A stretch of DNA of 64,000 nt from Nesterenkonia alkaliphila (GTDB taxonomy: Bacteria; Actinomycetota; Actinomycetes; Actinomycetales; Micrococcaceae). The notes below the pieces were generated by a model. It searched no databases. It was not told the DNA's origin and saw nothing but the letters and a program-made list of their open reading frames with translations. Location: the NCBI RefSeq assembly GCF_009758175.1, contig NZ_WRPM01000007.1, positions 62,001 to 126,000 on the forward strand. Reading direction: 5' to 3'. The position numbers and the translations under genes were made by a program. Positions 1 through 64,000 of the stretch are shown here, piece by piece; position 1 is the stretch's first letter, and each line of letters begins with the position of its first letter.

Positions 1-2
1 GC

Positions 3-380
3 GGCTATGACGTGCTCACTGTGCTGTCTGGGGGTGTACGGTTCTACCGCCCCATCACCATCGGAGATCTGGTGGAGGTGGACGCCAGGCTGGTGCTCAC
101 CGGCTCCAAGTCCATGCACGTGCTGGTCCGGGTGCGTGCCGGAGACCGCTGGGAGCGCCACCCAGAAGTGGTGGCTTACGGGCTGCCGGTGATGGTCTCC
201 CCAGACGGCACCGGGGCCGCCCGGCGGATTGTGCGCTGGGAGCCGATCAGCGAGGAGGACCACGAAGTCGCCGAGAAGGCCCGCCGGATCAGGGACCTTC
301 GCAATGCCACTCTGCTGACTCCTTCGCCCTACACAGGGCCTAACGAAGGCGTAGTGGACATGGAGACAGTCGGCCAGTAG
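3..380 (+). CDS. Hot-dog acyl-CoA thioesterase, 5' truncated by window edge
   Basis: The reading frame is already open at base 3 and ends with TAG at 380, so only about the last 125 residues are present. The segment RFYRPITIGDLVEVDARL followed by GSKSMHVLVRVRAG has the layout of the second half of a hot-dog fold domain of the YciA/ACOT type, which hydrolyses acyl-CoA to free acid and CoA in the cytosol. A charged helical tail (about residues 80-105) follows, as in family members. The active-site region near the N terminus lies outside the window, so substrate class cannot be judged. Nineteen bases separate it from the next gene, which has its own -10-like box. Confidence 0.75.
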   Translation, partial: GYDVLTVLSGGVRFYRPITIGDLVEVDARLVLTGSKSMHVLVRVRAGDRWERHPEVVAYGLPVMVSPDGTGAARRIVRWEPISEEDHEVAEKARRIRDLRNATLLTPSPYTGPNEGVVDMETVGQ

Positions 381-398
381 TCAGGTAGTTTAGTGGCT

Positions 399-1817
399 AT
401 GAGCGATCAGCCAGGTCAGCAGGACCCGAACGGAAACTCGTATAACCGGCCGCCCAGTCAGTCCGCTCCGGGAGCCCCTGCGCAGGGTGCACCGCAGTGG
501 CAGTACCCCCATGGCGCACCGCATGCTGAGTCCGCTGGCCAGGGTGGGGGTCCCGGCCAGCCGTACCAGCAGGCCTCCCAGCACAGCTATCCGCAGCAGG
601 GTGGATACCAGCAGGGCCAGCAGCCCGGGTACCCGCAGCAGCCGGGTCACCAGCCCTACCAGCAGCCTGACTATCTTGCCCGTGGCAGCCAGAGCGCAGC
701 ACCGGCCAAGGCCAAGAAGGGCAAGGCCCCTACTGTCCTCACTGTGCTGGGCGCGATCAGCCTGTTGGCCGGCATCGTTCTGCTGGTAGTCGGCGGCCTG
801 CTGTTCTGGCGTGTGCTGCCCACTGATGTCCTCGACAGTAGCGGCAATCCAGGCCCGGACGCGATCGGCCATACCGAGGCCGGTGGCTCCTTCACCGCTG
901 ATCTGGACTCCGGCAGTTCCTACACGTTCTTCGGCGCCTACCCCCGGGGCGGCGGCGGCACCTTCGAAGGTGGGCCCAACATCATCTCACCCTCCGGGGA
1001 GCAGGAGATCGCCAACTGGGCCCAGGTGGAGGCCACGGCGGAGCAGGGCGGCACTATCGCCGAATCAGTCTGGACCTTCACCCCGGAGGAGTCCGGTGAA
1101 TACTCCATCGATACCCCGCCGGCCACCGGTGAGATCACCGTAATCCTGACCGAGGGCGGCGATATGGGCGGGTTCCTCGGTGGGATCCTGGGCGGCGTCG
1201 GCATATTTCTGGTGGGCGGCTTCCTGGCCCTGGTGGGCCTGGTGCTGCTGATCATCGGCATCGTGATGGGCTCCTCGCGCCGCAAGAAGGCCAAACGCTC
1301 CGGCCAGGGCGGCAACAGCAGCCAACCCTATGGCCAGTACCAGCCGCAGCCCCAGCAGTACGGCCAGCAGCCGCAGTACCAGGGCTATCAGCAGCCTGGC
1401 CAGCCACCGCAGCAGCCCCAGTACGGCACCCAGTACGGGGGCCAGCAGGGTACGACGCCGCCTGCTCAGCAGTACGGGGCAGGGGCACCGCATCTCTCCT
1501 CACCTGAGCCTGGTGCTCCTGGTGCTCCTGGTGCCCCGGCACAGCACCAGCCTTACCAGCAGCCTTCGGCTGAGTCCTATCAGCAGTCCACCGCCCCCTC
1601 GGCAGAGTCCGCCCAACAGGCGCCCTCGGCGGAGTCCGCTCAGGGCGGCCAGCCGTGGTCACCCGGCCAGTACCAGCAGCCGGGCCAGCAGGGCCAGCCT
1701 GGGCAGTTCGGCCAGCAGCCTGGCGAACCCGGCCAGCAACCGCAGCCGGACGAGCCCGGCCAGTTCGGCCAGCGGCCCGGCGAACCCGGCCAGCAGCGGC
1801 CCGAGTCCCACCAGTAG
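399..1817 (+). CDS. Gln/Pro-rich two-helix membrane protein
   Basis: This 472-residue protein of unknown function has three parts. An N-terminal tract (about residues 1-95) is rich in Q, P, G and Y with recurring YQQ and PQQ. A middle part has two hydrophobic helices (about residues 108-135 and 252-290) flanking a roughly 115-residue, probably extracytoplasmic, domain. A second low-complexity tail of about 170 residues has GQQ/GEPGQ repeats. The last third is nearly all Q, P, G, S, A and E. The ATG at 399 is preferred over a GTG at 393 because a TAGTTT box ends 7 nt before it, the usual geometry of a leaderless actinobacterial transcript. A large hairpin follows the gene. Such tails often mediate protein contacts in the cell envelope, but no function can be assigned. 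Confidence 0.7.
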   Translation: MSDQPGQQDPNGNSYNRPPSQSAPGAPAQGAPQWQYPHGAPHAESAGQGGGPGQPYQQASQHSYPQQGGYQQGQQPGYPQQPGHQPYQQPDYLARGSQSAAPAKAKKGKAPTVLTVLGAISLLAGIVLLVVGGLLFWRVLPTDVLDSSGNPGPDAIGHTEAGGSFTADLDSGSSYTFFGAYPRGGGGTFEGGPNIISPSGEQEIANWAQVEATAEQGGTIAESVWTFTPEESGEYSIDTPPATGEITVILTEGGDMGGFLGGILGGVGIFLVGGFLALVGLVLLIIGIVMGSSRRKKAKRSGQGGNSSQPYGQYQPQPQQYGQQPQYQGYQQPGQPPQQPQYGTQYGGQQGTTPPAQQYGAGAPHLSSPEPGAPGAPGAPAQHQPYQQPSAESYQQSTAPSAESAQQAPSAESAQGGQPWSPGQYQQPGQQGQPGQFGQQPGEPGQQPQPDEPGQFGQRPGEPGQQRPESHQ

Positions 1818-1870
1818 ATTCCGCTGTGATCCTTGGGGCTCATCCAGGTTGAGTCTCACCGAACCCACGA

Positions 1871-1946
1871 GCGTAGCTGTTTGTCCGGGAAAGGCCCCGA
1901 TTCGGACCGCATAACCGGACAAACAACTACGCCGCAGCGTCTGCGG
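1871..1946. repeat. 18-bp inverted repeat followed by a short hairpin
   Basis: Bases 1871-1888 (GCGTAGCTGTTTGTCCGG) are repeated in inverted form at 1915-1932 with one mismatch, separated by 26 bases. A second palindrome, CCGCAG-CGT-CTGCGG, follows at 1932-1946. The element fills most of the gap after the Gln/Pro-rich gene. It could terminate that transcript, but no T run follows either strand. It could also be a dispersed intergenic palindrome; no second copy was noticed in this window. Confidence 0.6.
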
Positions 1947-2022
1947 CCCCGGGGTGCACCCATCTGCCTAGTCATCCCCCAGGCGGATGCTTCCCCTGGT
2001 GGAATTCATTAGGCTGGAGGCA

Positions 2023-3006
2023 ATGAGCCAGCAGCCGCCTCCTGTGTCCAATCCCTACGGTCCGGTACCCGGGGGGTTCCCTGAGCGCAACGTACTGAGC
2101 GGCCCGCCGCCTGGTTGGAAGCCGGGTGATCCCCTGTTCGGAGAGCGCCCCCCAGCGCAGTTCCATGCCGGGCCGCCCTCGGGCTGGGGCCAGCGGCCGC
2201 CTCGGAAGCGTCAGCAGGATTCGGAGCCGGGCCGGTTCACCTGGTGGGATCTAGGCGCCACGCTGTTCTACGTGCTCGGTTTCCTCACCGGGCTGGTCAG
2301 CTTCCTGGCGCTGCTGCCGCCCGTCAACGCCCTGATGGCCGGTGATGAGATCCAGCAGCAGCAGGGCATGTTCACCATCAACGCGATCAGTTACGGCGTG
2401 CTGGCGGCGATCACCATGTCTGTCTCCGCCGCCGCCCTATGGCGCTCGGTCAGAGCTTTCGCCTACCTCTGGTGGCTGAAGCTGCTGCTGGTGCCCTTCG
2501 CCTGGCTGGCCACTCTGCTGCTGAACTTTGTGCTGATCGTAGTGGTGCTGGGAGCAGATCCCGAGACCTCCGAGAACCAGGAGGCCATCGACACTATGCT
2601 GCAGGCGGTACCGTTCCTGGCCGCGGTGGCGGTCATCGCAGTGCTGGGTCCCTTTGTGGAGGAGTACTTCTTCCGGCACCTGCTCATCGGTAAGCTCTCC
2701 CGTTATATCAACGTGTGGATCTGCGGTGCGGTCTCCATCATCGCCTTCCCGCTGCTGCACTTCATCCCAGCACTCTTCGGCCTGGCCGATGACCTCACCC
2801 TGGTCTCCCTGGTCCCCTACCTCACTATGGGCGTGCTGATCAGCGTGGGCTATATCGTCACCGGGCGCAATCTCTTCTACGCCTGGGTGCTGCATTTCTT
2901 CAATAACTTCATGTCCCTGCTGGTCAGCTATTTTGTGCTGCCCTGGGCCGAGGACTTCGGGCAGCCGTACCAGAGCCTGTACTGGCTGGCCAACCTGATC
3001 GGGTGA
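2023..3006 (+). CDS. CPBP family intramembrane metalloprotease
   Basis: This 327-residue multi-pass membrane protein carries the CPBP (Abi/CAAX-protease-like) motifs: EEYFFR (the EExxxR glutamate pair) near residue 223, FPLLH (FxxxH) near 248, and HFFNN (HxxxN) near 302. These residues coordinate the catalytic metal within the membrane in this family. The N-terminal 75 residues are Pro/Gly-rich and soluble. The ATG at 2023 is chosen over one at 1987 because TAGGCT at 2010-2015 lies 7 nt upstream of it (leaderless geometry). Its stop overlaps the GTG of the MATE gene by 4 bp, so the two are probably co-translated. The natural substrate is unknown. Confidence 0.85.
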   Translation: MSQQPPPVSNPYGPVPGGFPERNVLSGPPPGWKPGDPLFGERPPAQFHAGPPSGWGQRPPRKRQQDSEPGRFTWWDLGATLFYVLGFLTGLVSFLALLPPVNALMAGDEIQQQQGMFTINAISYGVLAAITMSVSAAALWRSVRAFAYLWWLKLLLVPFAWLATLLLNFVLIVVVLGADPETSENQEAIDTMLQAVPFLAAVAVIAVLGPFVEEYFFRHLLIGKLSRYINVWICGAVSIIAFPLLHFIPALFGLADDLTLVSLVPYLTMGVLISVGYIVTGRNLFYAWVLHFFNNFMSLLVSYFVLPWAEDFGQPYQSLYWLANLIG

Positions 3007-4364
3007 GTCAGGAGACCGCTGGGCCAGCTCCCAGCCACGACCCCCGGCCGCTGGCCAAGCAGATTCTGGCACTGGCGGTGCCGGCTCTCGGTGCACTGGT
3101 GGCCGAACCCCTGTTCCTGATGGCCGATACCGCCATCATCGGCTGGTTGGGCACCGCCGAGCTGGCCGGGGCTGCCCTGGGCGTCACGGTGATGCACACA
3201 GTAGTGGGCCTGATGATCTTCCTGGCCTACTCCACCACCCCTGCGGTGGCCCGCTATGTGGGAGCAGGTAAGACCGCCAAGGCACTGGCAGCCGGCCGCG
3301 ACGGCATCTGGCTGGCCCTGTCCCTGGGCACCGTGCTGGCGCTGATCGGCCTGGCCGCAGGCGAACAGGTGCTGCAGGCTCTCGGCAGCACCGGTGAGAT
3401 CCATCCGCATGCCTACGACTACCTGCTGTGGTCGCTGCCCGGGCTGCCCGCCATGCTGCTGGTCTTCGCCGCAGTCGGCGCGCTGCGGGGCTTCCAGGAC
3501 ACCAGGACCCCGCTGGTGGTCGCGGCTGCCGGCTTCGGCGGCAATGCGCTGCTCAACCTGATCCTGGTCCACCCGCTGGGGTTGGGAGTTGCCGGTGCGG
3601 CCATCGGCACCTCGGTGGCGCAGTGGGGCATGGCCATCACGTACCTGCTGATCCTGGTCCCCAGAATGCGGGCCGCAGGGGTGCCGCTCGGCGCAGACCC
3701 GGTGGCTCTGCGCTACGCCGCCAGGGTCGGCGGCTGGATGTTCCTGCGCACACTGAGTCTGCGCGCAGCCCTGGTCGCCACGGTGGTGGTGGCCACCGGC
3801 CTGGGCCCTGAGACCCTGGCCGCCCACCAAGTGGCCTTCACCTTCTTCTCCACCCTGGCCTTTGTGCTCGACGCATTGGCGATCGCCGCCCAGGCGCTGA
3901 TCGGCAGGGAGCTCGGTGCCGGCAGGGAGGCCCAGGCCCGGCGGATGATCCGCACCATGATCTGGTGGGGAATCGGTTTCGGCGCCGTGGTGGGTGCCCT
4001 CACCGCAGTGGCCGCTCCCTGGGTTCCGCGCCTGTTCACCCCGGACCCGGAGGTGGCCGGGATGATCACTGTGGCGCTGTTTGTCCTGGCGGCGGCCCAG
4101 CCGCTGGCCGGCTATGTGTTTGTGCTCGACGGCGTGCTTATGGGAGCCGGCGATGTCCGCTACCTGGCGGTGGCCGGCGTGGTGAATTTGATCATCTACC
4201 TGCCGGCTCTGGCGTGGATTGCCGGCCGGGGTGCCGCCGGTGGCGAGTCCATCTTGCTGCTCTGGCTGGCCTTCGCGGTGCTGTTCATGGCCGCCCGTGC
4301 AGCGACCCTGGGGGCGCGCACCCACGGCAGCAGCCGCTGGATGGTGCTGGGCGAGTCCCGCTGA
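3003..4364 (+). CDS. MATE family multidrug/Na+ efflux transporter (DinF-like)
   Basis: The 453-residue protein has about 12 hydrophobic segments in two similar halves, the MATE fold. It starts with AKQILALAVPALGALVAEPLFLMADTAI-type sequence and contains the conserved GALRGFQDTRTPL stretch near residue 163, typical of the DinF/NorM-like branch. Family members export cationic compounds or metabolites against Na+ or H+. It begins with GTG inside the last codons of the CPBP protease gene (GTGA overlap), indicating translational coupling. The substrate cannot be inferred from sequence. Confidence 0.9.
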   Translation: MSQETAGPAPSHDPRPLAKQILALAVPALGALVAEPLFLMADTAIIGWLGTAELAGAALGVTVMHTVVGLMIFLAYSTTPAVARYVGAGKTAKALAAGRDGIWLALSLGTVLALIGLAAGEQVLQALGSTGEIHPHAYDYLLWSLPGLPAMLLVFAAVGALRGFQDTRTPLVVAAAGFGGNALLNLILVHPLGLGVAGAAIGTSVAQWGMAITYLLILVPRMRAAGVPLGADPVALRYAARVGGWMFLRTLSLRAALVATVVVATGLGPETLAAHQVAFTFFSTLAFVLDALAIAAQALIGRELGAGREAQARRMIRTMIWWGIGFGAVVGALTAVAAPWVPRLFTPDPEVAGMITVALFVLAAAQPLAGYVFVLDGVLMGAGDVRYLAVAGVVNLIIYLPALAWIAGRGAAGGESILLLWLAFAVLFMAARAATLGARTHGSSRWMVLGESR

Positions 4365-4391
4365 TCAGCCAAACCCGATAAACTCGGCCCC

Positions 4392-4949
4392 GTGCCACTG
4401 ACCCGTATGGAACCCCGGACCGCTGCAGCCCTTGTCCGCCCCGCCTGGGTGCGGGCCGGCATCACGGCCATTTTTGCCGCCTTCACCATCTTCTGGACTG
4501 AAGACACCATGACCGTGGCCCGGATCGCTCTGGCGGCTTTCTTCATCCTGGCCGCCACCGCGGTCTGGGACTATGTGAAGTCCGAGGAGGTCCCGCCGGC
4601 CCTGACCGGTGCCATGGCCCTAGGATCGGCCAGCTGGGTCTTCGCCGGGATCGCGGCGCTCTTCGCGACCTCCACCGCCGCACTGGCCGTCATCGCCGGG
4701 ATCGGCTTCACCCTGATGGGCGCCTGCGAACTCTACGGAGCGCTGAAGGTGCGCGGTGAGTTCCTGCCCTCTCGCGACCATGTGATCCTGGGGGTGGTCG
4801 GAGTCCTCACCGGTCTCGGACTCTTCCTGGGGGCCGGCCTGGATCCGCACGGCATCCTGGGCATCTCCGGCACCGGAGTGATCATCATGGCAGTGCTGCT
4901 AGGCATCAGCGCAGGCGGGCTGACCCACGAGGCCCGCCGAGGCAGCTAG
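4392..4949 (+). CDS. Small multi-pass membrane protein (HdeD/DUF308-like)
   Basis: The 185-residue protein has about six short hydrophobic helices (VRAGITAIFAAFTIFW, VARIALAAFFILAATAV, LGSASWVFAGIAALF, LAVIAGIGFTLMGACELYGAL and two more near the C terminus). Length and helix pattern resemble HdeD/DUF308 membrane proteins, whose biochemical role is unknown. The GTG at 4392 is supported by TAAACT at 4379-4384, 7 nt upstream, consistent with leaderless transcription; an in-frame ATG at 4407 is possible. The gene follows the MATE gene by 27 bases. Confidence 0.65.
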   Translation: MPLTRMEPRTAAALVRPAWVRAGITAIFAAFTIFWTEDTMTVARIALAAFFILAATAVWDYVKSEEVPPALTGAMALGSASWVFAGIAALFATSTAALAVIAGIGFTLMGACELYGALKVRGEFLPSRDHVILGVVGVLTGLGLFLGAGLDPHGILGISGTGVIIMAVLLGISAGGLTHEARRGS

Positions 4950-4958
4950 CACAGCATC

Positions 4959-4975
4959 TTCTACGGGGCGTAGAA
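4959..4975. promoter_or_regulatory. Perfect 7-bp inverted repeat overlapping a -10-like box
   Basis: TTCTACG-GGG-CGTAGAA lies ten bases after the stop of the upstream membrane protein gene. Its right arm overlaps TAGAAT (4971-4976), a plausible -10 box for the gene starting at 5023. It could be a repressor site or a small RNA hairpin. A copy of the dispersed motif TACGACGACG follows at 4980-4989. Confidence 0.4.
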
Positions 4976-5022
4976 TAGCTACGACGACGTCGCCCCACCA
5001 CTTTCGAAGGAAGTTCACCCAC

Positions 5023-5433
5023 GTGCCCAAGGATTCTCAGCAGCGGCGCTCTGTGCTGGAGACGGTGAAGGCACCGCTGATCTTCTCCTTCGGCCTCGGC
5101 TTCGTGGCCGGTTTTGTGACCTTGATCGTCTCCTCCGGAGGATCAGACAACCCACGGGTGGAGCACGATTCTGCGGGTCTGGACAACCCGATCAACTTAG
5201 CGCTGCTGGCTTTCGGCATCGCCTTTATCGCCAGCCTGCTGATCGTCTCCATGCTGCAGCTGGCCTCCCGGGAGAACCCGGAGGAACTCTCCCGGGGTGC
5301 CGGGGTCAACCGCAACTCCGAGGAGCTCTATCGCCAGCAGGTGGCCCAGCGGCGGGAGAAGGCCCGCCGCGAACAGGCCGAGCAGCAGAAGCCCGAGCAG
5401 GATAGGGGCCCTGGGTCGGAACGAGGAAGCTGA
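5023..5433 (+). CDS. Small two-helix membrane protein, unknown function
   Basis: The 136-residue protein has two hydrophobic helices (about residues 16-38, PLIFSFGLGFVAGFVTLIV, and 60-85, NLALLAFGIAFIASLLIVSML) and a charged, Glu/Arg/Gln-rich C-terminal tail likely to form a cytoplasmic coiled coil. The GTG start has a good ribosome site (GAAGGAAG) at proper distance. No characterised family is recognised. It ends one base before the convergent TetR gene's stop codon. Confidence 0.65.
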   Translation: MPKDSQQRRSVLETVKAPLIFSFGLGFVAGFVTLIVSSGGSDNPRVEHDSAGLDNPINLALLAFGIAFIASLLIVSMLQLASRENPEELSRGAGVNRNSEELYRQQVAQRREKARREQAEQQKPEQDRGPGSERGS

Positions 5434-5434
5434 G

Positions 5435-6022
5435 TCAGGCGGCCCCGGCGGCAGCTCGGCAGATGTCTACGTAGATTTCCGCAAGCTCCTCTGGAGTGTT
5501 CTGGCCCTCGGGGCGAAACCAGCGGGACACGCCCAGGCATGCTGCCGTAATCGCCCGAGCAGCATGGCGCGGATGGGCAGTGCCAAACACTCCTTCGGCG
5601 CAGCCTTCTTCGATCAGTCGGTTCAGCAGCGCTTGTTGTTCATTGCGCGCAGCGATGTGCCGGACCCTGGCTTCCCCCTGCAAGCTCCTAATCTCGCTGA
5701 GCGTGACGAAGGCGATGGCGGAGAATCGGGCGTGGAAGAGGACCATCACCCGGATCAGGCTGTCGAAGCGTTCCAGTACAGGAGTGTCAGGCCGCTCAGC
5801 CGCTGTTCGAGAGGCGGTCAGCAGCGTCTCCATGGCCACTTCGCACAGCGAGTCCAGAATCTCGTGCTTCGAGGTGTAGTAGTGGTACATGCCGGGCACC
5901 GAGAGGCCCGCGGCCCCAGCGATCTGACGGATGGAGGTCCCGTGAAAACCGTTGGCGGCAAAGCACTCTAGAGCCGCCTGGCGCACCTTGCCCAGCGGCA
6001 TTGACTCTGGCAGTTCGCTCAC
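5435..6022 (-). CDS. TetR family repressor of the adjacent catabolic operon
   Basis: The N-terminal helix-turn-helix reads ALECFAANGFHGTSIRQIA followed by GAAGLSVPGMYHYYTSKHEI, a canonical TetR DNA-binding domain. The remaining ~140 residues form the ligand-binding domain. A GTG start at 6022 gives 195 residues and a normal-length N terminus; an ATG at 6061 (208 aa) or one at 6001 is also possible. It is divergent from the acyl-CoA ligase operon, and a 24-bp palindrome lies between them at 6157-6180. By analogy with FadR/PaaR/PfmR-type TetR proteins that sense acyl-CoA esters, it probably represses the operon until a CoA ester accumulates; that is inference. Confidence 0.85.
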   Translation of the reverse strand: MSELPESMPLGKVRQAALECFAANGFHGTSIRQIAGAAGLSVPGMYHYYTSKHEILDSLCEVAMETLLTASRTAAERPDTPVLERFDSLIRVMVLFHARFSAIAFVTLSEIRSLQGEARVRHIAARNEQQALLNRLIEEGCAEGVFGTAHPRHAARAITAACLGVSRWFRPEGQNTPEELAEIYVDICRAAAGAA

Positions 6023-6156
6023 CTGGCAGCTGCCCCACTTCCTTAGTTGCTCACACGGCATGTCTGGCCTGATCTTATCCGGACGCCGAGGAGCCCTGCT
6101 GAGAAATTCTCCGCAAACCTCTTGCGCGAAACAGTGACCTGCCTTACATTCGGTAG

Positions 6157-6180
6157 TACCGAGCGATTGATCGGTCGGTA
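6157..6180. promoter_or_regulatory. Palindromic TetR operator
   Basis: The halves TACCGAGCGAT (6157-6167) and ATCGGTCGGTA (6170-6180) are inverted repeats with one mismatch around a TG centre. The site lies in the divergent gap between the TetR gene and the ligase gene. The arm resembles the TACCGACCG-type sites recalled for TetR regulators of fatty-acid and phenylacetate catabolism. Confidence 0.75.
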
Positions 6181-6232
6181 CCGAGAGGTATCCCAACCCG
6201 CTTCTTGCAAACCGAAGACTATGGAGGTTCTC

Positions 6233-7807
6233 GTGGCGCTGACCACCACAGCCAAACCGTGGCACCGGCTGTACCCGGATCATGTGTCGGCTGAGCTGAA
6301 CCTGCTGACTACCACCTTGGATGCCGTCTGGCGCGACCGCGTGGCCGCCGGACCGGACCGCCCAGCGTTGACGTACTTCGAGCAGACGCTCACTGCTCAT
6401 GAGGCTGACAAACTCAGTGACGCACTTGCCGCCGAGCTCCAGTCCCGTGGGGTCACTCCCGGAGATCGTGTCGGCATCCGGCTGCAGAACATCCCCCAGT
6501 TTGCCTTGTGCATGCTGGCCCTGTGGAAGATTGGCGGCGTCGCCCTGGTGCTCAACCCCATGTACCAGGAGAGGGAGCTGCAGCACATCCTCAACGATGC
6601 CGGTCCGGTAGGGCTCATCGCCCTGGCGGAGGAGGCTGAGGACATCCGCGCAGCGGCTGGACTCGCCTGGGCGATCAGTGTCCAGGAGGAAGAGCTGCAG
6701 CTCGTCCCGAACCAGAATCGGTGTCCGGAGCCGGTCACCAACACGCCGGACTCCCCGGCATTGCTCACCTACACCTCCGGCACCACCGGCCCGCCCAAGG
6801 GCGCGGTGGGTACCCACCGCAACCTGCTGGCAGTCGGGGAGAGCAACGCGCACTGGTACCACGTGCAGCCCGGGCAGAAGATCTTGGCCGTGGCTCCCCT
6901 GTTCCACATCACCGGAGCAGTGGCCACAACGGTCACGGCGCTGATCAGTCAAACCGAGTATGTCTTTGTCAACCGCATTCGCGCTGATCTGATGCTGAAA
7001 ACCATCGCAGAGCACGGGATTCACCACATTCTTGGGTCCATCACTGTCTACAACGCCCTGCTGGACCTTCCTGACGGTGGGCCCGAACACCTGGCCAGCC
7101 TGCGCACCGTCTTTTCCGGGGGTGCACCGGTGCCGCCAGCCACAGTGGAGAAGTTTCGCAGCCGCTACGGGCATTACATCCACAACATCTACGGGATGAC
7201 CGAGACCGCATCCGCGGTGATCGCCGTGCCGCTTGGTGCTCAGGCTCCGGTCCACGAACCCTCCGGGACTCTCTCGATAGGGGTTCCGCTGCCCGGGATG
7301 GAGGCCCGTGTGACTGATCTTGACGGCCGACCGGCGGCACCGGGTGAGGCCGGTGAGCTCGAGCTTTGCGGGCCTCAGATCACTAGCGGATACCTCAATA
7401 AGCCCGAGGCCACCGAACAGACGATTGTGGACGGCTGGTTGCGCACCGGGGACGTGGCCATCATGGACTCCGAAGGGTGGATCTACCTGGTGGATCGGAA
7501 GAAGGATCAGATCAACGTGTCCGGCTACAAGGTCTGGCCCCGTGAAGTCGAAGACATCCTCTATGAGCACCCGGCTGTCCGCGAAGCCGCTGTGGTGGGC
7601 GAGCCTGACCCCTACAGCGGCGAGCGTGTGGTCGCCTTCGTGTCCCTGCAGCAGGGTGGCACCGTTGACCCGGAGCAGCTGCGCCACTACGTGCGCGGCA
7701 GACTTGCACCCTACAAATGTCCCAAGAAGGTCACCGTGATTGACGACCTCCCCAAGACCGCCACCGGCAAGATCCAACGTCGAAAACTGCGTAACCAGGA
7801 AGCGTGA
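6233..7807 (+). CDS. Acyl-CoA synthetase (class I adenylate-forming)
   Basis: This 524-residue enzyme activates a carboxylic acid to its CoA thioester via an acyl-AMP. The phosphate-binding loop YTSGTTGPPKG is near residue 180, the adenine motif IYGMTETAS near 320, the hinge DRKKDQINVSGYKVWPREVE near 420, and the catalytic lysine is in PKTATGKIQRRKLR at the C terminus. The GTG at 6233 is chosen because GGAGG at 6223-6227 lies 5 nt upstream; an ATG at 6221 would place that site inside the gene. It is first in the operon controlled by the divergent TetR protein and fits the role of LvaE in a levulinate-like pathway. The acid chain length cannot be read from sequence. Confidence 0.9.
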   Translation: MALTTTAKPWHRLYPDHVSAELNLLTTTLDAVWRDRVAAGPDRPALTYFEQTLTAHEADKLSDALAAELQSRGVTPGDRVGIRLQNIPQFALCMLALWKIGGVALVLNPMYQERELQHILNDAGPVGLIALAEEAEDIRAAAGLAWAISVQEEELQLVPNQNRCPEPVTNTPDSPALLTYTSGTTGPPKGAVGTHRNLLAVGESNAHWYHVQPGQKILAVAPLFHITGAVATTVTALISQTEYVFVNRIRADLMLKTIAEHGIHHILGSITVYNALLDLPDGGPEHLASLRTVFSGGAPVPPATVEKFRSRYGHYIHNIYGMTETASAVIAVPLGAQAPVHEPSGTLSIGVPLPGMEARVTDLDGRPAAPGEAGELELCGPQITSGYLNKPEATEQTIVDGWLRTGDVAIMDSEGWIYLVDRKKDQINVSGYKVWPREVEDILYEHPAVREAAVVGEPDPYSGERVVAFVSLQQGGTVDPEQLRHYVRGRLAPYKCPKKVTVIDDLPKTATGKIQRRKLRNQEA

Positions 7808-7814
7808 AGCACTA

Positions 7815-8588
7815 ATGACAGAGCAGACCATAGAACATCTGACCGGCCAAACCGCGCTGATCACCGGCGCCAGCCGTGGCATCGGGCTGAGCATCGCTCA
7901 GCGTCTGGCAGCAGCAGGGGCGACGGTGGTGATCACTGCCCGCAAGCAGGCGGGGCTCGACGCGGCGCTTGAACAGCTGCCGGAAGGGGCCCTCGGCATC
8001 GCAGGCAAGGCCGACTCCGTCGAACACCAGGAGGAGGTGCTTGAGACTATCGCCGCGCGCACTGGTCGGCTCGACATACTGATCAACAACGCCGGCATCA
8101 ACCCGGTCTACGGACCGGTGGCGGAAGTTGACTTGGATGCCGCCCGCAAAGTGCTGGAGGTCAATGTGCTTGCTGGACTCAGCTGGGTGCAGCGTGCCCT
8201 GGTCCATGCCCGCCTCGGCTTCCGCGAGCACAGTGGACGGGTAGTCTTCCTCTCTTCGGTGACCGGCGAGGTCCCCTCAAATGGCATCGGGATCTACGGG
8301 GTCAGCAAGGCTGCGGTCTCCCATTTGACCCGCACCCTAGCGGTGGAGCTGGGACCTGAGGTTCGGGTCAATGCCGTCGCCCCCGCGGTGGTCAAGACGT
8401 CCTTCGCCCGGGCGCTCTACGAGGGCAAAGAGGACCAGGTCGCCGCCGACTACCCGCTCAAGCGCCTCGGGGTGCCCGAAGACGTCAGCGGTGCTGTCGA
8501 GTTCCTGGTCTCGGACTCGGCTGGTTGGATTACCGGCCAAGTGTTGACTCTGGATGGTGGCCTGACCGTCGCAGGAGGCACCGCATGA
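7815..8588 (+). CDS. Short-chain dehydrogenase/reductase (FabG/LvaD-like)
   Basis: This 257-residue classical SDR has the cofactor motif TGASRGIG near residue 17, NNAGI near 93, a catalytic serine in FLSSVTG, and YGVSK (YxxxK). The C terminus ITGQVLTLDGG is typical of FabG-type enzymes. It begins 7 bases after the ligase gene and overlaps the next gene by 4 bp (ATGA). Next to an acyl-CoA ligase, it most likely interconverts keto and hydroxy groups on an acyl-CoA, as LvaD does with levulinyl-CoA. Strict 3-hydroxyacyl specificity is an alternative. Confidence 0.88.
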   Translation: MTEQTIEHLTGQTALITGASRGIGLSIAQRLAAAGATVVITARKQAGLDAALEQLPEGALGIAGKADSVEHQEEVLETIAARTGRLDILINNAGINPVYGPVAEVDLDAARKVLEVNVLAGLSWVQRALVHARLGFREHSGRVVFLSSVTGEVPSNGIGIYGVSKAAVSHLTRTLAVELGPEVRVNAVAPAVVKTSFARALYEGKEDQVAADYPLKRLGVPEDVSGAVEFLVSDSAGWITGQVLTLDGGLTVAGGTA

Positions 8589-9808
8589 GTGGAGTAGCTG
8601 AGCATCGCAGTCCGGAAGAGCTGACGCAGCTGCGCTCCCGCATAGAGCGCTTTGTAGACGAGGTTGTCATCCCTCGGGAGCCTGCCCCTGGGGACCATCT
8701 TGACCCCGCCCTGCGCAAGGAGCTTCAACAGGCCGCCCGTGATGCAGGGATCTTCGCCCCCCATGTCCCCCGGAGATGGGGTGGGCTGGGTCTGCCCATC
8801 TCGCAGTGGCCACAGATTTTCGAAGCAGCCGGCCGATCGCCGCTGGGACCGACGGCGCTGAACTGCATGGCTCCCGATGAGGGGAATATGCATATGCTCA
8901 GCGAGATTGCCAGCGAACAGCAGAAGCAGCAGTACCTGGCCCCTCTAGCCAGCGGTGAGGCCACTTCCTGCTTCGGGATGACCGAACCGCATCCGGGAGC
9001 CGGGTCCGACCCCTCGCAGCTGCAGACTACTGCGCGGCGCGAGGGCGGTGAGTGGATCATCACGGGCGAGAAGAGGTTCAGCTCAGGGGCCAACACTGCA
9101 TCATTCATGATCGTGATGGCCCGAACGCAGCCCGAGGGCGCAGAGGCCTCTGGCGCCACCATGTTCCTGGTGCCCATGGAGAGCCCAGGAATCTCTATCC
9201 CCCGGCAGATCCACACCATTGACCGATCCATCGGAGGCGGGCACCCCCATGTGGTGCTGGAGGATGTACGGGTTGACGACGAAGCCGTGCTCGGCGAGCC
9301 TCATCAGGGCTTCCGGTACGCCCAGGTCAGGCTCGGTCCGGCGCGGCTGACACACTGCATGCGTTGGTTGGGTTTGGCTTCCCGGGCGCAGGAGATCGTT
9401 CTGAAGCGAGCCAATCAGAGGGAGATCTTCGGCGCCAAACTGGCTGAGCAGGGCATCGCCCAGGCGATGATTGCTGACAGTGAGATCGACATTGAGACCT
9501 CCCGGTCGATCATCGAGCGCACTGCCCATCTGCTGGAGAGAGACCCGAAGGCCGGCTCCCGGCTCTCCTCAATCGCCAAAGTGCACTGCTCGGAAGCTGT
9601 CTACCGGATTATTGACCGGGCGGTCCAGCTCTGCGGGGGGGACGGGGTCTCCACCAACCTCCCTCTGGCCCAGTACCTCAATGAGGTGCGACCCTTCCGC
9701 ATCTACGACGGCTCCTCCGAGACGCATCGCTGGGCCATCGCCCGACGTGCTGTGCACCGGCAGCAACGCCGCATGGAGCAGTCTGCGGAATACTCCGGGG
9801 GTGCCTGA
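8585..9808 (+). CDS. Acyl-CoA dehydrogenase of ACAD10/11-LvaC type
   Basis: The 407-residue protein has the N-terminal helical, central beta and C-terminal helical domains of FAD-dependent acyl-CoA dehydrogenases. CFGMTEPHPGAGSDPS binds FAD and substrate, and QLCGGDGVSTNLPLAQYLNEVRPFRIYDGSSETH is split here across residues ~365-395. In ordinary medium-chain enzymes the catalytic base is Glu in IYEG; here the corresponding stretch reads IYDGSSETH, with Asp. As recalled, ACAD10/11-like proteins also show DG at this place. The neighbouring kinase gene supports a role in handling 4-phosphorylated acyl-CoAs rather than plain alpha,beta-dehydrogenation. It overlaps both neighbours. Confidence 0.88.
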   Translation: MSGVAEHRSPEELTQLRSRIERFVDEVVIPREPAPGDHLDPALRKELQQAARDAGIFAPHVPRRWGGLGLPISQWPQIFEAAGRSPLGPTALNCMAPDEGNMHMLSEIASEQQKQQYLAPLASGEATSCFGMTEPHPGAGSDPSQLQTTARREGGEWIITGEKRFSSGANTASFMIVMARTQPEGAEASGATMFLVPMESPGISIPRQIHTIDRSIGGGHPHVVLEDVRVDDEAVLGEPHQGFRYAQVRLGPARLTHCMRWLGLASRAQEIVLKRANQREIFGAKLAEQGIAQAMIADSEIDIETSRSIIERTAHLLERDPKAGSRLSSIAKVHCSEAVYRIIDRAVQLCGGDGVSTNLPLAQYLNEVRPFRIYDGSSETHRWAIARRAVHRQQRRMEQSAEYSGGA

Positions 9809-10914
9809 TGAGTGCGGAGATCGTTCAGAGCACGCATGAGGCCCGTCAGCTGCAAATGCCCCCGCTGCTCATCGTCGAGGAGGTGCAGAAGTTCCTGGAC
9901 GCTCACGGACTGGGCACCGGCGAGTTGGAAGTGTTCCGGGTCGGGGAGGGCCAGTCGAACGTCACGTTTCGGATCCTTCGGCAGGGCACCGACCTCGTGC
10001 TTCGCCGGGGACCACGGCCCCCGTTGCCCAAATCCACCCATGACATGCTCCGAGAGGCCCGGGTGCAACAGGCTCTGGCAGGGCACAGCTTTCCGGTGCC
10101 CCGAATCCGCGCGGTCTGCGAAGACCAGAGTCTGCTGGGTGTGCCTTTCTACGTGATGGACTACATCCCTGGCGACGTCATCACTGACTCGTTGGCACCG
10201 GCGTACGGCACGCCCGAATCCCGCAGGCAGCTCTCCTCCGCCATGGTGGAAACCCTTCAGCAGCTGCACTCGGTGGACGTCAGCCACCCAGAGGTGGCGG
10301 CTCTTGGTCGGCCTGAAGGGTATCTGCAACGGCAAGTGGACCGATTCGCTCAGCTCTGGCCGATGAACACCCGGAGGGAGATCCGGCTGGTTGACGAGCT
10401 TTCACGGTGGCTGCGCGATCACCTCCCAACGACTCAACGGCATACGGTGATCCACGGCGACTTTCGAATGGGCAACCTCATGTACAGCCCTCCCCAGCCA
10501 GGCAAGACGTCGCTTCCCCGGGTGGAAGCGGTACTCGACTGGGAAATGGCCACCCTGGGGGACCCACTGGCAGATCTCGGCTATCTCACTGCCACCTATG
10601 CACAGGCTGGTGAGCCAGGGACCGTGCTGGAGCTGACCTCAGTCACCCGGCAGGAGGGCTTCCACAGCCGGGATGAGCTGGTGGAGGCCTATGCGGGGCA
10701 GAGCTCCCTAGACCTTGACGCTCTGCCCTGGTACCAGACGATGGCGCTGTGGAAGGCAGCAATCTTCTGCGAGGCCATGTACACCCGCTGGCTCAAGGGC
10801 GAACGTCCCGGCGACAGCTTCGCCCAAAGCCTCGAACGGGGCATTCCCGAACTGCTGGAACAGGCTCTGAACTATTCCCGAAAATTTCGCGTCAAAACGG
10901 GCTCGGGCTGCTGA
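9808..10914 (+). CDS. APH-family kinase (ACAD10/11 kinase-domain / LvaA-like)
   Basis: The 368-residue protein has the aminoglycoside-phosphotransferase fold. A nucleotide lobe (GEGQSNVTFRI near residue 50, VLRRGPRPPLPKSTHDM near 72) precedes the catalytic loop HGDFRMGNLMY near 218 and the metal-binding DWEMATLGDPLADLGYL near 245. The last sequence is characteristic of the subgroup found fused or adjacent to acyl-CoA dehydrogenases (ACAD10/11 kinase domain, LvaA). That subgroup phosphorylates the 4-hydroxyl of 4-hydroxyacyl-CoAs. Its ATG shares one base with the dehydrogenase stop (TGATG), so the two products are made together. Antibiotic resistance is unlikely given the context. Confidence 0.87.
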   Translation: MSAEIVQSTHEARQLQMPPLLIVEEVQKFLDAHGLGTGELEVFRVGEGQSNVTFRILRQGTDLVLRRGPRPPLPKSTHDMLREARVQQALAGHSFPVPRIRAVCEDQSLLGVPFYVMDYIPGDVITDSLAPAYGTPESRRQLSSAMVETLQQLHSVDVSHPEVAALGRPEGYLQRQVDRFAQLWPMNTRREIRLVDELSRWLRDHLPTTQRHTVIHGDFRMGNLMYSPPQPGKTSLPRVEAVLDWEMATLGDPLADLGYLTATYAQAGEPGTVLELTSVTRQEGFHSRDELVEAYAGQSSLDLDALPWYQTMALWKAAIFCEAMYTRWLKGERPGDSFAQSLERGIPELLEQALNYSRKFRVKTGSGC

Positions 10915-10964
10915 CTGGCACACCGACTCATTCCGTATCCGAGCACTCGAAGGAGAGAACTCCC

Positions 10965-12308
10965 ATGGCATACTCCCCCGCGGGCACCGTTGCCCGAAGA
11001 CAGCAGAAGGCTCAGCGAAAATCCCTCGGCGCCAGTACCGCCGGCCAGCTGCTGGAATGGTACGAATGGTCCGCCTACGCGGTCTTCGCTCCCTTCATCG
11101 CCCAAGTGATGTTCAACCCTGACAACCCGGTCTCAGCGCTGCTGTCCACCCTGGCAGTCTTCGCCGTGGGGTTCCTCATGCGGCCCCTGGGCGGAGTTGT
11201 CTTCGGCCACATTGCTGACCGAAAGGGCCGAAAGTTCGTCCTGATCACCACCATGATGACCATGGCGATCGCCTCCGTGGCCATCGGACTGCTTCCGACC
11301 TACGAGACGGTCGGGATCTGGGCCTCGCTGCTCCTCCTACTGCTGCGCATCGTGCAGGGCTTCGCACACGGTGGGGAATCAGCCGCAGCTAACAGCTATG
11401 TCGCTGAGATTGCCCCGCGACACCGCCGCGGTCAATGGGGCTCGGTAGTATTCATCGCCATCTTCGGCGGCTCGGTGATGGCTTATACCGTAGGTGGAAC
11501 CATCACCTTCAATGCGGATGAGTCCTTCGTCCTAGAGTGGGGCTGGCGAATCCCGTTCTGGCTGGGCGCCCTTCTCGCTGTGGTGGCTCTGTGGATGCGC
11601 ATGGGTATGGCCGAGTCCGCCACGTTCGAGGAGGTCCTCGAGGAGGACATCACCCCAGAGGACGTGCTCGAGGACGCGGTACAGGCCGCCGACCCCGAAG
11701 TTGTCGAGGCCGTCCGGCCCAAAACCCAATGGAAAGCGATTCTCCTGATCATCGCAATGGTCTCCGGAGTCACCTCAGCCCACTACACCTGGACGTCATA
11801 TGTGTCCACCTACGCGATCGTCGAACAGGGCATGGCCGCCAACAGTGCCTACTGGGTCACTGTGGCCGCACAGTTCGTGGCGTTGTGCGCCCTGCCGCTC
11901 TGGGGCCGACTCTCAGACCGAATCGGCCGCAAACCGGTGCTGTACACATTCGGCTTCGGCATGGCGTTATTGCAGTTTCCCCTCATGGGACTGATTTCTG
12001 CTCAGCCGTGGACGTTGCTGGTCGCCTCTATGGTGGCCTTGCTGATCGTCGGCGCCGCAGGCGCCCTGCTCTCCTGCGTAATGTCAGAGGTGTTCCCCAC
12101 CGCCCAGCGGACCCGGAATATCGGGCTGGCCTACTCCATCTCGGTGGCGGTCTTCGGGGGATTCGCCCCATATCTCAACCAGCTTTTCAACAGTCTGGAG
12201 ATGCAGTGGATGTCCAACCTTTATGTGGTACTGCTCTGCGTGGTTACGCTCATCGCGGTTCGGCTGCTCCCGGAGACTAAAGCTATCGACCTCAACGCGG
12301 TTCGCTGA
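10965..12308 (+). CDS. MFS transporter, metabolite:H+ symporter (MHS) type
   Basis: The 447-residue protein starts with STAGQLLEWYEWSAYAVFAPF and has the loop GGVVFGHIADRKGRK near residue 72, the signature of MHS/ProP/KgtP-like major facilitator proteins. About 12 helices are visible, with a charged acidic insert (EEVLEEDITPEDVLED, about residues 220-240) between helices 6 and 7. AGGAGAG at 10951-10957 precedes the ATG. Its place inside the catabolic operon suggests it imports the carboxylic acid that the ligase activates. It overlaps the following dehydrogenase gene by one base. Confidence 0.88.
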   Translation: MAYSPAGTVARRQQKAQRKSLGASTAGQLLEWYEWSAYAVFAPFIAQVMFNPDNPVSALLSTLAVFAVGFLMRPLGGVVFGHIADRKGRKFVLITTMMTMAIASVAIGLLPTYETVGIWASLLLLLLRIVQGFAHGGESAAANSYVAEIAPRHRRGQWGSVVFIAIFGGSVMAYTVGGTITFNADESFVLEWGWRIPFWLGALLAVVALWMRMGMAESATFEEVLEEDITPEDVLEDAVQAADPEVVEAVRPKTQWKAILLIIAMVSGVTSAHYTWTSYVSTYAIVEQGMAANSAYWVTVAAQFVALCALPLWGRLSDRIGRKPVLYTFGFGMALLQFPLMGLISAQPWTLLVASMVALLIVGAAGALLSCVMSEVFPTAQRTRNIGLAYSISVAVFGGFAPYLNQLFNSLEMQWMSNLYVVLLCVVTLIAVRLLPETKAIDLNAVR

Positions 12309-13306
12309 TGGAGGCGCTTTACCTGCACGCACCCCACCAAGCACCCGCGGTGCGGGACATCCCCGCTCCACTGCCGGGACCCGGTCAGGTTCGGATTCGG
12401 GTGGTGGCGGCGGGGATCTGCGGCTCAGACACGCATATCGTCCACGGTGCAAACCCGGCAGCCAGATTCCCGCTCATTCTGGGACACGAGATCGCAGGAG
12501 TAGTGGAGAAAGCAGGGTCCGAGGAGGACCAGGGGCTCATTGGGATGCCAGTGGCGGTGAACTTTCTCATCACTTGCGGCACTTGCCGCCAGTGTGCGGC
12601 TCAACGCAGTTCGCTGTGCCAGCGCCGGGAGGGCTTGGGCATCGTCCACCACGGTGGACTTGCCGAGTACGTGGTAGTGCCCACTCGCAACATCATCCCG
12701 ATTCCGGACGGGGTGCCGTTCGACCACGCGGCTATTGCCACTGATGCCTACGCCACTCCGTGGCACGCCATCCGAAAATCCGGCATCAGTGCCGGAGAGG
12801 GGTGCTTGCTCAACGGAGCAGGAGGTCTGGGGCTGGCTGCCGTGCAACTGCTCTCAGCTCTGGGCGTCGGCCCAATCGCCGTGGTGGACCCCAGGCCTGA
12901 GGCCAGGAAGGCAGCGGTGGACGCGGGTGCCGACAATGTGTCGGCGAAGGTAAGTGAGCTCCAGGACCCGCCGCTCCTGCCGCATATCTTCGACTTCGTA
13001 GGTATCTCGGAGACGATAAGCAGCCTGTTGGAGCTGCTGCCAGCCGGGGGTCAGCTCAGCGTTGTCGGGCTAGGCGGACCGATGACTGTTCAGATGGACA
13101 ATTCCCTAGTGCGCGACGAGAAGACAGTCACTGGCAGTTACGCTTTCACTGATGAGGACATCTCCTACGTCCTGCAGAAGATGGCGGAGGGGAAGCTGAA
13201 CCCTGACCAGGCCATCGGACGGACCATCAGCCTCGGCGAGGCACCGGCAGCGCTGGATCCGGCAGGTCCCGAGCGTGGCTACGGTCGTACGGTAGTGAGA
13301 ATGTAA
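12308..13306 (+). CDS. Zinc-dependent alcohol dehydrogenase (MDR family)
   Basis: The 332-residue medium-chain dehydrogenase keeps both zinc sites. The catalytic ligands are in ICGSDTH (~39) and GHEIAGVV (~60); the structural site is the four-cysteine stretch CGTCRQC...LC near residues 90-105. The NAD(P) loop GAGGLGLAAVQ is near residue 178. It should oxidise an alcohol or polyol to a carbonyl. Coupling to the transporter gene (TGATG) places it in the catabolic operon, perhaps forming or consuming a keto acid. Its substrate cannot be deduced. Confidence 0.87.
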   Translation: MEALYLHAPHQAPAVRDIPAPLPGPGQVRIRVVAAGICGSDTHIVHGANPAARFPLILGHEIAGVVEKAGSEEDQGLIGMPVAVNFLITCGTCRQCAAQRSSLCQRREGLGIVHHGGLAEYVVVPTRNIIPIPDGVPFDHAAIATDAYATPWHAIRKSGISAGEGCLLNGAGGLGLAAVQLLSALGVGPIAVVDPRPEARKAAVDAGADNVSAKVSELQDPPLLPHIFDFVGISETISSLLELLPAGGQLSVVGLGGPMTVQMDNSLVRDEKTVTGSYAFTDEDISYVLQKMAEGKLNPDQAIGRTISLGEAPAALDPAGPERGYGRTVVRM

Positions 13307-13353
13307 ACCCAGGTGAGATACTGAGCGGCACTGCGGCAGAGAAAGGATGGCAC

Positions 13354-14325
13354 ATGTCAGACAGCAATGCAGAATCCTCGGTGAAGCCTCTGATGCAGGC
13401 TGTGAGACAGGAGGAGTTCGGCGGCCCAGAGGTGCTCCGGATTACCACGGTGCCGCGGCCCCGGCCTGATATCGGAGAGGTTCTCGTCCGGGTGCACGCG
13501 GCCGGGGTCAACCCGACGGACTGGAAGCACCGCGCCGGACGCCGGTTCCTCGGAGATCCTCCCTACACCCTGGGCTGGGATGTCTCTGGCGTGGTGGAGG
13601 AGGTAGGACTCGGAGTCACCCTGCACAAGCCAGGTGATGAGGTCTACGGTATGCTTCCATACCCATATGGGGCGGGGTCCCATGCGGAGTATGTAACGGC
13701 TCCGGCCCGCGCACTCGTGCCCAAGCCTGCTGCGCTGAGCCACGTCCAGGCTGGTGCGCTTCCCCTCGTTGGGCTCACAGCGTGGCAATCATTGGTGGAC
13801 ACCGCCGGCATCAGCGCCGGTGATCGTGTGCTGATCCATGCTGCCGCCGGGGGAGTTGGCCACGCCGCAGTTCAGATAGCCAAGGCTCGGGGCGCCTATG
13901 TCATTGGCACTGCCAGCGCGGCCAAGCACAGCTTTGTGCAGAACCTCGGTGCCGATGAGATGGTCGATTACCGCGAGGTCGACTTCACCGAGGCAGTCAA
14001 AGGTGCCGATGTTGTCTTGGATACCATCGGAGGGGAATACCAGCTCCGTTCACTGCAGAGCCTCCGGCCGGGGGGTGTTCTGGTATCCACCCTGCCGCGA
14101 CCCGCCGAAGGGCTGTGGGATCGCGCGGCGGAGTTGGGGGTGCGCGCCGAGCTGATCCTGGTCGAGGCCGACCAGGCAGGCATGCAGGCGCTGACTCAAT
14201 TAGTGAATGAGGGCCGGCTGAAGGCGGAGGTCTCGGATACCTTCCCTCTGACTCAGGTTGCCCGTGCCCACGAGGCCGGGGAAACTGGCCGTACCACCGG
14301 CAAACTCGTCCTCACGATGGTTTAG
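13354..14325 (+). CDS. NADP-dependent quinone oxidoreductase-like protein (zinc-free MDR)
   Basis: The 323-residue protein has the zinc-free medium-chain reductase layout: AVRQEEFGGPEVLRI at the start, GVNPTDWKHRAGR near residue 50, and the NADPH loop HAAAGGVGHAAVQIAK near 160. No zinc-ligand cysteines are present. Family members reduce quinones or activated double bonds using NADPH. The ATG at 13354 has an AAAGG site upstream. It follows the alcohol dehydrogenase by 47 bases and may be the last gene of the operon. Confidence 0.83.
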   Translation: MSDSNAESSVKPLMQAVRQEEFGGPEVLRITTVPRPRPDIGEVLVRVHAAGVNPTDWKHRAGRRFLGDPPYTLGWDVSGVVEEVGLGVTLHKPGDEVYGMLPYPYGAGSHAEYVTAPARALVPKPAALSHVQAGALPLVGLTAWQSLVDTAGISAGDRVLIHAAAGGVGHAAVQIAKARGAYVIGTASAAKHSFVQNLGADEMVDYREVDFTEAVKGADVVLDTIGGEYQLRSLQSLRPGGVLVSTLPRPAEGLWDRAAELGVRAELILVEADQAGMQALTQLVNEGRLKAEVSDTFPLTQVARAHEAGETGRTTGKLVLTMV

Positions 14326-14335
14326 CGCTGAACTA

Positions 14336-15100
14336 CTACTTCTTGGCCTTCTTCTGCCGCTTGTCCATCAGCTCGGCACGCATCCGGTCGCGGAACTCCT
14401 TGGCCGCGATCGCTGAGGCCGAGGTGGGCCGGTTCAGCTGATCGGCCTTCTCCGCGGCAGAGGGCTTAGTCAGCCGTGGTGCCGAACTCTCTGGTGAGCC
14501 GGCGGCGTCGTTGGTTCTGCCGTTGCGTTTGGCGGCCTGCCGGGCACGGTAGGCCCGCACATGGGCGCGGTTGGCGCAGTTGCCGTAGTCGCAGAACAGC
14601 TTGGAGCGGTTCCGGGTGAGGTCCACAATCGCAGCCTCACAGTCATCCCCGCGGCAGATCCGCAGCCGGCTGGTCTCATCTCGGGTGACCAGATGGGCCA
14701 GGGCCGCAGCCACTGTGGCGGTGATCAGATCGCTGATCTGGTCCGAAACCGGGATGGGACGTTCCCGGAAGGCGGTCTCGCCCTCTTCTGCAGGCACCAG
14801 CCGGGTGCCGACCCCCTCCAGCAGGTCGTTGATGAGGGCCAGTTCCTCCGGCTTGGTGATCGGGGCCGACTGCCAGACCCTGTGCAGCGCCTCACGCAGC
14901 TCGCGCACCTTCTCGAGCTGCTTGCGGGTAGCCTTGCTGCTGGGCCACTCCAGCTCAGGCTCGCGCTGGGCCAGAAAGGCCTTCAGACCTTCTACGGAGT
15001 CCAGGACATCCGGGGTGGTTTTGGCGCTCTTGAGCCCTCCGGCCGTGTTGATCAGATCAGCGGCCGATATCAGAGCACGATTGACTTCTGCGTTGAACAT
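14336..15100 (-). CDS. CGNR zinc-finger protein (ABATE domain)
   Basis: The 254-residue protein ends with a CGNR zinc finger: CRGDDCEAAIVD, then KLFCDYGNCANR and HVRAYRARQA. Four cysteines can bind zinc, and the N-terminal ~130 residues match the helical ABATE (putative ligand-binding) region of this family. Members are thought to be transcriptional regulators with unknown ligands. A low-complexity Lys/Arg-rich tail follows. It is convergent with the quinone reductase gene, 10 bases away. An AGGAG site precedes the ATG. The 271-base gap to the next gene holds no clear gene. Confidence 0.82.
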   Translation of the reverse strand: MFNAEVNRALISAADLINTAGGLKSAKTTPDVLDSVEGLKAFLAQREPELEWPSSKATRKQLEKVRELREALHRVWQSAPITKPEELALINDLLEGVGTRLVPAEEGETAFRERPIPVSDQISDLITATVAAALAHLVTRDETSRLRICRGDDCEAAIVDLTRNRSKLFCDYGNCANRAHVRAYRARQAAKRNGRTNDAAGSPESSAPRLTKPSAAEKADQLNRPTSASAIAAKEFRDRMRAELMDKRQKKAKK

Positions 15101-15371
15101 GCAGTTTCTCCTGCCGAATTTGGTTCACGCCCTCATACTGGAACGGCAGCTGAAGGCGTGGGTGGGTGCAACGTTGAGCGGCACTCTACACGGTCGTGGG
15201 GATGGACAACAGTGTCAGCCGCTCAGGTCTCCCAGTGTAGCCTTAGCGGCGCTGACCTGGGGAGAAGCGGTCTGAGCGGGGTCAACGGCGGTAACCTGAG
15301 GTCATCTGAAGCCTAACCGGCAGCTGAATGCTGGGCTTAAAACTCAGGCGTCAATCTGATAGGTCTGGTGT

Positions 15372-16631
15372 GTGAGCAGCATCCGCAGACCAGGCCGCGC
15401 AAGGACGCTGGCCGCCACCGTGGCGCAGGAGGAGGCTGCCCACCCCAGTACCACCACCCCGCACCAGGTGCAGAGCCTGGCCCGGCTGCAGGTGATGGTG
15501 GAGTCCAGGGCCATCTGGTCCGCCCTGGGCGGGGGGCTGCTGGGCCTGTTGGTGGGGCTGGTGGTGTTCTACCAGCAGCGGCCGGTTCTGGCCGGGGATG
15601 ACTCCATCCAGTTCTACGGCTCCGTGGTCGGCGGAGTCACCGCCGGTATAGCGTTTCTGCTGGGCTATTCGCTCAACGCCCGGATGGCGAATATCTGGCT
15701 GGGCCAGCGGCCCCGGCTGCGCCAGCTGGTGGACACCATGGCCCTGCTGGTGGTGCACTCCTCCATTGCGGTAATGGGCACTCTGGGCATCTTCCGGGTA
15801 TTCCAGGAAGCATTCATCGGCCTGACCGTGGACCATATAGCCGGATCGGTGCTGGTGGCCATCGTGGGCGGGGTGGCCGCCTATTTCAGCTTCAACTCCG
15901 GAGCCCGAATCACTGCTTTCAGCCTCTCCACCCTGCTGGCGATCTTCATGGCCTCCGGGGTGCTGGTCTCGATGATCTTCGCCGAGAACCCCTTCTGGTG
16001 GCATGTGATGTTCTCCGAGCTGGGCACCGGGCAGGCCGGGCTGACCAGCTTCTGGACCTTCAACACCACCCTGGTGGTCTCCGGGGTCATCATCACCACG
16101 CTGACCGCATTCATAGCCCGTGACCTAGAGATCTGGGGGGAGTTCGAACGCGGCCGGGTCGCTGATCGGCTGTCGGAACGGGCCGAGCAGCGGAGGACCT
16201 CCAGCGGCCGGCTGCCGGTGCGCATCCGGTTGGTCAATGCCCTTGCCGGGCACTTCCGTACCCCGCGGATCATGGTGGTGCGGGTAACGATGATCGTCAT
16301 GGGACTCTCCCTGGCAGCAGTGGGGCTGATTCCGATGAGTCTGCACCATGACCTGCACACTCTGGTCACCGCCATGTTCGGGCTCAGCTTCTTGCTCATC
16401 CTGCTGGCTGTGCCCTACCTGCTGCCCGGCTTCCCGCGCTCCTTCTACCTGCTGAGCTTCCTGGCCGCCTGCGCACTGGTGTTCAGTTTTCTGCTCTGGA
16501 TGCCCATCGGCTACTGGAACCTCACCTCACTGGAGCTGATCGGCGCCGCCATCCTGTTTGCCTGGCTGGTGGTGTTCATCCGGAACATCGCTGCCCTGGT
16601 GGAGCGGGTCAAGCAGTTTCAGGAGGGGTGA
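15372..16631 (+). CDS. Multi-pass membrane protein of unknown function
   Basis: The 419-residue protein has about ten hydrophobic helices: three or four near residues 55-200, two around 200-250, and four in the C-terminal 130 residues. A long charged cytoplasmic loop (RDLEIWGEFERGRVADRLSE onward, about 245-300) separates the halves. No transporter signature was recognised. The GTG is preceded by TAGGTC with a 6-nt spacer, similar to leaderless starts elsewhere here. It converges with the lysG gene with a 9-base gap. Confidence 0.6.
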   Translation: MSSIRRPGRARTLAATVAQEEAAHPSTTTPHQVQSLARLQVMVESRAIWSALGGGLLGLLVGLVVFYQQRPVLAGDDSIQFYGSVVGGVTAGIAFLLGYSLNARMANIWLGQRPRLRQLVDTMALLVVHSSIAVMGTLGIFRVFQEAFIGLTVDHIAGSVLVAIVGGVAAYFSFNSGARITAFSLSTLLAIFMASGVLVSMIFAENPFWWHVMFSELGTGQAGLTSFWTFNTTLVVSGVIITTLTAFIARDLEIWGEFERGRVADRLSERAEQRRTSSGRLPVRIRLVNALAGHFRTPRIMVVRVTMIVMGLSLAAVGLIPMSLHHDLHTLVTAMFGLSFLLILLAVPYLLPGFPRSFYLLSFLAACALVFSFLLWMPIGYWNLTSLELIGAAILFAWLVVFIRNIAALVERVKQFQEG

Positions 16632-16640
16632 CTGCCCGGC

Positions 16641-17537
16641 TCAGAGCAGATCCCGGCTGGCGGCCCGGTGCACTGCTTCGGTGAGCCGGTCCAGGGCTGG
16701 GGTAGTGGTGCTCCAGTGCTGCCAGTGCAGCTGGATGTCCTCAGGGCCGATCTCGGAGATCACCACCAGATCCGGGTGCTGGCCGCCGAGCACACCCTCC
16801 GGGAGCATGAACTCTGGGATCAGCCCCCAGCCCAGCCCGTGGCCCACCGCAGCGTTATACGCCTGGACTGAGGGAAGCAGGTGGGTGATCGTGGGTGTGC
16901 TGACGCCCAGCCGGGAGAGCGCGGTGCGCTGGGTGGCATCACGGATGCTGTAGTCGATCTGCGGCACCCGCTGCCAGTCCACGGCCCCTTGCTCGTCACG
17001 GTGGCGGTCCAGCAGTTCGGCGCTGGCCACTGGCCAATAGCGGATCACGCCCAGGGGCTCGGCCCGGCAGCCGGTCACCGGCGCCGGATTCTCCGTCACC
17101 GCCGCAGAGACTGTGCCGTTGCGCAGCAGCTCATCAGTATGCTGCTGGTCCTCGGCGTGCACGTGGATCTCCACGTCGTCCCAGGTGGCGGCCTCCTGCA
17201 GCACCCGGATGAACCAGCTGGCCAGGGAATCGGCGTTGATCGCCACTGCCAGGGTGATGGTGGGCCGGAAGTTCACGGACGAGCCGCGGAAGCCCAGGCT
17301 GCGCCGGGCCTCATCCTCCAGCAGTATGGTCTGCCGGGCAATTCGCAGCAGCTGCTCACCCGACTCCGTGGGCTTCACCGGAATGGTACGGGTCAGCAGC
17401 ACCTGGCCCACCTCTTTCTCCAGAGCTTTGATCCGCTGGGAGAAGGCGGATCCGGAGATCCGCAGCAGGGCGGCGGCGGCCTCAAAGGTTCCCTCGTCCA
17501 CTGCCAGCACGAACGCTCTGAGGTGATCAGTGTTCAT
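16641..17537 (-). CDS. lysG: LysR-type regulator LysG/ArgP
   Basis: The 298-residue protein begins with NTDHLRAFVLAVDEGTFEAA, the LysR-type helix-turn-helix, followed by a substrate-binding domain. Overall it matches ArgP/LysG, which activates the basic amino acid exporter gene when lysine or arginine accumulates. It is divergent from a LysE exporter, the classical corynebacterial arrangement. The ATG at 17537 gives the usual N terminus; an in-frame ATG at 17591 would add 18 residues. A T-N11-A dyad (17605-17619) lies in the shared promoter. Confidence 0.88.
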   Translation of the reverse strand: MNTDHLRAFVLAVDEGTFEAAAALLRISGSAFSQRIKALEKEVGQVLLTRTIPVKPTESGEQLLRIARQTILLEDEARRSLGFRGSSVNFRPTITLAVAINADSLASWFIRVLQEAATWDDVEIHVHAEDQQHTDELLRNGTVSAAVTENPAPVTGCRAEPLGVIRYWPVASAELLDRHRDEQGAVDWQRVPQIDYSIRDATQRTALSRLGVSTPTITHLLPSVQAYNAAVGHGLGWGLIPEFMLPEGVLGGQHPDLVVISEIGPEDIQLHWQHWSTTTPALDRLTEAVHRAASRDLL

Positions 17538-17604
17538 CCGAGGTGCCCTTTCTGTGACCCAGTGTGGTGCCGCGTCGTCGTACCCCGCCATATCTGAAGC
17601 ATAC

Positions 17605-17619
17605 CTTCACAGAGTGAAG
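17605..17619. promoter_or_regulatory. Probable LysG binding site
   Basis: CTTCAC-AGA-GTGAAG is a perfect 6-bp dyad and contains the T-N11-A arrangement typical of LysR-type regulators. It sits in the lysG-lysE divergent gap, about 40 bases before lysE, where an activator of lysE would bind. Confidence 0.6.
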
Positions 17620-17657
17620 AATCATGCGCTGGTGCGGACAGGTGCTGGCGGCACAGA

Positions 17658-18443
17658 ATGAGGTACATGCTCACTGTGCTGCTCACCGGACTGCTGACCA
17701 CTATGGCGCTCATCGTTGCCATCGGCCCGCAGAGCGCTTTCCTGCTGCGCCAGGGACTTCGCCGTGACCGGGTGGTCCTGGCCGCTTCCTGCTGCCTGAT
17801 CGGCGATATCGTGCTGATCGCCGCTGGGGTGGCCGGAGTGGGGGCCATCCTGGACTACGCGCCCTGGCTGCTGGATGTGATCCGTTGGCTGGGCGTGGCC
17901 TACCTGACCTGGTTCGCCGTGAAGTCCTTCCGCTCCGCGGCCCGTCCGCAGAACACTGCGGTGCTCAGCGGGGCAAAAGACCATGAGGCCGCAGGGCCGC
18001 ATTTCCCCGGGGGCGGTGGCGAAGTGCTGCCTGAGCGGCGCACTGAAGAGACCGTCCATGTGGCCATGACCTCCCAGTTGCCCGTGGTGGATCCGCAGGA
18101 GCAGACCGCCGCGGTGAAGACCAAGCAGCAGGTCAAGGTCACCAATGTCTCCAAGATCTCCACAGTGGCGGGAACCGGACTGATGCTCTCTGTCCTCAAC
18201 CCCCACGCATGGGTGGACTCGCTGGTGGTGCTGGGCACTATGGCCAATGCCTTCGGCCCGGAGAAATGGTGGTTCGCCCTCGGAGCAGTGCTGGCCTCGG
18301 TCATCTGGCTCTCGGCCCTGGCCGGCGGCTCAGCGGTCTTGGCCAAGGTGCTCAATAAGCCGCGCACCTGGCAGATCATCGACATCGTGGTCGGTGTGAC
18401 CATGCTGATTGTTGCCGGAGTGCTCGCCTTCAGCGGGTTCTGA
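17658..18443 (+). CDS. lysE: LysE family basic amino acid exporter
   Basis: The 261-residue protein has the LysE motif IVAIGPQSAFLLRQGLRRDRV near residue 20 and six hydrophobic segments. The central hydrophilic loop (about residues 98-165) is long and charged; the C. glutamicum LysE also has an extended loop here, as recalled. LysE exports lysine and arginine by proton-coupled transport. The downstream stretch LNPHAWVDSLVVLGTMA matches the conserved second half. It starts at ATG 17658, with another ATG nine bases later as an alternative, and is driven from the promoter shared with lysG. Confidence 0.88.
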   Translation: MRYMLTVLLTGLLTTMALIVAIGPQSAFLLRQGLRRDRVVLAASCCLIGDIVLIAAGVAGVGAILDYAPWLLDVIRWLGVAYLTWFAVKSFRSAARPQNTAVLSGAKDHEAAGPHFPGGGGEVLPERRTEETVHVAMTSQLPVVDPQEQTAAVKTKQQVKVTNVSKISTVAGTGLMLSVLNPHAWVDSLVVLGTMANAFGPEKWWFALGAVLASVIWLSALAGGSAVLAKVLNKPRTWQIIDIVVGVTMLIVAGVLAFSGF

Positions 18444-18686
18444 GCCTGACTCCGTTTTCAGCCGGACCGGCGGGGGGAGCTAAGTCCTCCGGGGTTACTC
18501 GTACTCCTGCCGCCCGGGGATCCTACCCGGGTCGGCGGGGGAGCCAGGTCTTCCGGATCCACTGTGCGTAGTCCTTTGCGCATCGCATAGGGAAATAACG
18601 CGCTGCAGAGCGCAGAGCACTACGCGAAACTGCCGGGAGCTGGCAGGGGGCAGTATCAGGGTGCCGGGTGAGCCTCACCATCACCC
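18444..18686. other. Non-coding gap with repeats and possible RNA structure
   Basis: No convincing gene is seen. Bases 18468-18492 and 18533-18556 are imperfect direct copies (core CGGCGGGGG...TCCGG). CCCGGG occurs at 18513-18518 and 18526-18531 and can pair around a 7-base loop. GCGTAGT (18566-18572) and ACTACGC (18619-18625) are complementary across 46 bases. The whole could be the 3' end of lysE plus a structured transcript. Confidence 0.35.
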
Positions 18687-20276
18687 TCACCGCGCTTCGG
18701 AGTCGCGCAGCACAGCGGCAGCGGCGTTGAAGCCGGGCATCCCATGCGCGCCGCCGCCGGGCGGTGCGGCCGCAGAACACACGTAGATCCCCTCCGGGCC
18801 TACGGAGTAGGGTCTGCGCAGCTGTGCCGGCCCGGCGAAGATCTGGCTAGGGGTGGCCAGCCCACCGCTGAGGCTGCCTCCCACCAGATTGGGGTTCCAG
18901 GTCTCCAGCTCTGCGGTGCCCCAGACCTTTCGCTGAAGCACCGCCTCGCGGAACTGCGGGGCGAACCTGCTGATCTCCGCCTCGATGAGCTTGGCCGCCC
19001 GCGCCGTCCCGGAGGCATCAAGCCCGAAGGGAACATGGGCATAGGCCCAGCAGAGGGTCCGGTGGTCCGGGGTTCGGGTCTCATCGGCGGCGCTGGGCTG
19101 AGCCAGCAGCACATAGGGCCGCCCGGGCAGCACCCCCCGGTTTGCGGCCGCCTCACTGGCGGTGATCTGCTCGGCGCTGCCGCCCAGGTGCACGGTCCCG
19201 GCGCGGGCCAGTTCCGGCTGCTCCCAGGGGATGGGCCCGTCCACCAGGTAGTCGATCTTCACCACACCGGGGCCGTAGCTCCAACCCGCCATCCGGCTCC
19301 GTGCCCGCTCGGTGAGCCGCAGGCCCTCAAGCCGGAGGAGCTGCGCCGGGGTCAGATCCAGTACGACGACGTCAGCCACCTCATCACCAAAGCGACGCCG
19401 GTGCCCCCGGCTGCGGTGGTGGAGCCCGTCGATCCGGTAGCCGCGGCGTTTCAGGCTCTTCCGCACCCCTTGCCGCAGCCCGGGCAGTGGGACCTCCTTG
19501 AGGCCCGCCACGGTGAAGTCGGTGACGACCTGCCCCCCATGTGCCTCGAGCTCCGCCACCAGGGCGTTGACCAGTTGTTGGGTGCCGCCGCGGATCACGG
19601 GCCAGCCGCCGGCATGGCCGGCTGCCGCAAAGAGCACTCCGAAGGCAGAGGTCAGAGGATGGCTCAGCGGCCCCGTGGAATGTGCCGCCAGTCCGGCAAA
19701 CAGTGCGCGGGCCCGGGCAGTCCGGAAGCTGCGCATCAGGTTCCGGGCCGGCATCGATCCATGTGCACCGATCTGCAGCAACGATGCCGCGCGCCGCGCC
19801 GCCCCGCGCAGCGCATCTGCCGGCCGGTCGGCACTGCCGATGCCTTCCAGCAGGCCCCGGGGGCTGAGGAAAGTCTGCCGCACCGCATCCCAGTTGTGCA
19901 CCAGGGGGCCGATGACCCAGCGCCAGAGCTCGCCGTCGGGGCCCAACTCAGCTGCGGTCTGCTCCAGGCTGCGGTGCAGCAGGGCCGGGGCTGAGTCAGG
20001 GATGTTCTCCAGGGGGTGTCCGGCAGGGATCGGCGGCTGCGCGTACTCCAGGGAATCGGCGGGCAGCAGCGCCTCATAGGCGGGGGAGGCAAAGGGCAGC
20101 ACACTTGCCCCGAGGTCACTGATCAGCCCGGGTCCAAACACCTCAGCGGAGCGGGCCGCGCCGCCGGGGGCCTCGGCCGACTCATAGACGGTGACCTGCC
20201 AACCAGCGCGGGCCAGCCGGCAGGCAGCAGTCAGGCCGTTGGGCCCCGAGCCCACCACCGCCGCGTGCAATGCCAT
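18687..20276 (-). CDS. FAD-dependent oxidoreductase (phytoene desaturase-like)
   Basis: The 529-residue protein begins with AAVVGSGPNGLTAACRLARAG, an FAD-binding Rossmann motif, followed by VYESAEAPGGAARS, as in the CrtI/RetSat amine-oxidoreductase superfamily. The C terminus has GIYVCSAAAPPGGGAHGMPGF, the second FAD-contact motif of this group. The N-terminal ATG at 20276 puts the Rossmann motif at residue 8, as expected; an ATG at 20300 adds eight residues. Members desaturate or isomerise carotenoids or act on other lipids, but no carotenoid genes are nearby, so the substrate is unknown. Confidence 0.82.
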   Translation of the reverse strand: MALHAAVVGSGPNGLTAACRLARAGWQVTVYESAEAPGGAARSAEVFGPGLISDLGASVLPFASPAYEALLPADSLEYAQPPIPAGHPLENIPDSAPALLHRSLEQTAAELGPDGELWRWVIGPLVHNWDAVRQTFLSPRGLLEGIGSADRPADALRGAARRAASLLQIGAHGSMPARNLMRSFRTARARALFAGLAAHSTGPLSHPLTSAFGVLFAAAGHAGGWPVIRGGTQQLVNALVAELEAHGGQVVTDFTVAGLKEVPLPGLRQGVRKSLKRRGYRIDGLHHRSRGHRRRFGDEVADVVVLDLTPAQLLRLEGLRLTERARSRMAGWSYGPGVVKIDYLVDGPIPWEQPELARAGTVHLGGSAEQITASEAAANRGVLPGRPYVLLAQPSAADETRTPDHRTLCWAYAHVPFGLDASGTARAAKLIEAEISRFAPQFREAVLQRKVWGTAELETWNPNLVGGSLSGGLATPSQIFAGPAQLRRPYSVGPEGIYVCSAAAPPGGGAHGMPGFNAAAAVLRDSEAR

Positions 20277-20362
20277 GGCACCCAGTCTATGGGGGTGCAC
20301 CGTGGGGAGTTCCCTGTGCTGGGGTGACTGCGGCCCAGTGGCGGGCCTCTAAGCTGGGGGTC

Positions 20363-22018
20363 ATGACTGCTTTCCCGCCCGTCCCTGGCCCACCCTCCGC
20401 GCAGAACATTGAGCTGATCGAGGCACTGCGTGAGGACTTTATCGAGGCCGGGTTCACCAATGATGGGGTGGCCGAGCTGCTCGGTGCTGAGGCAGTAGCA
20501 GCCCTGGACCGGGAGCAGGTGGTACCCGGTCAGCTGCGGGTGCAGTCCGAACTCTCTCAGCAGATGCCCAGTGCCGAAGCCGACAGTACGGGAGGGCCTG
20601 CAGCGGAGGCGGAAACCCTCAGCCAGAGCCAGCGCTGTGCAGTGCTGACCGCGCTATGGCTGGTCGCGGTGCCGGTGACCTATCACCAGGTCCAGAAGGC
20701 TCTGCCGCGCACCGGGGTGGAAGGCCTGCGGCAGCTCGGCCTGGCAGTCCTGGGCCCGGAGGCCGTCTGGCCCGCCTGCGATCTGCGCCCCTACCTGGTG
20801 GAGACCAGGGCCGGCAGCAGGGACCTGTGGGTCACCAGCGACCTCTCCTCGCATCAGGTCACCGGTGCCCTGCCCAAGGATCATGTGCTCGGGGTGGGTC
20901 AGGCCAGCCTGACCTTGGCTGGAATCACCCACCGCCGGCCAGTGCAGACCGCACTGGACATCGGCACCGGCTGCGGGATTCAGCTGCTGCACCTGTTGGA
21001 CCACGCAGAACATGTCACCGGCACCGACCTCTCCCCGCGAGCCCTGGACTTCGCGCGGTTCAACCTGCTGCTCAACGCCCCCGCCCTGGAGTTGGATCCG
21101 CGGAACCTGGAAGACCGAGTGGAGCTGCTGGAAGGGTCCCTGCTGGAGCCGGTGGCCGGGCGAACCTTCGACCTGGTCGTCTCCAACCCGCCGTTCGTGA
21201 TCACCCCGCGGCAGGCCGGGGAGACCGAGTCCGACCGGTACACCTACCGCGACGGCGGCCGGGAAGGTGATGCGCTGATGCAGGAGCTGATCGCCGGGCT
21301 GCCCGCGGTGCTCAACCCCAGCGGCACCGCCCAGATGCTGGGCAACTGGGAATCTTCTGCTGATGAGGCCTGGGATGCCCGCCCGCGAAGCTGGGTATCC
21401 CAGGCCGGCCTGAGCGCCTGGTTCATTCAGCGCGATGAGCAGACCCCCGCCGAATACGCCGAGACCTGGCTGCGCGATGCATCCGAGGAACGCAGCATCC
21501 AGGACTACCGACGCCGCTATGGCCAGTACATCGCCGACTTCGCCTCCCGCGGGGTGCAGCAGATCGGCTTCGGCCTGATCTGGCTGCAGAAGCCTGCGGA
21601 GCAGCAGGAAGACACTACCCCCTGGCTGCGGTTCGAACAGCTCACCGGGGAGATCCAGCAGCCGCTGGGCCCGGTGATCGGGCAGACCGTACAGCGGGCG
21701 CTGGCAGCGCACACCGATGAGGCCGGCGTCCTCCAGAAGGCGCTGCACACACCGGAGACCATCACCGAGGAGCGCTATCAGCGCTTCGGCGCCGAGCACC
21801 CCGAGGTGATCATCGCCCGTCAGGGCACAGGCCTGCGCCGGTCCCGCCCGATCAGCTCGGCCGCAGCCGGCTTCCTTGCCGCGGCCGACGGTGAGTTCAC
21901 CGCCGCCCAGCTCATCACCGCCGTGTGCTCGCTCACTGAGACCGAGGAGGACACCCTCACCCAGGAGGTCCTGGACCTCTATATAGAGGGGTATGTGGAG
22001 GGGTATGTGGAGCAGTAG
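20363..22018 (+). CDS. Class I SAM-dependent methyltransferase (PrmC/RsmC-like core)
   Basis: The 551-residue protein has a central Rossmann methyltransferase: DIGTGCGIQLLHLL (SAM motif I) near residue 196 and DLVVSNPPFV (NPPF motif IV) near 272, the signature of N-methyltransferases acting on planar amide or base nitrogens. The flanking ~190-residue N-terminal and ~200-residue C-terminal regions resemble a distinct actinobacterial group rather than compact PrmC. The target may be rRNA, protein or DNA. TAAGCT at 20350-20355, 7 nt before the ATG, suggests leaderless transcription. Confidence 0.75.
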   Translation: MTAFPPVPGPPSAQNIELIEALREDFIEAGFTNDGVAELLGAEAVAALDREQVVPGQLRVQSELSQQMPSAEADSTGGPAAEAETLSQSQRCAVLTALWLVAVPVTYHQVQKALPRTGVEGLRQLGLAVLGPEAVWPACDLRPYLVETRAGSRDLWVTSDLSSHQVTGALPKDHVLGVGQASLTLAGITHRRPVQTALDIGTGCGIQLLHLLDHAEHVTGTDLSPRALDFARFNLLLNAPALELDPRNLEDRVELLEGSLLEPVAGRTFDLVVSNPPFVITPRQAGETESDRYTYRDGGREGDALMQELIAGLPAVLNPSGTAQMLGNWESSADEAWDARPRSWVSQAGLSAWFIQRDEQTPAEYAETWLRDASEERSIQDYRRRYGQYIADFASRGVQQIGFGLIWLQKPAEQQEDTTPWLRFEQLTGEIQQPLGPVIGQTVQRALAAHTDEAGVLQKALHTPETITEERYQRFGAEHPEVIIARQGTGLRRSRPISSAAAGFLAAADGEFTAAQLITAVCSLTETEEDTLTQEVLDLYIEGYVEGYVEQ

Positions 22019-22091
22019 GCCACGGAGGAGTGCGCGGAGCCGAGGTTCACCTGGCGTGTAGGTGGGAACGGTGTGCGGGTAAGCGCGAGCG

Positions 22092-22212
22092 GGGAACCGT
22101 GAGCTCAGGGAACTGTGCCCTCAGGGATCTGTGCCCTCAGGGAAGGGTGAGCTTCGGGAACCGTGAGCTCAGGCACCTATGCCCTCAGGCGACCCAAGGA
22201 ACTGTGCCCTCA
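22092..22212. repeat. Tandem array of 16-bp repeats upstream of topA
   Basis: Six complete 16-bp units run head to tail from 22092 to 22187, then a shortened unit (22188-22197) and a 15-bp unit (22198-22212). The unit is GGGAACYGTGMSCTCA; GTGAGCTCA and GTGCCCTCA variants are mixed. Sixteen is not a multiple of three and reading frames change along the array, so it is not coding. The rest of the 360-base gap (22019-22378) holds the topA promoter and no gene. Confidence 0.85.
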
Positions 22213-22336
22213 GGGACCCAGGCAGAGGCGTTGGCGACTGTGCGGGCCACCTCAGGGCATGGCGCTAGGGCTGCGCGGCGGCTCCCGCAGCCGCCGAAGG
22301 CGAGACGGGCGGCGTCGTGGGCTGTCGTGCCGCTGT

Positions 22337-22374
22337 TATAGTGAGCACCGCACCGCACTGTAGAGCCCAAGGAG
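22337..22374 (+). promoter_or_regulatory. topA -10 box and ribosome-binding site
   Basis: TATAGT at 22337-22342 is a good -10 box; no convincing -35 was seen 17 bases upstream. AAGGAG at 22369-22374 lies 4 nt before the GTG start and confirms it. Confidence 0.55.
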
Positions 22375-22378
22375 TTCC

Positions 22379-25114
22379 GTGTCAGGCAAGAAGTTGGTCA
22401 TTGTTGAGTCCCCGGCCAAGTCCCGTTCCATCGCCAAGTACCTGGGCGATGACTTCATCGTGGACGCCTCCGCGGGCCATATCCGTGACCTCCCGCAGCC
22501 CTCGGATCTGCCCGCGGACATGAAGAAGGGCCCCTTCGGCAAGTTCGCAGTGGACCCGGACAACGGGTTCGAGCCCTACTACGTGGTCTCCGAGTCCAAG
22601 AAGTCCAAGGTCCGTGAGCTGAAGAGGCAGCTCAAGGAAGCCGACGAGCTCTACCTGGCCACCGATGCCGATCGCGAGGGTGAGGCCATCGCCTGGCACC
22701 TCTATGAGGTGCTCAAGCCCAAGGTCCCCACCTACCGGCTCAGCTTCACTGAGATCACCAAAGAGGCCATCACCCGGGCCATGGAGAACCCCCGGGAGAT
22801 CGACAATGACCTGGTGGACGCCCAGGAGACCCGGCGCATCCTGGACCGGCTCTACGGCTACGAGATCTCCCCGGTGCTCTGGCGCAAGGTCGGCAAGGGG
22901 CTCTCGGCCGGCCGTGTGCAGTCGGTGGCCACCCGGATGGTGGTGGACCGCGAGCGTGAGCGGATGGCGTTCATTCCCGCCGGCTACTGGGATCTGACCG
23001 GCAGCTTCGCCACCGAATCCCAGGAGACCTTCACCGCTAAGCTGCATTCGGTCGACGGGCAGCGGATTGCTGCCGGCTCCGACTTCACGGACAAAGGTGA
23101 GCTGAAAGAGTCCCGCCGCGGCGTCGTCGTTCTCGATAAGGAGGATGCAGAGTCGCTGGCTGAAGGGCTCACCGGTGCCGCCTTCAGTGTGGACTCAGTG
23201 GAGGACAAGCCGTACTCGCGCCGCCCGCAGCCGCCGTTCATCACCTCCACCCTGCAGCAGGATGCGGCCCGCCGGCTGCGCTTCTCCTCCCGCACCACGA
23301 TGCAGGTGGCGCAGCGGCTGTATGAGAACGGCTACATCACCTATATGCGTACCGACTCCACCACGCTCTCCAGCCAGGCGCTCAACGCCGCGCGCAAACA
23401 GGCCAGTGAGCTCTACGGGGCCGAGTCGGTGCCCGAGAAGCCCCGGTTCTACGCCCGGCGCAATGAGACCGCCCAGGAAGCCCATGAGGCGATCCGCCCG
23501 GCCGGGGACTCCTTCCGCACCCCGCGCCAGGTCAAGAACGAACTCACCGCTGACGAGTTCAAGCTCTACGAGCTGATCTGGAAGCGCACGGTGGCCTCCC
23601 AGATGGCCGATGCCAAGGGCTTCACCGCCAGTGTGCGGCTGACCGGGCAGGCATCCGACGGGCGGAAGGCCACCTTTGGGGCCTCCGGCACGGTGATCAC
23701 CTTCCCCGGGTTCCTGGCCGCCTATGAGGAGATCAGAGACAACGACGACGCCGGCTCCAGTGACAAACCGGAGAAGGCCTCGGATAAGCGGCTGCCCAAG
23801 CTGGCTGAGGGCGACGCGCTGACCGGTGAGGACATCGAGGCCAAGGGCCACGAGACCTCCCCACCGGCCCGCTACACCGAGGCCACCATCGTGGCCGAAC
23901 TGGAGAAGCGGGAGATCGGCCGGCCCTCCACCTATGCGCCCACCATCTCAGTGATCATGGACCGCGGTTATGTCACCAAGCGCGGCTCCGCCCTGGTGCC
24001 ATCCTGGACGGCATTCAGTGTGATCAGTCTGCTGGAGGAACATTTCGGCCGCTACGTGGACTATGACTTCACCGCCCGGCTGGAGGATGATCTGGACCAG
24101 ATCGCCCGCGGTGAGATCGAGCGTGAGGCCTGGCTGCAGGGCTTCTACCTGGGCGCCTCCAGCGCCGAGGAGGGCCTGAAGAACGTGGTGGAGAACCTCG
24201 GGGAGATCGATGCCCGGGCCGTGAACACCATTGAGGTGACCGAGGGCGTGGAGGTCCGGGTAGGCCGCTACGGTCCCTACCTGGAGCGCCCCAACCCCGA
24301 TGGCGAGGCCGATGAGAACGGTGAGATCAAACTCGACCGGGCCAATATCCCTGCCGAGCTGGCCCCCGACGAGCTGACCAAGGCTAAGGCCGAGGAGCTT
24401 TTCGAACAGGCTTCCCTCTCCGGGCGGGTGCTGGGCACTGACCCGGAGACCGGCCGGGAGATCGTGGCGAAGGACGGCCGCTACGGCCCCTACGTCGCCG
24501 AGGTGATTCCGGAGCCCACAGAGGAGGAGATCCAGGCCCATCTGGACGCTCAGCCCACCGAGTACTACAAGAACGGCAAGCCCAAGCCCAAGAAGAAGCC
24601 GCCCAAGCCCAAGCCGCGCACCGGCAGCCTCTTCAAGTCGATGTCCCTGGAGACGGTGACTCTCGAGGATGCCCTCAAGCTGCTCTCGCTGCCCCGCACC
24701 GTGGGCACTGGTGAGGACGGCGAGGAGATCCTGGCGCTCAACGGGCGGTTCGGGCCCTATCTGAAGAAGGGCACTGACACTCGTCCGCTGCAGGATGAGG
24801 AGCAGCTGTTCAGCATCACCGAGGAGGAGGCGCGGAAGATCTACGCCCAGCCCAAGCAGCGCGGACGGGGGGCGGCCAAGCCGCCGCTTGCGGAGTTCGG
24901 CACCGACCCGATCACCGAGAAGCCGGTAGTGGTCAAGGAGGGCAGGTTCGGCCCATACATCACCGACGGGCAGACCAATGTCACCGTGCCCCGTTCGGTG
25001 ACCCTGGAGCAGCTGACCAAGGAACAGGCCTTCTCCCTGCTGGCGGAGAAGCGTGCCAAGGGGCCCGCTCCCAAGAAGTCCGGCGGGCGGCGCAAGACCG
25101 CGTCGAAGGCATAG
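22379..25114 (+). CDS. topA: DNA topoisomerase I (type IA)
   Basis: The 911-residue enzyme relaxes negative supercoils. The Toprim domain opens with [19 protein letters not shown] and contains [13 protein letters not shown] near residue 98. The catalytic tyrosine is Tyr322 in YMRTDST, and PSTYAPTI near 515 is also conserved. The C terminus lacks cysteine zinc fingers and instead has several repeated Lys-rich modules ([32 protein letters not shown]) ending in a basic tail, as in actinobacterial TopA. The GTG start has AAGGAG upstream. It sits behind a 16-bp tandem repeat array. Confidence 0.96.
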
Positions 25115-25132
25115 CCGGACAGGGGGAGTCCC

Positions 25133-26194
25133 ATGCGCCTAGGCGTTCTGGACATCGGTTCCAACACAGTGCACCTACTGCTGGTGGATGCCCACATCGG
25201 GGCCAAGCCGGAAGCCTTCGCCTCTCATAAGCGCCCGCTGTCCTTGGTGAAGTACCTGGACTCCGAGGGCGCGATCACCGAGGCCGGCCAGGATGAGCTG
25301 ATCGGGTTCATCTCCGAGGCGGTACGGTTCGCCGCCCGGCACCGGGCCGAGGACATGCTCAGCTTCTGCACCTCCGCAGTCCGTGACGCCGCCAACGGGG
25401 CCGAGGTCATCGCCCGGGTCCAGTCCGAGACCCAGGTGGAGCTCACCGAGCTCAGCGGGGCCCAGGAGTCAGCCATGACATTCTTCGCGGTGCGCCGCTG
25501 GCGGGGCTGGTCCGCCGGGCACATCCTGAACTTCGACATCGGCGGCGGCTCTCTGGAGCTTGCCTACGGCCAGGACGAGCTGCCCTCCACCGCGCTCTCG
25601 GTGCCGCTGGGTGCCGGTCGCCTGACCCGGGACTTCCTGCCCAGCACATTGGATGAGGACACAGCTCCGGCCAAGACCGAGATCAAGGAGCTGAAGTCCT
25701 ATGTGCGCGAGGAGATCGAGGCAGCTCGGCGGGAGTTCCCGCAGCTGAAGGAGCAGCTGGAGGTCACCGCCACCTCCAAGACCTTCCGGTCCCTGGCCCG
25801 GCTGACCGGTTCGGCGCCCTCGGCGGAGGGCCCCTATGTGAAGCGCACGCTGAGCCTGAAGGACCTCAAACCCCTGGTCAAACAGCTGGGCGAGATCTCA
25901 CCCAACGAGCGGGCCAAGCTGCCCGGAGTCTCCGAGATGCGCGCTGCGCAGGTGTTCGCCGGTGCCCTGGTGGCAGAGACAGCCATGAAGACCTTCGGGA
26001 TCGAGGAGCTGACCATCTGCCCCTGGGCGCTGCGGGAGGGCCTGATCCTGCGCAGACTGGACACCCTCTCCCGGGAGGGGTCAGTGGAGATCGCCCACGC
26101 CCCTGCGGTGGGGCAGGTAGACCTGGCCCGCGAGCTGCGCCGGCCCACCCATAAGGATGTGAAGGCCATCCACGTGGAGCATGCCCGTGCCTGA
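25133..26194 (+). CDS. Ppx/GppA family phosphatase
   Basis: The 353-residue protein has the actin-like ATPase fold of exopolyphosphatases: DIGSNTVHLLLVD at the N terminus, TSAVRDAANG near residue 83, and FDIGGGSLELAYG near 139. The enzymes remove phosphate from polyphosphate or pppGpp in stress control. GGGGGAG precedes the ATG. It starts 18 bases after topA and overlaps the next gene by 14 bases, suggesting a topA-ppx-isomerase transcript. Ppx and GppA activity cannot be told apart here. Confidence 0.88.
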   Translation: MRLGVLDIGSNTVHLLLVDAHIGAKPEAFASHKRPLSLVKYLDSEGAITEAGQDELIGFISEAVRFAARHRAEDMLSFCTSAVRDAANGAEVIARVQSETQVELTELSGAQESAMTFFAVRRWRGWSAGHILNFDIGGGSLELAYGQDELPSTALSVPLGAGRLTRDFLPSTLDEDTAPAKTEIKELKSYVREEIEAARREFPQLKEQLEVTATSKTFRSLARLTGSAPSAEGPYVKRTLSLKDLKPLVKQLGEISPNERAKLPGVSEMRAAQVFAGALVAETAMKTFGIEELTICPWALREGLILRRLDTLSREGSVEIAHAPAVGQVDLARELRRPTHKDVKAIHVEHARA

Positions 26195-27008
26195 GCATCA
26201 CCTCCCGCGAATCCCGGTGGCGCTGAGTTCGTCATCGGTCTATCCCCTGGGCGTGGCGGAGACCTTCTCCACGGCTGAGGACCTCGGCTATGACGGGGTG
26301 GAAATCATGGTCACCCACCGTGCTGAGACTCAGCAGGCCAGTGTGCTCAACGAGCATTCCTGGCGGTTCGGCCTGCCGGTGCTCTCCATCCACGCACCCA
26401 CCCTGCTGTTGACCCAGCAGGTTTGGGGCTCCGCGGAGGACAAGCTCTGGAAGTCAGCCGAGCTGGCACGGGGAGTGGAGTGCGGCGTCGTCGTAGCCCA
26501 TCCGCCCTTCCGCTGGCAGGGCAACTATGCCGTACGGTTCCCCGAACTGGTGGATGAGATCGAGGAGCGCACCGGCGTGGTGATCGCGGTGGAGAATATG
26601 TACCCCTGGCGGGCCGGCGGGCGTGAGGCCAAGATGTACTTACCGCACTGGAACCCGGTGCCCTTCGGCTACCGCCATGTGACCTGGGACTTCTCCCATG
26701 CTGCCACCGCGGAGGACGATTCCTACGAGAACATGAAAGCCCTGGGCTCCCGGCTGCGGCATGTGCACCTGACCGACGGTTGGTCCAACGGGTTCAAGGA
26801 TGACCACCTGGTACCGGGCCACGGCAACCAGCGGGTTCAGGAGGCCATGCAGCTGATCGCCGACCCGGAGTTCGGTGACGGCGGTTTCCAGGGTGCGGTG
26901 GCTGTGGAGGTATCCACCCGTGCCGCCCGCAATAAGGTCGGCGAGCGGGAGCGGATGCTCGCGGAGTCCCTGGCCTTCGCCCGCGAGCACCTGGGCCAGC
27001 AGGGCTGA
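26181..27008 (+). CDS. Sugar phosphate isomerase/epimerase (xylose isomerase-like TIM barrel)
   Basis: The 275-residue protein fits the AP-endonuclease-2/xylose-isomerase-like TIM barrel. GYDGVEIMV is near residue 35, the metal ligand glutamate is in AVENMYPW near 136, and RLRHVHLTDG near 195 and AVEVSTRA near 245 supply the remaining ligands. The substrate is not known. It starts inside the last codons of the Ppx gene and is likely co-expressed with it, as in other actinobacteria. Confidence 0.78.
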   Translation: MPVPEHHLPRIPVALSSSSVYPLGVAETFSTAEDLGYDGVEIMVTHRAETQQASVLNEHSWRFGLPVLSIHAPTLLLTQQVWGSAEDKLWKSAELARGVECGVVVAHPPFRWQGNYAVRFPELVDEIEERTGVVIAVENMYPWRAGGREAKMYLPHWNPVPFGYRHVTWDFSHAATAEDDSYENMKALGSRLRHVHLTDGWSNGFKDDHLVPGHGNQRVQEAMQLIADPEFGDGGFQGAVAVEVSTRAARNKVGERERMLAESLAFAREHLGQQG

Positions 27009-27023
27009 GGATATTCTGGACCT

Positions 27024-27608
27024 ATGGGTCACAAGCAGCAGATCGCCGAGGCGCGAGAGCGGATGGCCAGCCGATTCTGGACCTGGGCGGAGTTCCGGGC
27101 ACTGCCGAAGGTGCTGCAGCCCCAGGAGGCCGTCCTGGAGATCGCCTCGGCCTCCTTCAATGGCGGGCAGGGGATCGCGGTGCTGACCACGCATCGGGTC
27201 TTCGGCCTGCGTGCGGGGATGGGTGGCCGGGAGTTCCAGGAACGGCCCGCGGAGACGATCACCGCTGTTCACAGTAAGCGTGGCTGGATCAACAACACCT
27301 TGACCATTGAAAGCCTGACCGGTTCCCTGAAGTTCAGCGCAATGGAGGCCGAGGACGCCGCGCGGATGGAGGCCCGGATTCGGGCGGCTCTGGCCTGGCC
27401 GGGTGATGACGCCGAATACGGCCAATACGGCCACGGGTCCCCGCTGCCTTACGCCGATGCCCCCGCGCCTTACGGCGGGATGTCACGTGCAGAGCCGCAC
27501 CCCGATGCCGCCCAGCGGCTCAGAGCCCTGCGGGAGCTCTATGACCAGGGCATGCTGATGGAGTCCGAGTACCAGGCCAAGCGTGCCGAGATCATTGCTC
27601 AGCTCTGA
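27024..27608 (+). CDS. PH-like and SHOCT domain protein
   Basis: The 194-residue protein has an N-terminal bacterial PH-like domain (about residues 25-115; GIAVLTTHRVFGLRAGMGG is the central strand pair) and a C-terminal SHOCT helix hairpin (AQRLRALRELYDQGMLMESEYQAKRAEII). A linker rich in Y, G, P and A connects them. Such proteins are thought to sit at membranes or in oligomers, with no known biochemical role. TATTCT at 27012-27017 ends 6 nt before the ATG, so the gene is probably transcribed leaderless from its own promoter. Confidence 0.75.
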   Translation: MGHKQQIAEARERMASRFWTWAEFRALPKVLQPQEAVLEIASASFNGGQGIAVLTTHRVFGLRAGMGGREFQERPAETITAVHSKRGWINNTLTIESLTGSLKFSAMEAEDAARMEARIRAALAWPGDDAEYGQYGHGSPLPYADAPAPYGGMSRAEPHPDAAQRLRALRELYDQGMLMESEYQAKRAEIIAQL

Positions 27609-27657
27609 TTTTTGCCCAGCTCTGTCATTGCCGGCCTCTGATTATTGCCCAGCGCTG
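27603..27657. repeat. Three degenerate ~17-bp tandem repeats
   Basis: CTCTGATTTTTGCCCAG (27603), CTCTGTCATTGCCGGC (27620) and CTCTGATTATTGCCCAG (27636) lie head to tail. The first unit contains the stop codon of the PH-SHOCT gene, so the array spans the 3' end of that gene and the following gap. Confidence 0.6.
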
Positions 27658-27708
27658 AGCTTCATCTCTGAGGGGGCCGAGGAGCTGCCGGGCAGCCTGA
27701 TCACCGAT

Positions 27709-27768
27709 GGCTCTTAGGGTTCGGCTGTGGACTCTCAGGGGTCGCACCTGCGGGCTCTCAGGGTTCGC
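27709..27768. repeat. Three imperfect 21-23 bp tandem repeats at the HNH gene 3' end
   Basis: GGCTCTTAGGGTTCG (27709), ACTCTCAGGGGTCGC (27731) and GGCTCTCAGGGTTCGC (27753) recur with spacers of 7 bases. The third copy overlaps the last codons and stop of the minus-strand DUF222-HNH gene. Confidence 0.55.
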
Positions 27769-29461
27769 CTCCGCTGGCCCACGCTGGTGGTGGGGCGGAG
27801 TCGAAGTCCGGCAGGCGGGCCCGCTGTGGTGGGCGCCGCTGTCCACGCGAGGAGCTGCCGGGCGGGTCAGGTTCCGGTGAACCACTGCCTGTTGCTGTTC
27901 CGGAGGAGTTTCCGGCTTCGGGCAGGAGCCCGCGGCCTTTGAGGTCGTGATGAGTGCGGCACAGCACCCAGGAGTTCGCGGCGTCAGTGCTCCCGCCGGA
28001 CTCGAAACTGGTCTTGTGGTCGATCTCGGAGGCGTATCCGGGTGCAGTGCATCCGACGGCTTGGCACTGACCATCACGCAGCAGGATACCCTCCCTGAGG
28101 CGCCCGGTGACGAACCGCGCCCCTGACCTGTTCTCCAACAGGTTGGTCCCGGCCATGATCTGCTCCACCAGCTGCTGGTGCAGAAGCTCCGGCTCTGCCC
28201 TCTCCGCGGAACCGGTGCCGAGCTTCCGGATCGCGGCGGCCACCGGATTGGTCTTGCCTGCTTTGACTATCCGCACAACCCTCGGGGACTCATCCTCGCC
28301 CTTGGTTTCTGTTCCGGTGAGGTAATAGCAGTGCTGGGCATCTGAGTCGCTGGCCATGGCCCGGACCTGAGAGGCCGGGATTGAGAACCGCCCATCGACG
28401 CTGACAGCCGGAGCATCGCCAGTACCGGTCACAGTGTCCAGGGGAACAGTGATGTTGATCGTGGCACCAGCCCGCGGCGGCACTGTGCTGCGAGCTCCCT
28501 CTGCGGCGGCAGTGCTCGGAGGCTGAACGGCGCGGGCTGCAGAACTGCTCTGGGCGGCCGCGGCATCGCTCAGCCAGGCCGCCAGCGCGTCGGCCATCCG
28601 GTTGCCGTAGGCAGCCCCGGCCGGTTCCGGGCCTGCAGCGTCAGCATCGGCGGAACCTGCCTGGTCAAGACCAGCTGGCGGAGTCTCATCGTCCTGAAGT
28701 GCAGGAGTAGGCTTCGGCCGGCGGGACATGGACTTCGCCGCAGTGTGGAGGTCCTCCTCCAGGGGTGCGATCACCTCGGTGGGCAGATATGCGCGCAGCG
28801 TGGACATCCCATAGTCATGGTGTGTGACCGTCACGGACCGCAGTCCCCGGGCTCGCTCGCAGCGCCGTTGGTGCCCCTCAGCGTCCAAGTGGTTGACAGT
28901 GTCGCGGACAATCCGGCCCAGAGTATTGACGTTCTCCTGCGGTGCTGCGGCTGCCGCGGACTGGTCCAAGGCGCAGGTGAGCTGCTTCTGCAGCTCCTGG
29001 TGCCCGCTGTTGGTCTCCACCAGCGCTGAGGCTCCGGAGGCGACCTTGGCAAGTCGGGTGAAATCGATCTGCCCGTCCCGGTACAACTCCCATGTCCTCG
29101 GCACCCAGTCCAGGGCTGTGGCAGCAGCTGAGAGCAACCGCCGCACCTCAGCCTCAGGGACTCCGAGCATCAGCGCAGCATCCCGGCGAATCCGCTTCAG
29201 CAGCGACTCCTTGGCGAAGGGACGCTCAGTGTCCTCCTCGGCCAGCCGCCGTTCCTGGTACTCCAACAGAGCCTGCAGCTTCACAGCCTCCGCTCGGCGG
29301 GCAGCCACCTCCGCCTCCCAGGCGGCGGCCAGCTCCGGCTGCCCGGCCAGGTCCTCATACGCCTCAGGCAGCACCGGTGCGGTCACGGGCTCAGCGCTCA
29401 CCGCGGGTGCGGACTTATCCGTCGGTGCCGCCGGGGTCGCAGAGACTGTGTTCGAAGTCAT
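27758..29461 (-). CDS. DUF222 / HNH endonuclease (13E12 repeat family)
   Basis: The 567-residue protein has the DUF222 region (about residues 40-330) and a C-terminal HNH nuclease: LREGILLRDGQCQAVGC, then EIDHKTSFESGGSTDAANS and LCRTHHDLKGRG. This is the 13E12-repeat family, abundant in actinobacteria, whose role (mobile element, DNA repair or defence) is unsettled. TAGAAT at 29468-29473 on the minus strand lies 6 nt before the ATG (leaderless geometry). It stands at the edge of the defence island and is separated from the Abi pseudogene by 80 bases. Confidence 0.88.
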   Translation of the reverse strand: MTSNTVSATPAAPTDKSAPAVSAEPVTAPVLPEAYEDLAGQPELAAAWEAEVAARRAEAVKLQALLEYQERRLAEEDTERPFAKESLLKRIRRDAALMLGVPEAEVRRLLSAAATALDWVPRTWELYRDGQIDFTRLAKVASGASALVETNSGHQELQKQLTCALDQSAAAAAPQENVNTLGRIVRDTVNHLDAEGHQRRCERARGLRSVTVTHHDYGMSTLRAYLPTEVIAPLEEDLHTAAKSMSRRPKPTPALQDDETPPAGLDQAGSADADAAGPEPAGAAYGNRMADALAAWLSDAAAAQSSSAARAVQPPSTAAAEGARSTVPPRAGATINITVPLDTVTGTGDAPAVSVDGRFSIPASQVRAMASDSDAQHCYYLTGTETKGEDESPRVVRIVKAGKTNPVAAAIRKLGTGSAERAEPELLHQQLVEQIMAGTNLLENRSGARFVTGRLREGILLRDGQCQAVGCTAPGYASEIDHKTSFESGGSTDAANSWVLCRTHHDLKGRGLLPEAGNSSGTATGSGSPEPDPPGSSSRGQRRPPQRARLPDFDSAPPPAWASGGEP

Positions 29462-29541
29462 GTTCCCATTCTAGGATTAGGTCCGGACATGCTCCCGATC
29501 CGATGCAGCAATCCCCAGGCAATGAGCCGTCGGCACACAGC

Positions 29542-30459
29542 TTACACATGCCAGAGGCTCGTATGTTCCCAGCCGTAGGGAGCGCCCAGGCTGTGCACGT
29601 CGAACTGAAGTACATCGGGGAACTGCAGCAGCGCAGAGCGGGTTGCCTCCACGGCGGCGAAGTCCTGGACCTGCTTGGCCAGAAAGTTGGCCACAGCCAC
29701 TGTGAGGTAGGTGCGGGTGTCTCCCTGCTCCAGGTGCTGGAGCACCAAGCAGTGCCGCCGTTCCGTGGTGCGTACCGGTGACGGCGTCCGTGCATTCCAG
29801 ATCACCTGGTGATGGGCGCTGAGATTGCGCAGTTCACGAATCCGCCGGAGCCAGGAGCCCAGTTCTTTGGCTGAGGCGTCGAAGGCGTCAGCGACTTCTT
29901 GCCGCAATGGCCGCGACATGAAACGGTACAGCTGTATCAGCAGCCCCAGGTTCAGACCCTCCAGCCCAATCCAGAGCGGCAGCTCGTCAGTCCCGTATTC
30001 CTTGGCGTAGCGTTGGATCACAGGGTCCTTGGTCCACTTCACCACGTTCTTGTACTCCGTGTGGAAGTGCTTATGGGCAGCAGGATCCAGGCCGCCCTGG
30101 AGGAAATCAGGGCGCAGATGGGCCTGCGGATCGCGCCGCCCCAAGGTTTCACCGATCCGTGCACGCTGAGCAATCTCTACACTGCCGAACAGTCCGCCGA
30201 GTGCGGTGCGCAACTGCTGGTCGAACTGGTTCAGCGCCAGCACGTCTCCCAACGTAGCCCCGTCACGGAATAGTGAGGTGCCGTCGGGAGTGGTGTCGGC
30301 ATCAAGCTTCTAGGCGCGCCAGTACCGGCTGGGCCTGAACCATCCGGTGCCGCGCACCTGGTCCAGGTGCTGTTCCACATCCCGCAGTCCACGCAGCCGC
30401 AGCAGGTCAGCATGATCCTCCGGGGTGGCATAAGTGGCTGCATTCATGCCTGCCAGCAT
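29542..30459 (-). pseudogene. Abi_2 family abortive-infection HEPN gene interrupted by in-frame TAG
   Basis: Read from the ATG at 30459 (AAGGAGG ribosome site, 9 nt upstream), the frame encodes an Abi_2 N terminus with LLRLRGLRDVEQHL and GWFRPSRYWRA. It then meets a TAG at 30310-30312 and continues in the same frame with TSLFRDGATLGDVLALNQFD through the rest of the Abi_2 domain to TAA at 29542. The HEPN catalytic motif RNLSAH (R-x4-H) is intact near the C terminus, so the RNase domain itself is undamaged. AbiD/F-like proteins cause abortive phage infection. The TTG at 30252 could restart translation of a shortened product. Point mutation, sequencing error or stop-codon readthrough are all possible. 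Confidence 0.8.
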
Positions 30460-30610
30460 TGAGACTGCCCTCCTTGCATTTGCCTCAGCTGTCTGGTCCT
30501 TCCTGTCCGAATAAACTCACATTAGCGGCACCCCCGGAGACGCTGAACGTCCACTCATGCTGATGCACGTCCTGGCTCACGCCGACCGGAATGCCGCATA
30601 GGCTAGGCGT

Positions 30611-31837
30611 ATGTCGAAGCGTAGGAAGAAGTCTCGAGGCAACCCAGCTCGTCAGGCCTCCGCAAAGTCCGCCTCGCGCCGCAGGGTCGACGACCTTCTC
30701 CTGGATTTCAGGACCTGGCTCCATGAGGGGCATGGCAGTGCCGGTGGTGAGCCGGACGACGTCGTGGCCGTGCTGCAGATGCTGCTGGAGGCCCGATCGC
30801 CCAACGGTGCCACGCCCGTCCTTCCACCGGACCCTGACTTTCTGGCAGAGATGCTGGGCAGCAGCCGGGAGCAGCAGGAGGACATCTACCTGCCAGTAGT
30901 CGAAACTCTCCATGACTACCTGCACTTCCTCCAGGAATACCCGGGTGCAGCCGTAGATTCTGGGGCGCTGATCCAGGCGATGTCAGTGGTGCATGACGAG
31001 CTGGACCGGATCCACGACCCCGCTTTCCTGCTCACCCGGTTCCTCGCAGAGGACTCACGCCCCAGCGCCGAAACCCGCCTTCAGGACCTTCGTGCCACCA
31101 CAGTGGTGTCCGCAGTAGACAGTTTTCTCTATTGGATGGGCCCCAGCGCCCCGGCGACCCAGAAGGGCGGGCTGCGCAGGAAGGATGTCGAACCGGTTGC
31201 CGCCATGCTGGGCATTCCTGCTGAAGGGGTCAACAAGAGGGACGACGCCGTCCCGCCGGAAGTTACCGAAGGTGCCCTGTTCAGCGGCGAGGGGCTCACT
31301 ATCCAGCAGAGCACGGCGAAGACCAAGGTGCTGAGCATGTGGGAGCTCCCGGAGCTGGCGGCCTGGTGGAAGGCGCTCCTGGAGATGGAGATCATTGAAC
31401 TGGGCTCCACTAAGGTCTATCCGGGTCCGGCCGCCGATGACTGGATGTCTTCTCATCCGCTGGTGGCCCTGGAGCTTCGGGAGGACTTCGTCACTGCGTT
31501 CATTGGTGCAGCTCTGCAGGAGGAGGCTGAACCGTTCCAGCGGGATGGTTTCCTTGCCATGCTGGGGCAGCGCAGCATTCCGGTCATCATCGGTTTGCTC
31601 GTGGATGCTCTGCACCGGGAGGATGACCCGGCCGCAGAGACTGCACCTCCTGAGATGAACCTGCTGGCTGTCCGGCCGAGGATGTTGATGGCTGCTCTCG
31701 CCCGCCTGGGCATCCTTCAGGGCGGGGAGGATGCCCACCGGGTGCCTGCTTCCCTGCGGCCAGCAGTTGTCCAAGCGATCTTCGACGCCCGGTCCCGGTT
31801 CCTCGGCTATTCCGAGGAACTCCCTGCCGCCCGGTAG
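30611..31837 (+). CDS. Unknown 408-aa protein at the head of the type I R-M operon
   Basis: No family is recognised. The N terminus (residues 1-27) is very basic (MSKRRKKSRGNPARQASAKS) and could bind nucleic acid. The rest is mostly helical, acidic and without membrane segments, including LPVVETLHDYLHFLQEY near 95 and a C-terminal helical part after residue 275. TAGGCT at 30599-30604 lies 6 nt before the ATG, suggesting its own leaderless start. The stop is 11 bases before hsdM, so it is probably co-transcribed with the methylase. A helper or inhibitor of the restriction system is an inference from position only. Confidence 0.7.
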   Translation: MSKRRKKSRGNPARQASAKSASRRRVDDLLLDFRTWLHEGHGSAGGEPDDVVAVLQMLLEARSPNGATPVLPPDPDFLAEMLGSSREQQEDIYLPVVETLHDYLHFLQEYPGAAVDSGALIQAMSVVHDELDRIHDPAFLLTRFLAEDSRPSAETRLQDLRATTVVSAVDSFLYWMGPSAPATQKGGLRRKDVEPVAAMLGIPAEGVNKRDDAVPPEVTEGALFSGEGLTIQQSTAKTKVLSMWELPELAAWWKALLEMEIIELGSTKVYPGPAADDWMSSHPLVALELREDFVTAFIGAALQEEAEPFQRDGFLAMLGQRSIPVIIGLLVDALHREDDPAAETAPPEMNLLAVRPRMLMAALARLGILQGGEDAHRVPASLRPAVVQAIFDARSRFLGYSEELPAAR

Positions 31838-31848
31838 GGTAAACACTC

Positions 31849-33477
31849 ATGGGGACGCCGCCGCCAAACACCACTGAAACCGCACCAGCACCTTCTGCCC
31901 CCGGCACCGCACAACGGGCCAAGAAGTCTGCCGCGGCCAAGCAGAAGACCTTGGAGCAGCGGCTCTGGGAGGCCGCGGACCTCCTGCGCGGCAACCAGGA
32001 GCCCAGCGAGTACAAGCACGTAGTGCTGGGCCTGATCTTCCTGAAGTACATCTCCGACCGGTTCACCGAGCGCCGTGAGCAGCTTGAGGTTGAACTGCGC
32101 ACCGAGGGCATCCCCGCGGAGCAGATCCCCCAGTTCCTTGAGCACCGGGATGAGTATGCCTCCCACCATGTGTTCTGGGTGCCGGAGGAGGCTCGCTGGC
32201 AGTTCCTTCAGGAACGGGCCAAGACCCCGGCAATTGGCGAACTGATCGACTCGGCCATGGATCTGATCGAGAAGGAGAACCCCACCCTGCGCGGAGTGCT
32301 GCCGCGCAACTACGCCCGTGAGGGTCTGGACCAGGGGCGGCTCGGGCAGCTGGTGGACTTGGTCGGCAATATCGGCTTTACCACCACCGATGACCACGGG
32401 TCCGACGACGTGCTAGGCCGGGTCTATGAATACTTCCTGGGCCAGTTCGCTGGAAAGGAGACCGGGAAGGACGCCGGGGCGTTCTACACGCCGCGCTCGG
32501 TGGTCAAGACCCTGGTGGAGATGCTGGAGCCGTACGCGGGCCGGGTGTTTGACCCTGCCTGCGGTTCCGGCGGCATGTTTGTGCAGTCGGCTGAGTTCGT
32601 GAAGGCTCATGGCGGCGCGCAGACTGACATCTCGATCTATGGCCAGGAGTACACCCACACCACATGGAAGCTGGCCAAGATGAACTTGGCCATCCGCGGC
32701 ATTGAGGCCGACCTGGGGAACAAGTCTGCGGACTCCTTCACCGAGGACCTGCACCCGGACCTGAAGGCGGACTTCGTGATCGCGAACCCGCCGTTCAACC
32801 AGGACGACTGGTTCGATGCCAAACTGGCTGACGACCCCCGCTGGGAGTTCGGCCTGCCGCCCAAGGGGAACTCCAACTTCGCCTGGGTGCAGCACTTCAT
32901 CCACCACCTGGCGCCCAACGGCACGGCCGGGATTGTGCTGGCCAACGGGTCGTTGTCCTCCAAGTCCGGGGGCGAGGGAGAGATCCGCCGGAACCTGGTG
33001 AAGGCTGACCTGGTGGACTGTATTGTGGCGATGCCCGACCGGCTGTTCTTCAACACCGGCATCCCGGTCAGCCTCTGGTTCTTCAGCCGCAACCGGCACG
33101 GCAACGGGCACCGGGAGCGCAAGGGCGAGGTGCTGTTCATCGACGCCCGCAAGCTGGGCCGCATGGAGTCCCGCAAGCTGCGCGTGCTAGATGATGACGA
33201 CGTCGCCAAGATCGCGGATACTTACCACGCCTGGAGGAATAAGGATGGAGGGTACCGCGACGTCCCAGGCTTCGTGAAAGCGGCAACAGCTGAGGAGATT
33301 GCCCACCACGACTTTGTGCTCACCCCTGGTCGGTACGTGGGTGCCGAGGAGGTCGAGGACGACGGTGAACCGATCCAGGAGAAGATTGAACGGCTTACCG
33401 CGGAGCTGTACGCCGAGTTCGACCGCGGCCGCGAACTGGAGCAGACCATCCGGGAGAGATTGGAGGGTCTGGGGTGA
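31849..33477 (+). CDS. hsdM: Type I restriction-modification methylase subunit HsdM
   Basis: The 542-residue subunit methylates adenine N6 in the recognition sequence together with HsdS. An N-terminal helical domain (residues ~25-165; [20 protein letters not shown]) precedes the catalytic domain with motif [11 protein letters not shown] near 235 and motif [11 protein letters not shown] near 313. The C terminus ends in a helical, HsdS-contacting part. It overlaps hsdS by GTGA at 33474, giving coupled translation. Confidence 0.95.
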
Positions 33478-34661
33478 GTGGTCACTGGCGAACAGTGCCG
33501 ATTGGTGAAATCGGCGAAGTATTCGATGGTCCTCACGCCACTCCAAAATCCACTAAGACTGCGACGAGCGGACCAGTCTTCTTAGGCATCTCGAGTATAG
33601 AAAATGGGCGTCTTGACCTCGCGAAGAGTGCTCACCTTAGCGAAGAGGACTTCGCCCAGTGGACTCGGCGGGTGACTCCGCGAGCGAGAGACGTGGTGTT
33701 TTCCTACGAGACTAGGATTGGTGAAGCGGCTATCGTTCCTGCGGGGTTGCGGTGTTGCCTCGGGCGTAGGCTCGCACTGATTCGACCGAATACACAACTA
33801 GTCGACCCGCAGTTCCTCCTTTTCGCCTATCTGGGGCCAGAGTTTCAAGAAGAGATTCGGCAACGCACAGTGCATGGCTCGACAGTTGACCGCATCATGC
33901 TCAAAGAGTTCCCCGAGTTCCCCTTGCGTCTCCCACCCCTCGAGGAGCAGCGGGGGATCGCAGCAACGCTGGGTGCCCTGGACGACAAGATCGACTCAAA
34001 CCGCCGCCTTCAACATCTGTCTCAAGAACTATTGCGCGCCACGGTGAACGCAGAGCTACAGGCGTCTTTCCCTGATGACATGAAGCTGGGGGATTTGTGC
34101 TTCCTGGTCAAGGACAAGGTTGCTCCGGAACAGATGTCGGCCGAGGACGCATATATCGGGTTGGAGCATATGCCACGGGGTTCGATCGCCTTAGACAGTT
34201 GGGACTCCGCAGAAGACGTCGGTAGTCAGAAAGCGGCGTTTGAGCAGAATGACGTGTTATTCGGGAAGCTCCGTCCTTACTTCCGCAAGGTGGGAATCGC
34301 GCCTTTGGACGGAGTCTGTTCCACGGACATACTTGTTTTGCGTCCCTACGAGACCATCGATCTCGCGTTAGTGGCCACCGTGGCATCTTCCCAGGAGCTG
34401 ATCGACTCCGTTTCCGCATCGGCCACTGGCACGAGAATGCCTCGCGCGTCGTGGAAGGACCTCTCTGAATGGCCAGTTCCAGCCTTGACCTTGGGACAGC
34501 GCGAGGGTCTCTCCGAGCGGTGCAACCCCCTCATTGAACGCATGAATCAACTTACCGACGAGAACCAGAAGCTGGCGGCTCTGCGCGATGCGCTCCTACC
34601 GGAGCTGCTCTCCGGCCGCATCCGGGTCCCCGAAGCTGCAGAGGTGGTCAGTTCTGCCTGA
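33474..34661 (+). CDS. hsdS: Type I R-M specificity subunit HsdS
   Basis: The 395-residue protein has two target-recognition domains, each followed by a conserved helix: [19 protein letters not shown] near residue 160 and [19 protein letters not shown] near 345. The target domains (about bases 33500-34450) have lower GC and less typical codons than hsdM and hsdR, as usual for these rapidly exchanged domains. It decides the sequence cut and methylated by the complex. The recognised sequence cannot be inferred. It is followed by two toxin-antitoxin modules before hsdR. Confidence 0.93.
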
Positions 34662-34999
34662 GTCGCTCTCCTGAGCAGGATTCCCGATGCGGAGACTCTT
34701 CGGGAGTGAGCGGGACGTTTGGCGTGTCGGGCGTTCGACTGGGGTGCGCCTCTACCTTTTTCGCATGTCCGGACTTACTGGGCAATACGTGTCGACGAAT
34801 TGGATTACGGGGTGTGCCATCGTAGGGAACTGCCCGAGTTTGACGGATGCGGCGCGATGACTGGGCAGTAGAGCACGGTGTGACCGTACTTGCTGCGGCT
34901 TGTCGTAGGCGACTGCCCAGCGGGTGCCGAGTCGGCGTCGCTGGGTGCCGATCCCTGTGTCCGGGCTGCGGCGTACACTGAGTTTTAGGAGGTTGAATT
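34662..34999. other. Non-coding gap between hsdS and the first antitoxin
   Basis: No gene is supported in these 338 bases. CTGGGCAGT (34861-34869) and ACTGCCCAG (34912-34920) are inverted repeats across 42 bases and may form a hairpin in the hsdMS transcript. CGCATGTCCGG near 34761 also occurs at 35647, upstream of the second antitoxin. Confidence 0.4.
34974..34992 (+). promoter_or_regulatory. Promoter and ribosome site of toxin-antitoxin module 1
   Basis: CGTACACT gives a -10 box TACACT at 34974-34979, directly preceded by a TGTCCGGGCTG stretch, and AGGAGG follows at 34987-34992. The same arrangement precedes module 2, which suggests the shared stretch is an operator for both antitoxins. 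Confidence 0.55.
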
Positions 35000-35287
35000 A
35001 TGGGCACCACCAAGCAGATCACTGTCGAGGTTCCAGAGGAGCACGCTGAAGTGCTGGACCGCGCCGTCGAGAGTGGAACGGTGGAGGACCTTGCAGAAGC
35101 GGCCAACCTCGGATTCGAGAACGTGGTTGCCGAGCAGCTCGACTTTGAAGCGCGTATGGAAGAGAAGATCATTCCCCGGCTCCAGGAGATGCGAGAGAAT
35201 CCCTCCATCGCTCTCACCTCAGAGCAGATGCGGGCCAAGATGCGGGAGGAATTGCACGCACGGCGCGCAGAAGCCGCCTGGCCATGA
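35000..35287 (+). CDS. ParD-like antitoxin, module 1
   Basis: This 95-residue protein is a clear paralogue of the antitoxin at 35692. Both share TVEVxxE...VLxRAVESxTV and NVVxEQLDFExR and end in a charged helical tail. The N-terminal strand (QITVEVPEEH) fits a ribbon-helix-helix DNA-binding fold; the C-terminal half would wrap the toxin. AGGAGG lies 7 nt before the ATG. It overlaps the toxin reading frame by ATGA. With its toxin broken, it may persist as a regulator or as an antitoxin to a related toxin. Confidence 0.75.
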   Translation: MGTTKQITVEVPEEHAEVLDRAVESGTVEDLAEAANLGFENVVAEQLDFEARMEEKIIPRLQEMRENPSIALTSEQMRAKMREELHARRAEAAWP

Positions 35288-35598
35288 CACCGGTGGAATA
35301 CCACCCCGGTGTCCATCGTGACCTCCGGGATGTTGTCCTTTACCGAGCAGAGGTCAGCGGAGTGGCAGCTGCTGAAGCCTAGGGCGAGAGCATCTACGAC
35401 TTCATTGATGACATCGGTGTTTGTCCGGAGGCTGGCCGCAACAGGCGGTACGGTTCGGTCGAAGTGCAGACGCGCACGTTCCGGAAGCGGCACGTGGTGG
35501 TCTACGTTCACGAGGACGCTGTCGTCAAAGTCCTGGAGGTGCACGCAACGTGGATGAGCGAGGAGAGCGTCGAGAAACGGATCAGCGGGCGGCTATAA
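35284..35598 (+). pseudogene. ParE/RelE-like toxin interrupted by in-frame TAG
   Basis: From the ATG at 35284 the frame gives MTPVEYHPGVHRDLRDVVLY, meets TAG at 35380-35382, and continues in the same frame with GESIYDFIDDIGVCPEAG, VEVQTRTFRKRHVVVYV and KVLEVHATWMS to TAA at 35598. The product aligns along its whole length with the intact toxin at 35973 (EFCEDIG, VRTFRKRYQVVYR, VLEVHHSSMS), and the stop falls where that protein has Tyr. A single base change would restore the gene. The 32-residue product is unlikely to be toxic. Confidence 0.85.
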
Positions 35599-35665
35599 CC
35601 GCCTCGGAGCGGGTAGCCCTCCTCCGGGGCAAGTGGCTGACATTCCGCATGTCCGGGGCTGGTCG

Positions 35666-35684
35666 TACACTGAATTGCAGGAGG
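35666..35684 (+). promoter_or_regulatory. Promoter and ribosome site of toxin-antitoxin module 2
   Basis: TACACT at 35666-35671 and AGGAGG at 35679-35684 reproduce the module 1 promoter, again with GTCCGGG-CTG just upstream and similar spacing to the ATG. Confidence 0.55.
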
Positions 35685-35691
35685 TGCAGCC

Positions 35692-35970
35692 ATGACAGTC
35701 CCTTATAAGCACACCGTCGAGGTTTCGCCGGAGGACCAGGCGGTCCTTGAACGCGCGGTGGAGAGCAACACTGTCGACAGCATGGAGCACGCCATCGAGC
35801 TCGGCTACCGCAACGTAGTGATCGAACAATTGGACTTCGAACGCCGCGTGGAGAACATCATCATTCCTCGGCTCAAAGAGCTTGACGAAGACCCCACCAA
35901 GGCTATTTCTGCAGACGAGATGCGCCGGCGCCTACAACAGCGCAGGGAGGCACGGGTCAAGGCGGCGTAA
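35692..35970 (+). CDS. ParD-like antitoxin, module 2
   Basis: The 92-residue protein has an N-terminal strand HTVEVSPEDQAVLERAVESN likely to form the DNA-binding part, followed by NVVIEQLDFERRVENIIIPR and a basic tail. It is paralogous to the module 1 antitoxin. Its stop is 2 bases before the toxin start, a normal antitoxin-toxin order. It should neutralise the intact ParE-like toxin and repress its own promoter. Confidence 0.75.
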   Translation: MTVPYKHTVEVSPEDQAVLERAVESNTVDSMEHAIELGYRNVVIEQLDFERRVENIIIPRLKELDEDPTKAISADEMRRRLQQRREARVKAA

Positions 35971-35972
35971 TC

Positions 35973-36287
35973 ATGGTGCCGGTGACGTTCCATGAGGATG
36001 CCGAAGACGACCTCGCCGAGATCGAAGCTTTCCAATGCGAATACATGGGTGCCAACGCGGCCGCCATGTATCTGGACGAGCTCATTGAGTTCTGCGAGGA
36101 CATCGGCGTCTATCCCAACGCCGGGAGGTCTCAGAGAGTTGCTGGGGCTGAACTCCAGGTGCGTACATTCCGAAAGCGCTATCAGGTGGTCTATCGGTAC
36201 TCAGAAGGCGTGGTTACCGTACTAGAGGTACACCACTCCTCGATGAGTGATGTCGAGATCAGGCTTCGCTTGGAGGACCGATTGTAA
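35973..36287 (+). CDS. ParE/RelE-like toxin, module 2 (intact)
   Basis: The 104-residue protein starts VPVTFHEDAEDDLAEIEAF and contains YLDELIEFCEDIGVYPNAGR, LQVRTFRKRYQVVYRYSEG and TVLEVHHSSMS, the order of strands and helices in the ParE/RelE fold. ParE members poison gyrase and RelE members cleave mRNA; which applies is not clear. It lies between hsdS and hsdR and could stabilise the restriction locus by killing cells that lose it. Confidence 0.82.
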   Translation: MVPVTFHEDAEDDLAEIEAFQCEYMGANAAAMYLDELIEFCEDIGVYPNAGRSQRVAGAELQVRTFRKRYQVVYRYSEGVVTVLEVHHSSMSDVEIRLRLEDRL

Positions 36288-36352
36288 GGTCCCGGCCCGC
36301 CAGCTTGTAGGGTGGTGGGATATCGCTCGCGCTGGTTGAGGGAGGGCCTGCT

Positions 36353-39300
36353 GTGCTGGCATTCGATGAGGAGACGATAGAGAAGGCCGCCCTGGATCAC
36401 CTCCGCCAACTCGGCTATCAGATCCTGCATGGTCCCGATATTGCCCCTGACTCCCCGACAAGTGAACGTGAAGACTGGTCCCAGAGCTTCCTGACCGGCC
36501 GACTCCGCGATGCCGTGGCTCGGCTCAACCCCGGCGCCGACCCCGAACAGCAGGCCGAGGCAGTCAAACGGTTCCAGCGCACCGAGCACCAGGACATCCT
36601 CTTGGAGAACATGCGCCGGCACGAGTTCCTCATCCACGGGGTCCCGGTGACCTACAGCGACTCAGGCCAGCAGCGCACCAAGCGGCTGAAGCTCATCGAT
36701 TTTGACACCCCGGGCATCAATGATTGGGCCGCAGCTAACCAGTTCACTGTCATCGAGAACCGGGACCGCCGCCCGGATATTCTGACCTTCATCAACGGAA
36801 TACCCGTGGCATTGTTCGAGCTCAAGAGCCCCTCGGTCTCTGGCGCCAGCCTCAAATCAGCCTGGAACCAGGTCCAGACCTACCGGCAGGACATCCCCTC
36901 GCTCTTCGCGACTAACGCGCTCACAGTACTCAGTGACTGGTCCTCCTCCGCGATGGCCACCTTCAGCGCAGGATTCGAGCACTACGCCCCGTGGAAAACC
37001 ACCGACGGCACCGACACCGTCAAAGGCACGCCCTCACTCGATGTGCTGATCCAAGGAGTTTTCGCCCCGGAGCGCTTCCTGGATCTGATGGCCAACTTCA
37101 TCGTGTTCTCTGAGGAATCCACCACCACTGCCAGCGGCCAGGCCAAGAACGTCATCGTGAAGCGTGTGGCGAAGTACCACCAGTACTGGGCGGTCAACAA
37201 GGCAGTGGAGTCTGTGGTGACAGCGTCAAGCCCTGAAGGCGATAAGCGCGGAGGCGTGGTCTGGCACACGCAGGGCTCAGGCAAGAGCTTCGAAATGGTC
37301 TTCTTCGCGGGGAAGATCATGACCGACCCTCGGATGGGAAACCCCACCCTGGTGTTCCTCACCGACCGGCAGGATCTGGACAACCAGCTCTACGAGGAGG
37401 TCTTCGCCCCGGCCTCTGTTCTGCCCGAACGGCCCATCCAGGCCGAGACCCGGGAGGACCTGCGGGATAAGCTACGGCGGACCTCCGGGGGCATTATCTT
37501 CACCACCCTGCAGAAGTTCGGCGGGAACGTCGAAGGAGACCGGCTGCTTACCGACCGCCGCAATGTGGTGGTGATCGCTGATGAGGCCCACCGCTCCCAG
37601 TACGGGTTGGAGACCACGTTCACCAAAGACGGTCAGCTGCGTGGCGGGCTCGCCAAGTACATGCGAGATGCCCTGCCCAACGCCACCTACTTGGGCTTCA
37701 CCGGCACACCGATCGAATCCACTGACAAGTCCACCAAAGCGGTCTTCGGTGACTACATCGACGTCTATGACCTCTCCCGGGCGGTGGATGATGGTGCCAC
37801 AGTCAAGATTTTCTACGAATCCCGGCTGGCGAAGATCGGCCTGGACAAGGACGACCTTGAAGAGCTGGACAAACTCGCCGACCAAGCTGTGGGTGAGGCA
37901 GAGGAGACCGAGGCGCAGAAAGCCAAGAACAGGTGGGCGCGCCTGGAAGCAGTGGTGGGATCCGACGCCCGGTTGAACTTGGTCGCCGCGGATATCGTAA
38001 CGCACTGGGAGGCCCGGCGCGCCGAGCTGGTCGGCAAAGCCATGATTGTGACCATGAGCCGGCGGATCGCCGTTGAGCTCTACAACAAGATCACCACCTT
38101 ACGCCCGGACTGGCATTCCGAGGACCTCACCGAAGGCCGAATCAAAGTAGTGATGACCGGCTCCGCCTCCGACCCGGCAGCATTCCAACCCCACCTCTAC
38201 GACAAGAAGCAGCGCAATCAGCTCAAAGCCCGGGCCAAAAACCCCGCTGACCCTCTGGAACTGGTGATTGTCAGGGATATGTGGCTCACCGGCTTCGACT
38301 CTCCTTCCATGCACACCATGTACGTGGACAAGACCATGCAGGGAGCCGGCCTCATGCAAGCCATCGCCCGGGTCAACAGGCGGTACATGGACAAGACCGG
38401 CGGGCTGATCGTGGACTACATCGGCATTTTCACCCGGCTGCAGGACGCCCTCGCTGAGTACTCTCCCTCTGACCGGGACACTACGGGGGTGCCCATCGAA
38501 GAGATGGTCGCGGTGATGCAGGAGAAGTACGAGGTGGTCACCGCCATGCTGCACGGAGTGGACCACCGGGTGACCCCGGAGAGGAGTGACGCTGAGCGGA
38601 TCAGCGTCTACCAGAACGTCATGAACCATGTGCTCGAGCAGGGTGCTGATGGCGCCTCGGAGGGTAAGAGCCTCACCGACCGGTTCCTCGATGAGACCCT
38701 GGCTCTCATCAAAGCCTTCGCTCTGTGCGGAGCCACTGACGAGGCAGCCAAGATTCGGGACGACGTCGCGCTCCTCACCGCTGTGCGCACCGCCATCCTC
38801 AAATTCCAGGCCCCCGAGTCCGGCGACGGCGGGTCCGGGGCAGTAGATATGGATACCGCCATCGGCCAGATCGTCAACGAGGCCATCACTGCGGATAAGG
38901 TCATTGACATCTACGGGTTCGAAGGCCGTGAGAAACCGGAGCTTTCCCTGCTGGACGAGGAATTCCTCAACCGGCTCGCCGCCCAGAAAGACAAAGAGCA
39001 CATCCACCTGGCGATGCTGCGCAAGCTGCTCAACGATGAGATCAAGACCGTGCGCCGCACCAATGTGGTCACGGGCAAAAAGTTCTCCGAAATGCTGGAT
39101 TCGGCGGTGAAGAAGTACACCAACCAGGCGCTCACCGCAGCCGAAGTGATCGCTGAGCTGGTGAAGGTCGCCAAAGAGATGAAGAGCCAGCAGCAGCGTG
39201 CTCAGGACCTCAACCTCTCTATCGGGGAGCTGGCCTTCTACGACGCACTGACCCAGAACGGTGCCGCTGTGACCGAGATGGGCGACCAGAAATTGCGCGA

Positions 39301-39502
39301 CATCACAGTAGATCTGGTCCACTCCGTGCAGAACTCCGTCACCATCGACTGGCACAGCCGAGACTCAGTGAAGGCCGGCATGCGTTCTAGGCTGCGAAGA
39401 CTTCTGGCCATCCATGGATACCCGCCCGACCATCAGGAACAGGCTATTGAGCTGGTGCTGGAACAGGCGCAGCTGACTGCCGCCAATCAAGGAGGATCAT
39501 GA
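36353..39502 (+). CDS. hsdR: Type I restriction endonuclease subunit HsdR
   Basis: The 1049-residue subunit carries a PD-(D/E)xK nuclease (DILTFINGIPVALFELKSP near residue 150) and a superfamily 2 translocase: Walker A HTQGSGKSFEM near 305, DEAHRSQYG near 410, GFTGTPI near 445, and motif VI-like QAIARVNR near 670. A long helical C-terminal part contacts the methylase. With HsdM and HsdS it cleaves unmodified DNA at a distance. The GTG start has GAGGG upstream. It is separated from hsdMS by the two toxin-antitoxin modules and ends by overlapping proC. Confidence 0.94.
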   Translation: MLAFDEETIEKAALDHLRQLGYQILHGPDIAPDSPTSEREDWSQSFLTGRLRDAVARLNPGADPEQQAEAVKRFQRTEHQDILLENMRRHEFLIHGVPVTYSDSGQQRTKRLKLIDFDTPGINDWAAANQFTVIENRDRRPDILTFINGIPVALFELKSPSVSGASLKSAWNQVQTYRQDIPSLFATNALTVLSDWSSSAMATFSAGFEHYAPWKTTDGTDTVKGTPSLDVLIQGVFAPERFLDLMANFIVFSEESTTTASGQAKNVIVKRVAKYHQYWAVNKAVESVVTASSPEGDKRGGVVWHTQGSGKSFEMVFFAGKIMTDPRMGNPTLVFLTDRQDLDNQLYEEVFAPASVLPERPIQAETREDLRDKLRRTSGGIIFTTLQKFGGNVEGDRLLTDRRNVVVIADEAHRSQYGLETTFTKDGQLRGGLAKYMRDALPNATYLGFTGTPIESTDKSTKAVFGDYIDVYDLSRAVDDGATVKIFYESRLAKIGLDKDDLEELDKLADQAVGEAEETEAQKAKNRWARLEAVVGSDARLNLVAADIVTHWEARRAELVGKAMIVTMSRRIAVELYNKITTLRPDWHSEDLTEGRIKVVMTGSASDPAAFQPHLYDKKQRNQLKARAKNPADPLELVIVRDMWLTGFDSPSMHTMYVDKTMQGAGLMQAIARVNRRYMDKTGGLIVDYIGIFTRLQDALAEYSPSDRDTTGVPIEEMVAVMQEKYEVVTAMLHGVDHRVTPERSDAERISVYQNVMNHVLEQGADGASEGKSLTDRFLDETLALIKAFALCGATDEAAKIRDDVALLTAVRTAILKFQAPESGDGGSGAVDMDTAIGQIVNEAITADKVIDIYGFEGREKPELSLLDEEFLNRLAAQKDKEHIHLAMLRKLLNDEIKTVRRTNVVTGKKFSEMLDSAVKKYTNQALTAAEVIAELVKVAKEMKSQQQRAQDLNLSIGELAFYDALTQNGAAVTEMGDQKLRDITVDLVHSVQNSVTIDWHSRDSVKAGMRSRLRRLLAIHGYPPDHQEQAIELVLEQAQLTAANQGGS

Positions 39503-40344
39503 CCGGACCGAAGATTGCGATGCTGGGCCTGGGTTCCATGAACGGGGCCATTCTGACGGGGCTGCTGAGCTCCGGGGTGAGCCCTGAGCAGGTCGTGGCA
39601 ACCTCCCGCTCCTCGGAGTCTGCGCAGCGACGCTCGCAGCACTACGGTGTGCAGGTATTGGCTGAGGAGAACGACGACGCCGCCAACCGCACCGCAGCTG
39701 CCCAGGCTGAGATCGTGTTTTTGGGCGTGAAACCCTATCAGATCACCGATCTGTGTGCCGGTATCAAGGACGCGCTCAAGCCCGGTGCGGTAGTGGTCTC
39801 GGTGGCTGCTGCGGTGACCCTGGAGATGATGGAAGCCGCGCTCGCAGAGGGCCAGCCGGTGATCCGCACTATGCCCAACACTCCCCTCTCCGTAGGAGCC
39901 GGCGTGGTGGGGCTCAGCGCGGGCACCCACACCAGCCAGCAGCAGGTAGAACTGGTGGCCGAGCTGCTCGGCGCCTCAGGCTCGGTGCATGTGATCCCGG
40001 AGGAGCAGATCGATGCGCTCTCCGCCATCGCCGGCTCCGGGCCCGCCTATGCCTTCTACCTCGCCGAGCAGATGGCCGCAGCGGGGGCTGAACTGGGCCT
40101 GGATCCCGAGCTGGCGGCAGGCCTGGCCGCTGAGACGATCTACGGTGCCGGAAAGATGCTTCTGGAAAACCAGGGGAAGGCCGATGCCGCCCAGCTGCGC
40201 CGAAACGTCACCAGCCCCAATGGCACTACTGAGCAGGCGATCAGCACCTTCGATGCCGCAGATATGGGCCAGACCATCCGGGCCGGCGCCGCGGCGGCCG
40301 CGGCCCGTGCTGCCGAGATCACCGGCCAGCTGAGGGGCCAGTAG
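39499..40344 (+). CDS. proC: Pyrroline-5-carboxylate reductase
   Basis: The 281-residue enzyme reduces pyrroline-5-carboxylate to proline with NAD(P)H. It opens with IAMLGLGSMNGAILTGLL (cofactor loop) and has IRTMPNTPLSVGAGV near 113 and AIAGSGPAYAF near 175, the last being the ProC signature. AAGGAGG within the end of hsdR precedes the ATG, which overlaps the hsdR stop (ATGA). A housekeeping gene is thus translationally coupled to a restriction gene. Its 3' end overlaps the convergent glutaredoxin gene by 26 bases. Proline is also a compatible solute. Confidence 0.94.
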   Translation: MTGPKIAMLGLGSMNGAILTGLLSSGVSPEQVVATSRSSESAQRRSQHYGVQVLAEENDDAANRTAAAQAEIVFLGVKPYQITDLCAGIKDALKPGAVVVSVAAAVTLEMMEAALAEGQPVIRTMPNTPLSVGAGVVGLSAGTHTSQQQVELVAELLGASGSVHVIPEEQIDALSAIAGSGPAYAFYLAEQMAAAGAELGLDPELAAGLAAETIYGAGKMLLENQGKADAAQLRRNVTSPNGTTEQAISTFDAADMGQTIRAGAAAAAARAAEITGQLRGQ

Positions 40345-40588
40345 CCTCCGCCAGCAGCCGGCGCAGCCGGGCTGGGTCGAACTTCCAGAAGTCCCGGACG
40401 GTGCCGTTGATGCGCAGCACCGGGATCTCCTCGGCGAATTGGGTGAGGAGGGCGGCGTCGTTCTCTATATTGGTTTCGGTGTAGCTCAGGCCAAACTCGG
40501 CGCAGGCAGCCTCCGTGGTGGCCAGGGCCTCGGCGCACAGGTGGCAGCCGGGCTTGGTGAGCACCTCAACGTGGACATGATCAGACAT
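40319..40588 (-). CDS. Glutaredoxin-like thiol protein
   Basis: The 89-residue protein has the strand-loop motif VEVLTKPGCHLC (CxxC near residue 14), then a helix, IPVLRI and a C-terminal helix, a compact glutaredoxin-like fold (DUF836/YruB type). It probably acts in thiol-disulfide exchange. GGAGG precedes the ATG at 40588; an ATG at 40603 is less likely. Its 3' end runs into the proC 3' end. Confidence 0.8.
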   Translation of the reverse strand: MSDHVHVEVLTKPGCHLCAEALATTEAACAEFGLSYTETNIENDAALLTQFAEEIPVLRINGTVRDFWKFDPARLRRLLAEATGPSAGR

Positions 40589-40608
40589 TTTTCCTCCGGA
40601 CACAGAAA

Positions 40609-40632
40609 GACCCCGGTATCAGAACCGGGGTC
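40609..40632 (-). terminator. Rho-independent terminator after the bS22 gene
   Basis: GACCCCGGT and ACCGGGGTC form a perfect 9-bp stem around ATCAGA, followed on the minus strand by TCTTTCTG. It ends the bS22 transcript before the glutaredoxin gene. Confidence 0.75.
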
Positions 40633-40654
40633 CACTGTACGTGCAAGAAGTGGG

Positions 40655-40753
40655 TCACTTCTTGTTGCGCCGCTGGTGGCGAGTCTTGCGAAGACGCTTG
40701 CGGTGCTTCTTCTTCGCCATGCGCTTGCGGCGCTTCTTGATCACAGAACCCAT
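40655..40753 (-). CDS. Small basic ribosomal protein bS22-like (AURKAIP1/COX24 family)
   Basis: The 32-residue protein starts MGSVIKKRRKRMAKKKHR and is almost entirely Lys, Arg and His. It matches the short actinobacterial protein described as bS22, bound to the small subunit in mycobacterial ribosome structures. AAGGA lies about 10 nt before the ATG. Upstream in-frame codons to 40885 exist but are unlikely to be translated, since the protein is nearly invariant in actinobacteria. A TATAGA -10-like box is at 40770-40775 and a terminator follows. Confidence 0.92.
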   Translation of the reverse strand: MGSVIKKRRKRMAKKKHRKRLRKTRHQRRNKK

Positions 40754-40877
40754 AGGGTCACAGTCCTTGTCTATAGGGGATAGGCCAAAAAGGTCTTGGA
40801 AGAGTCTACCGATTCTGCGGAAAGACGGCGAACTGGCGGGTTCAGCGGCAAGCGGAGCGCGCCGCGGTGGGACAAGC

Positions 40878-42077
40878 TCAGTCAAACCACGGGTCTAATC
40901 CATGGAGCGGGAAGATCTCTTTGCGGGTCTGGATGACCGCACGGTCTACCGCGTCCTCGGGATCGTAGCCCAGCTCCCAGGTCCTCCACCACAGTTCGGC
41001 ATCATCGTGCATCTGCTCCGGGGCGTTGACCTCATAGGTGTTGCGGACATACTCCCGCCAGCTGCCTGGGACCGCAGTGTTGAGCGGAATGGGTGAGCCG
41101 GCGGCCACCGCAGTCAGGTGTGCCCAGGCCCGCGGCACCACCTGGTGGATGCTGTAGCCCCCGCCCCCGGTGGCGATCCAGCGGTTCTCGGTGAGCTCCT
41201 CGGCCAGGTGCCCGATGTCCAGGGCCAGCTGACGCTGCCCCTCGATGCTCAGCTGCAGATCGCTGAGCGGATCATCGGCATGGGAGTCGCAGCCGTGCTG
41301 AGAGACGATCACCTCCGGCTCGAAGGTCCGGACCACCTGAGGGATGATCGCGTGGAAGGCGCGCAGGAACCCGGCGTCGCCGGTGCCCGGCGGCAGCGAG
41401 ATGTTCACTGCGGTGCCATCGGCGGGCCCTGCGCCGATCTCATTGGGGAAACCGGTTCCTGGATAGAGAGTGGTGCCGGACTGGTGGACCGAGATGGTCA
41501 TCACCCGGGGATCAGAGTAGAAGATCTCCTGGGTGCCGTCGCCGTGGTGGGCATCCACATCGATGTAGACCACCTTTCGGGTACCGGTGTCCAGGAGGTG
41601 CTGGATGGCTAGGGCGGCATCGTTGTAGACGCAGAACCCGCCGGCCTTGGCGATTCCGGCGTGATGCATCCCGCCGGCGAAGTTCACCCCGCGCACCGCG
41701 GTGCCGGCCACCAGCGACTGAGCCAGGTGCAGGGTGCCGCCGGCGATCCGGGCCGCCCCGGTGTGGATGCCTTCGAACACCGGGGTGTCCTCGGTGCCCA
41801 GACCGTGCTCCAGGGAGGCCGTGCCAGACTCGGAGGCGGCGTGCACTGCGCAGATGTACTCCTCGGTGTGCACTGCGGCCAGGGCGGTGTCCTCAGCGAT
41901 CTCCGGGGAGACCTCAGTCAGGTTTGGCGCATCGAAGACCCCCAGATCACGGGCCAGCCGCTCGGTGAGCTCCAGGCGCACCGGGTCCATGGGATGGGTA
42001 GCGGTGAACCGGTATCCCAGCAGCGCAGGATCCCAGACCACTGTGGTGGGCGGCGGCACAGGGGAGGGGCGGGTCAC
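40878..42077 (-). CDS. acuC: Acetoin utilization protein AcuC / histone deacetylase family
   Basis: The 399-residue deacetylase contains MHHAGIAKAGGFCVYND near residue 155, the metal-binding DVDAHHGDGTQEIFY near 185, and QHGCDSHADDPLSD near 265, all of the arginase/deacetylase fold. AcuC removes acetyl groups from lysines, for example of acetyl-CoA synthetase. The GTG at 42077 is preferred (TAGGCT box 8 nt upstream), since an upstream ATG at 42173 would overlap the divergent manA gene. Confidence 0.9.
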   Translation of the reverse strand: MTRPSPVPPPTTVVWDPALLGYRFTATHPMDPVRLELTERLARDLGVFDAPNLTEVSPEIAEDTALAAVHTEEYICAVHAASESGTASLEHGLGTEDTPVFEGIHTGAARIAGGTLHLAQSLVAGTAVRGVNFAGGMHHAGIAKAGGFCVYNDAALAIQHLLDTGTRKVVYIDVDAHHGDGTQEIFYSDPRVMTISVHQSGTTLYPGTGFPNEIGAGPADGTAVNISLPPGTGDAGFLRAFHAIIPQVVRTFEPEVIVSQHGCDSHADDPLSDLQLSIEGQRQLALDIGHLAEELTENRWIATGGGGYSIHQVVPRAWAHLTAVAAGSPIPLNTAVPGSWREYVRNTYEVNAPEQMHDDAELWWRTWELGYDPEDAVDRAVIQTRKEIFPLHGLDPWFD

Positions 42078-42126
42078 AATTCTCAAGCCTACCGGCTGCC
42101 GATACCGGGCAGCAGCCCAGGATGAG

Positions 42127-43317
42127 ATGATGAATTCAGTGAGCGCTCTGATCAGAATCGATAACGCCTCCATGCCCTACCCGTGGGGCGCAGCGGGCGG
42201 CATCTCCGCGCTGCTGGGACGCGAACCCAGCGGCGGGCCGGAGGCTGAGCTGTGGCTCGGCGCGCATCCGAAATCGCCCAGCCGCGTGCTCAATGAGCAG
42301 TCCGAATGGGACGATCTGCACCAGTGGGAGCAGCAGACCGGCCAGCGGCTGCCCTTCCTGCTGAAGATCCTCGACGCCGCCGCTCCGCTCTCGCTGCAGG
42401 CCCACCCCTCTGCCCAGCAGGCGGTACAGGGCTTTGAGCGTGAGCAGAGTGCGGGCATTCCGATCGATGCCCCGCGCCGGAACTACCGCGACCCCCGGCC
42501 CAAACCGGAGATGATTGTTGCGCTGACCGACGGGTTCGAGGCGCTCTGTGGATTCCGTGACCCGGCAGAGACCGTGGAGCTGCTGGAGCAGGTGGCTCAG
42601 GGTGCAGGCTCCTCCGGGGCTCTGCTGCGGACCTGGGCCTATACCCTGGCGGAGCAGGGGATCGCGCGCACTGTGCGCTGGCTGCTCGGCGAGGATGCGG
42701 AGATTCCTCTGCTGGTGGACCAGCTGGGAGCCGCGGCCGAACGCCACCCTGAGCAGCTGGGACTGGCCTCCCGGCTGCTGGCTCAGTACCCGGGGGACCC
42801 GGGGGCGGCAGTGGCCCTGATGCTCAACTACGAGGTGCTGGCCGCCGGGGAAGCCCTATGGCTGCCCGCAGGGAACATCCACGCCTACCTGCACGGGACT
42901 GGAATTGAACTGATGGGCCCCAGCGACAATGTGCTGCGTGGCGGGCTGACCGGAAAACACATTGATGTTCCCGAGCTGCTGAACGTCCTGGACATCAGTT
43001 TCGGTGCCCCGGAACGGCTGCAGCCTGAGCCGCAGCAGGGGGCGCTGCGCAGCTACCGCACCGAGGCGGGACCGGATGACCGCGGGGCACCCTTCGAGCT
43101 GCTGGAGATCACGGGCGATGCCGAGATCAGCACCCAGAGCCCCAGTGTGGTTGCGGTGATGCAGGGAGAGTTCACACTCAGCACAGACAACGACGACGCC
43201 GCGGCACAGACTGCCAGCCGCGGCCAGTTCCTCCTGCACACCAGCCCGGGTCCGCTGGCATTCCACGGGGCCGGCCAGGCGTTCCTGGCCACCGCCAGGC
43301 GTGCGAGTTCCCCCTAG
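42127..43317 (+). CDS. manA: Mannose-6-phosphate isomerase, type I
   Basis: The 396-residue zinc enzyme interconverts mannose-6-phosphate and fructose-6-phosphate. Zinc ligands lie in LQAHPS near residue 97, PEMIVAL near 128, and GNIHAYLHG near 252. The type I signature SDNVLRGGLTGKHIDV is near 273. The start is the first of two adjacent ATG codons at 42127, with AGGATGAG upstream. It supplies mannose for cell-wall glycans. It ends tail to tail with ktrA, with a 4-base overlap. Confidence 0.92.
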   Translation: MMNSVSALIRIDNASMPYPWGAAGGISALLGREPSGGPEAELWLGAHPKSPSRVLNEQSEWDDLHQWEQQTGQRLPFLLKILDAAAPLSLQAHPSAQQAVQGFEREQSAGIPIDAPRRNYRDPRPKPEMIVALTDGFEALCGFRDPAETVELLEQVAQGAGSSGALLRTWAYTLAEQGIARTVRWLLGEDAEIPLLVDQLGAAAERHPEQLGLASRLLAQYPGDPGAAVALMLNYEVLAAGEALWLPAGNIHAYLHGTGIELMGPSDNVLRGGLTGKHIDVPELLNVLDISFGAPERLQPEPQQGALRSYRTEAGPDDRGAPFELLEITGDAEISTQSPSVVAVMQGEFTLSTDNDDAAAQTASRGQFLLHTSPGPLAFHGAGQAFLATARRASSP

Positions 43318-43982
43318 GCGTGGTCAGCGAACCATTCGAGCTGGGAGACGTCGCCGGAGACGACGATCGTGTCCCCGGGATTGACTACGGTGTCCGGCTG
43401 GGCGTAGACGAACTCCTTGCCCGGTGATTTCACGCCCACCACGTTGACCTGGTGGCGCTTGCGCGGCTGGGACTGGTCGATGGACTTGCCCTGCAGGGCC
43501 TTGGGCGGGCGCATCTTGACGATCGCGAAATCGTCGTCGAACTTGATGAAATCCATCATCTGCCCGCTCACCAGGTGTGCGGCACGCACTCCGGCGTCAT
43601 GCTCAGGATAGATCACGTGGTGGCAGCCGATACGGGTGAGGATTTTGCCGTGGGTGGGGTTGATGGCCTTGGCCCAGACCTGGCTGACCCCGAGATCAAC
43701 TAGGTTCGCTGCCACCAGCACACTGGACTCGATGGAGGTGCCCACACCCACCACTGCGGCGTCGAACTCCTCGGCGCCGAGCTGGCGCAGCGCCTCCATA
43801 TCGGTGGCATCGGCCTCAACAGTGTGGGTGAAGGCGTCGGCGTATTTCTGCACCAGACTGCGGTGCCTGTCCACCGCCAGGACCTCTTTGTCCTGGTCCA
43901 CAAGCTGCTGGGCCAATGCGATGCCGAAGCGGCCCAGCCCGACCACTAGAACGGGCTTATTGGTCTGCTGTTTCTTAGCCAA
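43314..43982 (-). CDS. ktrA: Potassium uptake regulatory subunit KtrA (TrkA-N/TrkA-C)
   Basis: The 222-residue protein has a nucleotide-binding RCK domain (VLVVGLGRFGIALAQQL, then AVDRHRSLVQ) and a C-terminal TrkA-C domain after about residue 140. It gates the KtrB channel with ATP/ADP or c-di-AMP. It overlaps the end of ktrB by 8 bases and lies downstream of the ectoine genes. Confidence 0.92.
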   Translation of the reverse strand: MAKKQQTNKPVLVVGLGRFGIALAQQLVDQDKEVLAVDRHRSLVQKYADAFTHTVEADATDMEALRQLGAEEFDAAVVGVGTSIESSVLVAANLVDLGVSQVWAKAINPTHGKILTRIGCHHVIYPEHDAGVRAAHLVSGQMMDFIKFDDDFAIVKMRPPKALQGKSIDQSQPRKRHQVNVVGVKSPGKEFVYAQPDTVVNPGDTIVVSGDVSQLEWFADHA

Positions 43983-45381
43983 TGAGCGGCCTTCCTTCTG
44001 GATAGCGGTAGCGGACGCGGCGCTGACGCACGGTCAGAGCAGCGGCGAAAGTGATGATGCCGACACGTCCGGTGAACATCAATAGGGTCAGGACATAGAG
44101 TCCCGAAGGTGGAAGCTCAGCGGTGAGCCCTGAGGTCAGGCCCACCGTGGCGAAGGCGGAGATGGACTCATAGAGCGGGCGCCCGACGTCCAGGTCGCTG
44201 ATGGTCATCAGCGCCAGGGTGGACAGCAGCACCGCGGTGGCGCCCATGGCGACCACCGAGACGGCCACGCGCACGGCCTGGGCAGGAATGGTGCGGCCGT
44301 GGGCCGAGGACTCCTCGTGTCCGCGAGCCTCGGCGAGGAAGGCCAGGAAGATGACTGCCAGCGTAGTGACCTTGATGCCCCCGGCGGTGGAGGCTGAACC
44401 GCCGCCGGCGAACATCAGAGCGTCGGACACCAGCATCGTCTCCGAGTGCTCCAAGTTGGACTCCACCACAGAGAACCCGCCGGAGCGCATATTGGCTGAG
44501 GCGAAGAGTGAATTCTGCAGCTTCTCCCAGAGGTCCATCTCGCCGATGGTCGAAGAGTTGTTCCACTCCATGAAGGCGTAGATCGCGGCCCCTGCGAACA
44601 GCAGGATGGTGGTGACCTCCATGGTCAGCTTGGAGTGCAGAGACCACTGCTTGATGTGCCAGCGGTGCTTCCACAGGACATAGAGGACCGGGAAGCCCAG
44701 GCTGCCCAGGAACACTCCGATCATGACAGTCCACACGACTGCCGGGTCATTCCCCACTCCGGCCAGCCCATCGGAGTGGATGACAAAGCCGGCGTTGTTG
44801 AAGGAGCTCACGGCATAGAAGAGCCCGTACCAGGCGCCCTGCAGTGCGTCACCCTCGAGCATTATCAGACGGGGGATGAGGACGGCAGCCAGGGCGGCCT
44901 GCACCACAACGGAGCAGATGATGACCGTCTTGAGCAGATGCCCCACCTCGCCCAGGCGGCCCGTGGAGATACCCTCCTGGGCGACCAGACGGGTGCGCAG
45001 GCCCAGGTGGCGGGTCACCGAGACTGCGAGCAGCGCCGCCATGGTGATGATGCCCAGTCCGCCGACCTGAATACCGATCAGGATCACTATCTGGCCGGCC
45101 AGGGACCAGTCGTCTGCGGTGTTGACGGGAGTCAGACCGGTCACGGTCACCGCAGAGGTGGCTACGAACAGGGCGTCATGGAATGCCGCAGATCTCCCGC
45201 CAGGCGTGGCCCAGGGCATCATCAGCAGAGTGGTGAACAACGCGATGACCGCAGCGAAGATGATCAGCGCCAGCCGTGGTGGGGAGGACTGGGCCATCGT
45301 GCTGATGGCACGCTTGAAGGCACCCCACAGCGTTGTCTGCTGAGCGGCCTTCGGCACGGCGTCCCCTTGTGGCACGAGCAC
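43975..45381 (-). CDS. ktrB: Potassium uptake channel KtrB/TrkH
   Basis: The 468-residue protein has four pore repeats of the SKT family: TSAVTVTGLTPVN, AVSSFNNAGF, ANMRSGGFSVVE and FATVGLTSGL, each with a selectivity-filter glycine. It imports K+, the first response to osmotic upshift. The GTG at 45381 is the first start; one two codons later is also possible. It lies 157 bases after ectC on the same strand, so it belongs with the osmoadaptation block. Confidence 0.93.
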   Translation of the reverse strand: MLVPQGDAVPKAAQQTTLWGAFKRAISTMAQSSPPRLALIIFAAVIALFTTLLMMPWATPGGRSAAFHDALFVATSAVTVTGLTPVNTADDWSLAGQIVILIGIQVGGLGIITMAALLAVSVTRHLGLRTRLVAQEGISTGRLGEVGHLLKTVIICSVVVQAALAAVLIPRLIMLEGDALQGAWYGLFYAVSSFNNAGFVIHSDGLAGVGNDPAVVWTVMIGVFLGSLGFPVLYVLWKHRWHIKQWSLHSKLTMEVTTILLFAGAAIYAFMEWNNSSTIGEMDLWEKLQNSLFASANMRSGGFSVVESNLEHSETMLVSDALMFAGGGSASTAGGIKVTTLAVIFLAFLAEARGHEESSAHGRTIPAQAVRVAVSVVAMGATAVLLSTLALMTISDLDVGRPLYESISAFATVGLTSGLTAELPPSGLYVLTLLMFTGRVGIITFAAALTVRQRRVRYRYPEGRPLIG

Positions 45382-45449
45382 TACGATACGACTTGGCCCC
45401 GGTCACCGTGGTGATCGGGCCCAAGTTAAGGTCGAAATGTCGGAAAGTC

Positions 45450-45561
45450 AGGCGTCATCATCCTCGATGACGCTCGCCTGCGGCCCTGTGCAGCGGGGCC
45501 TGTCCCACTGCACAGGGAACCCGCCCCCGCACGCTTGCTTAGGCGTCATCATCCTCGATGA
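45450..45561. repeat. 21-bp direct repeat and hairpin downstream of ectC
   Basis: The 21 bases at 45541-45561, which encode the acidic C-terminal end of EctC, recur exactly at 45450-45470. Between them CCCTGTGCAG (45484-45493) and CTGCACAGGG (45508-45517) form a perfect 10-bp hairpin that may terminate ectC. A segmental duplication is the simplest explanation. Confidence 0.7.
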
Positions 45562-45937
45562 TGACGGGGTAGACCCCGTTCTCGTCGTGGACCTCGCGGC
45601 CGGTGACCGGGGGGTTGAACACGCAGATCATCCGGCACTCCTCCTCGATCTCCAGGCGATGCTTCTCGTGACCGTCCAGCAGGTAGAGGAACCCGTCAGT
45701 GATCTGGTGCTTCTCACCGGTCTCCAGGTTGGTCAGGGTGCCTTTGCCGCCTACGCAGTACACGGCCTCCACATGGTTGGCGTACCAGAACTCGGAGGTC
45801 TGCCCGGCGTAGAGGGTGGTCTCGTGCAGGGAGAAGCCAACCTTCTCCTTGGCCAGGATCATCCGGCGTGAGCGCCAGTGGCCGTCCTTGACGTCGCGGT
45901 CGGTACCGTTGAGGTCATCGATGTGCAGGGTGTACAT
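45539..45937 (-). CDS. ectC: L-ectoine synthase
   Basis: The 132-residue cupin closes N-gamma-acetyl-diaminobutyrate to ectoine. Conserved stretches are [20 protein letters not shown] and [17 protein letters not shown], and the acidic tail IIEDDDA is typical. It is the last of ectA-ectB-ectC. The 126-base gap from ectB contains a hairpin (46027-46047). Confidence 0.95.
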
Positions 45938-46026
45938 AGAAGCTCGCTTTCCTGAGTTCAGTCAGAGTATGCGCGACCACAGTCCGCATTGTTGACAATC
46001 CTACGCCCTCGTGAGGGGTTCCGAGA

Positions 46027-46047
46027 GGCGGGCGGGCTCTGCCCGCC
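46027..46047 (-). promoter_or_regulatory. Hairpin between ectB and ectC
   Basis: GGCGGGC and GCCCGCC form a perfect 7-bp stem with a 7-base loop in the ectB-ectC gap. It could adjust the amount of ectC transcript relative to ectAB or stabilise mRNA ends. No T run follows. Confidence 0.35.
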
Positions 46048-46063
46048 GCCGGGATCAGCACTG

Positions 46064-47350
46064 TCAGTGAGGTGGGCGCAGGCGGCTGGGCTCACCGAGC
46101 TGCCCGGTGGCTGCCAGTACCGCTTCCTCCAAGATGCCCAGGCCCTTCAGCAGGTCCTGATCCGGGATGTTCAGCGGCGGCATGAGCTTGACCACCTCGT
46201 CCTGCGGGCCGGAGGTCTCCACCAGTAGGTTGCGCTTATAGGCCTCAGCGGCGACCTTGCCCGCAGTGTCCGGCTCGGGGAAGGCGATTCCGGAGAGGAA
46301 CCCGCGCCCCTTCACATAGGAGCCCTTCACATGCTCGGTGACCTTCTCCATACCGGAATGCAGGGCCTCGATCTTGCCTGCCAGCTCCTTCTGGAAGCTG
46401 TCATCGGACCAGAACAGCTCCAGGGCCCGGGCGGCGGTGACAAAGCCGAGGTTGTTGCCGCGGAAGGTGCCGTTGTGCTCCCCGGGCTCCCAGACGTCCA
46501 GCTCGGGCTTGAACAGGGTCAGCGCCATGGCCAGACCGTAGCCGGAGATGGACTTGGAGACGCAGACGATGTCTGGGGTGATCCCGGCCGGCTCGAAGCT
46601 GAAGAAGGTGCCGGTGCGGCCGCAGCCTGCCTGGACGTCGTCGACGATCAGCAGGATCTTGTGCCGGCGCAGCAGGTTGTGCAGCTCCTTGAGCCACTCC
46701 ATGCGGGCGGCGTTGAGCCCGCCCTCTCCCTGTACGGTCTCCACGATCACGGCGGCGGGCTTGTCCACACCGGAGCCGGAGTCCTCCAGGACCTTCTCCA
46801 ACCAGATGAAGTCGGGCAGATCACCGTCGAAGTAGTCGTCGTAGGGGATCTTGGAGGAGTTGGTCAGCGGGATGCCCGCACCCTTGCGCTTCATCGAGTT
46901 GCCGGTGACCGAGAGTGCACCCAGGGTCATGCCGTGGAAGGCGTTGGTGAAGGACAGGATGTGCTGGCGGCCGGTGACTTTGCGGGCCAGCTTCAGTGCG
47001 GCCTCCACAGTGTTGGTGCCGGTGGGGCCGGGGAACATCACCTTGTAGTCCAGGTTGCGCGGCTCCAGGATGATCCGCTCGAAAGTCTCCAGGAACCGCC
47101 GCTTGGCCGGGGTCTTCATATCCATGGAGTGGGTCACGCCGGAGTTGGCCACGTACTCGACCACCAGGTCACGCAGTTCGGGATGGTTGTGCCCGTAATT
47201 CAGCGCACCTGCTCCGGAGAAGAAGTCCAGGTACCGGGAGCCGTCCTCGGTGTACTGGTAAGGGCCTTCGGCGCGCTCGAATACTGCCGGCCAGTTCATG
47301 CAGTAGCTGCGTACCTGGGACTCGCGGGTCTCAAAAATGTCAGTAGCCAT
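46064..47350 (-). CDS. ectB: Diaminobutyrate--2-oxoglutarate aminotransferase
   Basis: The 428-residue class III aminotransferase converts aspartate-semialdehyde to 2,4-diaminobutyrate. The N terminus [22 protein letters not shown] and the PLP lysine region [11 protein letters not shown] near residue 265 are typical EctB. It is second in the ectoine operon, 63 bases after ectA. Confidence 0.95.
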
Positions 47351-47413
47351 GGGGGTTTCTTATCCTTGCGATTGCTTGGGGTGAACAGTTGGGTATGGGA
47401 CAGGGCTGGGGGA

Positions 47414-47923
47414 TCAGGCGCTCTGACGGGCCAGCGGCTCCACCACGTAGAGGTCCTCGGCCGCGTGGGCCTCGCCGGACTCTTCAGCGGAGGGGAACAG
47501 GTCTGCACTGAAGAGCGGCCGGCGCGCGATCTCGGTGCCGTGCTTCCGCGCCAGGGCTGTGAACAGTGCGATCGAGGCGGCGTTATCCTCAGTGATGGTG
47601 GTCTCCAGGCGGGCGGCGCCGGCGCGCTCCACCAGCTCGAAGAGCATCTTCTTGGCCAGCCCGCGGCCGCGGAAGTTCGCATCCACCGCCACCTGCCAGA
47701 TGAAGAGCGTTTCCGGATCGCTTGGTTTGAGGTAGCCGGAGATGAACCCGGCCGGCTCAGCCTCCACCTCGGCGATCACACTGGTGGCGGCGAAGTCCCG
47801 CGCCCAGAGCAGATACGCATAGGGGGTGTTGGTGTCCAGCACCCCGGTCCCCTTGGCGATCCGCCAGAGGTCAGCACCGTCGGCCACTGTGGGCGCACGC
47901 AGAATGATCAGTTCCTCAGTCAT
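47414..47923 (-). CDS. ectA: Diaminobutyrate acetyltransferase
   Basis: The 169-residue GNAT enzyme acetylates 2,4-diaminobutyrate. The acetyl-CoA loop is QVAVDANFRGRGLAKKML near residue 82. The ATG at 47923 is chosen because GGAGAGAG lies just upstream; an ATG at 47947 would add eight atypical residues. The 139-base gap to the divergent permease carries the operon promoter, including GCAAGCT/AGCTTGC dyads (47938-47981), but no confident boxes. Confidence 0.93.
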   Translation of the reverse strand: MTEELIILRAPTVADGADLWRIAKGTGVLDTNTPYAYLLWARDFAATSVIAEVEAEPAGFISGYLKPSDPETLFIWQVAVDANFRGRGLAKKMLFELVERAGAARLETTITEDNAASIALFTALARKHGTEIARRPLFSADLFPSAEESGEAHAAEDLYVVEPLARQSA

Positions 47924-48062
47924 CTCTCTCCACACTAGCAAGCTCAAGCTCCCGGCACCCCGGGGGTTGCCTTAAGCTTGCCTGAGGCGGACCGGCCAGG
48001 TATAGGGGGCACCGGGTCCGGGTTGCCGGAATCGGGCCCGGATGCCGATAAGGTACTTGTCC

Positions 48063-49445
48063 ATGACATCACGCATCCTGCCCGGCTTCGGCTGGCGCCT
48101 GCACGGAGACGGCAAGACCATCCGACCCGGCGCTGTGGTCGCCCCCGATGAGCGACTGAGCTGGTTCCAGACCACCGGGGTGGGCATGCAGCATGTGGTG
48201 GCCATGTTCGGGGCGACCTTCCTAGTGCCGGTGATTACCGGTTTCCCGCCCTCGACCACCCTGCTGTTCTCCGGGATCGGCACCCTGCTGTTCCTGATCA
48301 TCACCGCCGGGCGGGTACCCAGCTACCTGGGCTCATCCTTCGCCTTCCTCGCCCCGGTGGGCGCGGCCACCGCACAATATGGGATGTCCGGGGCGCTGGG
48401 CGGGATCTTCCTGGCCGGGCTGGCCCTGACCATCCTCGGCGTCGTCGTACACTTCGCCGGAGCGCGCTGGATCCAGCGGCTGATGCCCCCGGTGGTGACC
48501 GGCTCCATCGTCGCGCTGATCGGGCTGAACCTGGCCCCGGCGGCCTGGAACAACGTCAACGCCGCCCCAGCGACTGCCACGGTGACCATTGTGGCGATGC
48601 TGGTGGCCGGGGTGCTCTTCCGCGGCATGCTCGGCCGGCTCTCGATCCTGGTCGGTGTGGTGATCGGCTATGCCTTCGCGGCAGTCCGCGGTGAGGTGGA
48701 GTACTCCGAAATCGGCGAGGCCGGTTGGGTGGGTCTGCCCGAGTTCACGGCCCCGAGCTTCCACCTTGGGGTGGTCGCGCTGTTCATTCCGGTGGTGCTG
48801 GTGCTGGTGGCCGAGAACGTCGGGCATGTGAAATCGGTGGCCCTGATGACCAAGCGGGACCTGGACCCGGTGACCGGGCGGGCCCTGATCGCTGATGGGG
48901 CAGCCACTATGCTCGCCGGGGCCGGCGGAGGCTCCGGCACCACCACCTACGCGGAGAACATCGGGGTGATGGCCTCCTCGAAGGTCTATTCCACCGCCGC
49001 CTACTGGGTGGCCGGGCTCTTCGCGATCCTGCTGGCACTGCTGCCGAAGTTCGGCGCCCTGGTCAACACCGTCCCCGAAGGCGTGCTGGGCGGGGCCGGC
49101 ACCGTGCTCTACGGGATGATCGGCATCCTCGGGGTGCGTATCTGGGTGCAGAACTCGGTGGACTTCTCCAACCCGGTCAACCTCGCAGTGGCCGGGGTGC
49201 CGCTGATCATCGCGATCGCGGACTACACCATGGTTTTCGGCCAGATCATCTTCACCGGTATCGCCATCGGCAGCTTCGCCGCACTGGCCATCCACCATGG
49301 GATGAGCGCGATCGCCCGCTGGCGCGGTACCGACGCCGGCTATGCGGACACTGACCCCGAGTCCATCGCCACCCCGATCAACCGCCGGGATATCGACCAC
49401 CTGGAATCAGGCGGCAGCCTCGACGACGACCTCTCCGGCAGATAG
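48063..49445 (+). CDS. NCS2 nucleobase:cation symporter (uracil/xanthine permease)
   Basis: The 460-residue, ~14-helix transporter has the NCS2 motifs QHVVAMFGATFLVP near residue 43, the substrate-binding helix region AENVGHVKS near 252, and AGAGGGSGTTTYAENIGVM near 285. It imports uracil or a purine with H+ or Na+. The ATG at 48063 is supported by TAAGGT at 48049-48054, 8 nt upstream (leaderless-like). An in-frame ATG at 48042 is an alternative. It is divergent from ectA. Confidence 0.9.
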   Translation: MTSRILPGFGWRLHGDGKTIRPGAVVAPDERLSWFQTTGVGMQHVVAMFGATFLVPVITGFPPSTTLLFSGIGTLLFLIITAGRVPSYLGSSFAFLAPVGAATAQYGMSGALGGIFLAGLALTILGVVVHFAGARWIQRLMPPVVTGSIVALIGLNLAPAAWNNVNAAPATATVTIVAMLVAGVLFRGMLGRLSILVGVVIGYAFAAVRGEVEYSEIGEAGWVGLPEFTAPSFHLGVVALFIPVVLVLVAENVGHVKSVALMTKRDLDPVTGRALIADGAATMLAGAGGGSGTTTYAENIGVMASSKVYSTAAYWVAGLFAILLALLPKFGALVNTVPEGVLGGAGTVLYGMIGILGVRIWVQNSVDFSNPVNLAVAGVPLIIAIADYTMVFGQIIFTGIAIGSFAALAIHHGMSAIARWRGTDAGYADTDPESIATPINRRDIDHLESGGSLDDDLSGR

Positions 49446-49457
49446 TCCCGCAGCGGG

Positions 49458-50597
49458 TCAGTGCCCGGCGTGTGCCACCGGCGAGCCGCCGTGCAGCACC
49501 GCGGTGACTTCCAAACCCGCGGAGAGTACGACGACGTCTGCCCGCGCCCCTGCCCCCAGGTGGCCAATGCTGGGCTCACCCAGCATTCGGGCCGGGTTCA
49601 GCGTGACTGCCGCCAGCGCCTGCTCCAGGGGGACCCCGGCCTGCTGCACGGCGTGCTGCACGGCATGCTGGAGGGTCAGCGTGGAGCCGGCCACCGGGCC
49701 CAGGGTGCCATCCTCTTCAAGGATCCGGGCGGTTCCGCCGCTGACCTGCACCTCCAGCTGGCCCAACCGGTAGTGTCCGTCCCCGGCGCCAGCGGCCGCC
49801 ATCGCATCAGAGACTAAGAGCGCCCGCCCCGGAGCCTGGGTGAAGGTGCTGCGCAGCACCGCCGGGTGCAGGTGCACCCCATCTGCTATCAGCTCGAGGA
49901 ACGCTTCTGGGTGCTCAAGAAGTGCAGGAACCGGACCGGGCGCCCGGTGATCGAAGCGGCGCATCGCGTTGAACAGATGGGTCGCCGCAGCTGCTCCGGC
50001 CTGCAGAGCCTGCCGAGTCTGCTCATAACTGGCGGCGGTGTGGCCCAGGGCAGCCACCGCCCCGGCGGCCCGGAGTTTGCCTACGGCCTCGATCCCACCC
50101 GGCAGCTCCGGGGCCAAGGTGACCATCCTGAGGGTTCCGGTCTGCAGAAGGAAGGCCAGGTCCTCGGTCTTCGGGCTCTGCAGCAGCTGTGGATCATGGG
50201 CCCCGTGATACTCCCGGCTCAGCCAGGGGCCCTCCAGGTGGATGCCGGCCAGCTCCCCGGAATCCGTCAGCGGGCGCAGCTGCTCAATCTGGGCGCCAAG
50301 GGCAGCCACGGTATCGGTGACCAGGGAAGCCAGCAGCGTCGTCGTTCCATGTGCCCGATGCGTGGCGATAGCGGTGCGCGCCGCCTCAGGGCCCGCCGAG
50401 AAGTTGGCCCCACCGCCTCCGTGGCAGTGCACATCAATGAACCCGGGGCTCAGCAGCTGGTCATCAGCCAGCTGCAGGTCCGGAACCTGCGGGGCTGGGC
50501 CTGCACCGGACTGGGTGATCAGCTCACCCGCAGTCCGCAGCCAGTACGGTCCGATGCTCCCGTCGGGTCTCAGTGCCCGTTGCGCAGCGATCAGCAT
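49458..50597 (-). CDS. nagA: N-acetylglucosamine-6-phosphate deacetylase
   Basis: The 379-residue amidohydrolase has the metal-binding DVHCHGGGGANFS near residue 56, the catalytic glutamate in HLEGPWLS near 122, GHTAAS near 186, THLFNAM near 208, and ALLVSDAMAAAG near 267. It yields glucosamine-6-phosphate for glycolysis or cell-wall recycling. No nagB or PTS gene is adjacent. It is convergent with the NCS2 permease (12-base gap). Confidence 0.9.
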   Translation of the reverse strand: MLIAAQRALRPDGSIGPYWLRTAGELITQSGAGPAPQVPDLQLADDQLLSPGFIDVHCHGGGGANFSAGPEAARTAIATHRAHGTTTLLASLVTDTVAALGAQIEQLRPLTDSGELAGIHLEGPWLSREYHGAHDPQLLQSPKTEDLAFLLQTGTLRMVTLAPELPGGIEAVGKLRAAGAVAALGHTAASYEQTRQALQAGAAAATHLFNAMRRFDHRAPGPVPALLEHPEAFLELIADGVHLHPAVLRSTFTQAPGRALLVSDAMAAAGAGDGHYRLGQLEVQVSGGTARILEEDGTLGPVAGSTLTLQHAVQHAVQQAGVPLEQALAAVTLNPARMLGEPSIGHLGAGARADVVVLSAGLEVTAVLHGGSPVAHAGH

Positions 50598-50759
50598 GTT
50601 TCTGAGCTTACCGAGGCTCGGGCAGTTCTCAGCGCAGGGCTACCGGGCCTGAGTGCCCCGTAACGAATCCCTGGGAGTTCCCCGGAAGCCTGGTGACATG
50701 GGGTCCTGTCCTCGGTAGTGTCAGATACGGAAGGTTTCCCAACCAGAAAGGAGTTCCCC

Positions 50760-50981
50760 ATGGGACTCGGAGAAAAGTTTGACGCTGCCAAGGACAAGGT
50801 CAGCGGTTCAACCAAGGAGACCGCAGGCAAGGCCACCGGCGATTCTCAGCTGGAGGGCGAGGGCAAGGCCGATAAGACCCAGGGCAAGTTCAAAGACGCT
50901 AAGGAGTCTGTCAAGGACGCGGCCTCCGACGCCAAGGACCAAATCAAGGGCTTCACCGGAAATAAGGACGACGGGCGGTAG
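50760..50981 (+). CDS. CsbD family stress protein
   Basis: The 73-residue acidic, Lys-rich protein (MGLGEKFDAAKDKVSGSTKE...) contains the CsbD-type repeated GxxK/KDxxKE pattern and no tryptophan or cysteine. CsbD proteins are general stress proteins of unknown function. AAAGGAG precedes the ATG at 50760. A perfect 14-bp terminator hairpin follows at 50998-51038. Confidence 0.88.
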   Translation: MGLGEKFDAAKDKVSGSTKETAGKATGDSQLEGEGKADKTQGKFKDAKESVKDAASDAKDQIKGFTGNKDDGR

Positions 50982-50997
50982 CAGCTGCCTCACGTAC

Positions 50998-51038
50998 TGA
51001 TGCCGGGTGCATTCCGCTATTGGGTGCACCCGGCATCA
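50998..51038. terminator. Strong hairpin terminator after the CsbD gene
   Basis: TGATGCCGGGTGCA and TGCACCCGGCATCA form a perfect 14-bp stem with a 13-base loop, 16 bases after the CsbD stop and before the convergent amidase gene, so it may serve both strands. Confidence 0.8.
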
Positions 51039-51091
51039 GTGCGTTAATCGGGGGAACAAAACCGGTGCCGGCTGCCCCGCGCCAGCCCGAA

Positions 51092-52567
51092 TCAGCCGCG
51101 CAGCATAGTGGCGGCCAAGGCCAGCAGCTGCTCCTCGGTGCCAGGCTTGCCGATCAGCTGCACCGACCAGCTCAACCCGTCCTGCGAGGTGTGAACCGGC
51201 ACATTGAGCGCCGGCAGGCCAAGCACATTGACCACTGAGCTGTACGGGGTGAAGCGGCACTGTTCGATGTAGTTCTGTTCCGGATCCAAGCCGGCGAACC
51301 AACCGATCTCCGGCGGCGCAGTGGCCAGCATAGGAGTCAGCAGCATATCCCAAGGGCCAAAGATCGCCAGCGCATGGTCTGAGAAGTCCTGAAGCGAGGC
51401 GATCGCTCCCGCAGTCTGCTCCGGCGGCCGGGAGCGGGCCAGCTCCACAAAGTACTGGGTCAGTGGCTCCATCTGCTCGAGCTGATGCTCGGCGAACTCC
51501 AGCTCACCCAGCCGCGCAGTCCAGAGTGCCTGGAAATCCTGGTGGTAGTTCTGCACCCAGAACCGTTCCGGACCGGTGCAGTCCACCGAGCCCTGGATAT
51601 GGTGGCCTGCCCTCGCCAGAGCGGAGATCCCCTTCTCCACGGCCAGCAGCGCGTCCTCGGCCAGCACAATGTCCAGATCAGGGGAGAAGGGCGACTCCGT
51701 GGTCACCCCCACACTCAGCGGCTCGGTGCTTGAAGCCAGGGCCCGATGCACCGTCTGCTGGGCGCTGCCACTGCGCTCGCCCCGCTGACCAGCCATTACG
51801 TCAAAGAGCAGGGCGGCATCCTCGGCGGTACTGGCGATGGGGCCGGAGGTGAGCAGATTGCGTACTGAGGGGGCGGCGTCGTCGTCCGGGATCCGTCCCC
51901 GCCCGGGTTTCAGGCCTACCAGTCCGCAGGCCGCAGCAGGGATCCGCACCGAACCTCCGCCGTCATTGCCCGGGGCGAAGGGCAAGATCCCCGCGGCCAC
52001 GGCAGTGGCACTGCCCCCGGTGGAGCCGCCTGAGGTCCGGCTGAGATCCAGGGGATTGCGAGCCGGTTCGCCCAGCTGATTCTCCGAATAACAGGGCAGG
52101 CCGAACTCCGGGACCTGGGTCTTGCCCACGCTGATCGCCCCGGACCGGTGCACTCTGCGGGCCAGCGGGGCATCCTTGGCCGGCAACACGGCCGGGGCGG
52201 AGCGAGTGCCGAAGGTCAGCGGGAGCCCGGCCACCGGCACCAGGTCCTTGAAGGCGGTGGGCAGACCGAGCAGGGGTGCGGCAGCTGTCAGCTGCTGAGG
52301 GGTGGCTGTCTTCGCCAAGACCTTCAGTGTGGCGTCCTGCTGTTCGGCCCGCGCCAGCGCAAACTCGGGGTCCAGGTTCAAGAAGGCGCCGAGTCCGGGC
52401 ATGGTGACCGCGGCGGTCAGCGCAGTGGTGGTCAGCTCCACGCAGGAGACCTCCCCGCGGAGCACCGAGTCTCGCCACTGGGTGGCGGTGGCTGCTCGGA
52501 AGTCAGCCATGGTCAGGTCAGTGGTGTGTTCGGGCTTGGGCTCCGGTGCCGGAGAGACCTGATCCAT
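51092..52567 (-). CDS. Amidase (amidase-signature family)
   Basis: The 491-residue enzyme has the Ser-cisSer-Lys triad: Lys in PTAFKDLVPV near residue 92, and SRTSGGSTGGSATAVAAG near 175, ending with NDGGGSVRIPAA near 202. The fold equals that of GatA, but gatB and gatC are absent, so a general amidase acting on small amides is more likely. The C-terminal half is typical. The ATG at 52567 opens with an extra 18 polar residues. Confidence 0.87.
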   Translation of the reverse strand: MDQVSPAPEPKPEHTTDLTMADFRAATATQWRDSVLRGEVSCVELTTTALTAAVTMPGLGAFLNLDPEFALARAEQQDATLKVLAKTATPQQLTAAAPLLGLPTAFKDLVPVAGLPLTFGTRSAPAVLPAKDAPLARRVHRSGAISVGKTQVPEFGLPCYSENQLGEPARNPLDLSRTSGGSTGGSATAVAAGILPFAPGNDGGGSVRIPAAACGLVGLKPGRGRIPDDDAAPSVRNLLTSGPIASTAEDAALLFDVMAGQRGERSGSAQQTVHRALASSTEPLSVGVTTESPFSPDLDIVLAEDALLAVEKGISALARAGHHIQGSVDCTGPERFWVQNYHQDFQALWTARLGELEFAEHQLEQMEPLTQYFVELARSRPPEQTAGAIASLQDFSDHALAIFGPWDMLLTPMLATAPPEIGWFAGLDPEQNYIEQCRFTPYSSVVNVLGLPALNVPVHTSQDGLSWSVQLIGKPGTEEQLLALAATMLRG

Positions 52568-52703
52568 AAGGTCACTCTATGGAATATTCCCGGCGCTCGC
52601 AGACCGTGGCCGCCAACGGGCGATAATGTGGCAGGAGAGCAGGCCTGGGCCATGCCCGGGGCCCGGCTAAGTACCATGTGATGAGATGGGAAGGGAGCGA
52701 ATG

Positions 52704-53030
52704 ATGGCGGATTTCGAGGCAGTCCCTGCAGCCCAGGTGCCTGAGGGTGCAGCCGTGCTGGATGTGCGCGAGGCCTATGAGTTTGAGGTGGGCCATGCTC
52801 CCGGTGCAGTGCATATTCCGGTGGACGATATCCCTTCCCGGTTCGAGGAGCTGGACCCGGATGAGGACTACCACGTGATCTGCCGTACCGGCGGGCGCAG
52901 TGTGCAGATAGCTGGATGGCTCACCGCCCAGGGTTACTCCGCGCTTTTTGTGAGCGGCGGCTATGACGCTTGGATCACTGCGGGCAAGCCCCTGGTGTCG
53001 ATCACCGGTGAGGAGCCCCGGATCCTGTGA
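52704..53030 (+). CDS. Rhodanese-like sulfurtransferase
   Basis: The 108-residue single-domain rhodanese has VLDVREAYEFEVGHAPGAVHIP near residue 20 and the active-site loop ICRTGGRS with cysteine near residue 62. It transfers sulfane sulfur in the cytosol. AGGGAG lies 6-7 nt before the second of two adjacent ATG codons (52704). It overlaps pheA by GTGA, so both are co-translated, a link with no obvious metabolic logic. Confidence 0.88.
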   Translation: MADFEAVPAAQVPEGAAVLDVREAYEFEVGHAPGAVHIPVDDIPSRFEELDPDEDYHVICRTGGRSVQIAGWLTAQGYSALFVSGGYDAWITAGKPLVSITGEEPRIL

Positions 53031-53941
53031 AGTACGCCTATCTGGGCCCGGCCGGGACCTTCACCGAGGCGGCTCTGCTGAAAATGCCCGGTGGTGCCTC
53101 CGCTGAGCGGCTGCCTGCTGCCAGTGTGCTCTCTGCCCTGGCCATGGTGGAGAACGACGACGCCCACGCCGCCGTGGTGCCCATCGAGAACTCCGTAGAA
53201 GGTGGGGTCACCGCCACTTTGGATGCCGTTTCGGTGGCGCATCATCTGCATATCACCGCCGAGGCCCTGGTGCCGATCACGTTTGTGCTGGCTTCGGCCG
53301 AACCCATGGAGCTCGCCGAGATCCGTTCGGTAACCACCCACTCGCATGCCTGGGCGCAGGTGCGGAAATGGGCGCAGACCACAGTTCCGTATGCGGAGTA
53401 CCGGCCGGCCTCCTCCACGGCGGCCGGTGCACACGGACTGCGCAATGATCCGCCGGTGGCTGATGCCGCGATCTGCGCGCCTCTGGTGGCTGAGCAGCTT
53501 GGCCTGCATGTGGTTGACCGCCAGATTGAGGATGTGCCCGGGGCGGTCACCCGGTTCGTGCTGGCAGCCAAGCCCGGTCCAGTGCCTGAGCCGACCGGGG
53601 CGGATAAGACCACGGTGATGATTCCGCTGCCGGAGGACCATCCGGGTGGGCTGATGGAGATACTGGAGCACTTCGCCACCAATGGGGTGAATATGAGCCG
53701 GATCGAGTCCCGGCCCACGGGCTTTGGGATGGGGGACTACTATTTCTCCATCGATCTGGAGGGGCATATCGCTGAGGCGCGGATCGCTGATGCGCTGGCC
53801 GGGATCCACCGGATCTCGCCGAAGGTGCGGTTCCTGGGGTCGTATCCCCGGGCTGATGGCAAGCCGCAGCAGAAGGGCCCGGAGGTCTCCGAGGAGGCCT
53901 TCGCCGCCGCGGCGGCCTGGATAGAGTCGCTGCGCGGCTGA
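53027..53941 (+). CDS. pheA: Prephenate dehydratase
   Basis: The 304-residue enzyme makes phenylpyruvate for phenylalanine. It starts KYAYLGPAGTFTEAAL, has PIENSVEGGVTATLD near residue 47, and ends in an ACT regulatory domain with GVNMSRIESRP near 225, the Phe-sensing ESRP motif. The GTG start overlaps the rhodanese stop. A strong hairpin follows. Confidence 0.94.
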   Translation: MKYAYLGPAGTFTEAALLKMPGGASAERLPAASVLSALAMVENDDAHAAVVPIENSVEGGVTATLDAVSVAHHLHITAEALVPITFVLASAEPMELAEIRSVTTHSHAWAQVRKWAQTTVPYAEYRPASSTAAGAHGLRNDPPVADAAICAPLVAEQLGLHVVDRQIEDVPGAVTRFVLAAKPGPVPEPTGADKTTVMIPLPEDHPGGLMEILEHFATNGVNMSRIESRPTGFGMGDYYFSIDLEGHIAEARIADALAGIHRISPKVRFLGSYPRADGKPQQKGPEVSEEAFAAAAAWIESLRG

Positions 53942-53991
53942 GCCGGATTGAGCTGTCTGCGTTTTCTCGCGTGGTTGAGTCAGGGTCAAGC

Positions 53992-54031
53992 GGTTCTCTC
54001 CCCAGTCTGCGGAGGCAGTGGGGAGAGAACC
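53992..54031. terminator. Hairpin terminator after pheA
   Basis: GGTTCTCTCCCC and GGGGAGAGAACC form a perfect 12-bp stem around a 16-base loop that can itself pair (CTGC/GCAG). It stands between the convergent pheA and the small minus-strand gene at 54035 and may end both. Confidence 0.75.
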
Positions 54032-54034
54032 AAC

Positions 54035-54256
54035 TCAGAACTGGCGGGGCAGCAGCAGCCGCTGGGTGATGGCGGCTTCGCGCCTGCGTTCAGCTTCCTG
54101 GCGCTGCTGCTGGAGGGCGGCAGCGGACCGGGAGCCTTCCAGAGCCGGATGATCCCGCTCTGCTGAGGTTTCGGCCCAGGTGGCCAAGGCCGCGGAGACT
54201 ACCAGTGCTGCACGTTGCAGCAGAGTGTGTCTGCGGGTGGGTACGGCAGTAGACAT
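54035..54256 (-). CDS. Small hypothetical protein with hydrophobic N terminus
   Basis: The 73-residue frame starts MSTAVPTRRHTLLQRAALVV and continues with SAALATWAE, a short hydrophobic stretch after basic residues that could anchor or export it. The rest (about residues 35-70) is Gln/Arg/Glu-rich and probably helical. GAGGA precedes the ATG, and TTGACC (minus strand, 54295-54300) lies upstream. No family is recognised, and coding status rests on the ribosome site and composition. Confidence 0.5.
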   Translation of the reverse strand: MSTAVPTRRHTLLQRAALVVSAALATWAETSAERDHPALEGSRSAAALQQQRQEAERRREAAITQRLLLPRQF

Positions 54257-54452
54257 GACAATTCCTCGTGGTAAAAATGGGCATAGTTAACTAAGGTCAA
54301 ATATGCCGAAGGTGAGCATTAATAGCCCCGCGCAGAGAAATGATCGGATTCAGTGGTGGCTTAGATCAACCAGGGCAGATGGATATCTGGGCTGATTGGG
54401 GCGCGCGGTGCGAAGAGGATGAGCGGGAGTATCCCGGAAGAGCGGCTGAGTC

Positions 54453-54563
54453 TCAGCAGGCGCTCAGCGCAGAACCGAAGCCGAGGGGCTGCAGATCCGC
54501 TGGCGCGGTGCCATCAGAGAGCCGCAGCGCATAGGCCGGGTTCATCATCTCTGAGATTTTCAT
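54453..54563 (-). CDS. 36-residue peptide with strong ribosome site, unknown function
   Basis: A GAAAGGAGG site lies 7 nt before an ATG at 54563. The encoded peptide begins MKISEMMNPAYALRLSDG and ends PLGFGSALSAC, with a single C-terminal cysteine. It is short, lacks a classical signal peptide, and has a polar first half and a small-residue, Ser/Ala/Gly/Cys tail, reminiscent of a leader-core layout of ribosomal peptides. No modification enzyme is nearby. It is divergent from the sugar ABC operon. Confidence 0.5.
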   Translation of the reverse strand: MKISEMMNPAYALRLSDGTAPADLQPLGFGSALSAC

Positions 54564-54850
54564 GGTGCCCCTCCTTTCAAAGGCTCGGTCTGTGCATTGT
54601 CAGAAAATAAGTTACCACAAGAATTCCAGGCATGCACGCCATAATTTCTTGATCCCCGATTTTTCTCGGGATCGGATGTGTGTGACTGAGAGTGTTGCAG
54701 TGCCTGGGAGCGCTTCTGGTGACGCGGCAGTCCGTCGAGACCAAATTGTGACCTTCCATGAAACAAAAGCCATTGACCTCGTATTCGGCTGGAGTTACGC
54801 TCGGGCTCAGCTTGCATCAACGTGAGCTGAATCACACCTGGAGGACTCGC
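54564..54850. other. Regulatory gap between the small peptide and the ABC operon
   Basis: The 287 bases are less GC-rich than their surroundings and hold no supported gene. GATCCC/GGGATC arms at 54651-54673 flank a T-rich loop and may form a hairpin. An operator-like palindrome follows at 54705-54718, and GGAGG (54840-54844) serves the lipoprotein gene. Confidence 0.5.
54705..54718. promoter_or_regulatory. CebR-like LacI-family operator
   Basis: TGGGAGCGCTTCTG matches 11 of 14 bases of the CebR box TGGGAGCGCTCCCA known from Streptomyces, centred on the palindrome AGCGCT. It lies about 130 bases before a sugar ABC transporter, as a LacI-type repressor site would. No LacI regulator gene is in the window. 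Confidence 0.55.
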
Positions 54851-56227
54851 ATGACTACGCATACTTGGCGCCGTCGCGGCGCCGCTGCACTCTCAGTTCT
54901 TGCCTTGGGGCTCCTCGCCGGCTGCGGTGGGGGCGCCGACGCTGACGATGACAACGGTGGGGCCGAGGACTCGGACAACGGATCGGAAAATGGCTCCGAC
55001 AACGGCGGCTCAGCCTCCGGCGAGGATGTCACCATCACCTGGTGGCACAACGCCACCGGTGATCCGCTCAACCAGTTCTGGGAGGACGTGGCCCAGGAGT
55101 TCATGGATGAGAACACGCATGTGACCATTGAGGTCACCGCCTACCAGAACGAGGAACTGCAGGGCACTCTGATCCCCAACCAACTGCGCGCCGGCGACGG
55201 CCTGGACCTGTACCAGTCCTGGGGTGCCGGGGAGCTGGCCGACCAGGTAGCGGCAGGCTATGTGATGGACGTCTCGGACGCTGTTGCAGATGCTGCAGAG
55301 GCCATCGGCGGAACTGTGGCCCCCTGGGAGGTTGAAGGTGCAGTCTACGGTCTGCCCTACAGCTTCGGCCTGTCCGGCTTCTGGTACAACACCGAACTGT
55401 TCGAGGAGGCAGGGATCGATGCCCCGCCGGAGACCCTCTCTGAGCTCTACGACGCCATCGAGGCACTCAAGGCCGCAGACATCACCCCAATCGCCGTCGG
55501 TGCAGGTGACGGCTGGCCAGCCGCCCATTACTGGTATCAGTTCGCCCTGAAATCCTGCGATCCGGATGTGCTGCAGGACGCTCAGCTGAACCTGGACTTC
55601 AGTGACGGCTGCTTCGTCGAAGCAGGCGAACTGCTTCAGGAGTTCATCGACACCGAGCCCTTCCAGGACGGCTACCTGGCCACCAGCGCCCAGCAGGGTG
55701 CAGGCTCCTCGGCAGGTATGGTCGCCACCGGAAACGCCGCCATGGAGCTGATGGGCCATTGGAACCCCGGGGTCATGGGCGGAATCCTGCAGGAGGAGAC
55801 CGGAGATGAGGAGGCCACTCCGCCGGAGTTCCTGGACTGGTTCAACTTCCCGGCCATTGAAGGCAGCGCGGGCGATCCCACCGCAGGCCTGGGCGGTGGT
55901 GACGGCTTCTCCTGCACCGCGTGGGCGCCGCCGGAATGTGCGGACTTCCTGGCCTATATCGTCAGTGAGGACGTCCAGATCCGGTTTGCTGAGACCGGCG
56001 CCGGCATCCCGGTCACCCCGGGGGCAGAGGCCGGTATCGAGGATGAGAACCTGTTGGCCGTCTTCGACGCGCTCTCCAACGCCACCTACATCCAGCTCTG
56101 GCTGGACACTGCCTACGGCAATAACGTCGGCGGAGCCATGAACGAGGCTATCGTCAACCTCTTCGGCGGGCAGGGTGACCCGGAGTCCATCCCTGATGCG
56201 ATGAACACGGCTGCCGAGCAGCAGTAG
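54851..56227 (+). CDS. Extracellular sugar-binding lipoprotein (ABC transporter)
   Basis: The 458-residue protein has a lipoprotein signal peptide: basic TWRRRGAAALSVLALGLLAGC with the lipobox LAGC (Cys25), then a linker rich in Asp, Asn, Gly, Ser and Glu (residues 26-58). The mature part (TWWHNATGDPLNQFWEDVAQ) fits family 1 solute-binding proteins for oligosaccharides. The ATG at 54851 follows GGAGG with a 6-base gap. It is first of three genes; with a CebR-like operator upstream, a beta-glucoside or similar oligosaccharide is a reasonable guess. Confidence 0.9.
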   Translation: MTTHTWRRRGAAALSVLALGLLAGCGGGADADDDNGGAEDSDNGSENGSDNGGSASGEDVTITWWHNATGDPLNQFWEDVAQEFMDENTHVTIEVTAYQNEELQGTLIPNQLRAGDGLDLYQSWGAGELADQVAAGYVMDVSDAVADAAEAIGGTVAPWEVEGAVYGLPYSFGLSGFWYNTELFEEAGIDAPPETLSELYDAIEALKAADITPIAVGAGDGWPAAHYWYQFALKSCDPDVLQDAQLNLDFSDGCFVEAGELLQEFIDTEPFQDGYLATSAQQGAGSSAGMVATGNAAMELMGHWNPGVMGGILQEETGDEEATPPEFLDWFNFPAIEGSAGDPTAGLGGGDGFSCTAWAPPECADFLAYIVSEDVQIRFAETGAGIPVTPGAEAGIEDENLLAVFDALSNATYIQLWLDTAYGNNVGGAMNEAIVNLFGGQGDPESIPDAMNTAAEQQ

Positions 56228-56250
56228 CCCCGGCCCCACTGCCTCAACCT

Positions 56251-57213
56251 ATGAGTACTATCGCCACGGCCGGGCGCGTCATCCAGACGCGTCCGGCCCG
56301 CCCCTCCCGGCGCCGCGGACTGCGTGAGGCCCTGATGATCTGGGGTTTCGCGGCTCCCGCGTTGCTGGTCTACATCGGCTTCGTGATCGTCCCAGTGGGT
56401 CTGGCCGCGGTCTTCAGCTTCTACAACTGGAACGGGCTGGGACCCTTGGACCGGTTCGTGGGATTGGAGAACTACTCCCGGTTGCTCGACGACCCGGTCT
56501 TCTTAGGTGCCCTGCAGAACAACCTGATGATCGTGGGGCTCTCCCTGGCAATCCAGGGACCGCTGGCCATCGGGATCGCCCTGCTGCTGAACCGGAAGCT
56601 GCGCGGCCGCACCCTTATCCGCGCGCTGATCTTTGTGCCCTATGTGCTCTCCGAGGTGGTGGCCGGGCTGGCCTTCCGCCTGCTGCTTCCTCCGGACGGC
56701 CCCTTCAACGGGGTGCTGACCGCCTTCGGCTGGGTGGGCCAGAAGCCGCTCTGGCTGGCTGACCCTGATATGGCCTTCTGGACTGTGTTCGCCGTGCTGA
56801 CCTGGAAGTATCTGGGTTTGGCCATCATCTTGATGCTTGCCGGGCTGCAGGGCATCCCCGATGAGCTCTACGAGGCCGCTGCCCTGGACGGGGCCAGCTG
56901 GTGGCAGACCCAATGGCGAATCACCATCCCGCTGCTGGGCCCGACCATCCGGATCTGGGCGCTGCTGTCCATCATCGGCTCACTGCAGCTCTTCGACATG
57001 GTCTGGATTCTCACTGGTGGCGGCCCACTGGGCTCCACCCACACTATGGCCACCTACATGGTCGAATACGGCAACAGCCGAAGCCAGGTCGGCTACGGCT
57101 CAGCAGTTGCCGTGGTCCTATTTATGGTCTCCCTGGTTATCGTGCTGATCTACCAACGCTTCGTGCTGCGCCGCGATATGGCCGGAGCCGTCACCACTAG
57201 GGGAGGAAGATGA
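56251..57213 (+). CDS. Sugar ABC transporter permease (MalF-like)
   Basis: The 320-residue protein has six membrane helices and the ATPase-contact EAA loop YEAAALDGASWWQTQWRIT near residue 208. It forms a heterodimer with the next gene's product. No ATPase gene is present; carbohydrate transporters of this type in actinobacteria often share a general ATPase such as MsiK. It ends by overlapping the next permease gene (ATGA). Confidence 0.92.
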   Translation: MSTIATAGRVIQTRPARPSRRRGLREALMIWGFAAPALLVYIGFVIVPVGLAAVFSFYNWNGLGPLDRFVGLENYSRLLDDPVFLGALQNNLMIVGLSLAIQGPLAIGIALLLNRKLRGRTLIRALIFVPYVLSEVVAGLAFRLLLPPDGPFNGVLTAFGWVGQKPLWLADPDMAFWTVFAVLTWKYLGLAIILMLAGLQGIPDELYEAAALDGASWWQTQWRITIPLLGPTIRIWALLSIIGSLQLFDMVWILTGGGPLGSTHTMATYMVEYGNSRSQVGYGSAVAVVLFMVSLVIVLIYQRFVLRRDMAGAVTTRGGR

Positions 57214-58115
57214 GCGCCCCCGCCATTCCGGCAGCTACTGACAGTACCCCGATCAAGACCGGGAATACCCCGCCACCGAAACCGGTGAGCGGCAAGAAGT
57301 TCGACCTCGCCCAACCCTTCGTCTACCTGGTGGCGCTGGTTGTGGTGGCCGTTACCATCGCCCCGGTGCTCTACGTGGTGCTCAACGGCTTCCGCACCAC
57401 TGCCCAGCTCAACGCGGATCCTGCAGGTCTGCCCGATCCCTGGGTTTTCTCCCACTACACCGGGGTCTTCACCTCGCCGATGTTCTGGGTCCAGTTCGGC
57501 AACTCCACGATGGTCGCTCTGGCCACCACAGCAGGGGTTGTGCTGATGGGTGTGATGGCCGCCTTCGTGATCGCCCGCTACGACTTCCGCGGCCGCAGTG
57601 TGCTCTTCAGCTTCTTCGTGGCCGGCATGCTCTTCCCGGCCACAGTAGCGATCCTTCCGCTGTTCACCATGATCAGGGAGATGGGTCTCTACGGGAACCT
57701 GCTGGCGGTGATCATCCCGCAGGTGGCGTTCCAGCTGCCGATGACCATCATCATCCTGGTGCCGTTCATCCGCGCGATCCCCGCTGAGCTGGAGGAGGCG
57801 GCGACTCTGGATGGGGCCAGCCGCATCGGTTTCTTCCTGCGGGTGATCCTGCCGCTGTCCGGACCGGGACTGGTCACCGTCGGGGTGATCGCCTTCGTGG
57901 GCAGTTGGAACGCCTATCTGCTGCCGCTGCTGCTGCTGGGCGATCCGGCTACCGCCACACTGCCGGTGGGTGTGCAGTATTACTCCACGGCCTACTCCCA
58001 GGACACCGCCGGGGTGCTGGCCTTCACCTCTGTGGCGATGCTGCCGGCCATCCTGTTCTTCACCCTGGCCCAGCGGCGAATCGTCTCTGGACTGACCGGC
58101 GCGGTCAAGGGGTAG
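57210..58115 (+). CDS. Sugar ABC transporter permease (MalG-like)
   Basis: The 301-residue protein has six helices after a Pro/Lys-rich N terminus and the EAA loop LEEAATLDGASRIGFFLRVI near residue 193. It pairs with the MalF-like subunit. No kinase, glycosidase or ATPase gene follows, so the transporter relies on components encoded elsewhere. Confidence 0.92.
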   Translation: MSAPAIPAATDSTPIKTGNTPPPKPVSGKKFDLAQPFVYLVALVVVAVTIAPVLYVVLNGFRTTAQLNADPAGLPDPWVFSHYTGVFTSPMFWVQFGNSTMVALATTAGVVLMGVMAAFVIARYDFRGRSVLFSFFVAGMLFPATVAILPLFTMIREMGLYGNLLAVIIPQVAFQLPMTIIILVPFIRAIPAELEEAATLDGASRIGFFLRVILPLSGPGLVTVGVIAFVGSWNAYLLPLLLLGDPATATLPVGVQYYSTAYSQDTAGVLAFTSVAMLPAILFFTLAQRRIVSGLTGAVKG

Positions 58116-58180
58116 CCGCGCTGGTCCCAGCGGCGCACACATCTGCCGCTCCTGAGGCCGCTGCCCGCTTGGCTTGCAGC

Positions 58181-59293
58181 TCAGTCCGCCGGGGACTCGA
58201 GGAGTTCGGGCCGCACGCCGTTGACCACCAGCGATTCGTGGGAGACGCTGGCGGAGACGCTGATCACCTCACCCACCGCATCGCCGTCAATCTGGAACAG
58301 CATCGGCTCGGCCATGGTCAGCCGGCCGGTGCGGGCCTGCCTTACTTTCATCACCGGTATGTCAGTGGAGGAGCGCAGTGCCGTCTTGGCCACCACCCGT
58401 GCCCAGTCCAGGGCGTGCCGGGGCGTGAACAGGGCGACGTCCATATGTCCGTCGTCGAACTTGGCCTCGGGAATCAGCTTGATGCCCGCCTGCAGAGAGC
58501 CGCAGTTGGCCAGCAGCACCGATCGCACCCGGTAGGTCTGCGGTTCTGCGTCATCGAGCTTGACCCCCACTGTCTTGCGCGGGCCCAGCACGTGACGCAG
58601 CCCGGCCTCCCCGTAGGCAAGCCATCCGGCATGGGTCTTGAGCACATCGCGGGTGTCATCCATGACCTCGGCGTCCAACCCGCCGCCGGCGATTACCAGA
58701 CTAATCTCCTGATCCGTGCGCCCGCCGGGCCGCTGCAGTTTCAGCTCCAGCGTGTCCACCCGGTGCGGGGTGCCGTGGATCGCCTCGGCCACACAGGCCT
58801 GCAGGTCGTGATACGGCAGTCCGATGTTCCGGGCGAAGAGGTTCCCGGTGCCCAACGGCGCCACGCCCAGCGCCACCTGAGAGTTCACCAACTCGGCGGC
58901 CACAGCCCGCACGGTCCCGTCCCCGCCGGCGGCGATCACCAGGTCACAACCGGCCTCCACCGCCCGCCGGGTCATCACATGCCCGGGGTCCTCCGGGCTG
59001 GAGGCCATGATCAGCGGATCCGGCATCCCGGCGGCGGCGCAGGCCTCATGCACCAGGCTGACCACCTGATCGGCGTCCTCCTTGGTCACGTTGACCACCA
59101 CCCCCACCAGCCGCTCCTCCGGGGATTTCGGATGTGCGGCCACCAGTGCCGTCACCTCGGCCCGCTGCTCCAAGTCAGCCACCTGCTCGCGCAGGCTCCT
59201 GATGCGGCCGCCCATCCGGGCCATGACGACCACCAGCACAGCAATCACCAGCACTGCGGCGGCGAACAGCAAGCTGTAGTCCTCAACAGTCAT
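58181..59293 (-). CDS. Diacylglycerol kinase-like lipid kinase
   Basis: The 370-residue protein has an N-terminal membrane helix (YSLLFAAAVLVIAVLVVVMA, residues ~6-26), a short coiled coil, and a DAGK catalytic domain with AAGGDGTVRAVAAEL near residue 120 and PLGTGNLFARNIG near 145. It likely phosphorylates diacylglycerol or a related lipid at the membrane. The ATG at 59293 is chosen because it places the helix at the start. It is divergent from serS. Confidence 0.88.
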   Translation of the reverse strand: MTVEDYSLLFAAAVLVIAVLVVVMARMGGRIRSLREQVADLEQRAEVTALVAAHPKSPEERLVGVVVNVTKEDADQVVSLVHEACAAAGMPDPLIMASSPEDPGHVMTRRAVEAGCDLVIAAGGDGTVRAVAAELVNSQVALGVAPLGTGNLFARNIGLPYHDLQACVAEAIHGTPHRVDTLELKLQRPGGRTDQEISLVIAGGGLDAEVMDDTRDVLKTHAGWLAYGEAGLRHVLGPRKTVGVKLDDAEPQTYRVRSVLLANCGSLQAGIKLIPEAKFDDGHMDVALFTPRHALDWARVVAKTALRSSTDIPVMKVRQARTGRLTMAEPMLFQIDGDAVGEVISVSASVSHESLVVNGVRPELLESPAD

Positions 59294-59360
59294 ACCTATG
59301 AGCCTATCTGTGCCGGCCCCGTAGCAGCGCGCATATCGTCCTCGTACTAGTGTTGTGCCT

Positions 59361-60656
59361 GTGATTGACATCAAGGACCTCATCGCCGAACCCGAGAAGT
59401 ACCGAGCCAGCCAGCGCGCCCGCGGCGCTGATGAGTCTGCGGTGGATGCGGTGATTGCCGCATCCGAGTCGCGGGCTGCGGCGATCACCCGGTTCGAGAC
59501 CCTCCGGGCGGAGCAGAAGGCCTTCGGCAAGAAGGTCGCTCAGGCTCAGGGCGAGCAGAAGCAGGCCCTGCTGGCGGAGGTCAAGCAGCTGGCCGCTGAC
59601 GTCAAGGCCGCAGAGACAGAGGCCGACGCCGCCCAGGGCCAGTTGGACACCCTCACCAGGTCCTTTCCAAACCTCATCCACCAGGGGGTGCCGGCTGGTG
59701 GCGAGGATGATTTCGTCACCCTGCGGCACGAGGGTCAACCCCGGGACTTCACCGCTGAGGGCTTCGAGCCCAAGGATCACCTGGAGCTGGCCGAGGCGCT
59801 TGGTGCCGTGGACATGGAGCGCGGCGCCAAGGTCTCCGGGGCCCGGTTCTACTTCCTCAAGGGCATCGGTGCCCGGCTGGAGCTGGCCATGATGCAGCTG
59901 GGCATGGACCAGGCGCTCGAGGCAGGCTTCACCCCGATGATCACCCCCACCCTGGTGCGCCCGGAGACCATGAACGGCACTGGTTTCGATGTGGAGCACG
60001 ACGACGAGATCTACCGTCTGGAGCGTGACGACCTCTACCTGGTGGGCACCTCCGAGGTGGCCCTGGCCGGCTATCACGCCGAGGAGATCCTCGACCTGAG
60101 CGCCGGCCCCCAGCGCTACGCCGGCTGGTCCACTTGTTACCGGCGCGAGGCGGGCTCGCACGGCAAAGACACTAAAGGGATCATCCGGGTCCACCAGTTC
60201 AACAAACTGGAGATGTTTGTCTACTGCTCCGCGGAGGACTCAGTGGCCGAGCATGAGCGGCTGCTGGCCTGGGAGGAGCAGATGCTGGCCAAGATGGAGC
60301 TGCCCTACCGGGTCATCGACACTGCTGCCGGTGATCTGGGGCTCTCGGCAGCCCGCAAGTTCGACTGCGAGGCCTGGGTCCCCACCCAGGGCACTTACCG
60401 GGAGCTGACCTCTACCTCGGACACCACCACCTTCCAGGCCAGGCGGCTGAACATCCGGGAGCGTACGGTCAAGGAAGACGGCTCCAAGGGTCCCACCCGT
60501 CCTTTGGCCACACTCAATGGCACCTTGGCTACTACCCGGTGGATCGTGGCCATTCTGGAGAACCATCAGCAGGCTGACGGCTCGGTGCGAGTGCCTCAGG
60601 CGCTGCGCCCCTACCTGGGCGGCCTTGAAGTTATTGAACCGGTGTCCAGCAAGTAA
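59361..60656 (+). CDS. serS: Seryl-tRNA synthetase
   Basis: The 431-residue enzyme has an N-terminal coiled-coil arm (about residues 30-105) and class II motifs: motif 2 [20 protein letters not shown] near 258 and motif 3 [16 protein letters not shown] near 388. The GTG at 59361 (MIDIKDL) matches the family start; TAGTGT at 59348-59353 ends 7 nt upstream, suggesting leaderless transcription. A GTG at 59355 is possible. Confidence 0.95.
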
Positions 60657-60732
60657 TCAGGTACTGCTCACCTTGGCTCGATAGTCAAGAGTGTAGGAAC
60701 TCTGAACGTATGCCGGTAAGGGTAGCCACAGC

Positions 60733-60761
60733 TTGCTGGTGGGAGTTGTTCTGAGTAACTA
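60733..60761 (+). promoter_or_regulatory. Candidate dps promoter
   Basis: TTGCTG (60733-60738), a 17-base spacer and TAACTA (60756-60761) form a plausible sigma-A-like promoter. AAAGGAG at 60808-60814 is the ribosome site. AGAGT/ACTCT at 60688-60703 is a short hairpin after serS. Confidence 0.5.
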
Positions 60762-60819
60762 AGATTTGGCTGTGACGCCGACAGAGCGCCGGCGCAACAT
60801 TGACTCCAAAGGAGTGTGG

Positions 60820-61317
60820 ATGATGAGCAAGACCGCCGACTACACCGTTCCCGGCCTTGGCAAGGACTCCGGCGAGGAGATTGCCGGCCTGCTGCAGGAC
60901 CGCCTGCACGCCCTCAATGACCTGCATCTGGTGCTTAAGCATGTGCACTGGAACGTGGTGGGCCCCAACTTTATCGCCGTGCACGAGATGCTTGATCCGC
61001 AGACCACACAGGTCCGCGAGTTCGCCGATGAGATCGCCGAGCGCATCGCCACCCTGGGCACTGCGCCCTCGGGGCTCTCCGGCGAGTTGGTTTCCGAGCG
61101 CAGCTGGCAGGACTACCCGCTGCGCAAGGCCTCTGTGGAGGACCACCTGGCTGAGCTGGACAAGGTCTACACCGGTCTGCTGGAGGATCACCGCCAGGTG
61201 CTCAGCAAGGTGGGCAATATCGACCCGATCACCGAGGACATCCTCATCGGTCAGGTCAAGGACCTCGAGCTCTTCCAGTGGTTCATCCGCAGCCACCTGG
61301 AGCGCGCCTCCGCCTAA
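60820..61317 (+). CDS. dps: Dps/ferritin-like DNA-binding stress protein
   Basis: The 165-residue protein has the Dps ferroxidase ligands: HLVLKHVHWNVVG, AVHEMLDPQ and REFADEIAERIATLG, split between two helices. Dps oxidises Fe(II) with peroxide and protects DNA. The N-terminal residues before SKTADYTVPG are short. Two adjacent ATG codons at 60820 and 60823 are both possible. A strong terminator follows at 61336-61370. Confidence 0.93.
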   Translation: MMSKTADYTVPGLGKDSGEEIAGLLQDRLHALNDLHLVLKHVHWNVVGPNFIAVHEMLDPQTTQVREFADEIAERIATLGTAPSGLSGELVSERSWQDYPLRKASVEDHLAELDKVYTGLLEDHRQVLSKVGNIDPITEDILIGQVKDLELFQWFIRSHLERASA

Positions 61318-61335
61318 TCACCTGAGTACGACGAC

Positions 61336-61370
61336 GCCCGGGTCAAGTGGGTTCGCCCACTGGCCCGGGC
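61336..61370 (+). terminator. Rho-independent terminator after dps
   Basis: GCCCGGG...AGTGGG-TTCG-CCCACT...CCCGGGC forms a long stem with a stable TTCG tetraloop, followed by ATCTTT. It begins 18 bases after the dps stop and follows a copy of TACGACGACG (61327-61336). Confidence 0.88.
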
Positions 61371-61389
61371 ATCTTTATAAGGTATCGGT

Positions 61390-61414
61390 GAACATGTGTT
61401 CTGCACATATGTTC
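61390..61414. promoter_or_regulatory. Two adjacent operator-like 12-mers upstream of the RpiB-like gene
   Basis: GAACATGTGTTC (61390-61401) and GCACATATGTTC (61403-61414, inverted) fit GAACATRTGTKC. The same 12-mer, GAACATATGTGC, occurs upstream of dhaK at 63089-63100. A SorC-type regulator gene lies between, so these are its probable sites. Confidence 0.7.
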
Positions 61415-61467
61415 TGTTGTGGGTACCATGGGATGGAGCACATGCTTTGTCTGGAGGAGAGGAACTC

Positions 61468-61941
61468 ATGGCTACCCAGCAGCTGCGCCTCATCATCGGG
61501 TCAGATGATGCGGGATATGACTATAAGGAGATGCTGAGGGCTGATCTGCAGGCCGACTCACGGATCGCCTCAGTTCAAGATGTGGGGGTTCGCCAGGGGG
61601 AGTCCACGGCCTATCCCAATGTGGCGGTTGCGGCTGCTGAACTGGTTGCCTCAGGCCAAGCCGATCGGGCGCTGCTCATCTGCGGCACCGGACTGGGGGT
61701 TGCGATCTCCGCGAACAAGGTTCCGGGCATCCGTGCGGTGACCGCACATGACTCCTACTCCGTGGAGCGCGCAGTGCTGTCCAATAATGCCCAGGTGCTC
61801 TGCCTGGGACAGCGGGTCATCGGCCGGGCCTTGGCGCGCAAACTGGTAGATGAGTGGCTCAGTCATCAGTTCGATCCGCAGAGCTCCTCCGCGGCGAAGG
61901 TCCAGGCGATCAGTCACTATGAGGCAACTGGCGCCTGCTAG
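61468..61941 (+). CDS. RpiB/LacAB-family sugar-phosphate isomerase
   Basis: The 157-residue protein has the RpiB motif [20 protein letters not shown] near residue 72 with the catalytic cysteine, and ends in a helical C terminus. The usual GSDHAG is here [11 protein letters not shown], with Asp replacing His, as may occur in isomerases acting on four-carbon sugars rather than ribose-5-phosphate. Near DhaK and SorC genes, it likely isomerises a tetrulose phosphate. GGAGAGG precedes the ATG. Confidence 0.85.
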
Positions 61942-61962
61942 TGCACCACCGGCGGGACCATC

Positions 61963-62961
61963 TCAGCATTGGCGGAGGATGGCCTGGGCTGTCTCCTCAT
62001 CAGTGACCAGCACGTTGAACCATCCGGCTCGGGCCGCGGTGAGGATGCTGGTGGTCTTATGCGTGCCGGCGGCCGCCGCGATCCGAGTGGGTACTGCCCG
62101 CAGTGCGGAGCTCGGGATGCGCACCATACGTTCATTGCCCGGGAAGGCCACCTCCTGACCCTCGCTGTCGAAGAATGCCAGGCATACATCGCCTACCGCC
62201 TTGGCTACATTGGGGTGGCTGCGTGGGACGGACTGCGCGATTGAGTTCCGCGCGCTGGGTGGGGCACCCACGCCGATCAGTGCCACCTTGGCGGTGTTCC
62301 AGTCCTCCATGATCTTCCGATAGCCAGGATCATCCTGGAGGGCGGCCAGTAGGGCATCCGAAGGCATCGAGGGCGCAAAGAGGTAATGCGGATAGCCGCC
62401 GTTGGTCGCCGTGAAGGCGCGGACCACCTCATTGGTCTGATGCCAGGGGTCAGGCTCGGCCTGGCCGCCCACAGTAGGAGCAATCACCACCCCGGAAAAG
62501 TCTCCCAGCCGCTGTTGCGCCAGGGGATAGGTAGTTTCGCCTGAAGCGATGAGCATGACGTCCCCGGCGCGCAGTGCCAGGTCTTCTAAGGCTCGTCGGG
62601 TGGGTGAAGCCAGCCCAGGGCCCACGCGCCGCGACTGGCTGCCGGGGGCCAGGTGCACAGCCTGCAGCCCCAGCTTCTCCTCCAACTGCTGCTGCAGTCC
62701 CTCGAGGTCCGAAGGGGCAGGGCGGTGGACCCTGATCTCCACGATGCCCTGTGCTCTGGCATCTGAGAGCATCCGGCTGACCGAGGGTCGCGAAACCTTG
62801 AGCTGTTCGGCGACCTCAGCCTGGGTGGCTCCCTGCTCGTAGTAAAGCTGCGCCGCTTGGTAGAGCCGTTCAAGCTCCACGTCTCGTGCCTGTGCTCCGT
62901 GCCGCTCGGCGGCGCGGGGCTCGCTGGCTCGTTCGGTCACAGAAGGGGCCTCCATCGGCAC
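61963..62961 (-). CDS. SorC/DeoR-type sugar-binding transcription regulator
   Basis: The 332-residue protein has an N-terminal helix-turn-helix (QGATQAEVAEQLKVSRPSVS) and a SorC sugar-binding domain. Such proteins bind a sugar phosphate. GTG at 62961 or ATG at 62955 could be the start. It is convergent with the isomerase gene and divergent from dhaK, and the two promoters share a 12-bp palindrome-like motif. Confidence 0.88.
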   Translation of the reverse strand: MPMEAPSVTERASEPRAAERHGAQARDVELERLYQAAQLYYEQGATQAEVAEQLKVSRPSVSRMLSDARAQGIVEIRVHRPAPSDLEGLQQQLEEKLGLQAVHLAPGSQSRRVGPGLASPTRRALEDLALRAGDVMLIASGETTYPLAQQRLGDFSGVVIAPTVGGQAEPDPWHQTNEVVRAFTATNGGYPHYLFAPSMPSDALLAALQDDPGYRKIMEDWNTAKVALIGVGAPPSARNSIAQSVPRSHPNVAKAVGDVCLAFFDSEGQEVAFPGNERMVRIPSSALRAVPTRIAAAAGTHKTTSILTAARAGWFNVLVTDEETAQAILRQC

Positions 62962-63088
62962 AGGGTCATTGTGGGCGTGCTACTAGGAATTCTGCCTCAT
63001 CAGGAGAGGATGAATGCGCAGCACATTATTCCACCGGTGGCGAAGGTCACAGAACCTGCGCTAAGGTGAGCGCAGAACATTAGTCCAT

Positions 63089-63100
63089 GAACATATGTGC
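63089..63100. promoter_or_regulatory. Operator-like 12-mer between the SorC gene and dhaK
   Basis: GAACATATGTGC is identical, inverted, to a site upstream of the isomerase gene at 61403-61414. It lies in the 192-base divergent gap 65 bases before dhaK. Confidence 0.65.
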
Positions 63101-63153
63101 CCGGTGGTTCGGTGGGCTGGGCCGCAGGCACGTATCAGTAGAGGAGCACCTCC

Positions 63154-64000
63154 ATGACATTTCTGGTGAACTCCGCCCCACGGTTCCCGGAGCAAGCACT
63201 GAAGGGTTTCGCCGCCGCCTACCCCCAGTACGTGACGGCGGTTCACGGCGGTGTGGTGCGTTCTGCTGAGACCCCTCAGGGGCAGCCCGCTCTGGTGATC
63301 GGTGGCGGCTCCGGGCACTACCCCGCCTTTGCCGGATGGGTGGGGCCCGGCTTGGGCCACGGTGCGCCCTGCGGCAATATCTTCTCCTCGCCCTCGGCCT
63401 CACAGGTCTATTCCGTGGCCCGTAATGCGGAGAATGGCGGTGGAGTCCTCATGGGGTTCGGGAAGTACGCAGGCGATGTACTGCACTTCGGTGCCGCCGC
63501 TGAGAAGCTGCGCGCCGAGGGGGTGGATGTGCGGATTGTGACCGTCACCGACGACATCGCGTCCGAGCGGCCCGAGAACCACCGCAGCCGCCGTGGCATC
63601 GCCGGAGACTTCACCGTCTTCAAGATCACCGGTGCCGCCATCCAGGCAGGGGCAGATCTTGATCAGGCCGAACGCATCGCCTGGAAGGCCAATGATGCCA
63701 CCCGGTCCTACGGCGTGGCTTTCGCAGGCTGCACCCTGCCTGGAGCGGAGCAACCCCTTTTCCGGGTTGAGGAGGGCATGATGGCCGTGGGGCTCGGCAT
63801 CCACGGCGAACCCGGGGTCAAGGACCTGCCCATGGCCACAGCGGAAGCTGTGGCCGATCTGCTCTTCGATGGAATCGCCGAGGAGATTCCGGACAGCCAC
63901 CGGCAAGGCGGCAGGGTGGCGGTCCTGCTCAACGGACTGGGCACCGTGAAGTACGAGGATCTCTTTGTGGTCTACCGGCGCGTGGCCGAGCGGCTGCAGC
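63154..64000 (+). CDS. Dihydroxyacetone/erythrulose kinase DhaK domain, 3' truncated
   Basis: The first 282 residues are present; the frame is open at the window end. IGGGSGHYPAFAGWVGPGL is near residue 50, YAGDVLHFGAA near 105, and GLGIHGEPGV near 215 carries the histidine (His217) that forms the hemiaminal with the ketose in this family. GAGGAG precedes the ATG at 63154. Together with the isomerase and SorC regulator, it may phosphorylate erythrulose or dihydroxyacetone. The C-terminal ATP-binding (DhaL) part is outside the window. Confidence 0.9.
   Translation, partial: MTFLVNSAPRFPEQALKGFAAAYPQYVTAVHGGVVRSAETPQGQPALVIGGGSGHYPAFAGWVGPGLGHGAPCGNIFSSPSASQVYSVARNAENGGGVLMGFGKYAGDVLHFGAAAEKLRAEGVDVRIVTVTDDIASERPENHRSRRGIAGDFTVFKITGAAIQAGADLDQAERIAWKANDATRSYGVAFAGCTLPGAEQPLFRVEEGMMAVGLGIHGEPGVKDLPMATAEAVADLLFDGIAEEIPDSHRQGGRVAVLLNGLGTVKYEDLFVVYRRVAERLQ

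Follow-up and report, generated by a model that had tools for sequence, protein, structure and literature searches.

In the sampled Nesterenkonia genome a short non-palindromic word, ACGACG[A/C]CG[C/T]C, recurs at intervals of about 3 kb, and it is best explained, with a probability of about one half, as a self tag resembling a DNA uptake sequence. The window in which it was noticed is a 64,000-nucleotide stretch of N. alkaliphila DNA, where the 9-mer ACGACGACG occurs 15 times against 0.37 expected from dinucleotide shuffles and WACGACGACGYC has 11 matches against 0.02 expected. All 15 copies of the 9-mer listed in the original prediction are present, although the plus-strand coordinates given there are low by one (the start of the 12-mer had been recorded). 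The three copies described as intergenic, at 4981, 43190, and 61328, do lie outside called genes.

The 12-mer put forward as the motif is over-represented, with 222 copies of WACGACGACGYC in the whole genome (G000) compared with 12 for the reversed control, but it is not the best consensus. The best motif is wider and directional, approximately A-S-N-ACGACG[A/C]CG[C/T]C, in which base 7 accepts C almost as well as A and an upstream A at -3 is common to intergenic, antisense, and other sense sites. This A and the CC that follows the repeat are non-repeat ends of the motif, beyond which the flanks share little sequence. There are 334 sites in 1.13 Mb, or 296 per Mb overall. Within the window, ACGACGMCGYC has 17 sites, made up of 12 of the 15 ACGACGACG copies and five sites with C at base 7 (Table 1). 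The frequency of ACGACGCCGCC matches that of ACGACGACGCC. The motif was fitted with a fixed prior; unconstrained expectation-maximisation drifted into codon periodicity.

Table 1. Motif sites (ACGACGMCGYC) and other copies of ACGACGACG in the window.
Feature	Position	Strand	Remark
Motif site	1452..1462	+	Pattern match
Motif site, intergenic, ACGACGACG copy	4981..4991	+	Outside called genes
Motif site	14501..14511	-	Pattern match
Motif site, antisense within a gene, ACGACGACG copy	19363..19373	+	
Motif site upstream of topA	22308..22318	-	Outside called genes
Motif site in topA, antisense, ACGACGACG copy	23120..23130	-	Fitting site kept in N. muleiensis
Motif site in topA, sense, ACGACGACG copy	23742..23752	+	Fitting site kept in N. 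muleiensis
Motif site, ACGACGACG copy	26484..26494	-	
Motif site	31242..31252	+	Sole site between 26.5 and 39.6 kb
Motif site, ACGACGACG	39671..39684	+	Two overlapping registers, counted once
Motif site	40451..40461	-	Pattern match
Motif site, ACGACGACG copy	43190..43200	+	Outside called genes
Motif site, ACGACGACG copy	48438..48448	-	
Motif site, ACGACGACG copy	49528..49538	+	Close to 3' end of minus-strand gene
Motif site, ACGACGACG	51872..51885	-	Two overlapping registers, counted once
Motif site, ACGACGACG copy	53154..53164	+	Close to gene start
Motif site, intergenic, ACGACGACG copy	61328..61338	+	11 bp past gene end
ACGACGACG copy	17573..17581	-	No fit to full motif
ACGACGACG copy	50337..50345	-	No fit to full motif
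ACGACGACG copy	59998..60006	+	No fit to full motif

The excess goes beyond what codon use explains. A protein-preserving codon null, applied to 1.13 of the 3.32 Mb, expects 30.6 copies where 188 were found, with all six reading frames used and in excess, and such a genome-wide surplus of a short word beyond coding is what an uptake sequence would show. When no word was chosen beforehand, the 8-mer and the 10-mer that exceeded the codon null most were sub-words of the motif, both in G000 and in its sister G005. Markov models, which at high order already include the motif's own sub-words, expect 4.1 (order 3), 20.7 (order 4), 61.6 (order 5), and 115 (order 6) against 228 copies in 1.13 Mb; a count of the 12-mer in whole genomes against orders 5 and 6 had been proposed in the original prediction. 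It could still be imagined that the word merely follows from the proteins encoded and their codons, through stretches of acidic Asp-Asp-Ala, or from slippage of triplet repeats, and the sense Asp-Asp frame does hold 102 of the 228 ACGACGACG copies. This explanation is extremely improbable and, as the main cause, is refuted by the codon null, in line with the earlier claim that protein sequence does not account for the word; coding does contribute to which sites are sense. The control repeats CAG, GAG, GGT, GAT, and GCC reach only 0.8- to 1.4-fold over the codon null, while TCGTCGTCG, with sub-words common to the motif, reaches 2.2-fold. In an (ACG)n microsatellite the pure repeat would be in excess whatever its ends, whereas here the ends matter: one-base changes mostly cost most of the excess, and changes at 6 of the 11 motif positions reduce it from 13-fold to 0.1- to 2.5-fold. 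Site density is also at least as high in uncalled stretches as in genes (324 and 289 per Mb).

In short intergenic gaps the density rises to 755 sites per Mb, compared with 289 in called genes, and 141 of 285 matches (49.5%, p 0.0013) fall in the outer two gene quintiles compared with 36-43% for five control words, the gene calls being our own and gene starts approximate. Within 1 kb there are more convergent pairs than expected (41 against 27), and six of them are closer than 120 bp, two being intergenic hairpin-like pairs. This preference for gene ends and intergenic DNA and the inverted pairs are as expected of an uptake sequence. Over the 1.13 Mb, low-GC and atypical DNA is depleted of the motif, which bears out the predicted depletion in islands. 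The two acquired-looking segments of the window, said to be empty, are indeed so for ACGACGACG, but the second contains one site of the wider motif (31242).

Both strands carry the motif in near-equal number, with 160 of 334 sites on the plus strand, and no orientation skew was found along contigs, the test being made contig by contig because the high-count genomes are drafts; uptake sequences likewise lack an orientation bias along the chromosome. Leading-strand polarity of the KOPS or Chi kind was considered and rejected, the large contigs of other genomes having no clear skew. The first 200 kb of G055, a genome from another genus of the family, gave an apparent 2-to-11 split with 11 sites on the minus strand, which shrank to 58 and 65 with wider patterns and to 30 and 42 with the upstream A. 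What the strands do show is exclusion at short range. Neighbours within 1 kb in G000 include 18 same-strand and 70 opposite pairs, and four other genomes pooled give 13 and 38, one of the 38 consisting of two overlapping sites of G002 that form a palindrome (5 bp apart). Spacing on each strand is without short gaps, its 5th percentile lying at about 0.9-1.0 kb compared with 0.3 kb expected. G000 also alternates between strands (216 of 311), a value reached by 0 of 2000 permutations and never after one strand was shifted by at least 1.5 kb, but reached 22 times with shifts of 0.5-1.5 kb (1000 trials per range). Alternation was not replicated in four relatives pooled (141 of 263, p 0.27), and therefore only the same-strand exclusion within 1 kb is treated as replicated. 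For the wider pattern ACGACGNCG, the low-count G011 leans towards alternation (103 of 176; 14 of 2000 permutations reach this) and G055 does so weakly (69 of 119; 105 of 2000), whereas sites in G015 neither alternate (150 of 292) nor avoid same-strand neighbours inside 1 kb (122 same, 115 opposite).

The core-genome signal originally suggested is well supported at the DNA level by the count above the codon-aware expectation, a test set in that prediction as refuting and now passed, by the use of all six reading frames, and by the depletion of acquired-looking DNA, but it does not extend to the whole genus, as 19 of 30 Nesterenkonia genomes have only 11-34 copies of the 12-mer compared with 222 in G000. 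Only close relatives reach high counts, and counts vary up to 20-fold among congeners. Four genomes without the full motif have a weaker ACGACGNCG excess of 1.7- to 2.8-fold, and the top 8-mer of G011 is CGACGACG at 2.4-fold. In G055 (200 kb) the core is shared but the version differs, TACGACG[G/T]CG being in 30-fold excess. Distinct versions, which may follow phylogeny as dialects of uptake sequences do, are seen in one clade and one other genus, with G015 as an exception: by TopA it falls among the high-count species, but its own count is low. Turnover of sites between species is fast. Of the window's matches that align at the topA loci, 2 of 7 are kept in N. muleiensis, a high-count species with 7 sites in the 22 kb of this locus, 0 of 5 in N. 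cremea, and 0 of 6 in N. halophila, while 23 of 43 sites aligned between G000 and G005 still fit the motif. Per-base conservation in the latter comparison was 0.892 for the motif and 0.786 for its flanks, but this is not specific because the control word CAGCAGCAG did equally well (0.925 and 0.802).

Several other processes could leave a dispersed word of this kind. The motif may be a nucleoid-protein site, one of the functions listed earlier, or more broadly a site for a chromosome-structuring or segregation protein (nucleoid protein, SMC, or partition factor) for which dispersed, oriented sites are required at intervals of a few kb. A non-palindromic 11- to 14-bp word tied to the core genome, the lack of short gaps on each strand, and the alternation in G000 would all suit such a protein. 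We regard it as rather unlikely, given that there is no strand skew along contigs, that the alternation did not recur in relatives, that versions differ between genera, and that 20-fold differences between congeners are unusual for a housekeeping factor. The strand-skewed segregation guide among the suggested functions is not supported by the draft contigs, in which the strong leading-strand polarity of KOPS was not found per contig. If the motif nevertheless serves to organise the chromosome, it would be unusual among such sites in its length and rapid change, and in that its copies keep away from others on the same strand.

A recombination signal had also been suggested, and one of the Chi type, for an AdnAB-like helicase-nuclease of the host, is considered here. 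Like E. coli Chi, the motif is a directional, dispersed core-genome word; if an enzyme reads one strand, a second site on that strand within about 1 kb could be redundant, and contig G000:C30 has two adjoining ORFs with a PDDEXK nuclease domain, which we take to be AdnAB-like. A Chi role is nonetheless disfavoured and very improbable, as the RecC family of the cognate RecBCD was found in 0 of 30 genus genomes searched, the version changes strongly within one family, and the strands are balanced, whereas in our E. coli control Chi had a strand skew of 56 to 14 over a block of 300 kb, without exclusion of close same-strand pairs (18 found, 12.8 +/- 3.4 expected). The motif is also longer than any Chi site known to us, these having 5-8 bases. 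It is similarly improbable, if a little less so, that the word is the trace of a mutational or mobile process such as site-biased repair, a modification enzyme, a short insertion sequence, or a repeat family. Fast turnover between species and some convergent hairpin pairs point that way, but the flanks have little common sequence, and sites lie within genes such as topA and in all frames. REP/BIME and other REP-type families differ from the motif in being palindromic and mostly intergenic.

Of the functions listed in the original prediction, which overall is partly supported, uptake fits best. A surface receptor of natural transformation, working with ComEC and a Tad-type pilus, would bind A-S-N-ACGACG[A/C]CG[C/T]C and so give tagged fragments an advantage in uptake. 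Their recombination could then create and maintain sites, spreading them through the core genome as far as the encoded proteins allow, and a change of receptor would account for the other versions in related species. The same-strand exclusion may reflect one-directional entry of one strand into a single-membrane cell. ComEC and TadE are each present in 29 of 30 genus genomes, so that competence machinery is at hand; being equally present in low-count species, they do not distinguish these from high-count species, nor does RecC. Also counting against the uptake reading are the low count of G015, the fast turnover of sites, the non-specific conservation against G005, the weaker ACGACGNCG excess in genomes without the full motif, the same-strand exclusion, and an alternation beyond short range that is strong only in G000. 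Micrococcus luteus, of the same family, undergoes natural transformation with Tad/Flp pili (PMC4322843). The literature consulted showed no competence of Nesterenkonia, literature searches returned no actinobacterial uptake sequence, and a search for the word itself gave, among the matches listed, none on bacterial genome motifs.

The HIP1 element of cyanobacteria is, like the motif, an abundant dispersed word that varies between species and whose function is disputed, but it is an 8-bp palindrome. The uptake sequences (DUS) of Neisseriaceae, as described in PMC3630211 and PMC1939737, are closer in form, being dispersed, short, non-palindromic, strand-balanced, both genic and intergenic, and arranged in inverted pairs, with dialects on a shared core that differ by species (PMC3630211). 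Known uptake sequences have no orientation skew and their orientation is without effect on uptake, and the sections of PMC1939737 at hand describe no same-strand exclusion. The motif is unlike DUS in its actinobacterial host, unrelated word, and same-strand exclusion within 1 kb, and its density of about 300 per Mb is below that of DUS, for which counts of 1,543-3,770 per genome are given. With the uptake signal sequences (USS) of Pasteurellaceae it shares dispersal on both strands, the gene-end bias (PMC2346458), and convergent hairpin pairs, which in H. influenzae are intergenic (PMC7811141). It differs from USS in its GC-rich word, its host in another phylum, whose family relative M. luteus uses Tad/Flp pili, and the putative nature of its role in uptake.

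To our knowledge, the Neisseriaceae and Pasteurellaceae, both proteobacterial, are the only families in which abundant uptake tags specific to self have been established. We tentatively propose that the motif could be the first uptake sequence of a Gram-positive, single-membrane organism, with Micrococcaceae carrying dialects of a ACGACGNCG-core tag for a Tad-pilus or ComEA-type receptor, and with evenly spaced tags on each strand because one strand enters one-directionally. If this is true, an actinobacterial tag with dialects would represent an independent origin, and the cause of tag accumulation would become testable in a Tad-pilus system. The motif would then be a sequence bait for the DNA receptor and would indicate where gene exchange meets barriers between species of Micrococcaceae.

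The 9-mer ACGACGACG is found 15 times in the window, on both strands, where dinucleotide shuffles expect 0.37, which bears out the original prediction that it recurs far above chance; for WACGACGACGYC, the figures are 11 and 0.02. The longer 12-mer has 222 copies in the whole draft assembly of the source genome (G000, 3.32 Mb; window at contig C71:62001-126000), and the same pattern read backwards has 12.

Whether such an excess is a by-product of coding was addressed in 1.13 Mb of G000, window included, in which 842 genes were called by a simple codon model and synonymous codons were resampled while keeping the protein and the context of the next base. Within genes, ACGACGACG was found 188 times vs 30.6 under this codon null and ACGACGACGCC 139 times vs 10.3. 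All six reading frames are in excess, including the sense Asp-Asp frame (102 vs 26.9), the sense Thr-Thr-Thr frame (19 vs 0.1), and an antisense frame (45 vs 3.5). A coding by-product is thus ruled out as the main cause, in line with the original statement that protein sequence does not explain the word. The control words lie closer to expectation (CAGCAGCAG, 255 found and 185 expected; GAGGAGGAG, 53 and 58; GGTGGTGGT, 96 and 92.5; GCCGCCGCC, 196 and 189), and TCGTCGTCG, which has sub-words in common with the motif, gave 53 and 24. Another over-represented word, CCACAGTG, has 192 copies in the same 1.13 Mb, 175 of them in genes (81 codon-expected), chiefly in two frames.

Single-base changes to ACGACGACGCC, itself 13-fold over the codon null, delimit the motif. 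Changes at bases 4, 5, 6, 8, 9, and 11 leave only 0.1- to 2.5-fold, while most of the excess survives C at base 7 (9.8-fold) or T at base 10 (10.3-fold); bases 1 to 3 tolerate changes in part, and base 7 likewise tolerates G or T (1.3- to 6.6-fold). Upstream, A occupies -3 in 53-65% of sites and G or C occupies -2 in 78-84%, taking intergenic, antisense, and other sense-frame sites separately. The unit is therefore about A-S-N-ACGACG[A/C]CG[C/T]C and is non-palindromic. The 1.13 Mb contain 334 distinct sites, a density of 296 per Mb, with 160 on the plus and 174 on the minus strand; the window accounts for 17. With no word chosen beforehand, the 8-mer and the 10-mer that rank highest over the codon null are sub-words of this unit, in both G000 and its sister genome, G005.

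Among 5-kb bins ranked by GC, the lowest sixth has 122 sites per Mb and the others 267-378; among genes ranked by typicality, the bottom fifth has 155 per Mb and the other fifths 261-412. Two window segments are thin in sites, in agreement with this lower density in low-GC or atypical DNA; the depletion originally proposed for them holds up, while their acquisition is one reading of it. Calls by the home-made gene caller span 80% of the sequence: 'intergenic' DNA takes in genes that it missed, and its gene starts are approximate. On these terms, 26 sites fall in the 34.5 kb of short intergenic gaps (755 per Mb, vs 289 per Mb in called genes), and 141 of 285 intragenic hits lie in the outer two gene quintiles.

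Loci of interest in the window and in Nesterenkonia genomes
Location	Feature	Remarks
window:6-14 kb	AMP-binding enzyme, acyl-CoA dehydrogenase, transporter, two alcohol-dehydrogenase-like proteins	Thin in motif sites
window:31849-39499 (31.8-39.5 kb)	Type I restriction-modification island (HsdM, HsdR subunits)	Lower GC; small ORFs between at 35.0-36.3 kb; thin segment, no motif site within the island
G000:C30:66371-70857	Two adjoining large ORFs, both with PDDEXK_1 nuclease domains	Presumably AdnAB
G000:C21:1-20000 (locus L051), from 1249	24 identical 30-bp repeats (CAGTCTATCGAGG...), 64 bp apart among the matches listed	Looks like a putative CRISPR array
G014:C1:408060-410794	TopA broken into four matches	Genome 62% complete; sequencing errors perhaps

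Across 30 Nesterenkonia genomes, the 12-mer has 92-222 copies in eight, 54-64 in three, and 11-34 in nineteen. The eleven closest by TopA identity (83-100%) comprise all eight high genomes, two intermediate, and one low (G015), and none of the remaining genomes with a TopA match exceeds 34 copies; the third intermediate genome, G009, has no TopA match and falls outside this grouping. Comparison of TopA with named genomes places G000 in Nesterenkonia, as originally supposed (identity 89% to N. muleiensis, 80% to N. cremea, and 78% to N. halophila); in G014 (15 copies), it was matched in pieces at 79-86%. No genome matching the G000 count was found elsewhere in samples of 295 genomes from the family and 149 from the phylum. 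Over the codon null, ACGACG[A/C]CG[C/T]C stands at 11.6-fold in G000 and 9.2-fold in G005, and at 1.4- to 2.6-fold in G015, G011, G055, and G048. The top 8-mer of low-count G011 is also CGACGACG, but at 2.4-fold and with different ends, and the top word of G015 is CGACGTCG. In 200 kb of G055, from another genus, TACGACG[G/T]CG reaches 30-fold (18 vs ~0.6 expected) and ACGACGNCG-N-AGC 12.6-fold; this differing word suggests that lineages share the core ACGACGNCG but differ at its ends. Weaker enrichment over the codon null is seen for a second word, CGNTGANC: 1.6- to 2.0-fold in the stretches sampled from G000, G005, G015, and G011, but 1.1-fold in G055 and G048. In G000 this word occurs in five frames, at 1.3- to 2.8-fold.

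In G000, same-strand pairs within 1 kb number 18 vs 42 expected by local jittering, and opposite-strand pairs number 70 (convergent, 41 vs 27 expected; divergent, 29 vs 27); control words cluster on the same strand, the opposite of the motif. From one site to the next the strand switches 216 times out of 311 (161 +/- 8 when strands are permuted; 0 of 2000 permutations reach 216), and shifting one strand by 3-5 kb yields 156 alternations vs 177 of 253 seen on the ten contigs of at least 40 kb. In four other high-count genomes, three with partial site lists, exclusion is again seen (13 same vs 38 opposite close pairs, p 6e-4), while alternation does not recur (141 of 263). The plus strand of G005 contig C1 alone has 2 close pairs vs 9.3 expected. 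A role like that of Chi is at odds with this arrangement: in 350 kb of E. coli K-12, Chi is skewed 56 to 14 between strands in a 300-kb block (6 and 8 in the remaining 50 kb) and shows no exclusion (18 same-strand close pairs vs 12.8 +/- 3.4 expected), whereas the motif has no strand preference in a per-contig test and does exclude. None of the 30 Nesterenkonia genomes gave a match to the RecC family.

On several counts the motif matches the uptake sequences known from Neisseriaceae and Pasteurellaceae, as described in the available passages of PMC1939737, PMC7811141, PMC3630211, and PMC2346458: it too is abundant and balanced between strands, favours gene ends, includes hairpin pairs between genes, and may vary as dialects on a core. 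ComEC and TadE are each present in 29 of 30 Nesterenkonia genomes. Another member of the family, Micrococcus luteus, transforms via Tad/Flp pili, according to the part of PMC4322843 available. In the open-licence literature, no report of an over-represented DNA uptake sequence in Actinobacteria was found; for natural transformation of M. luteus with an uptake sequence, one review matched, whose uptake sequence, in the portion available, is that of Neisseria, and for Nesterenkonia competence nothing on point was among the matches listed.

Same-strand exclusion goes beyond the uptake picture, since orientation-blind uptake would not yield it. A possible explanation is that entry into a single-membrane cell proceeds from the tag with one strand and in a single direction. 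On that view, another tag less than ~1 kb away on that strand would bring no gain.
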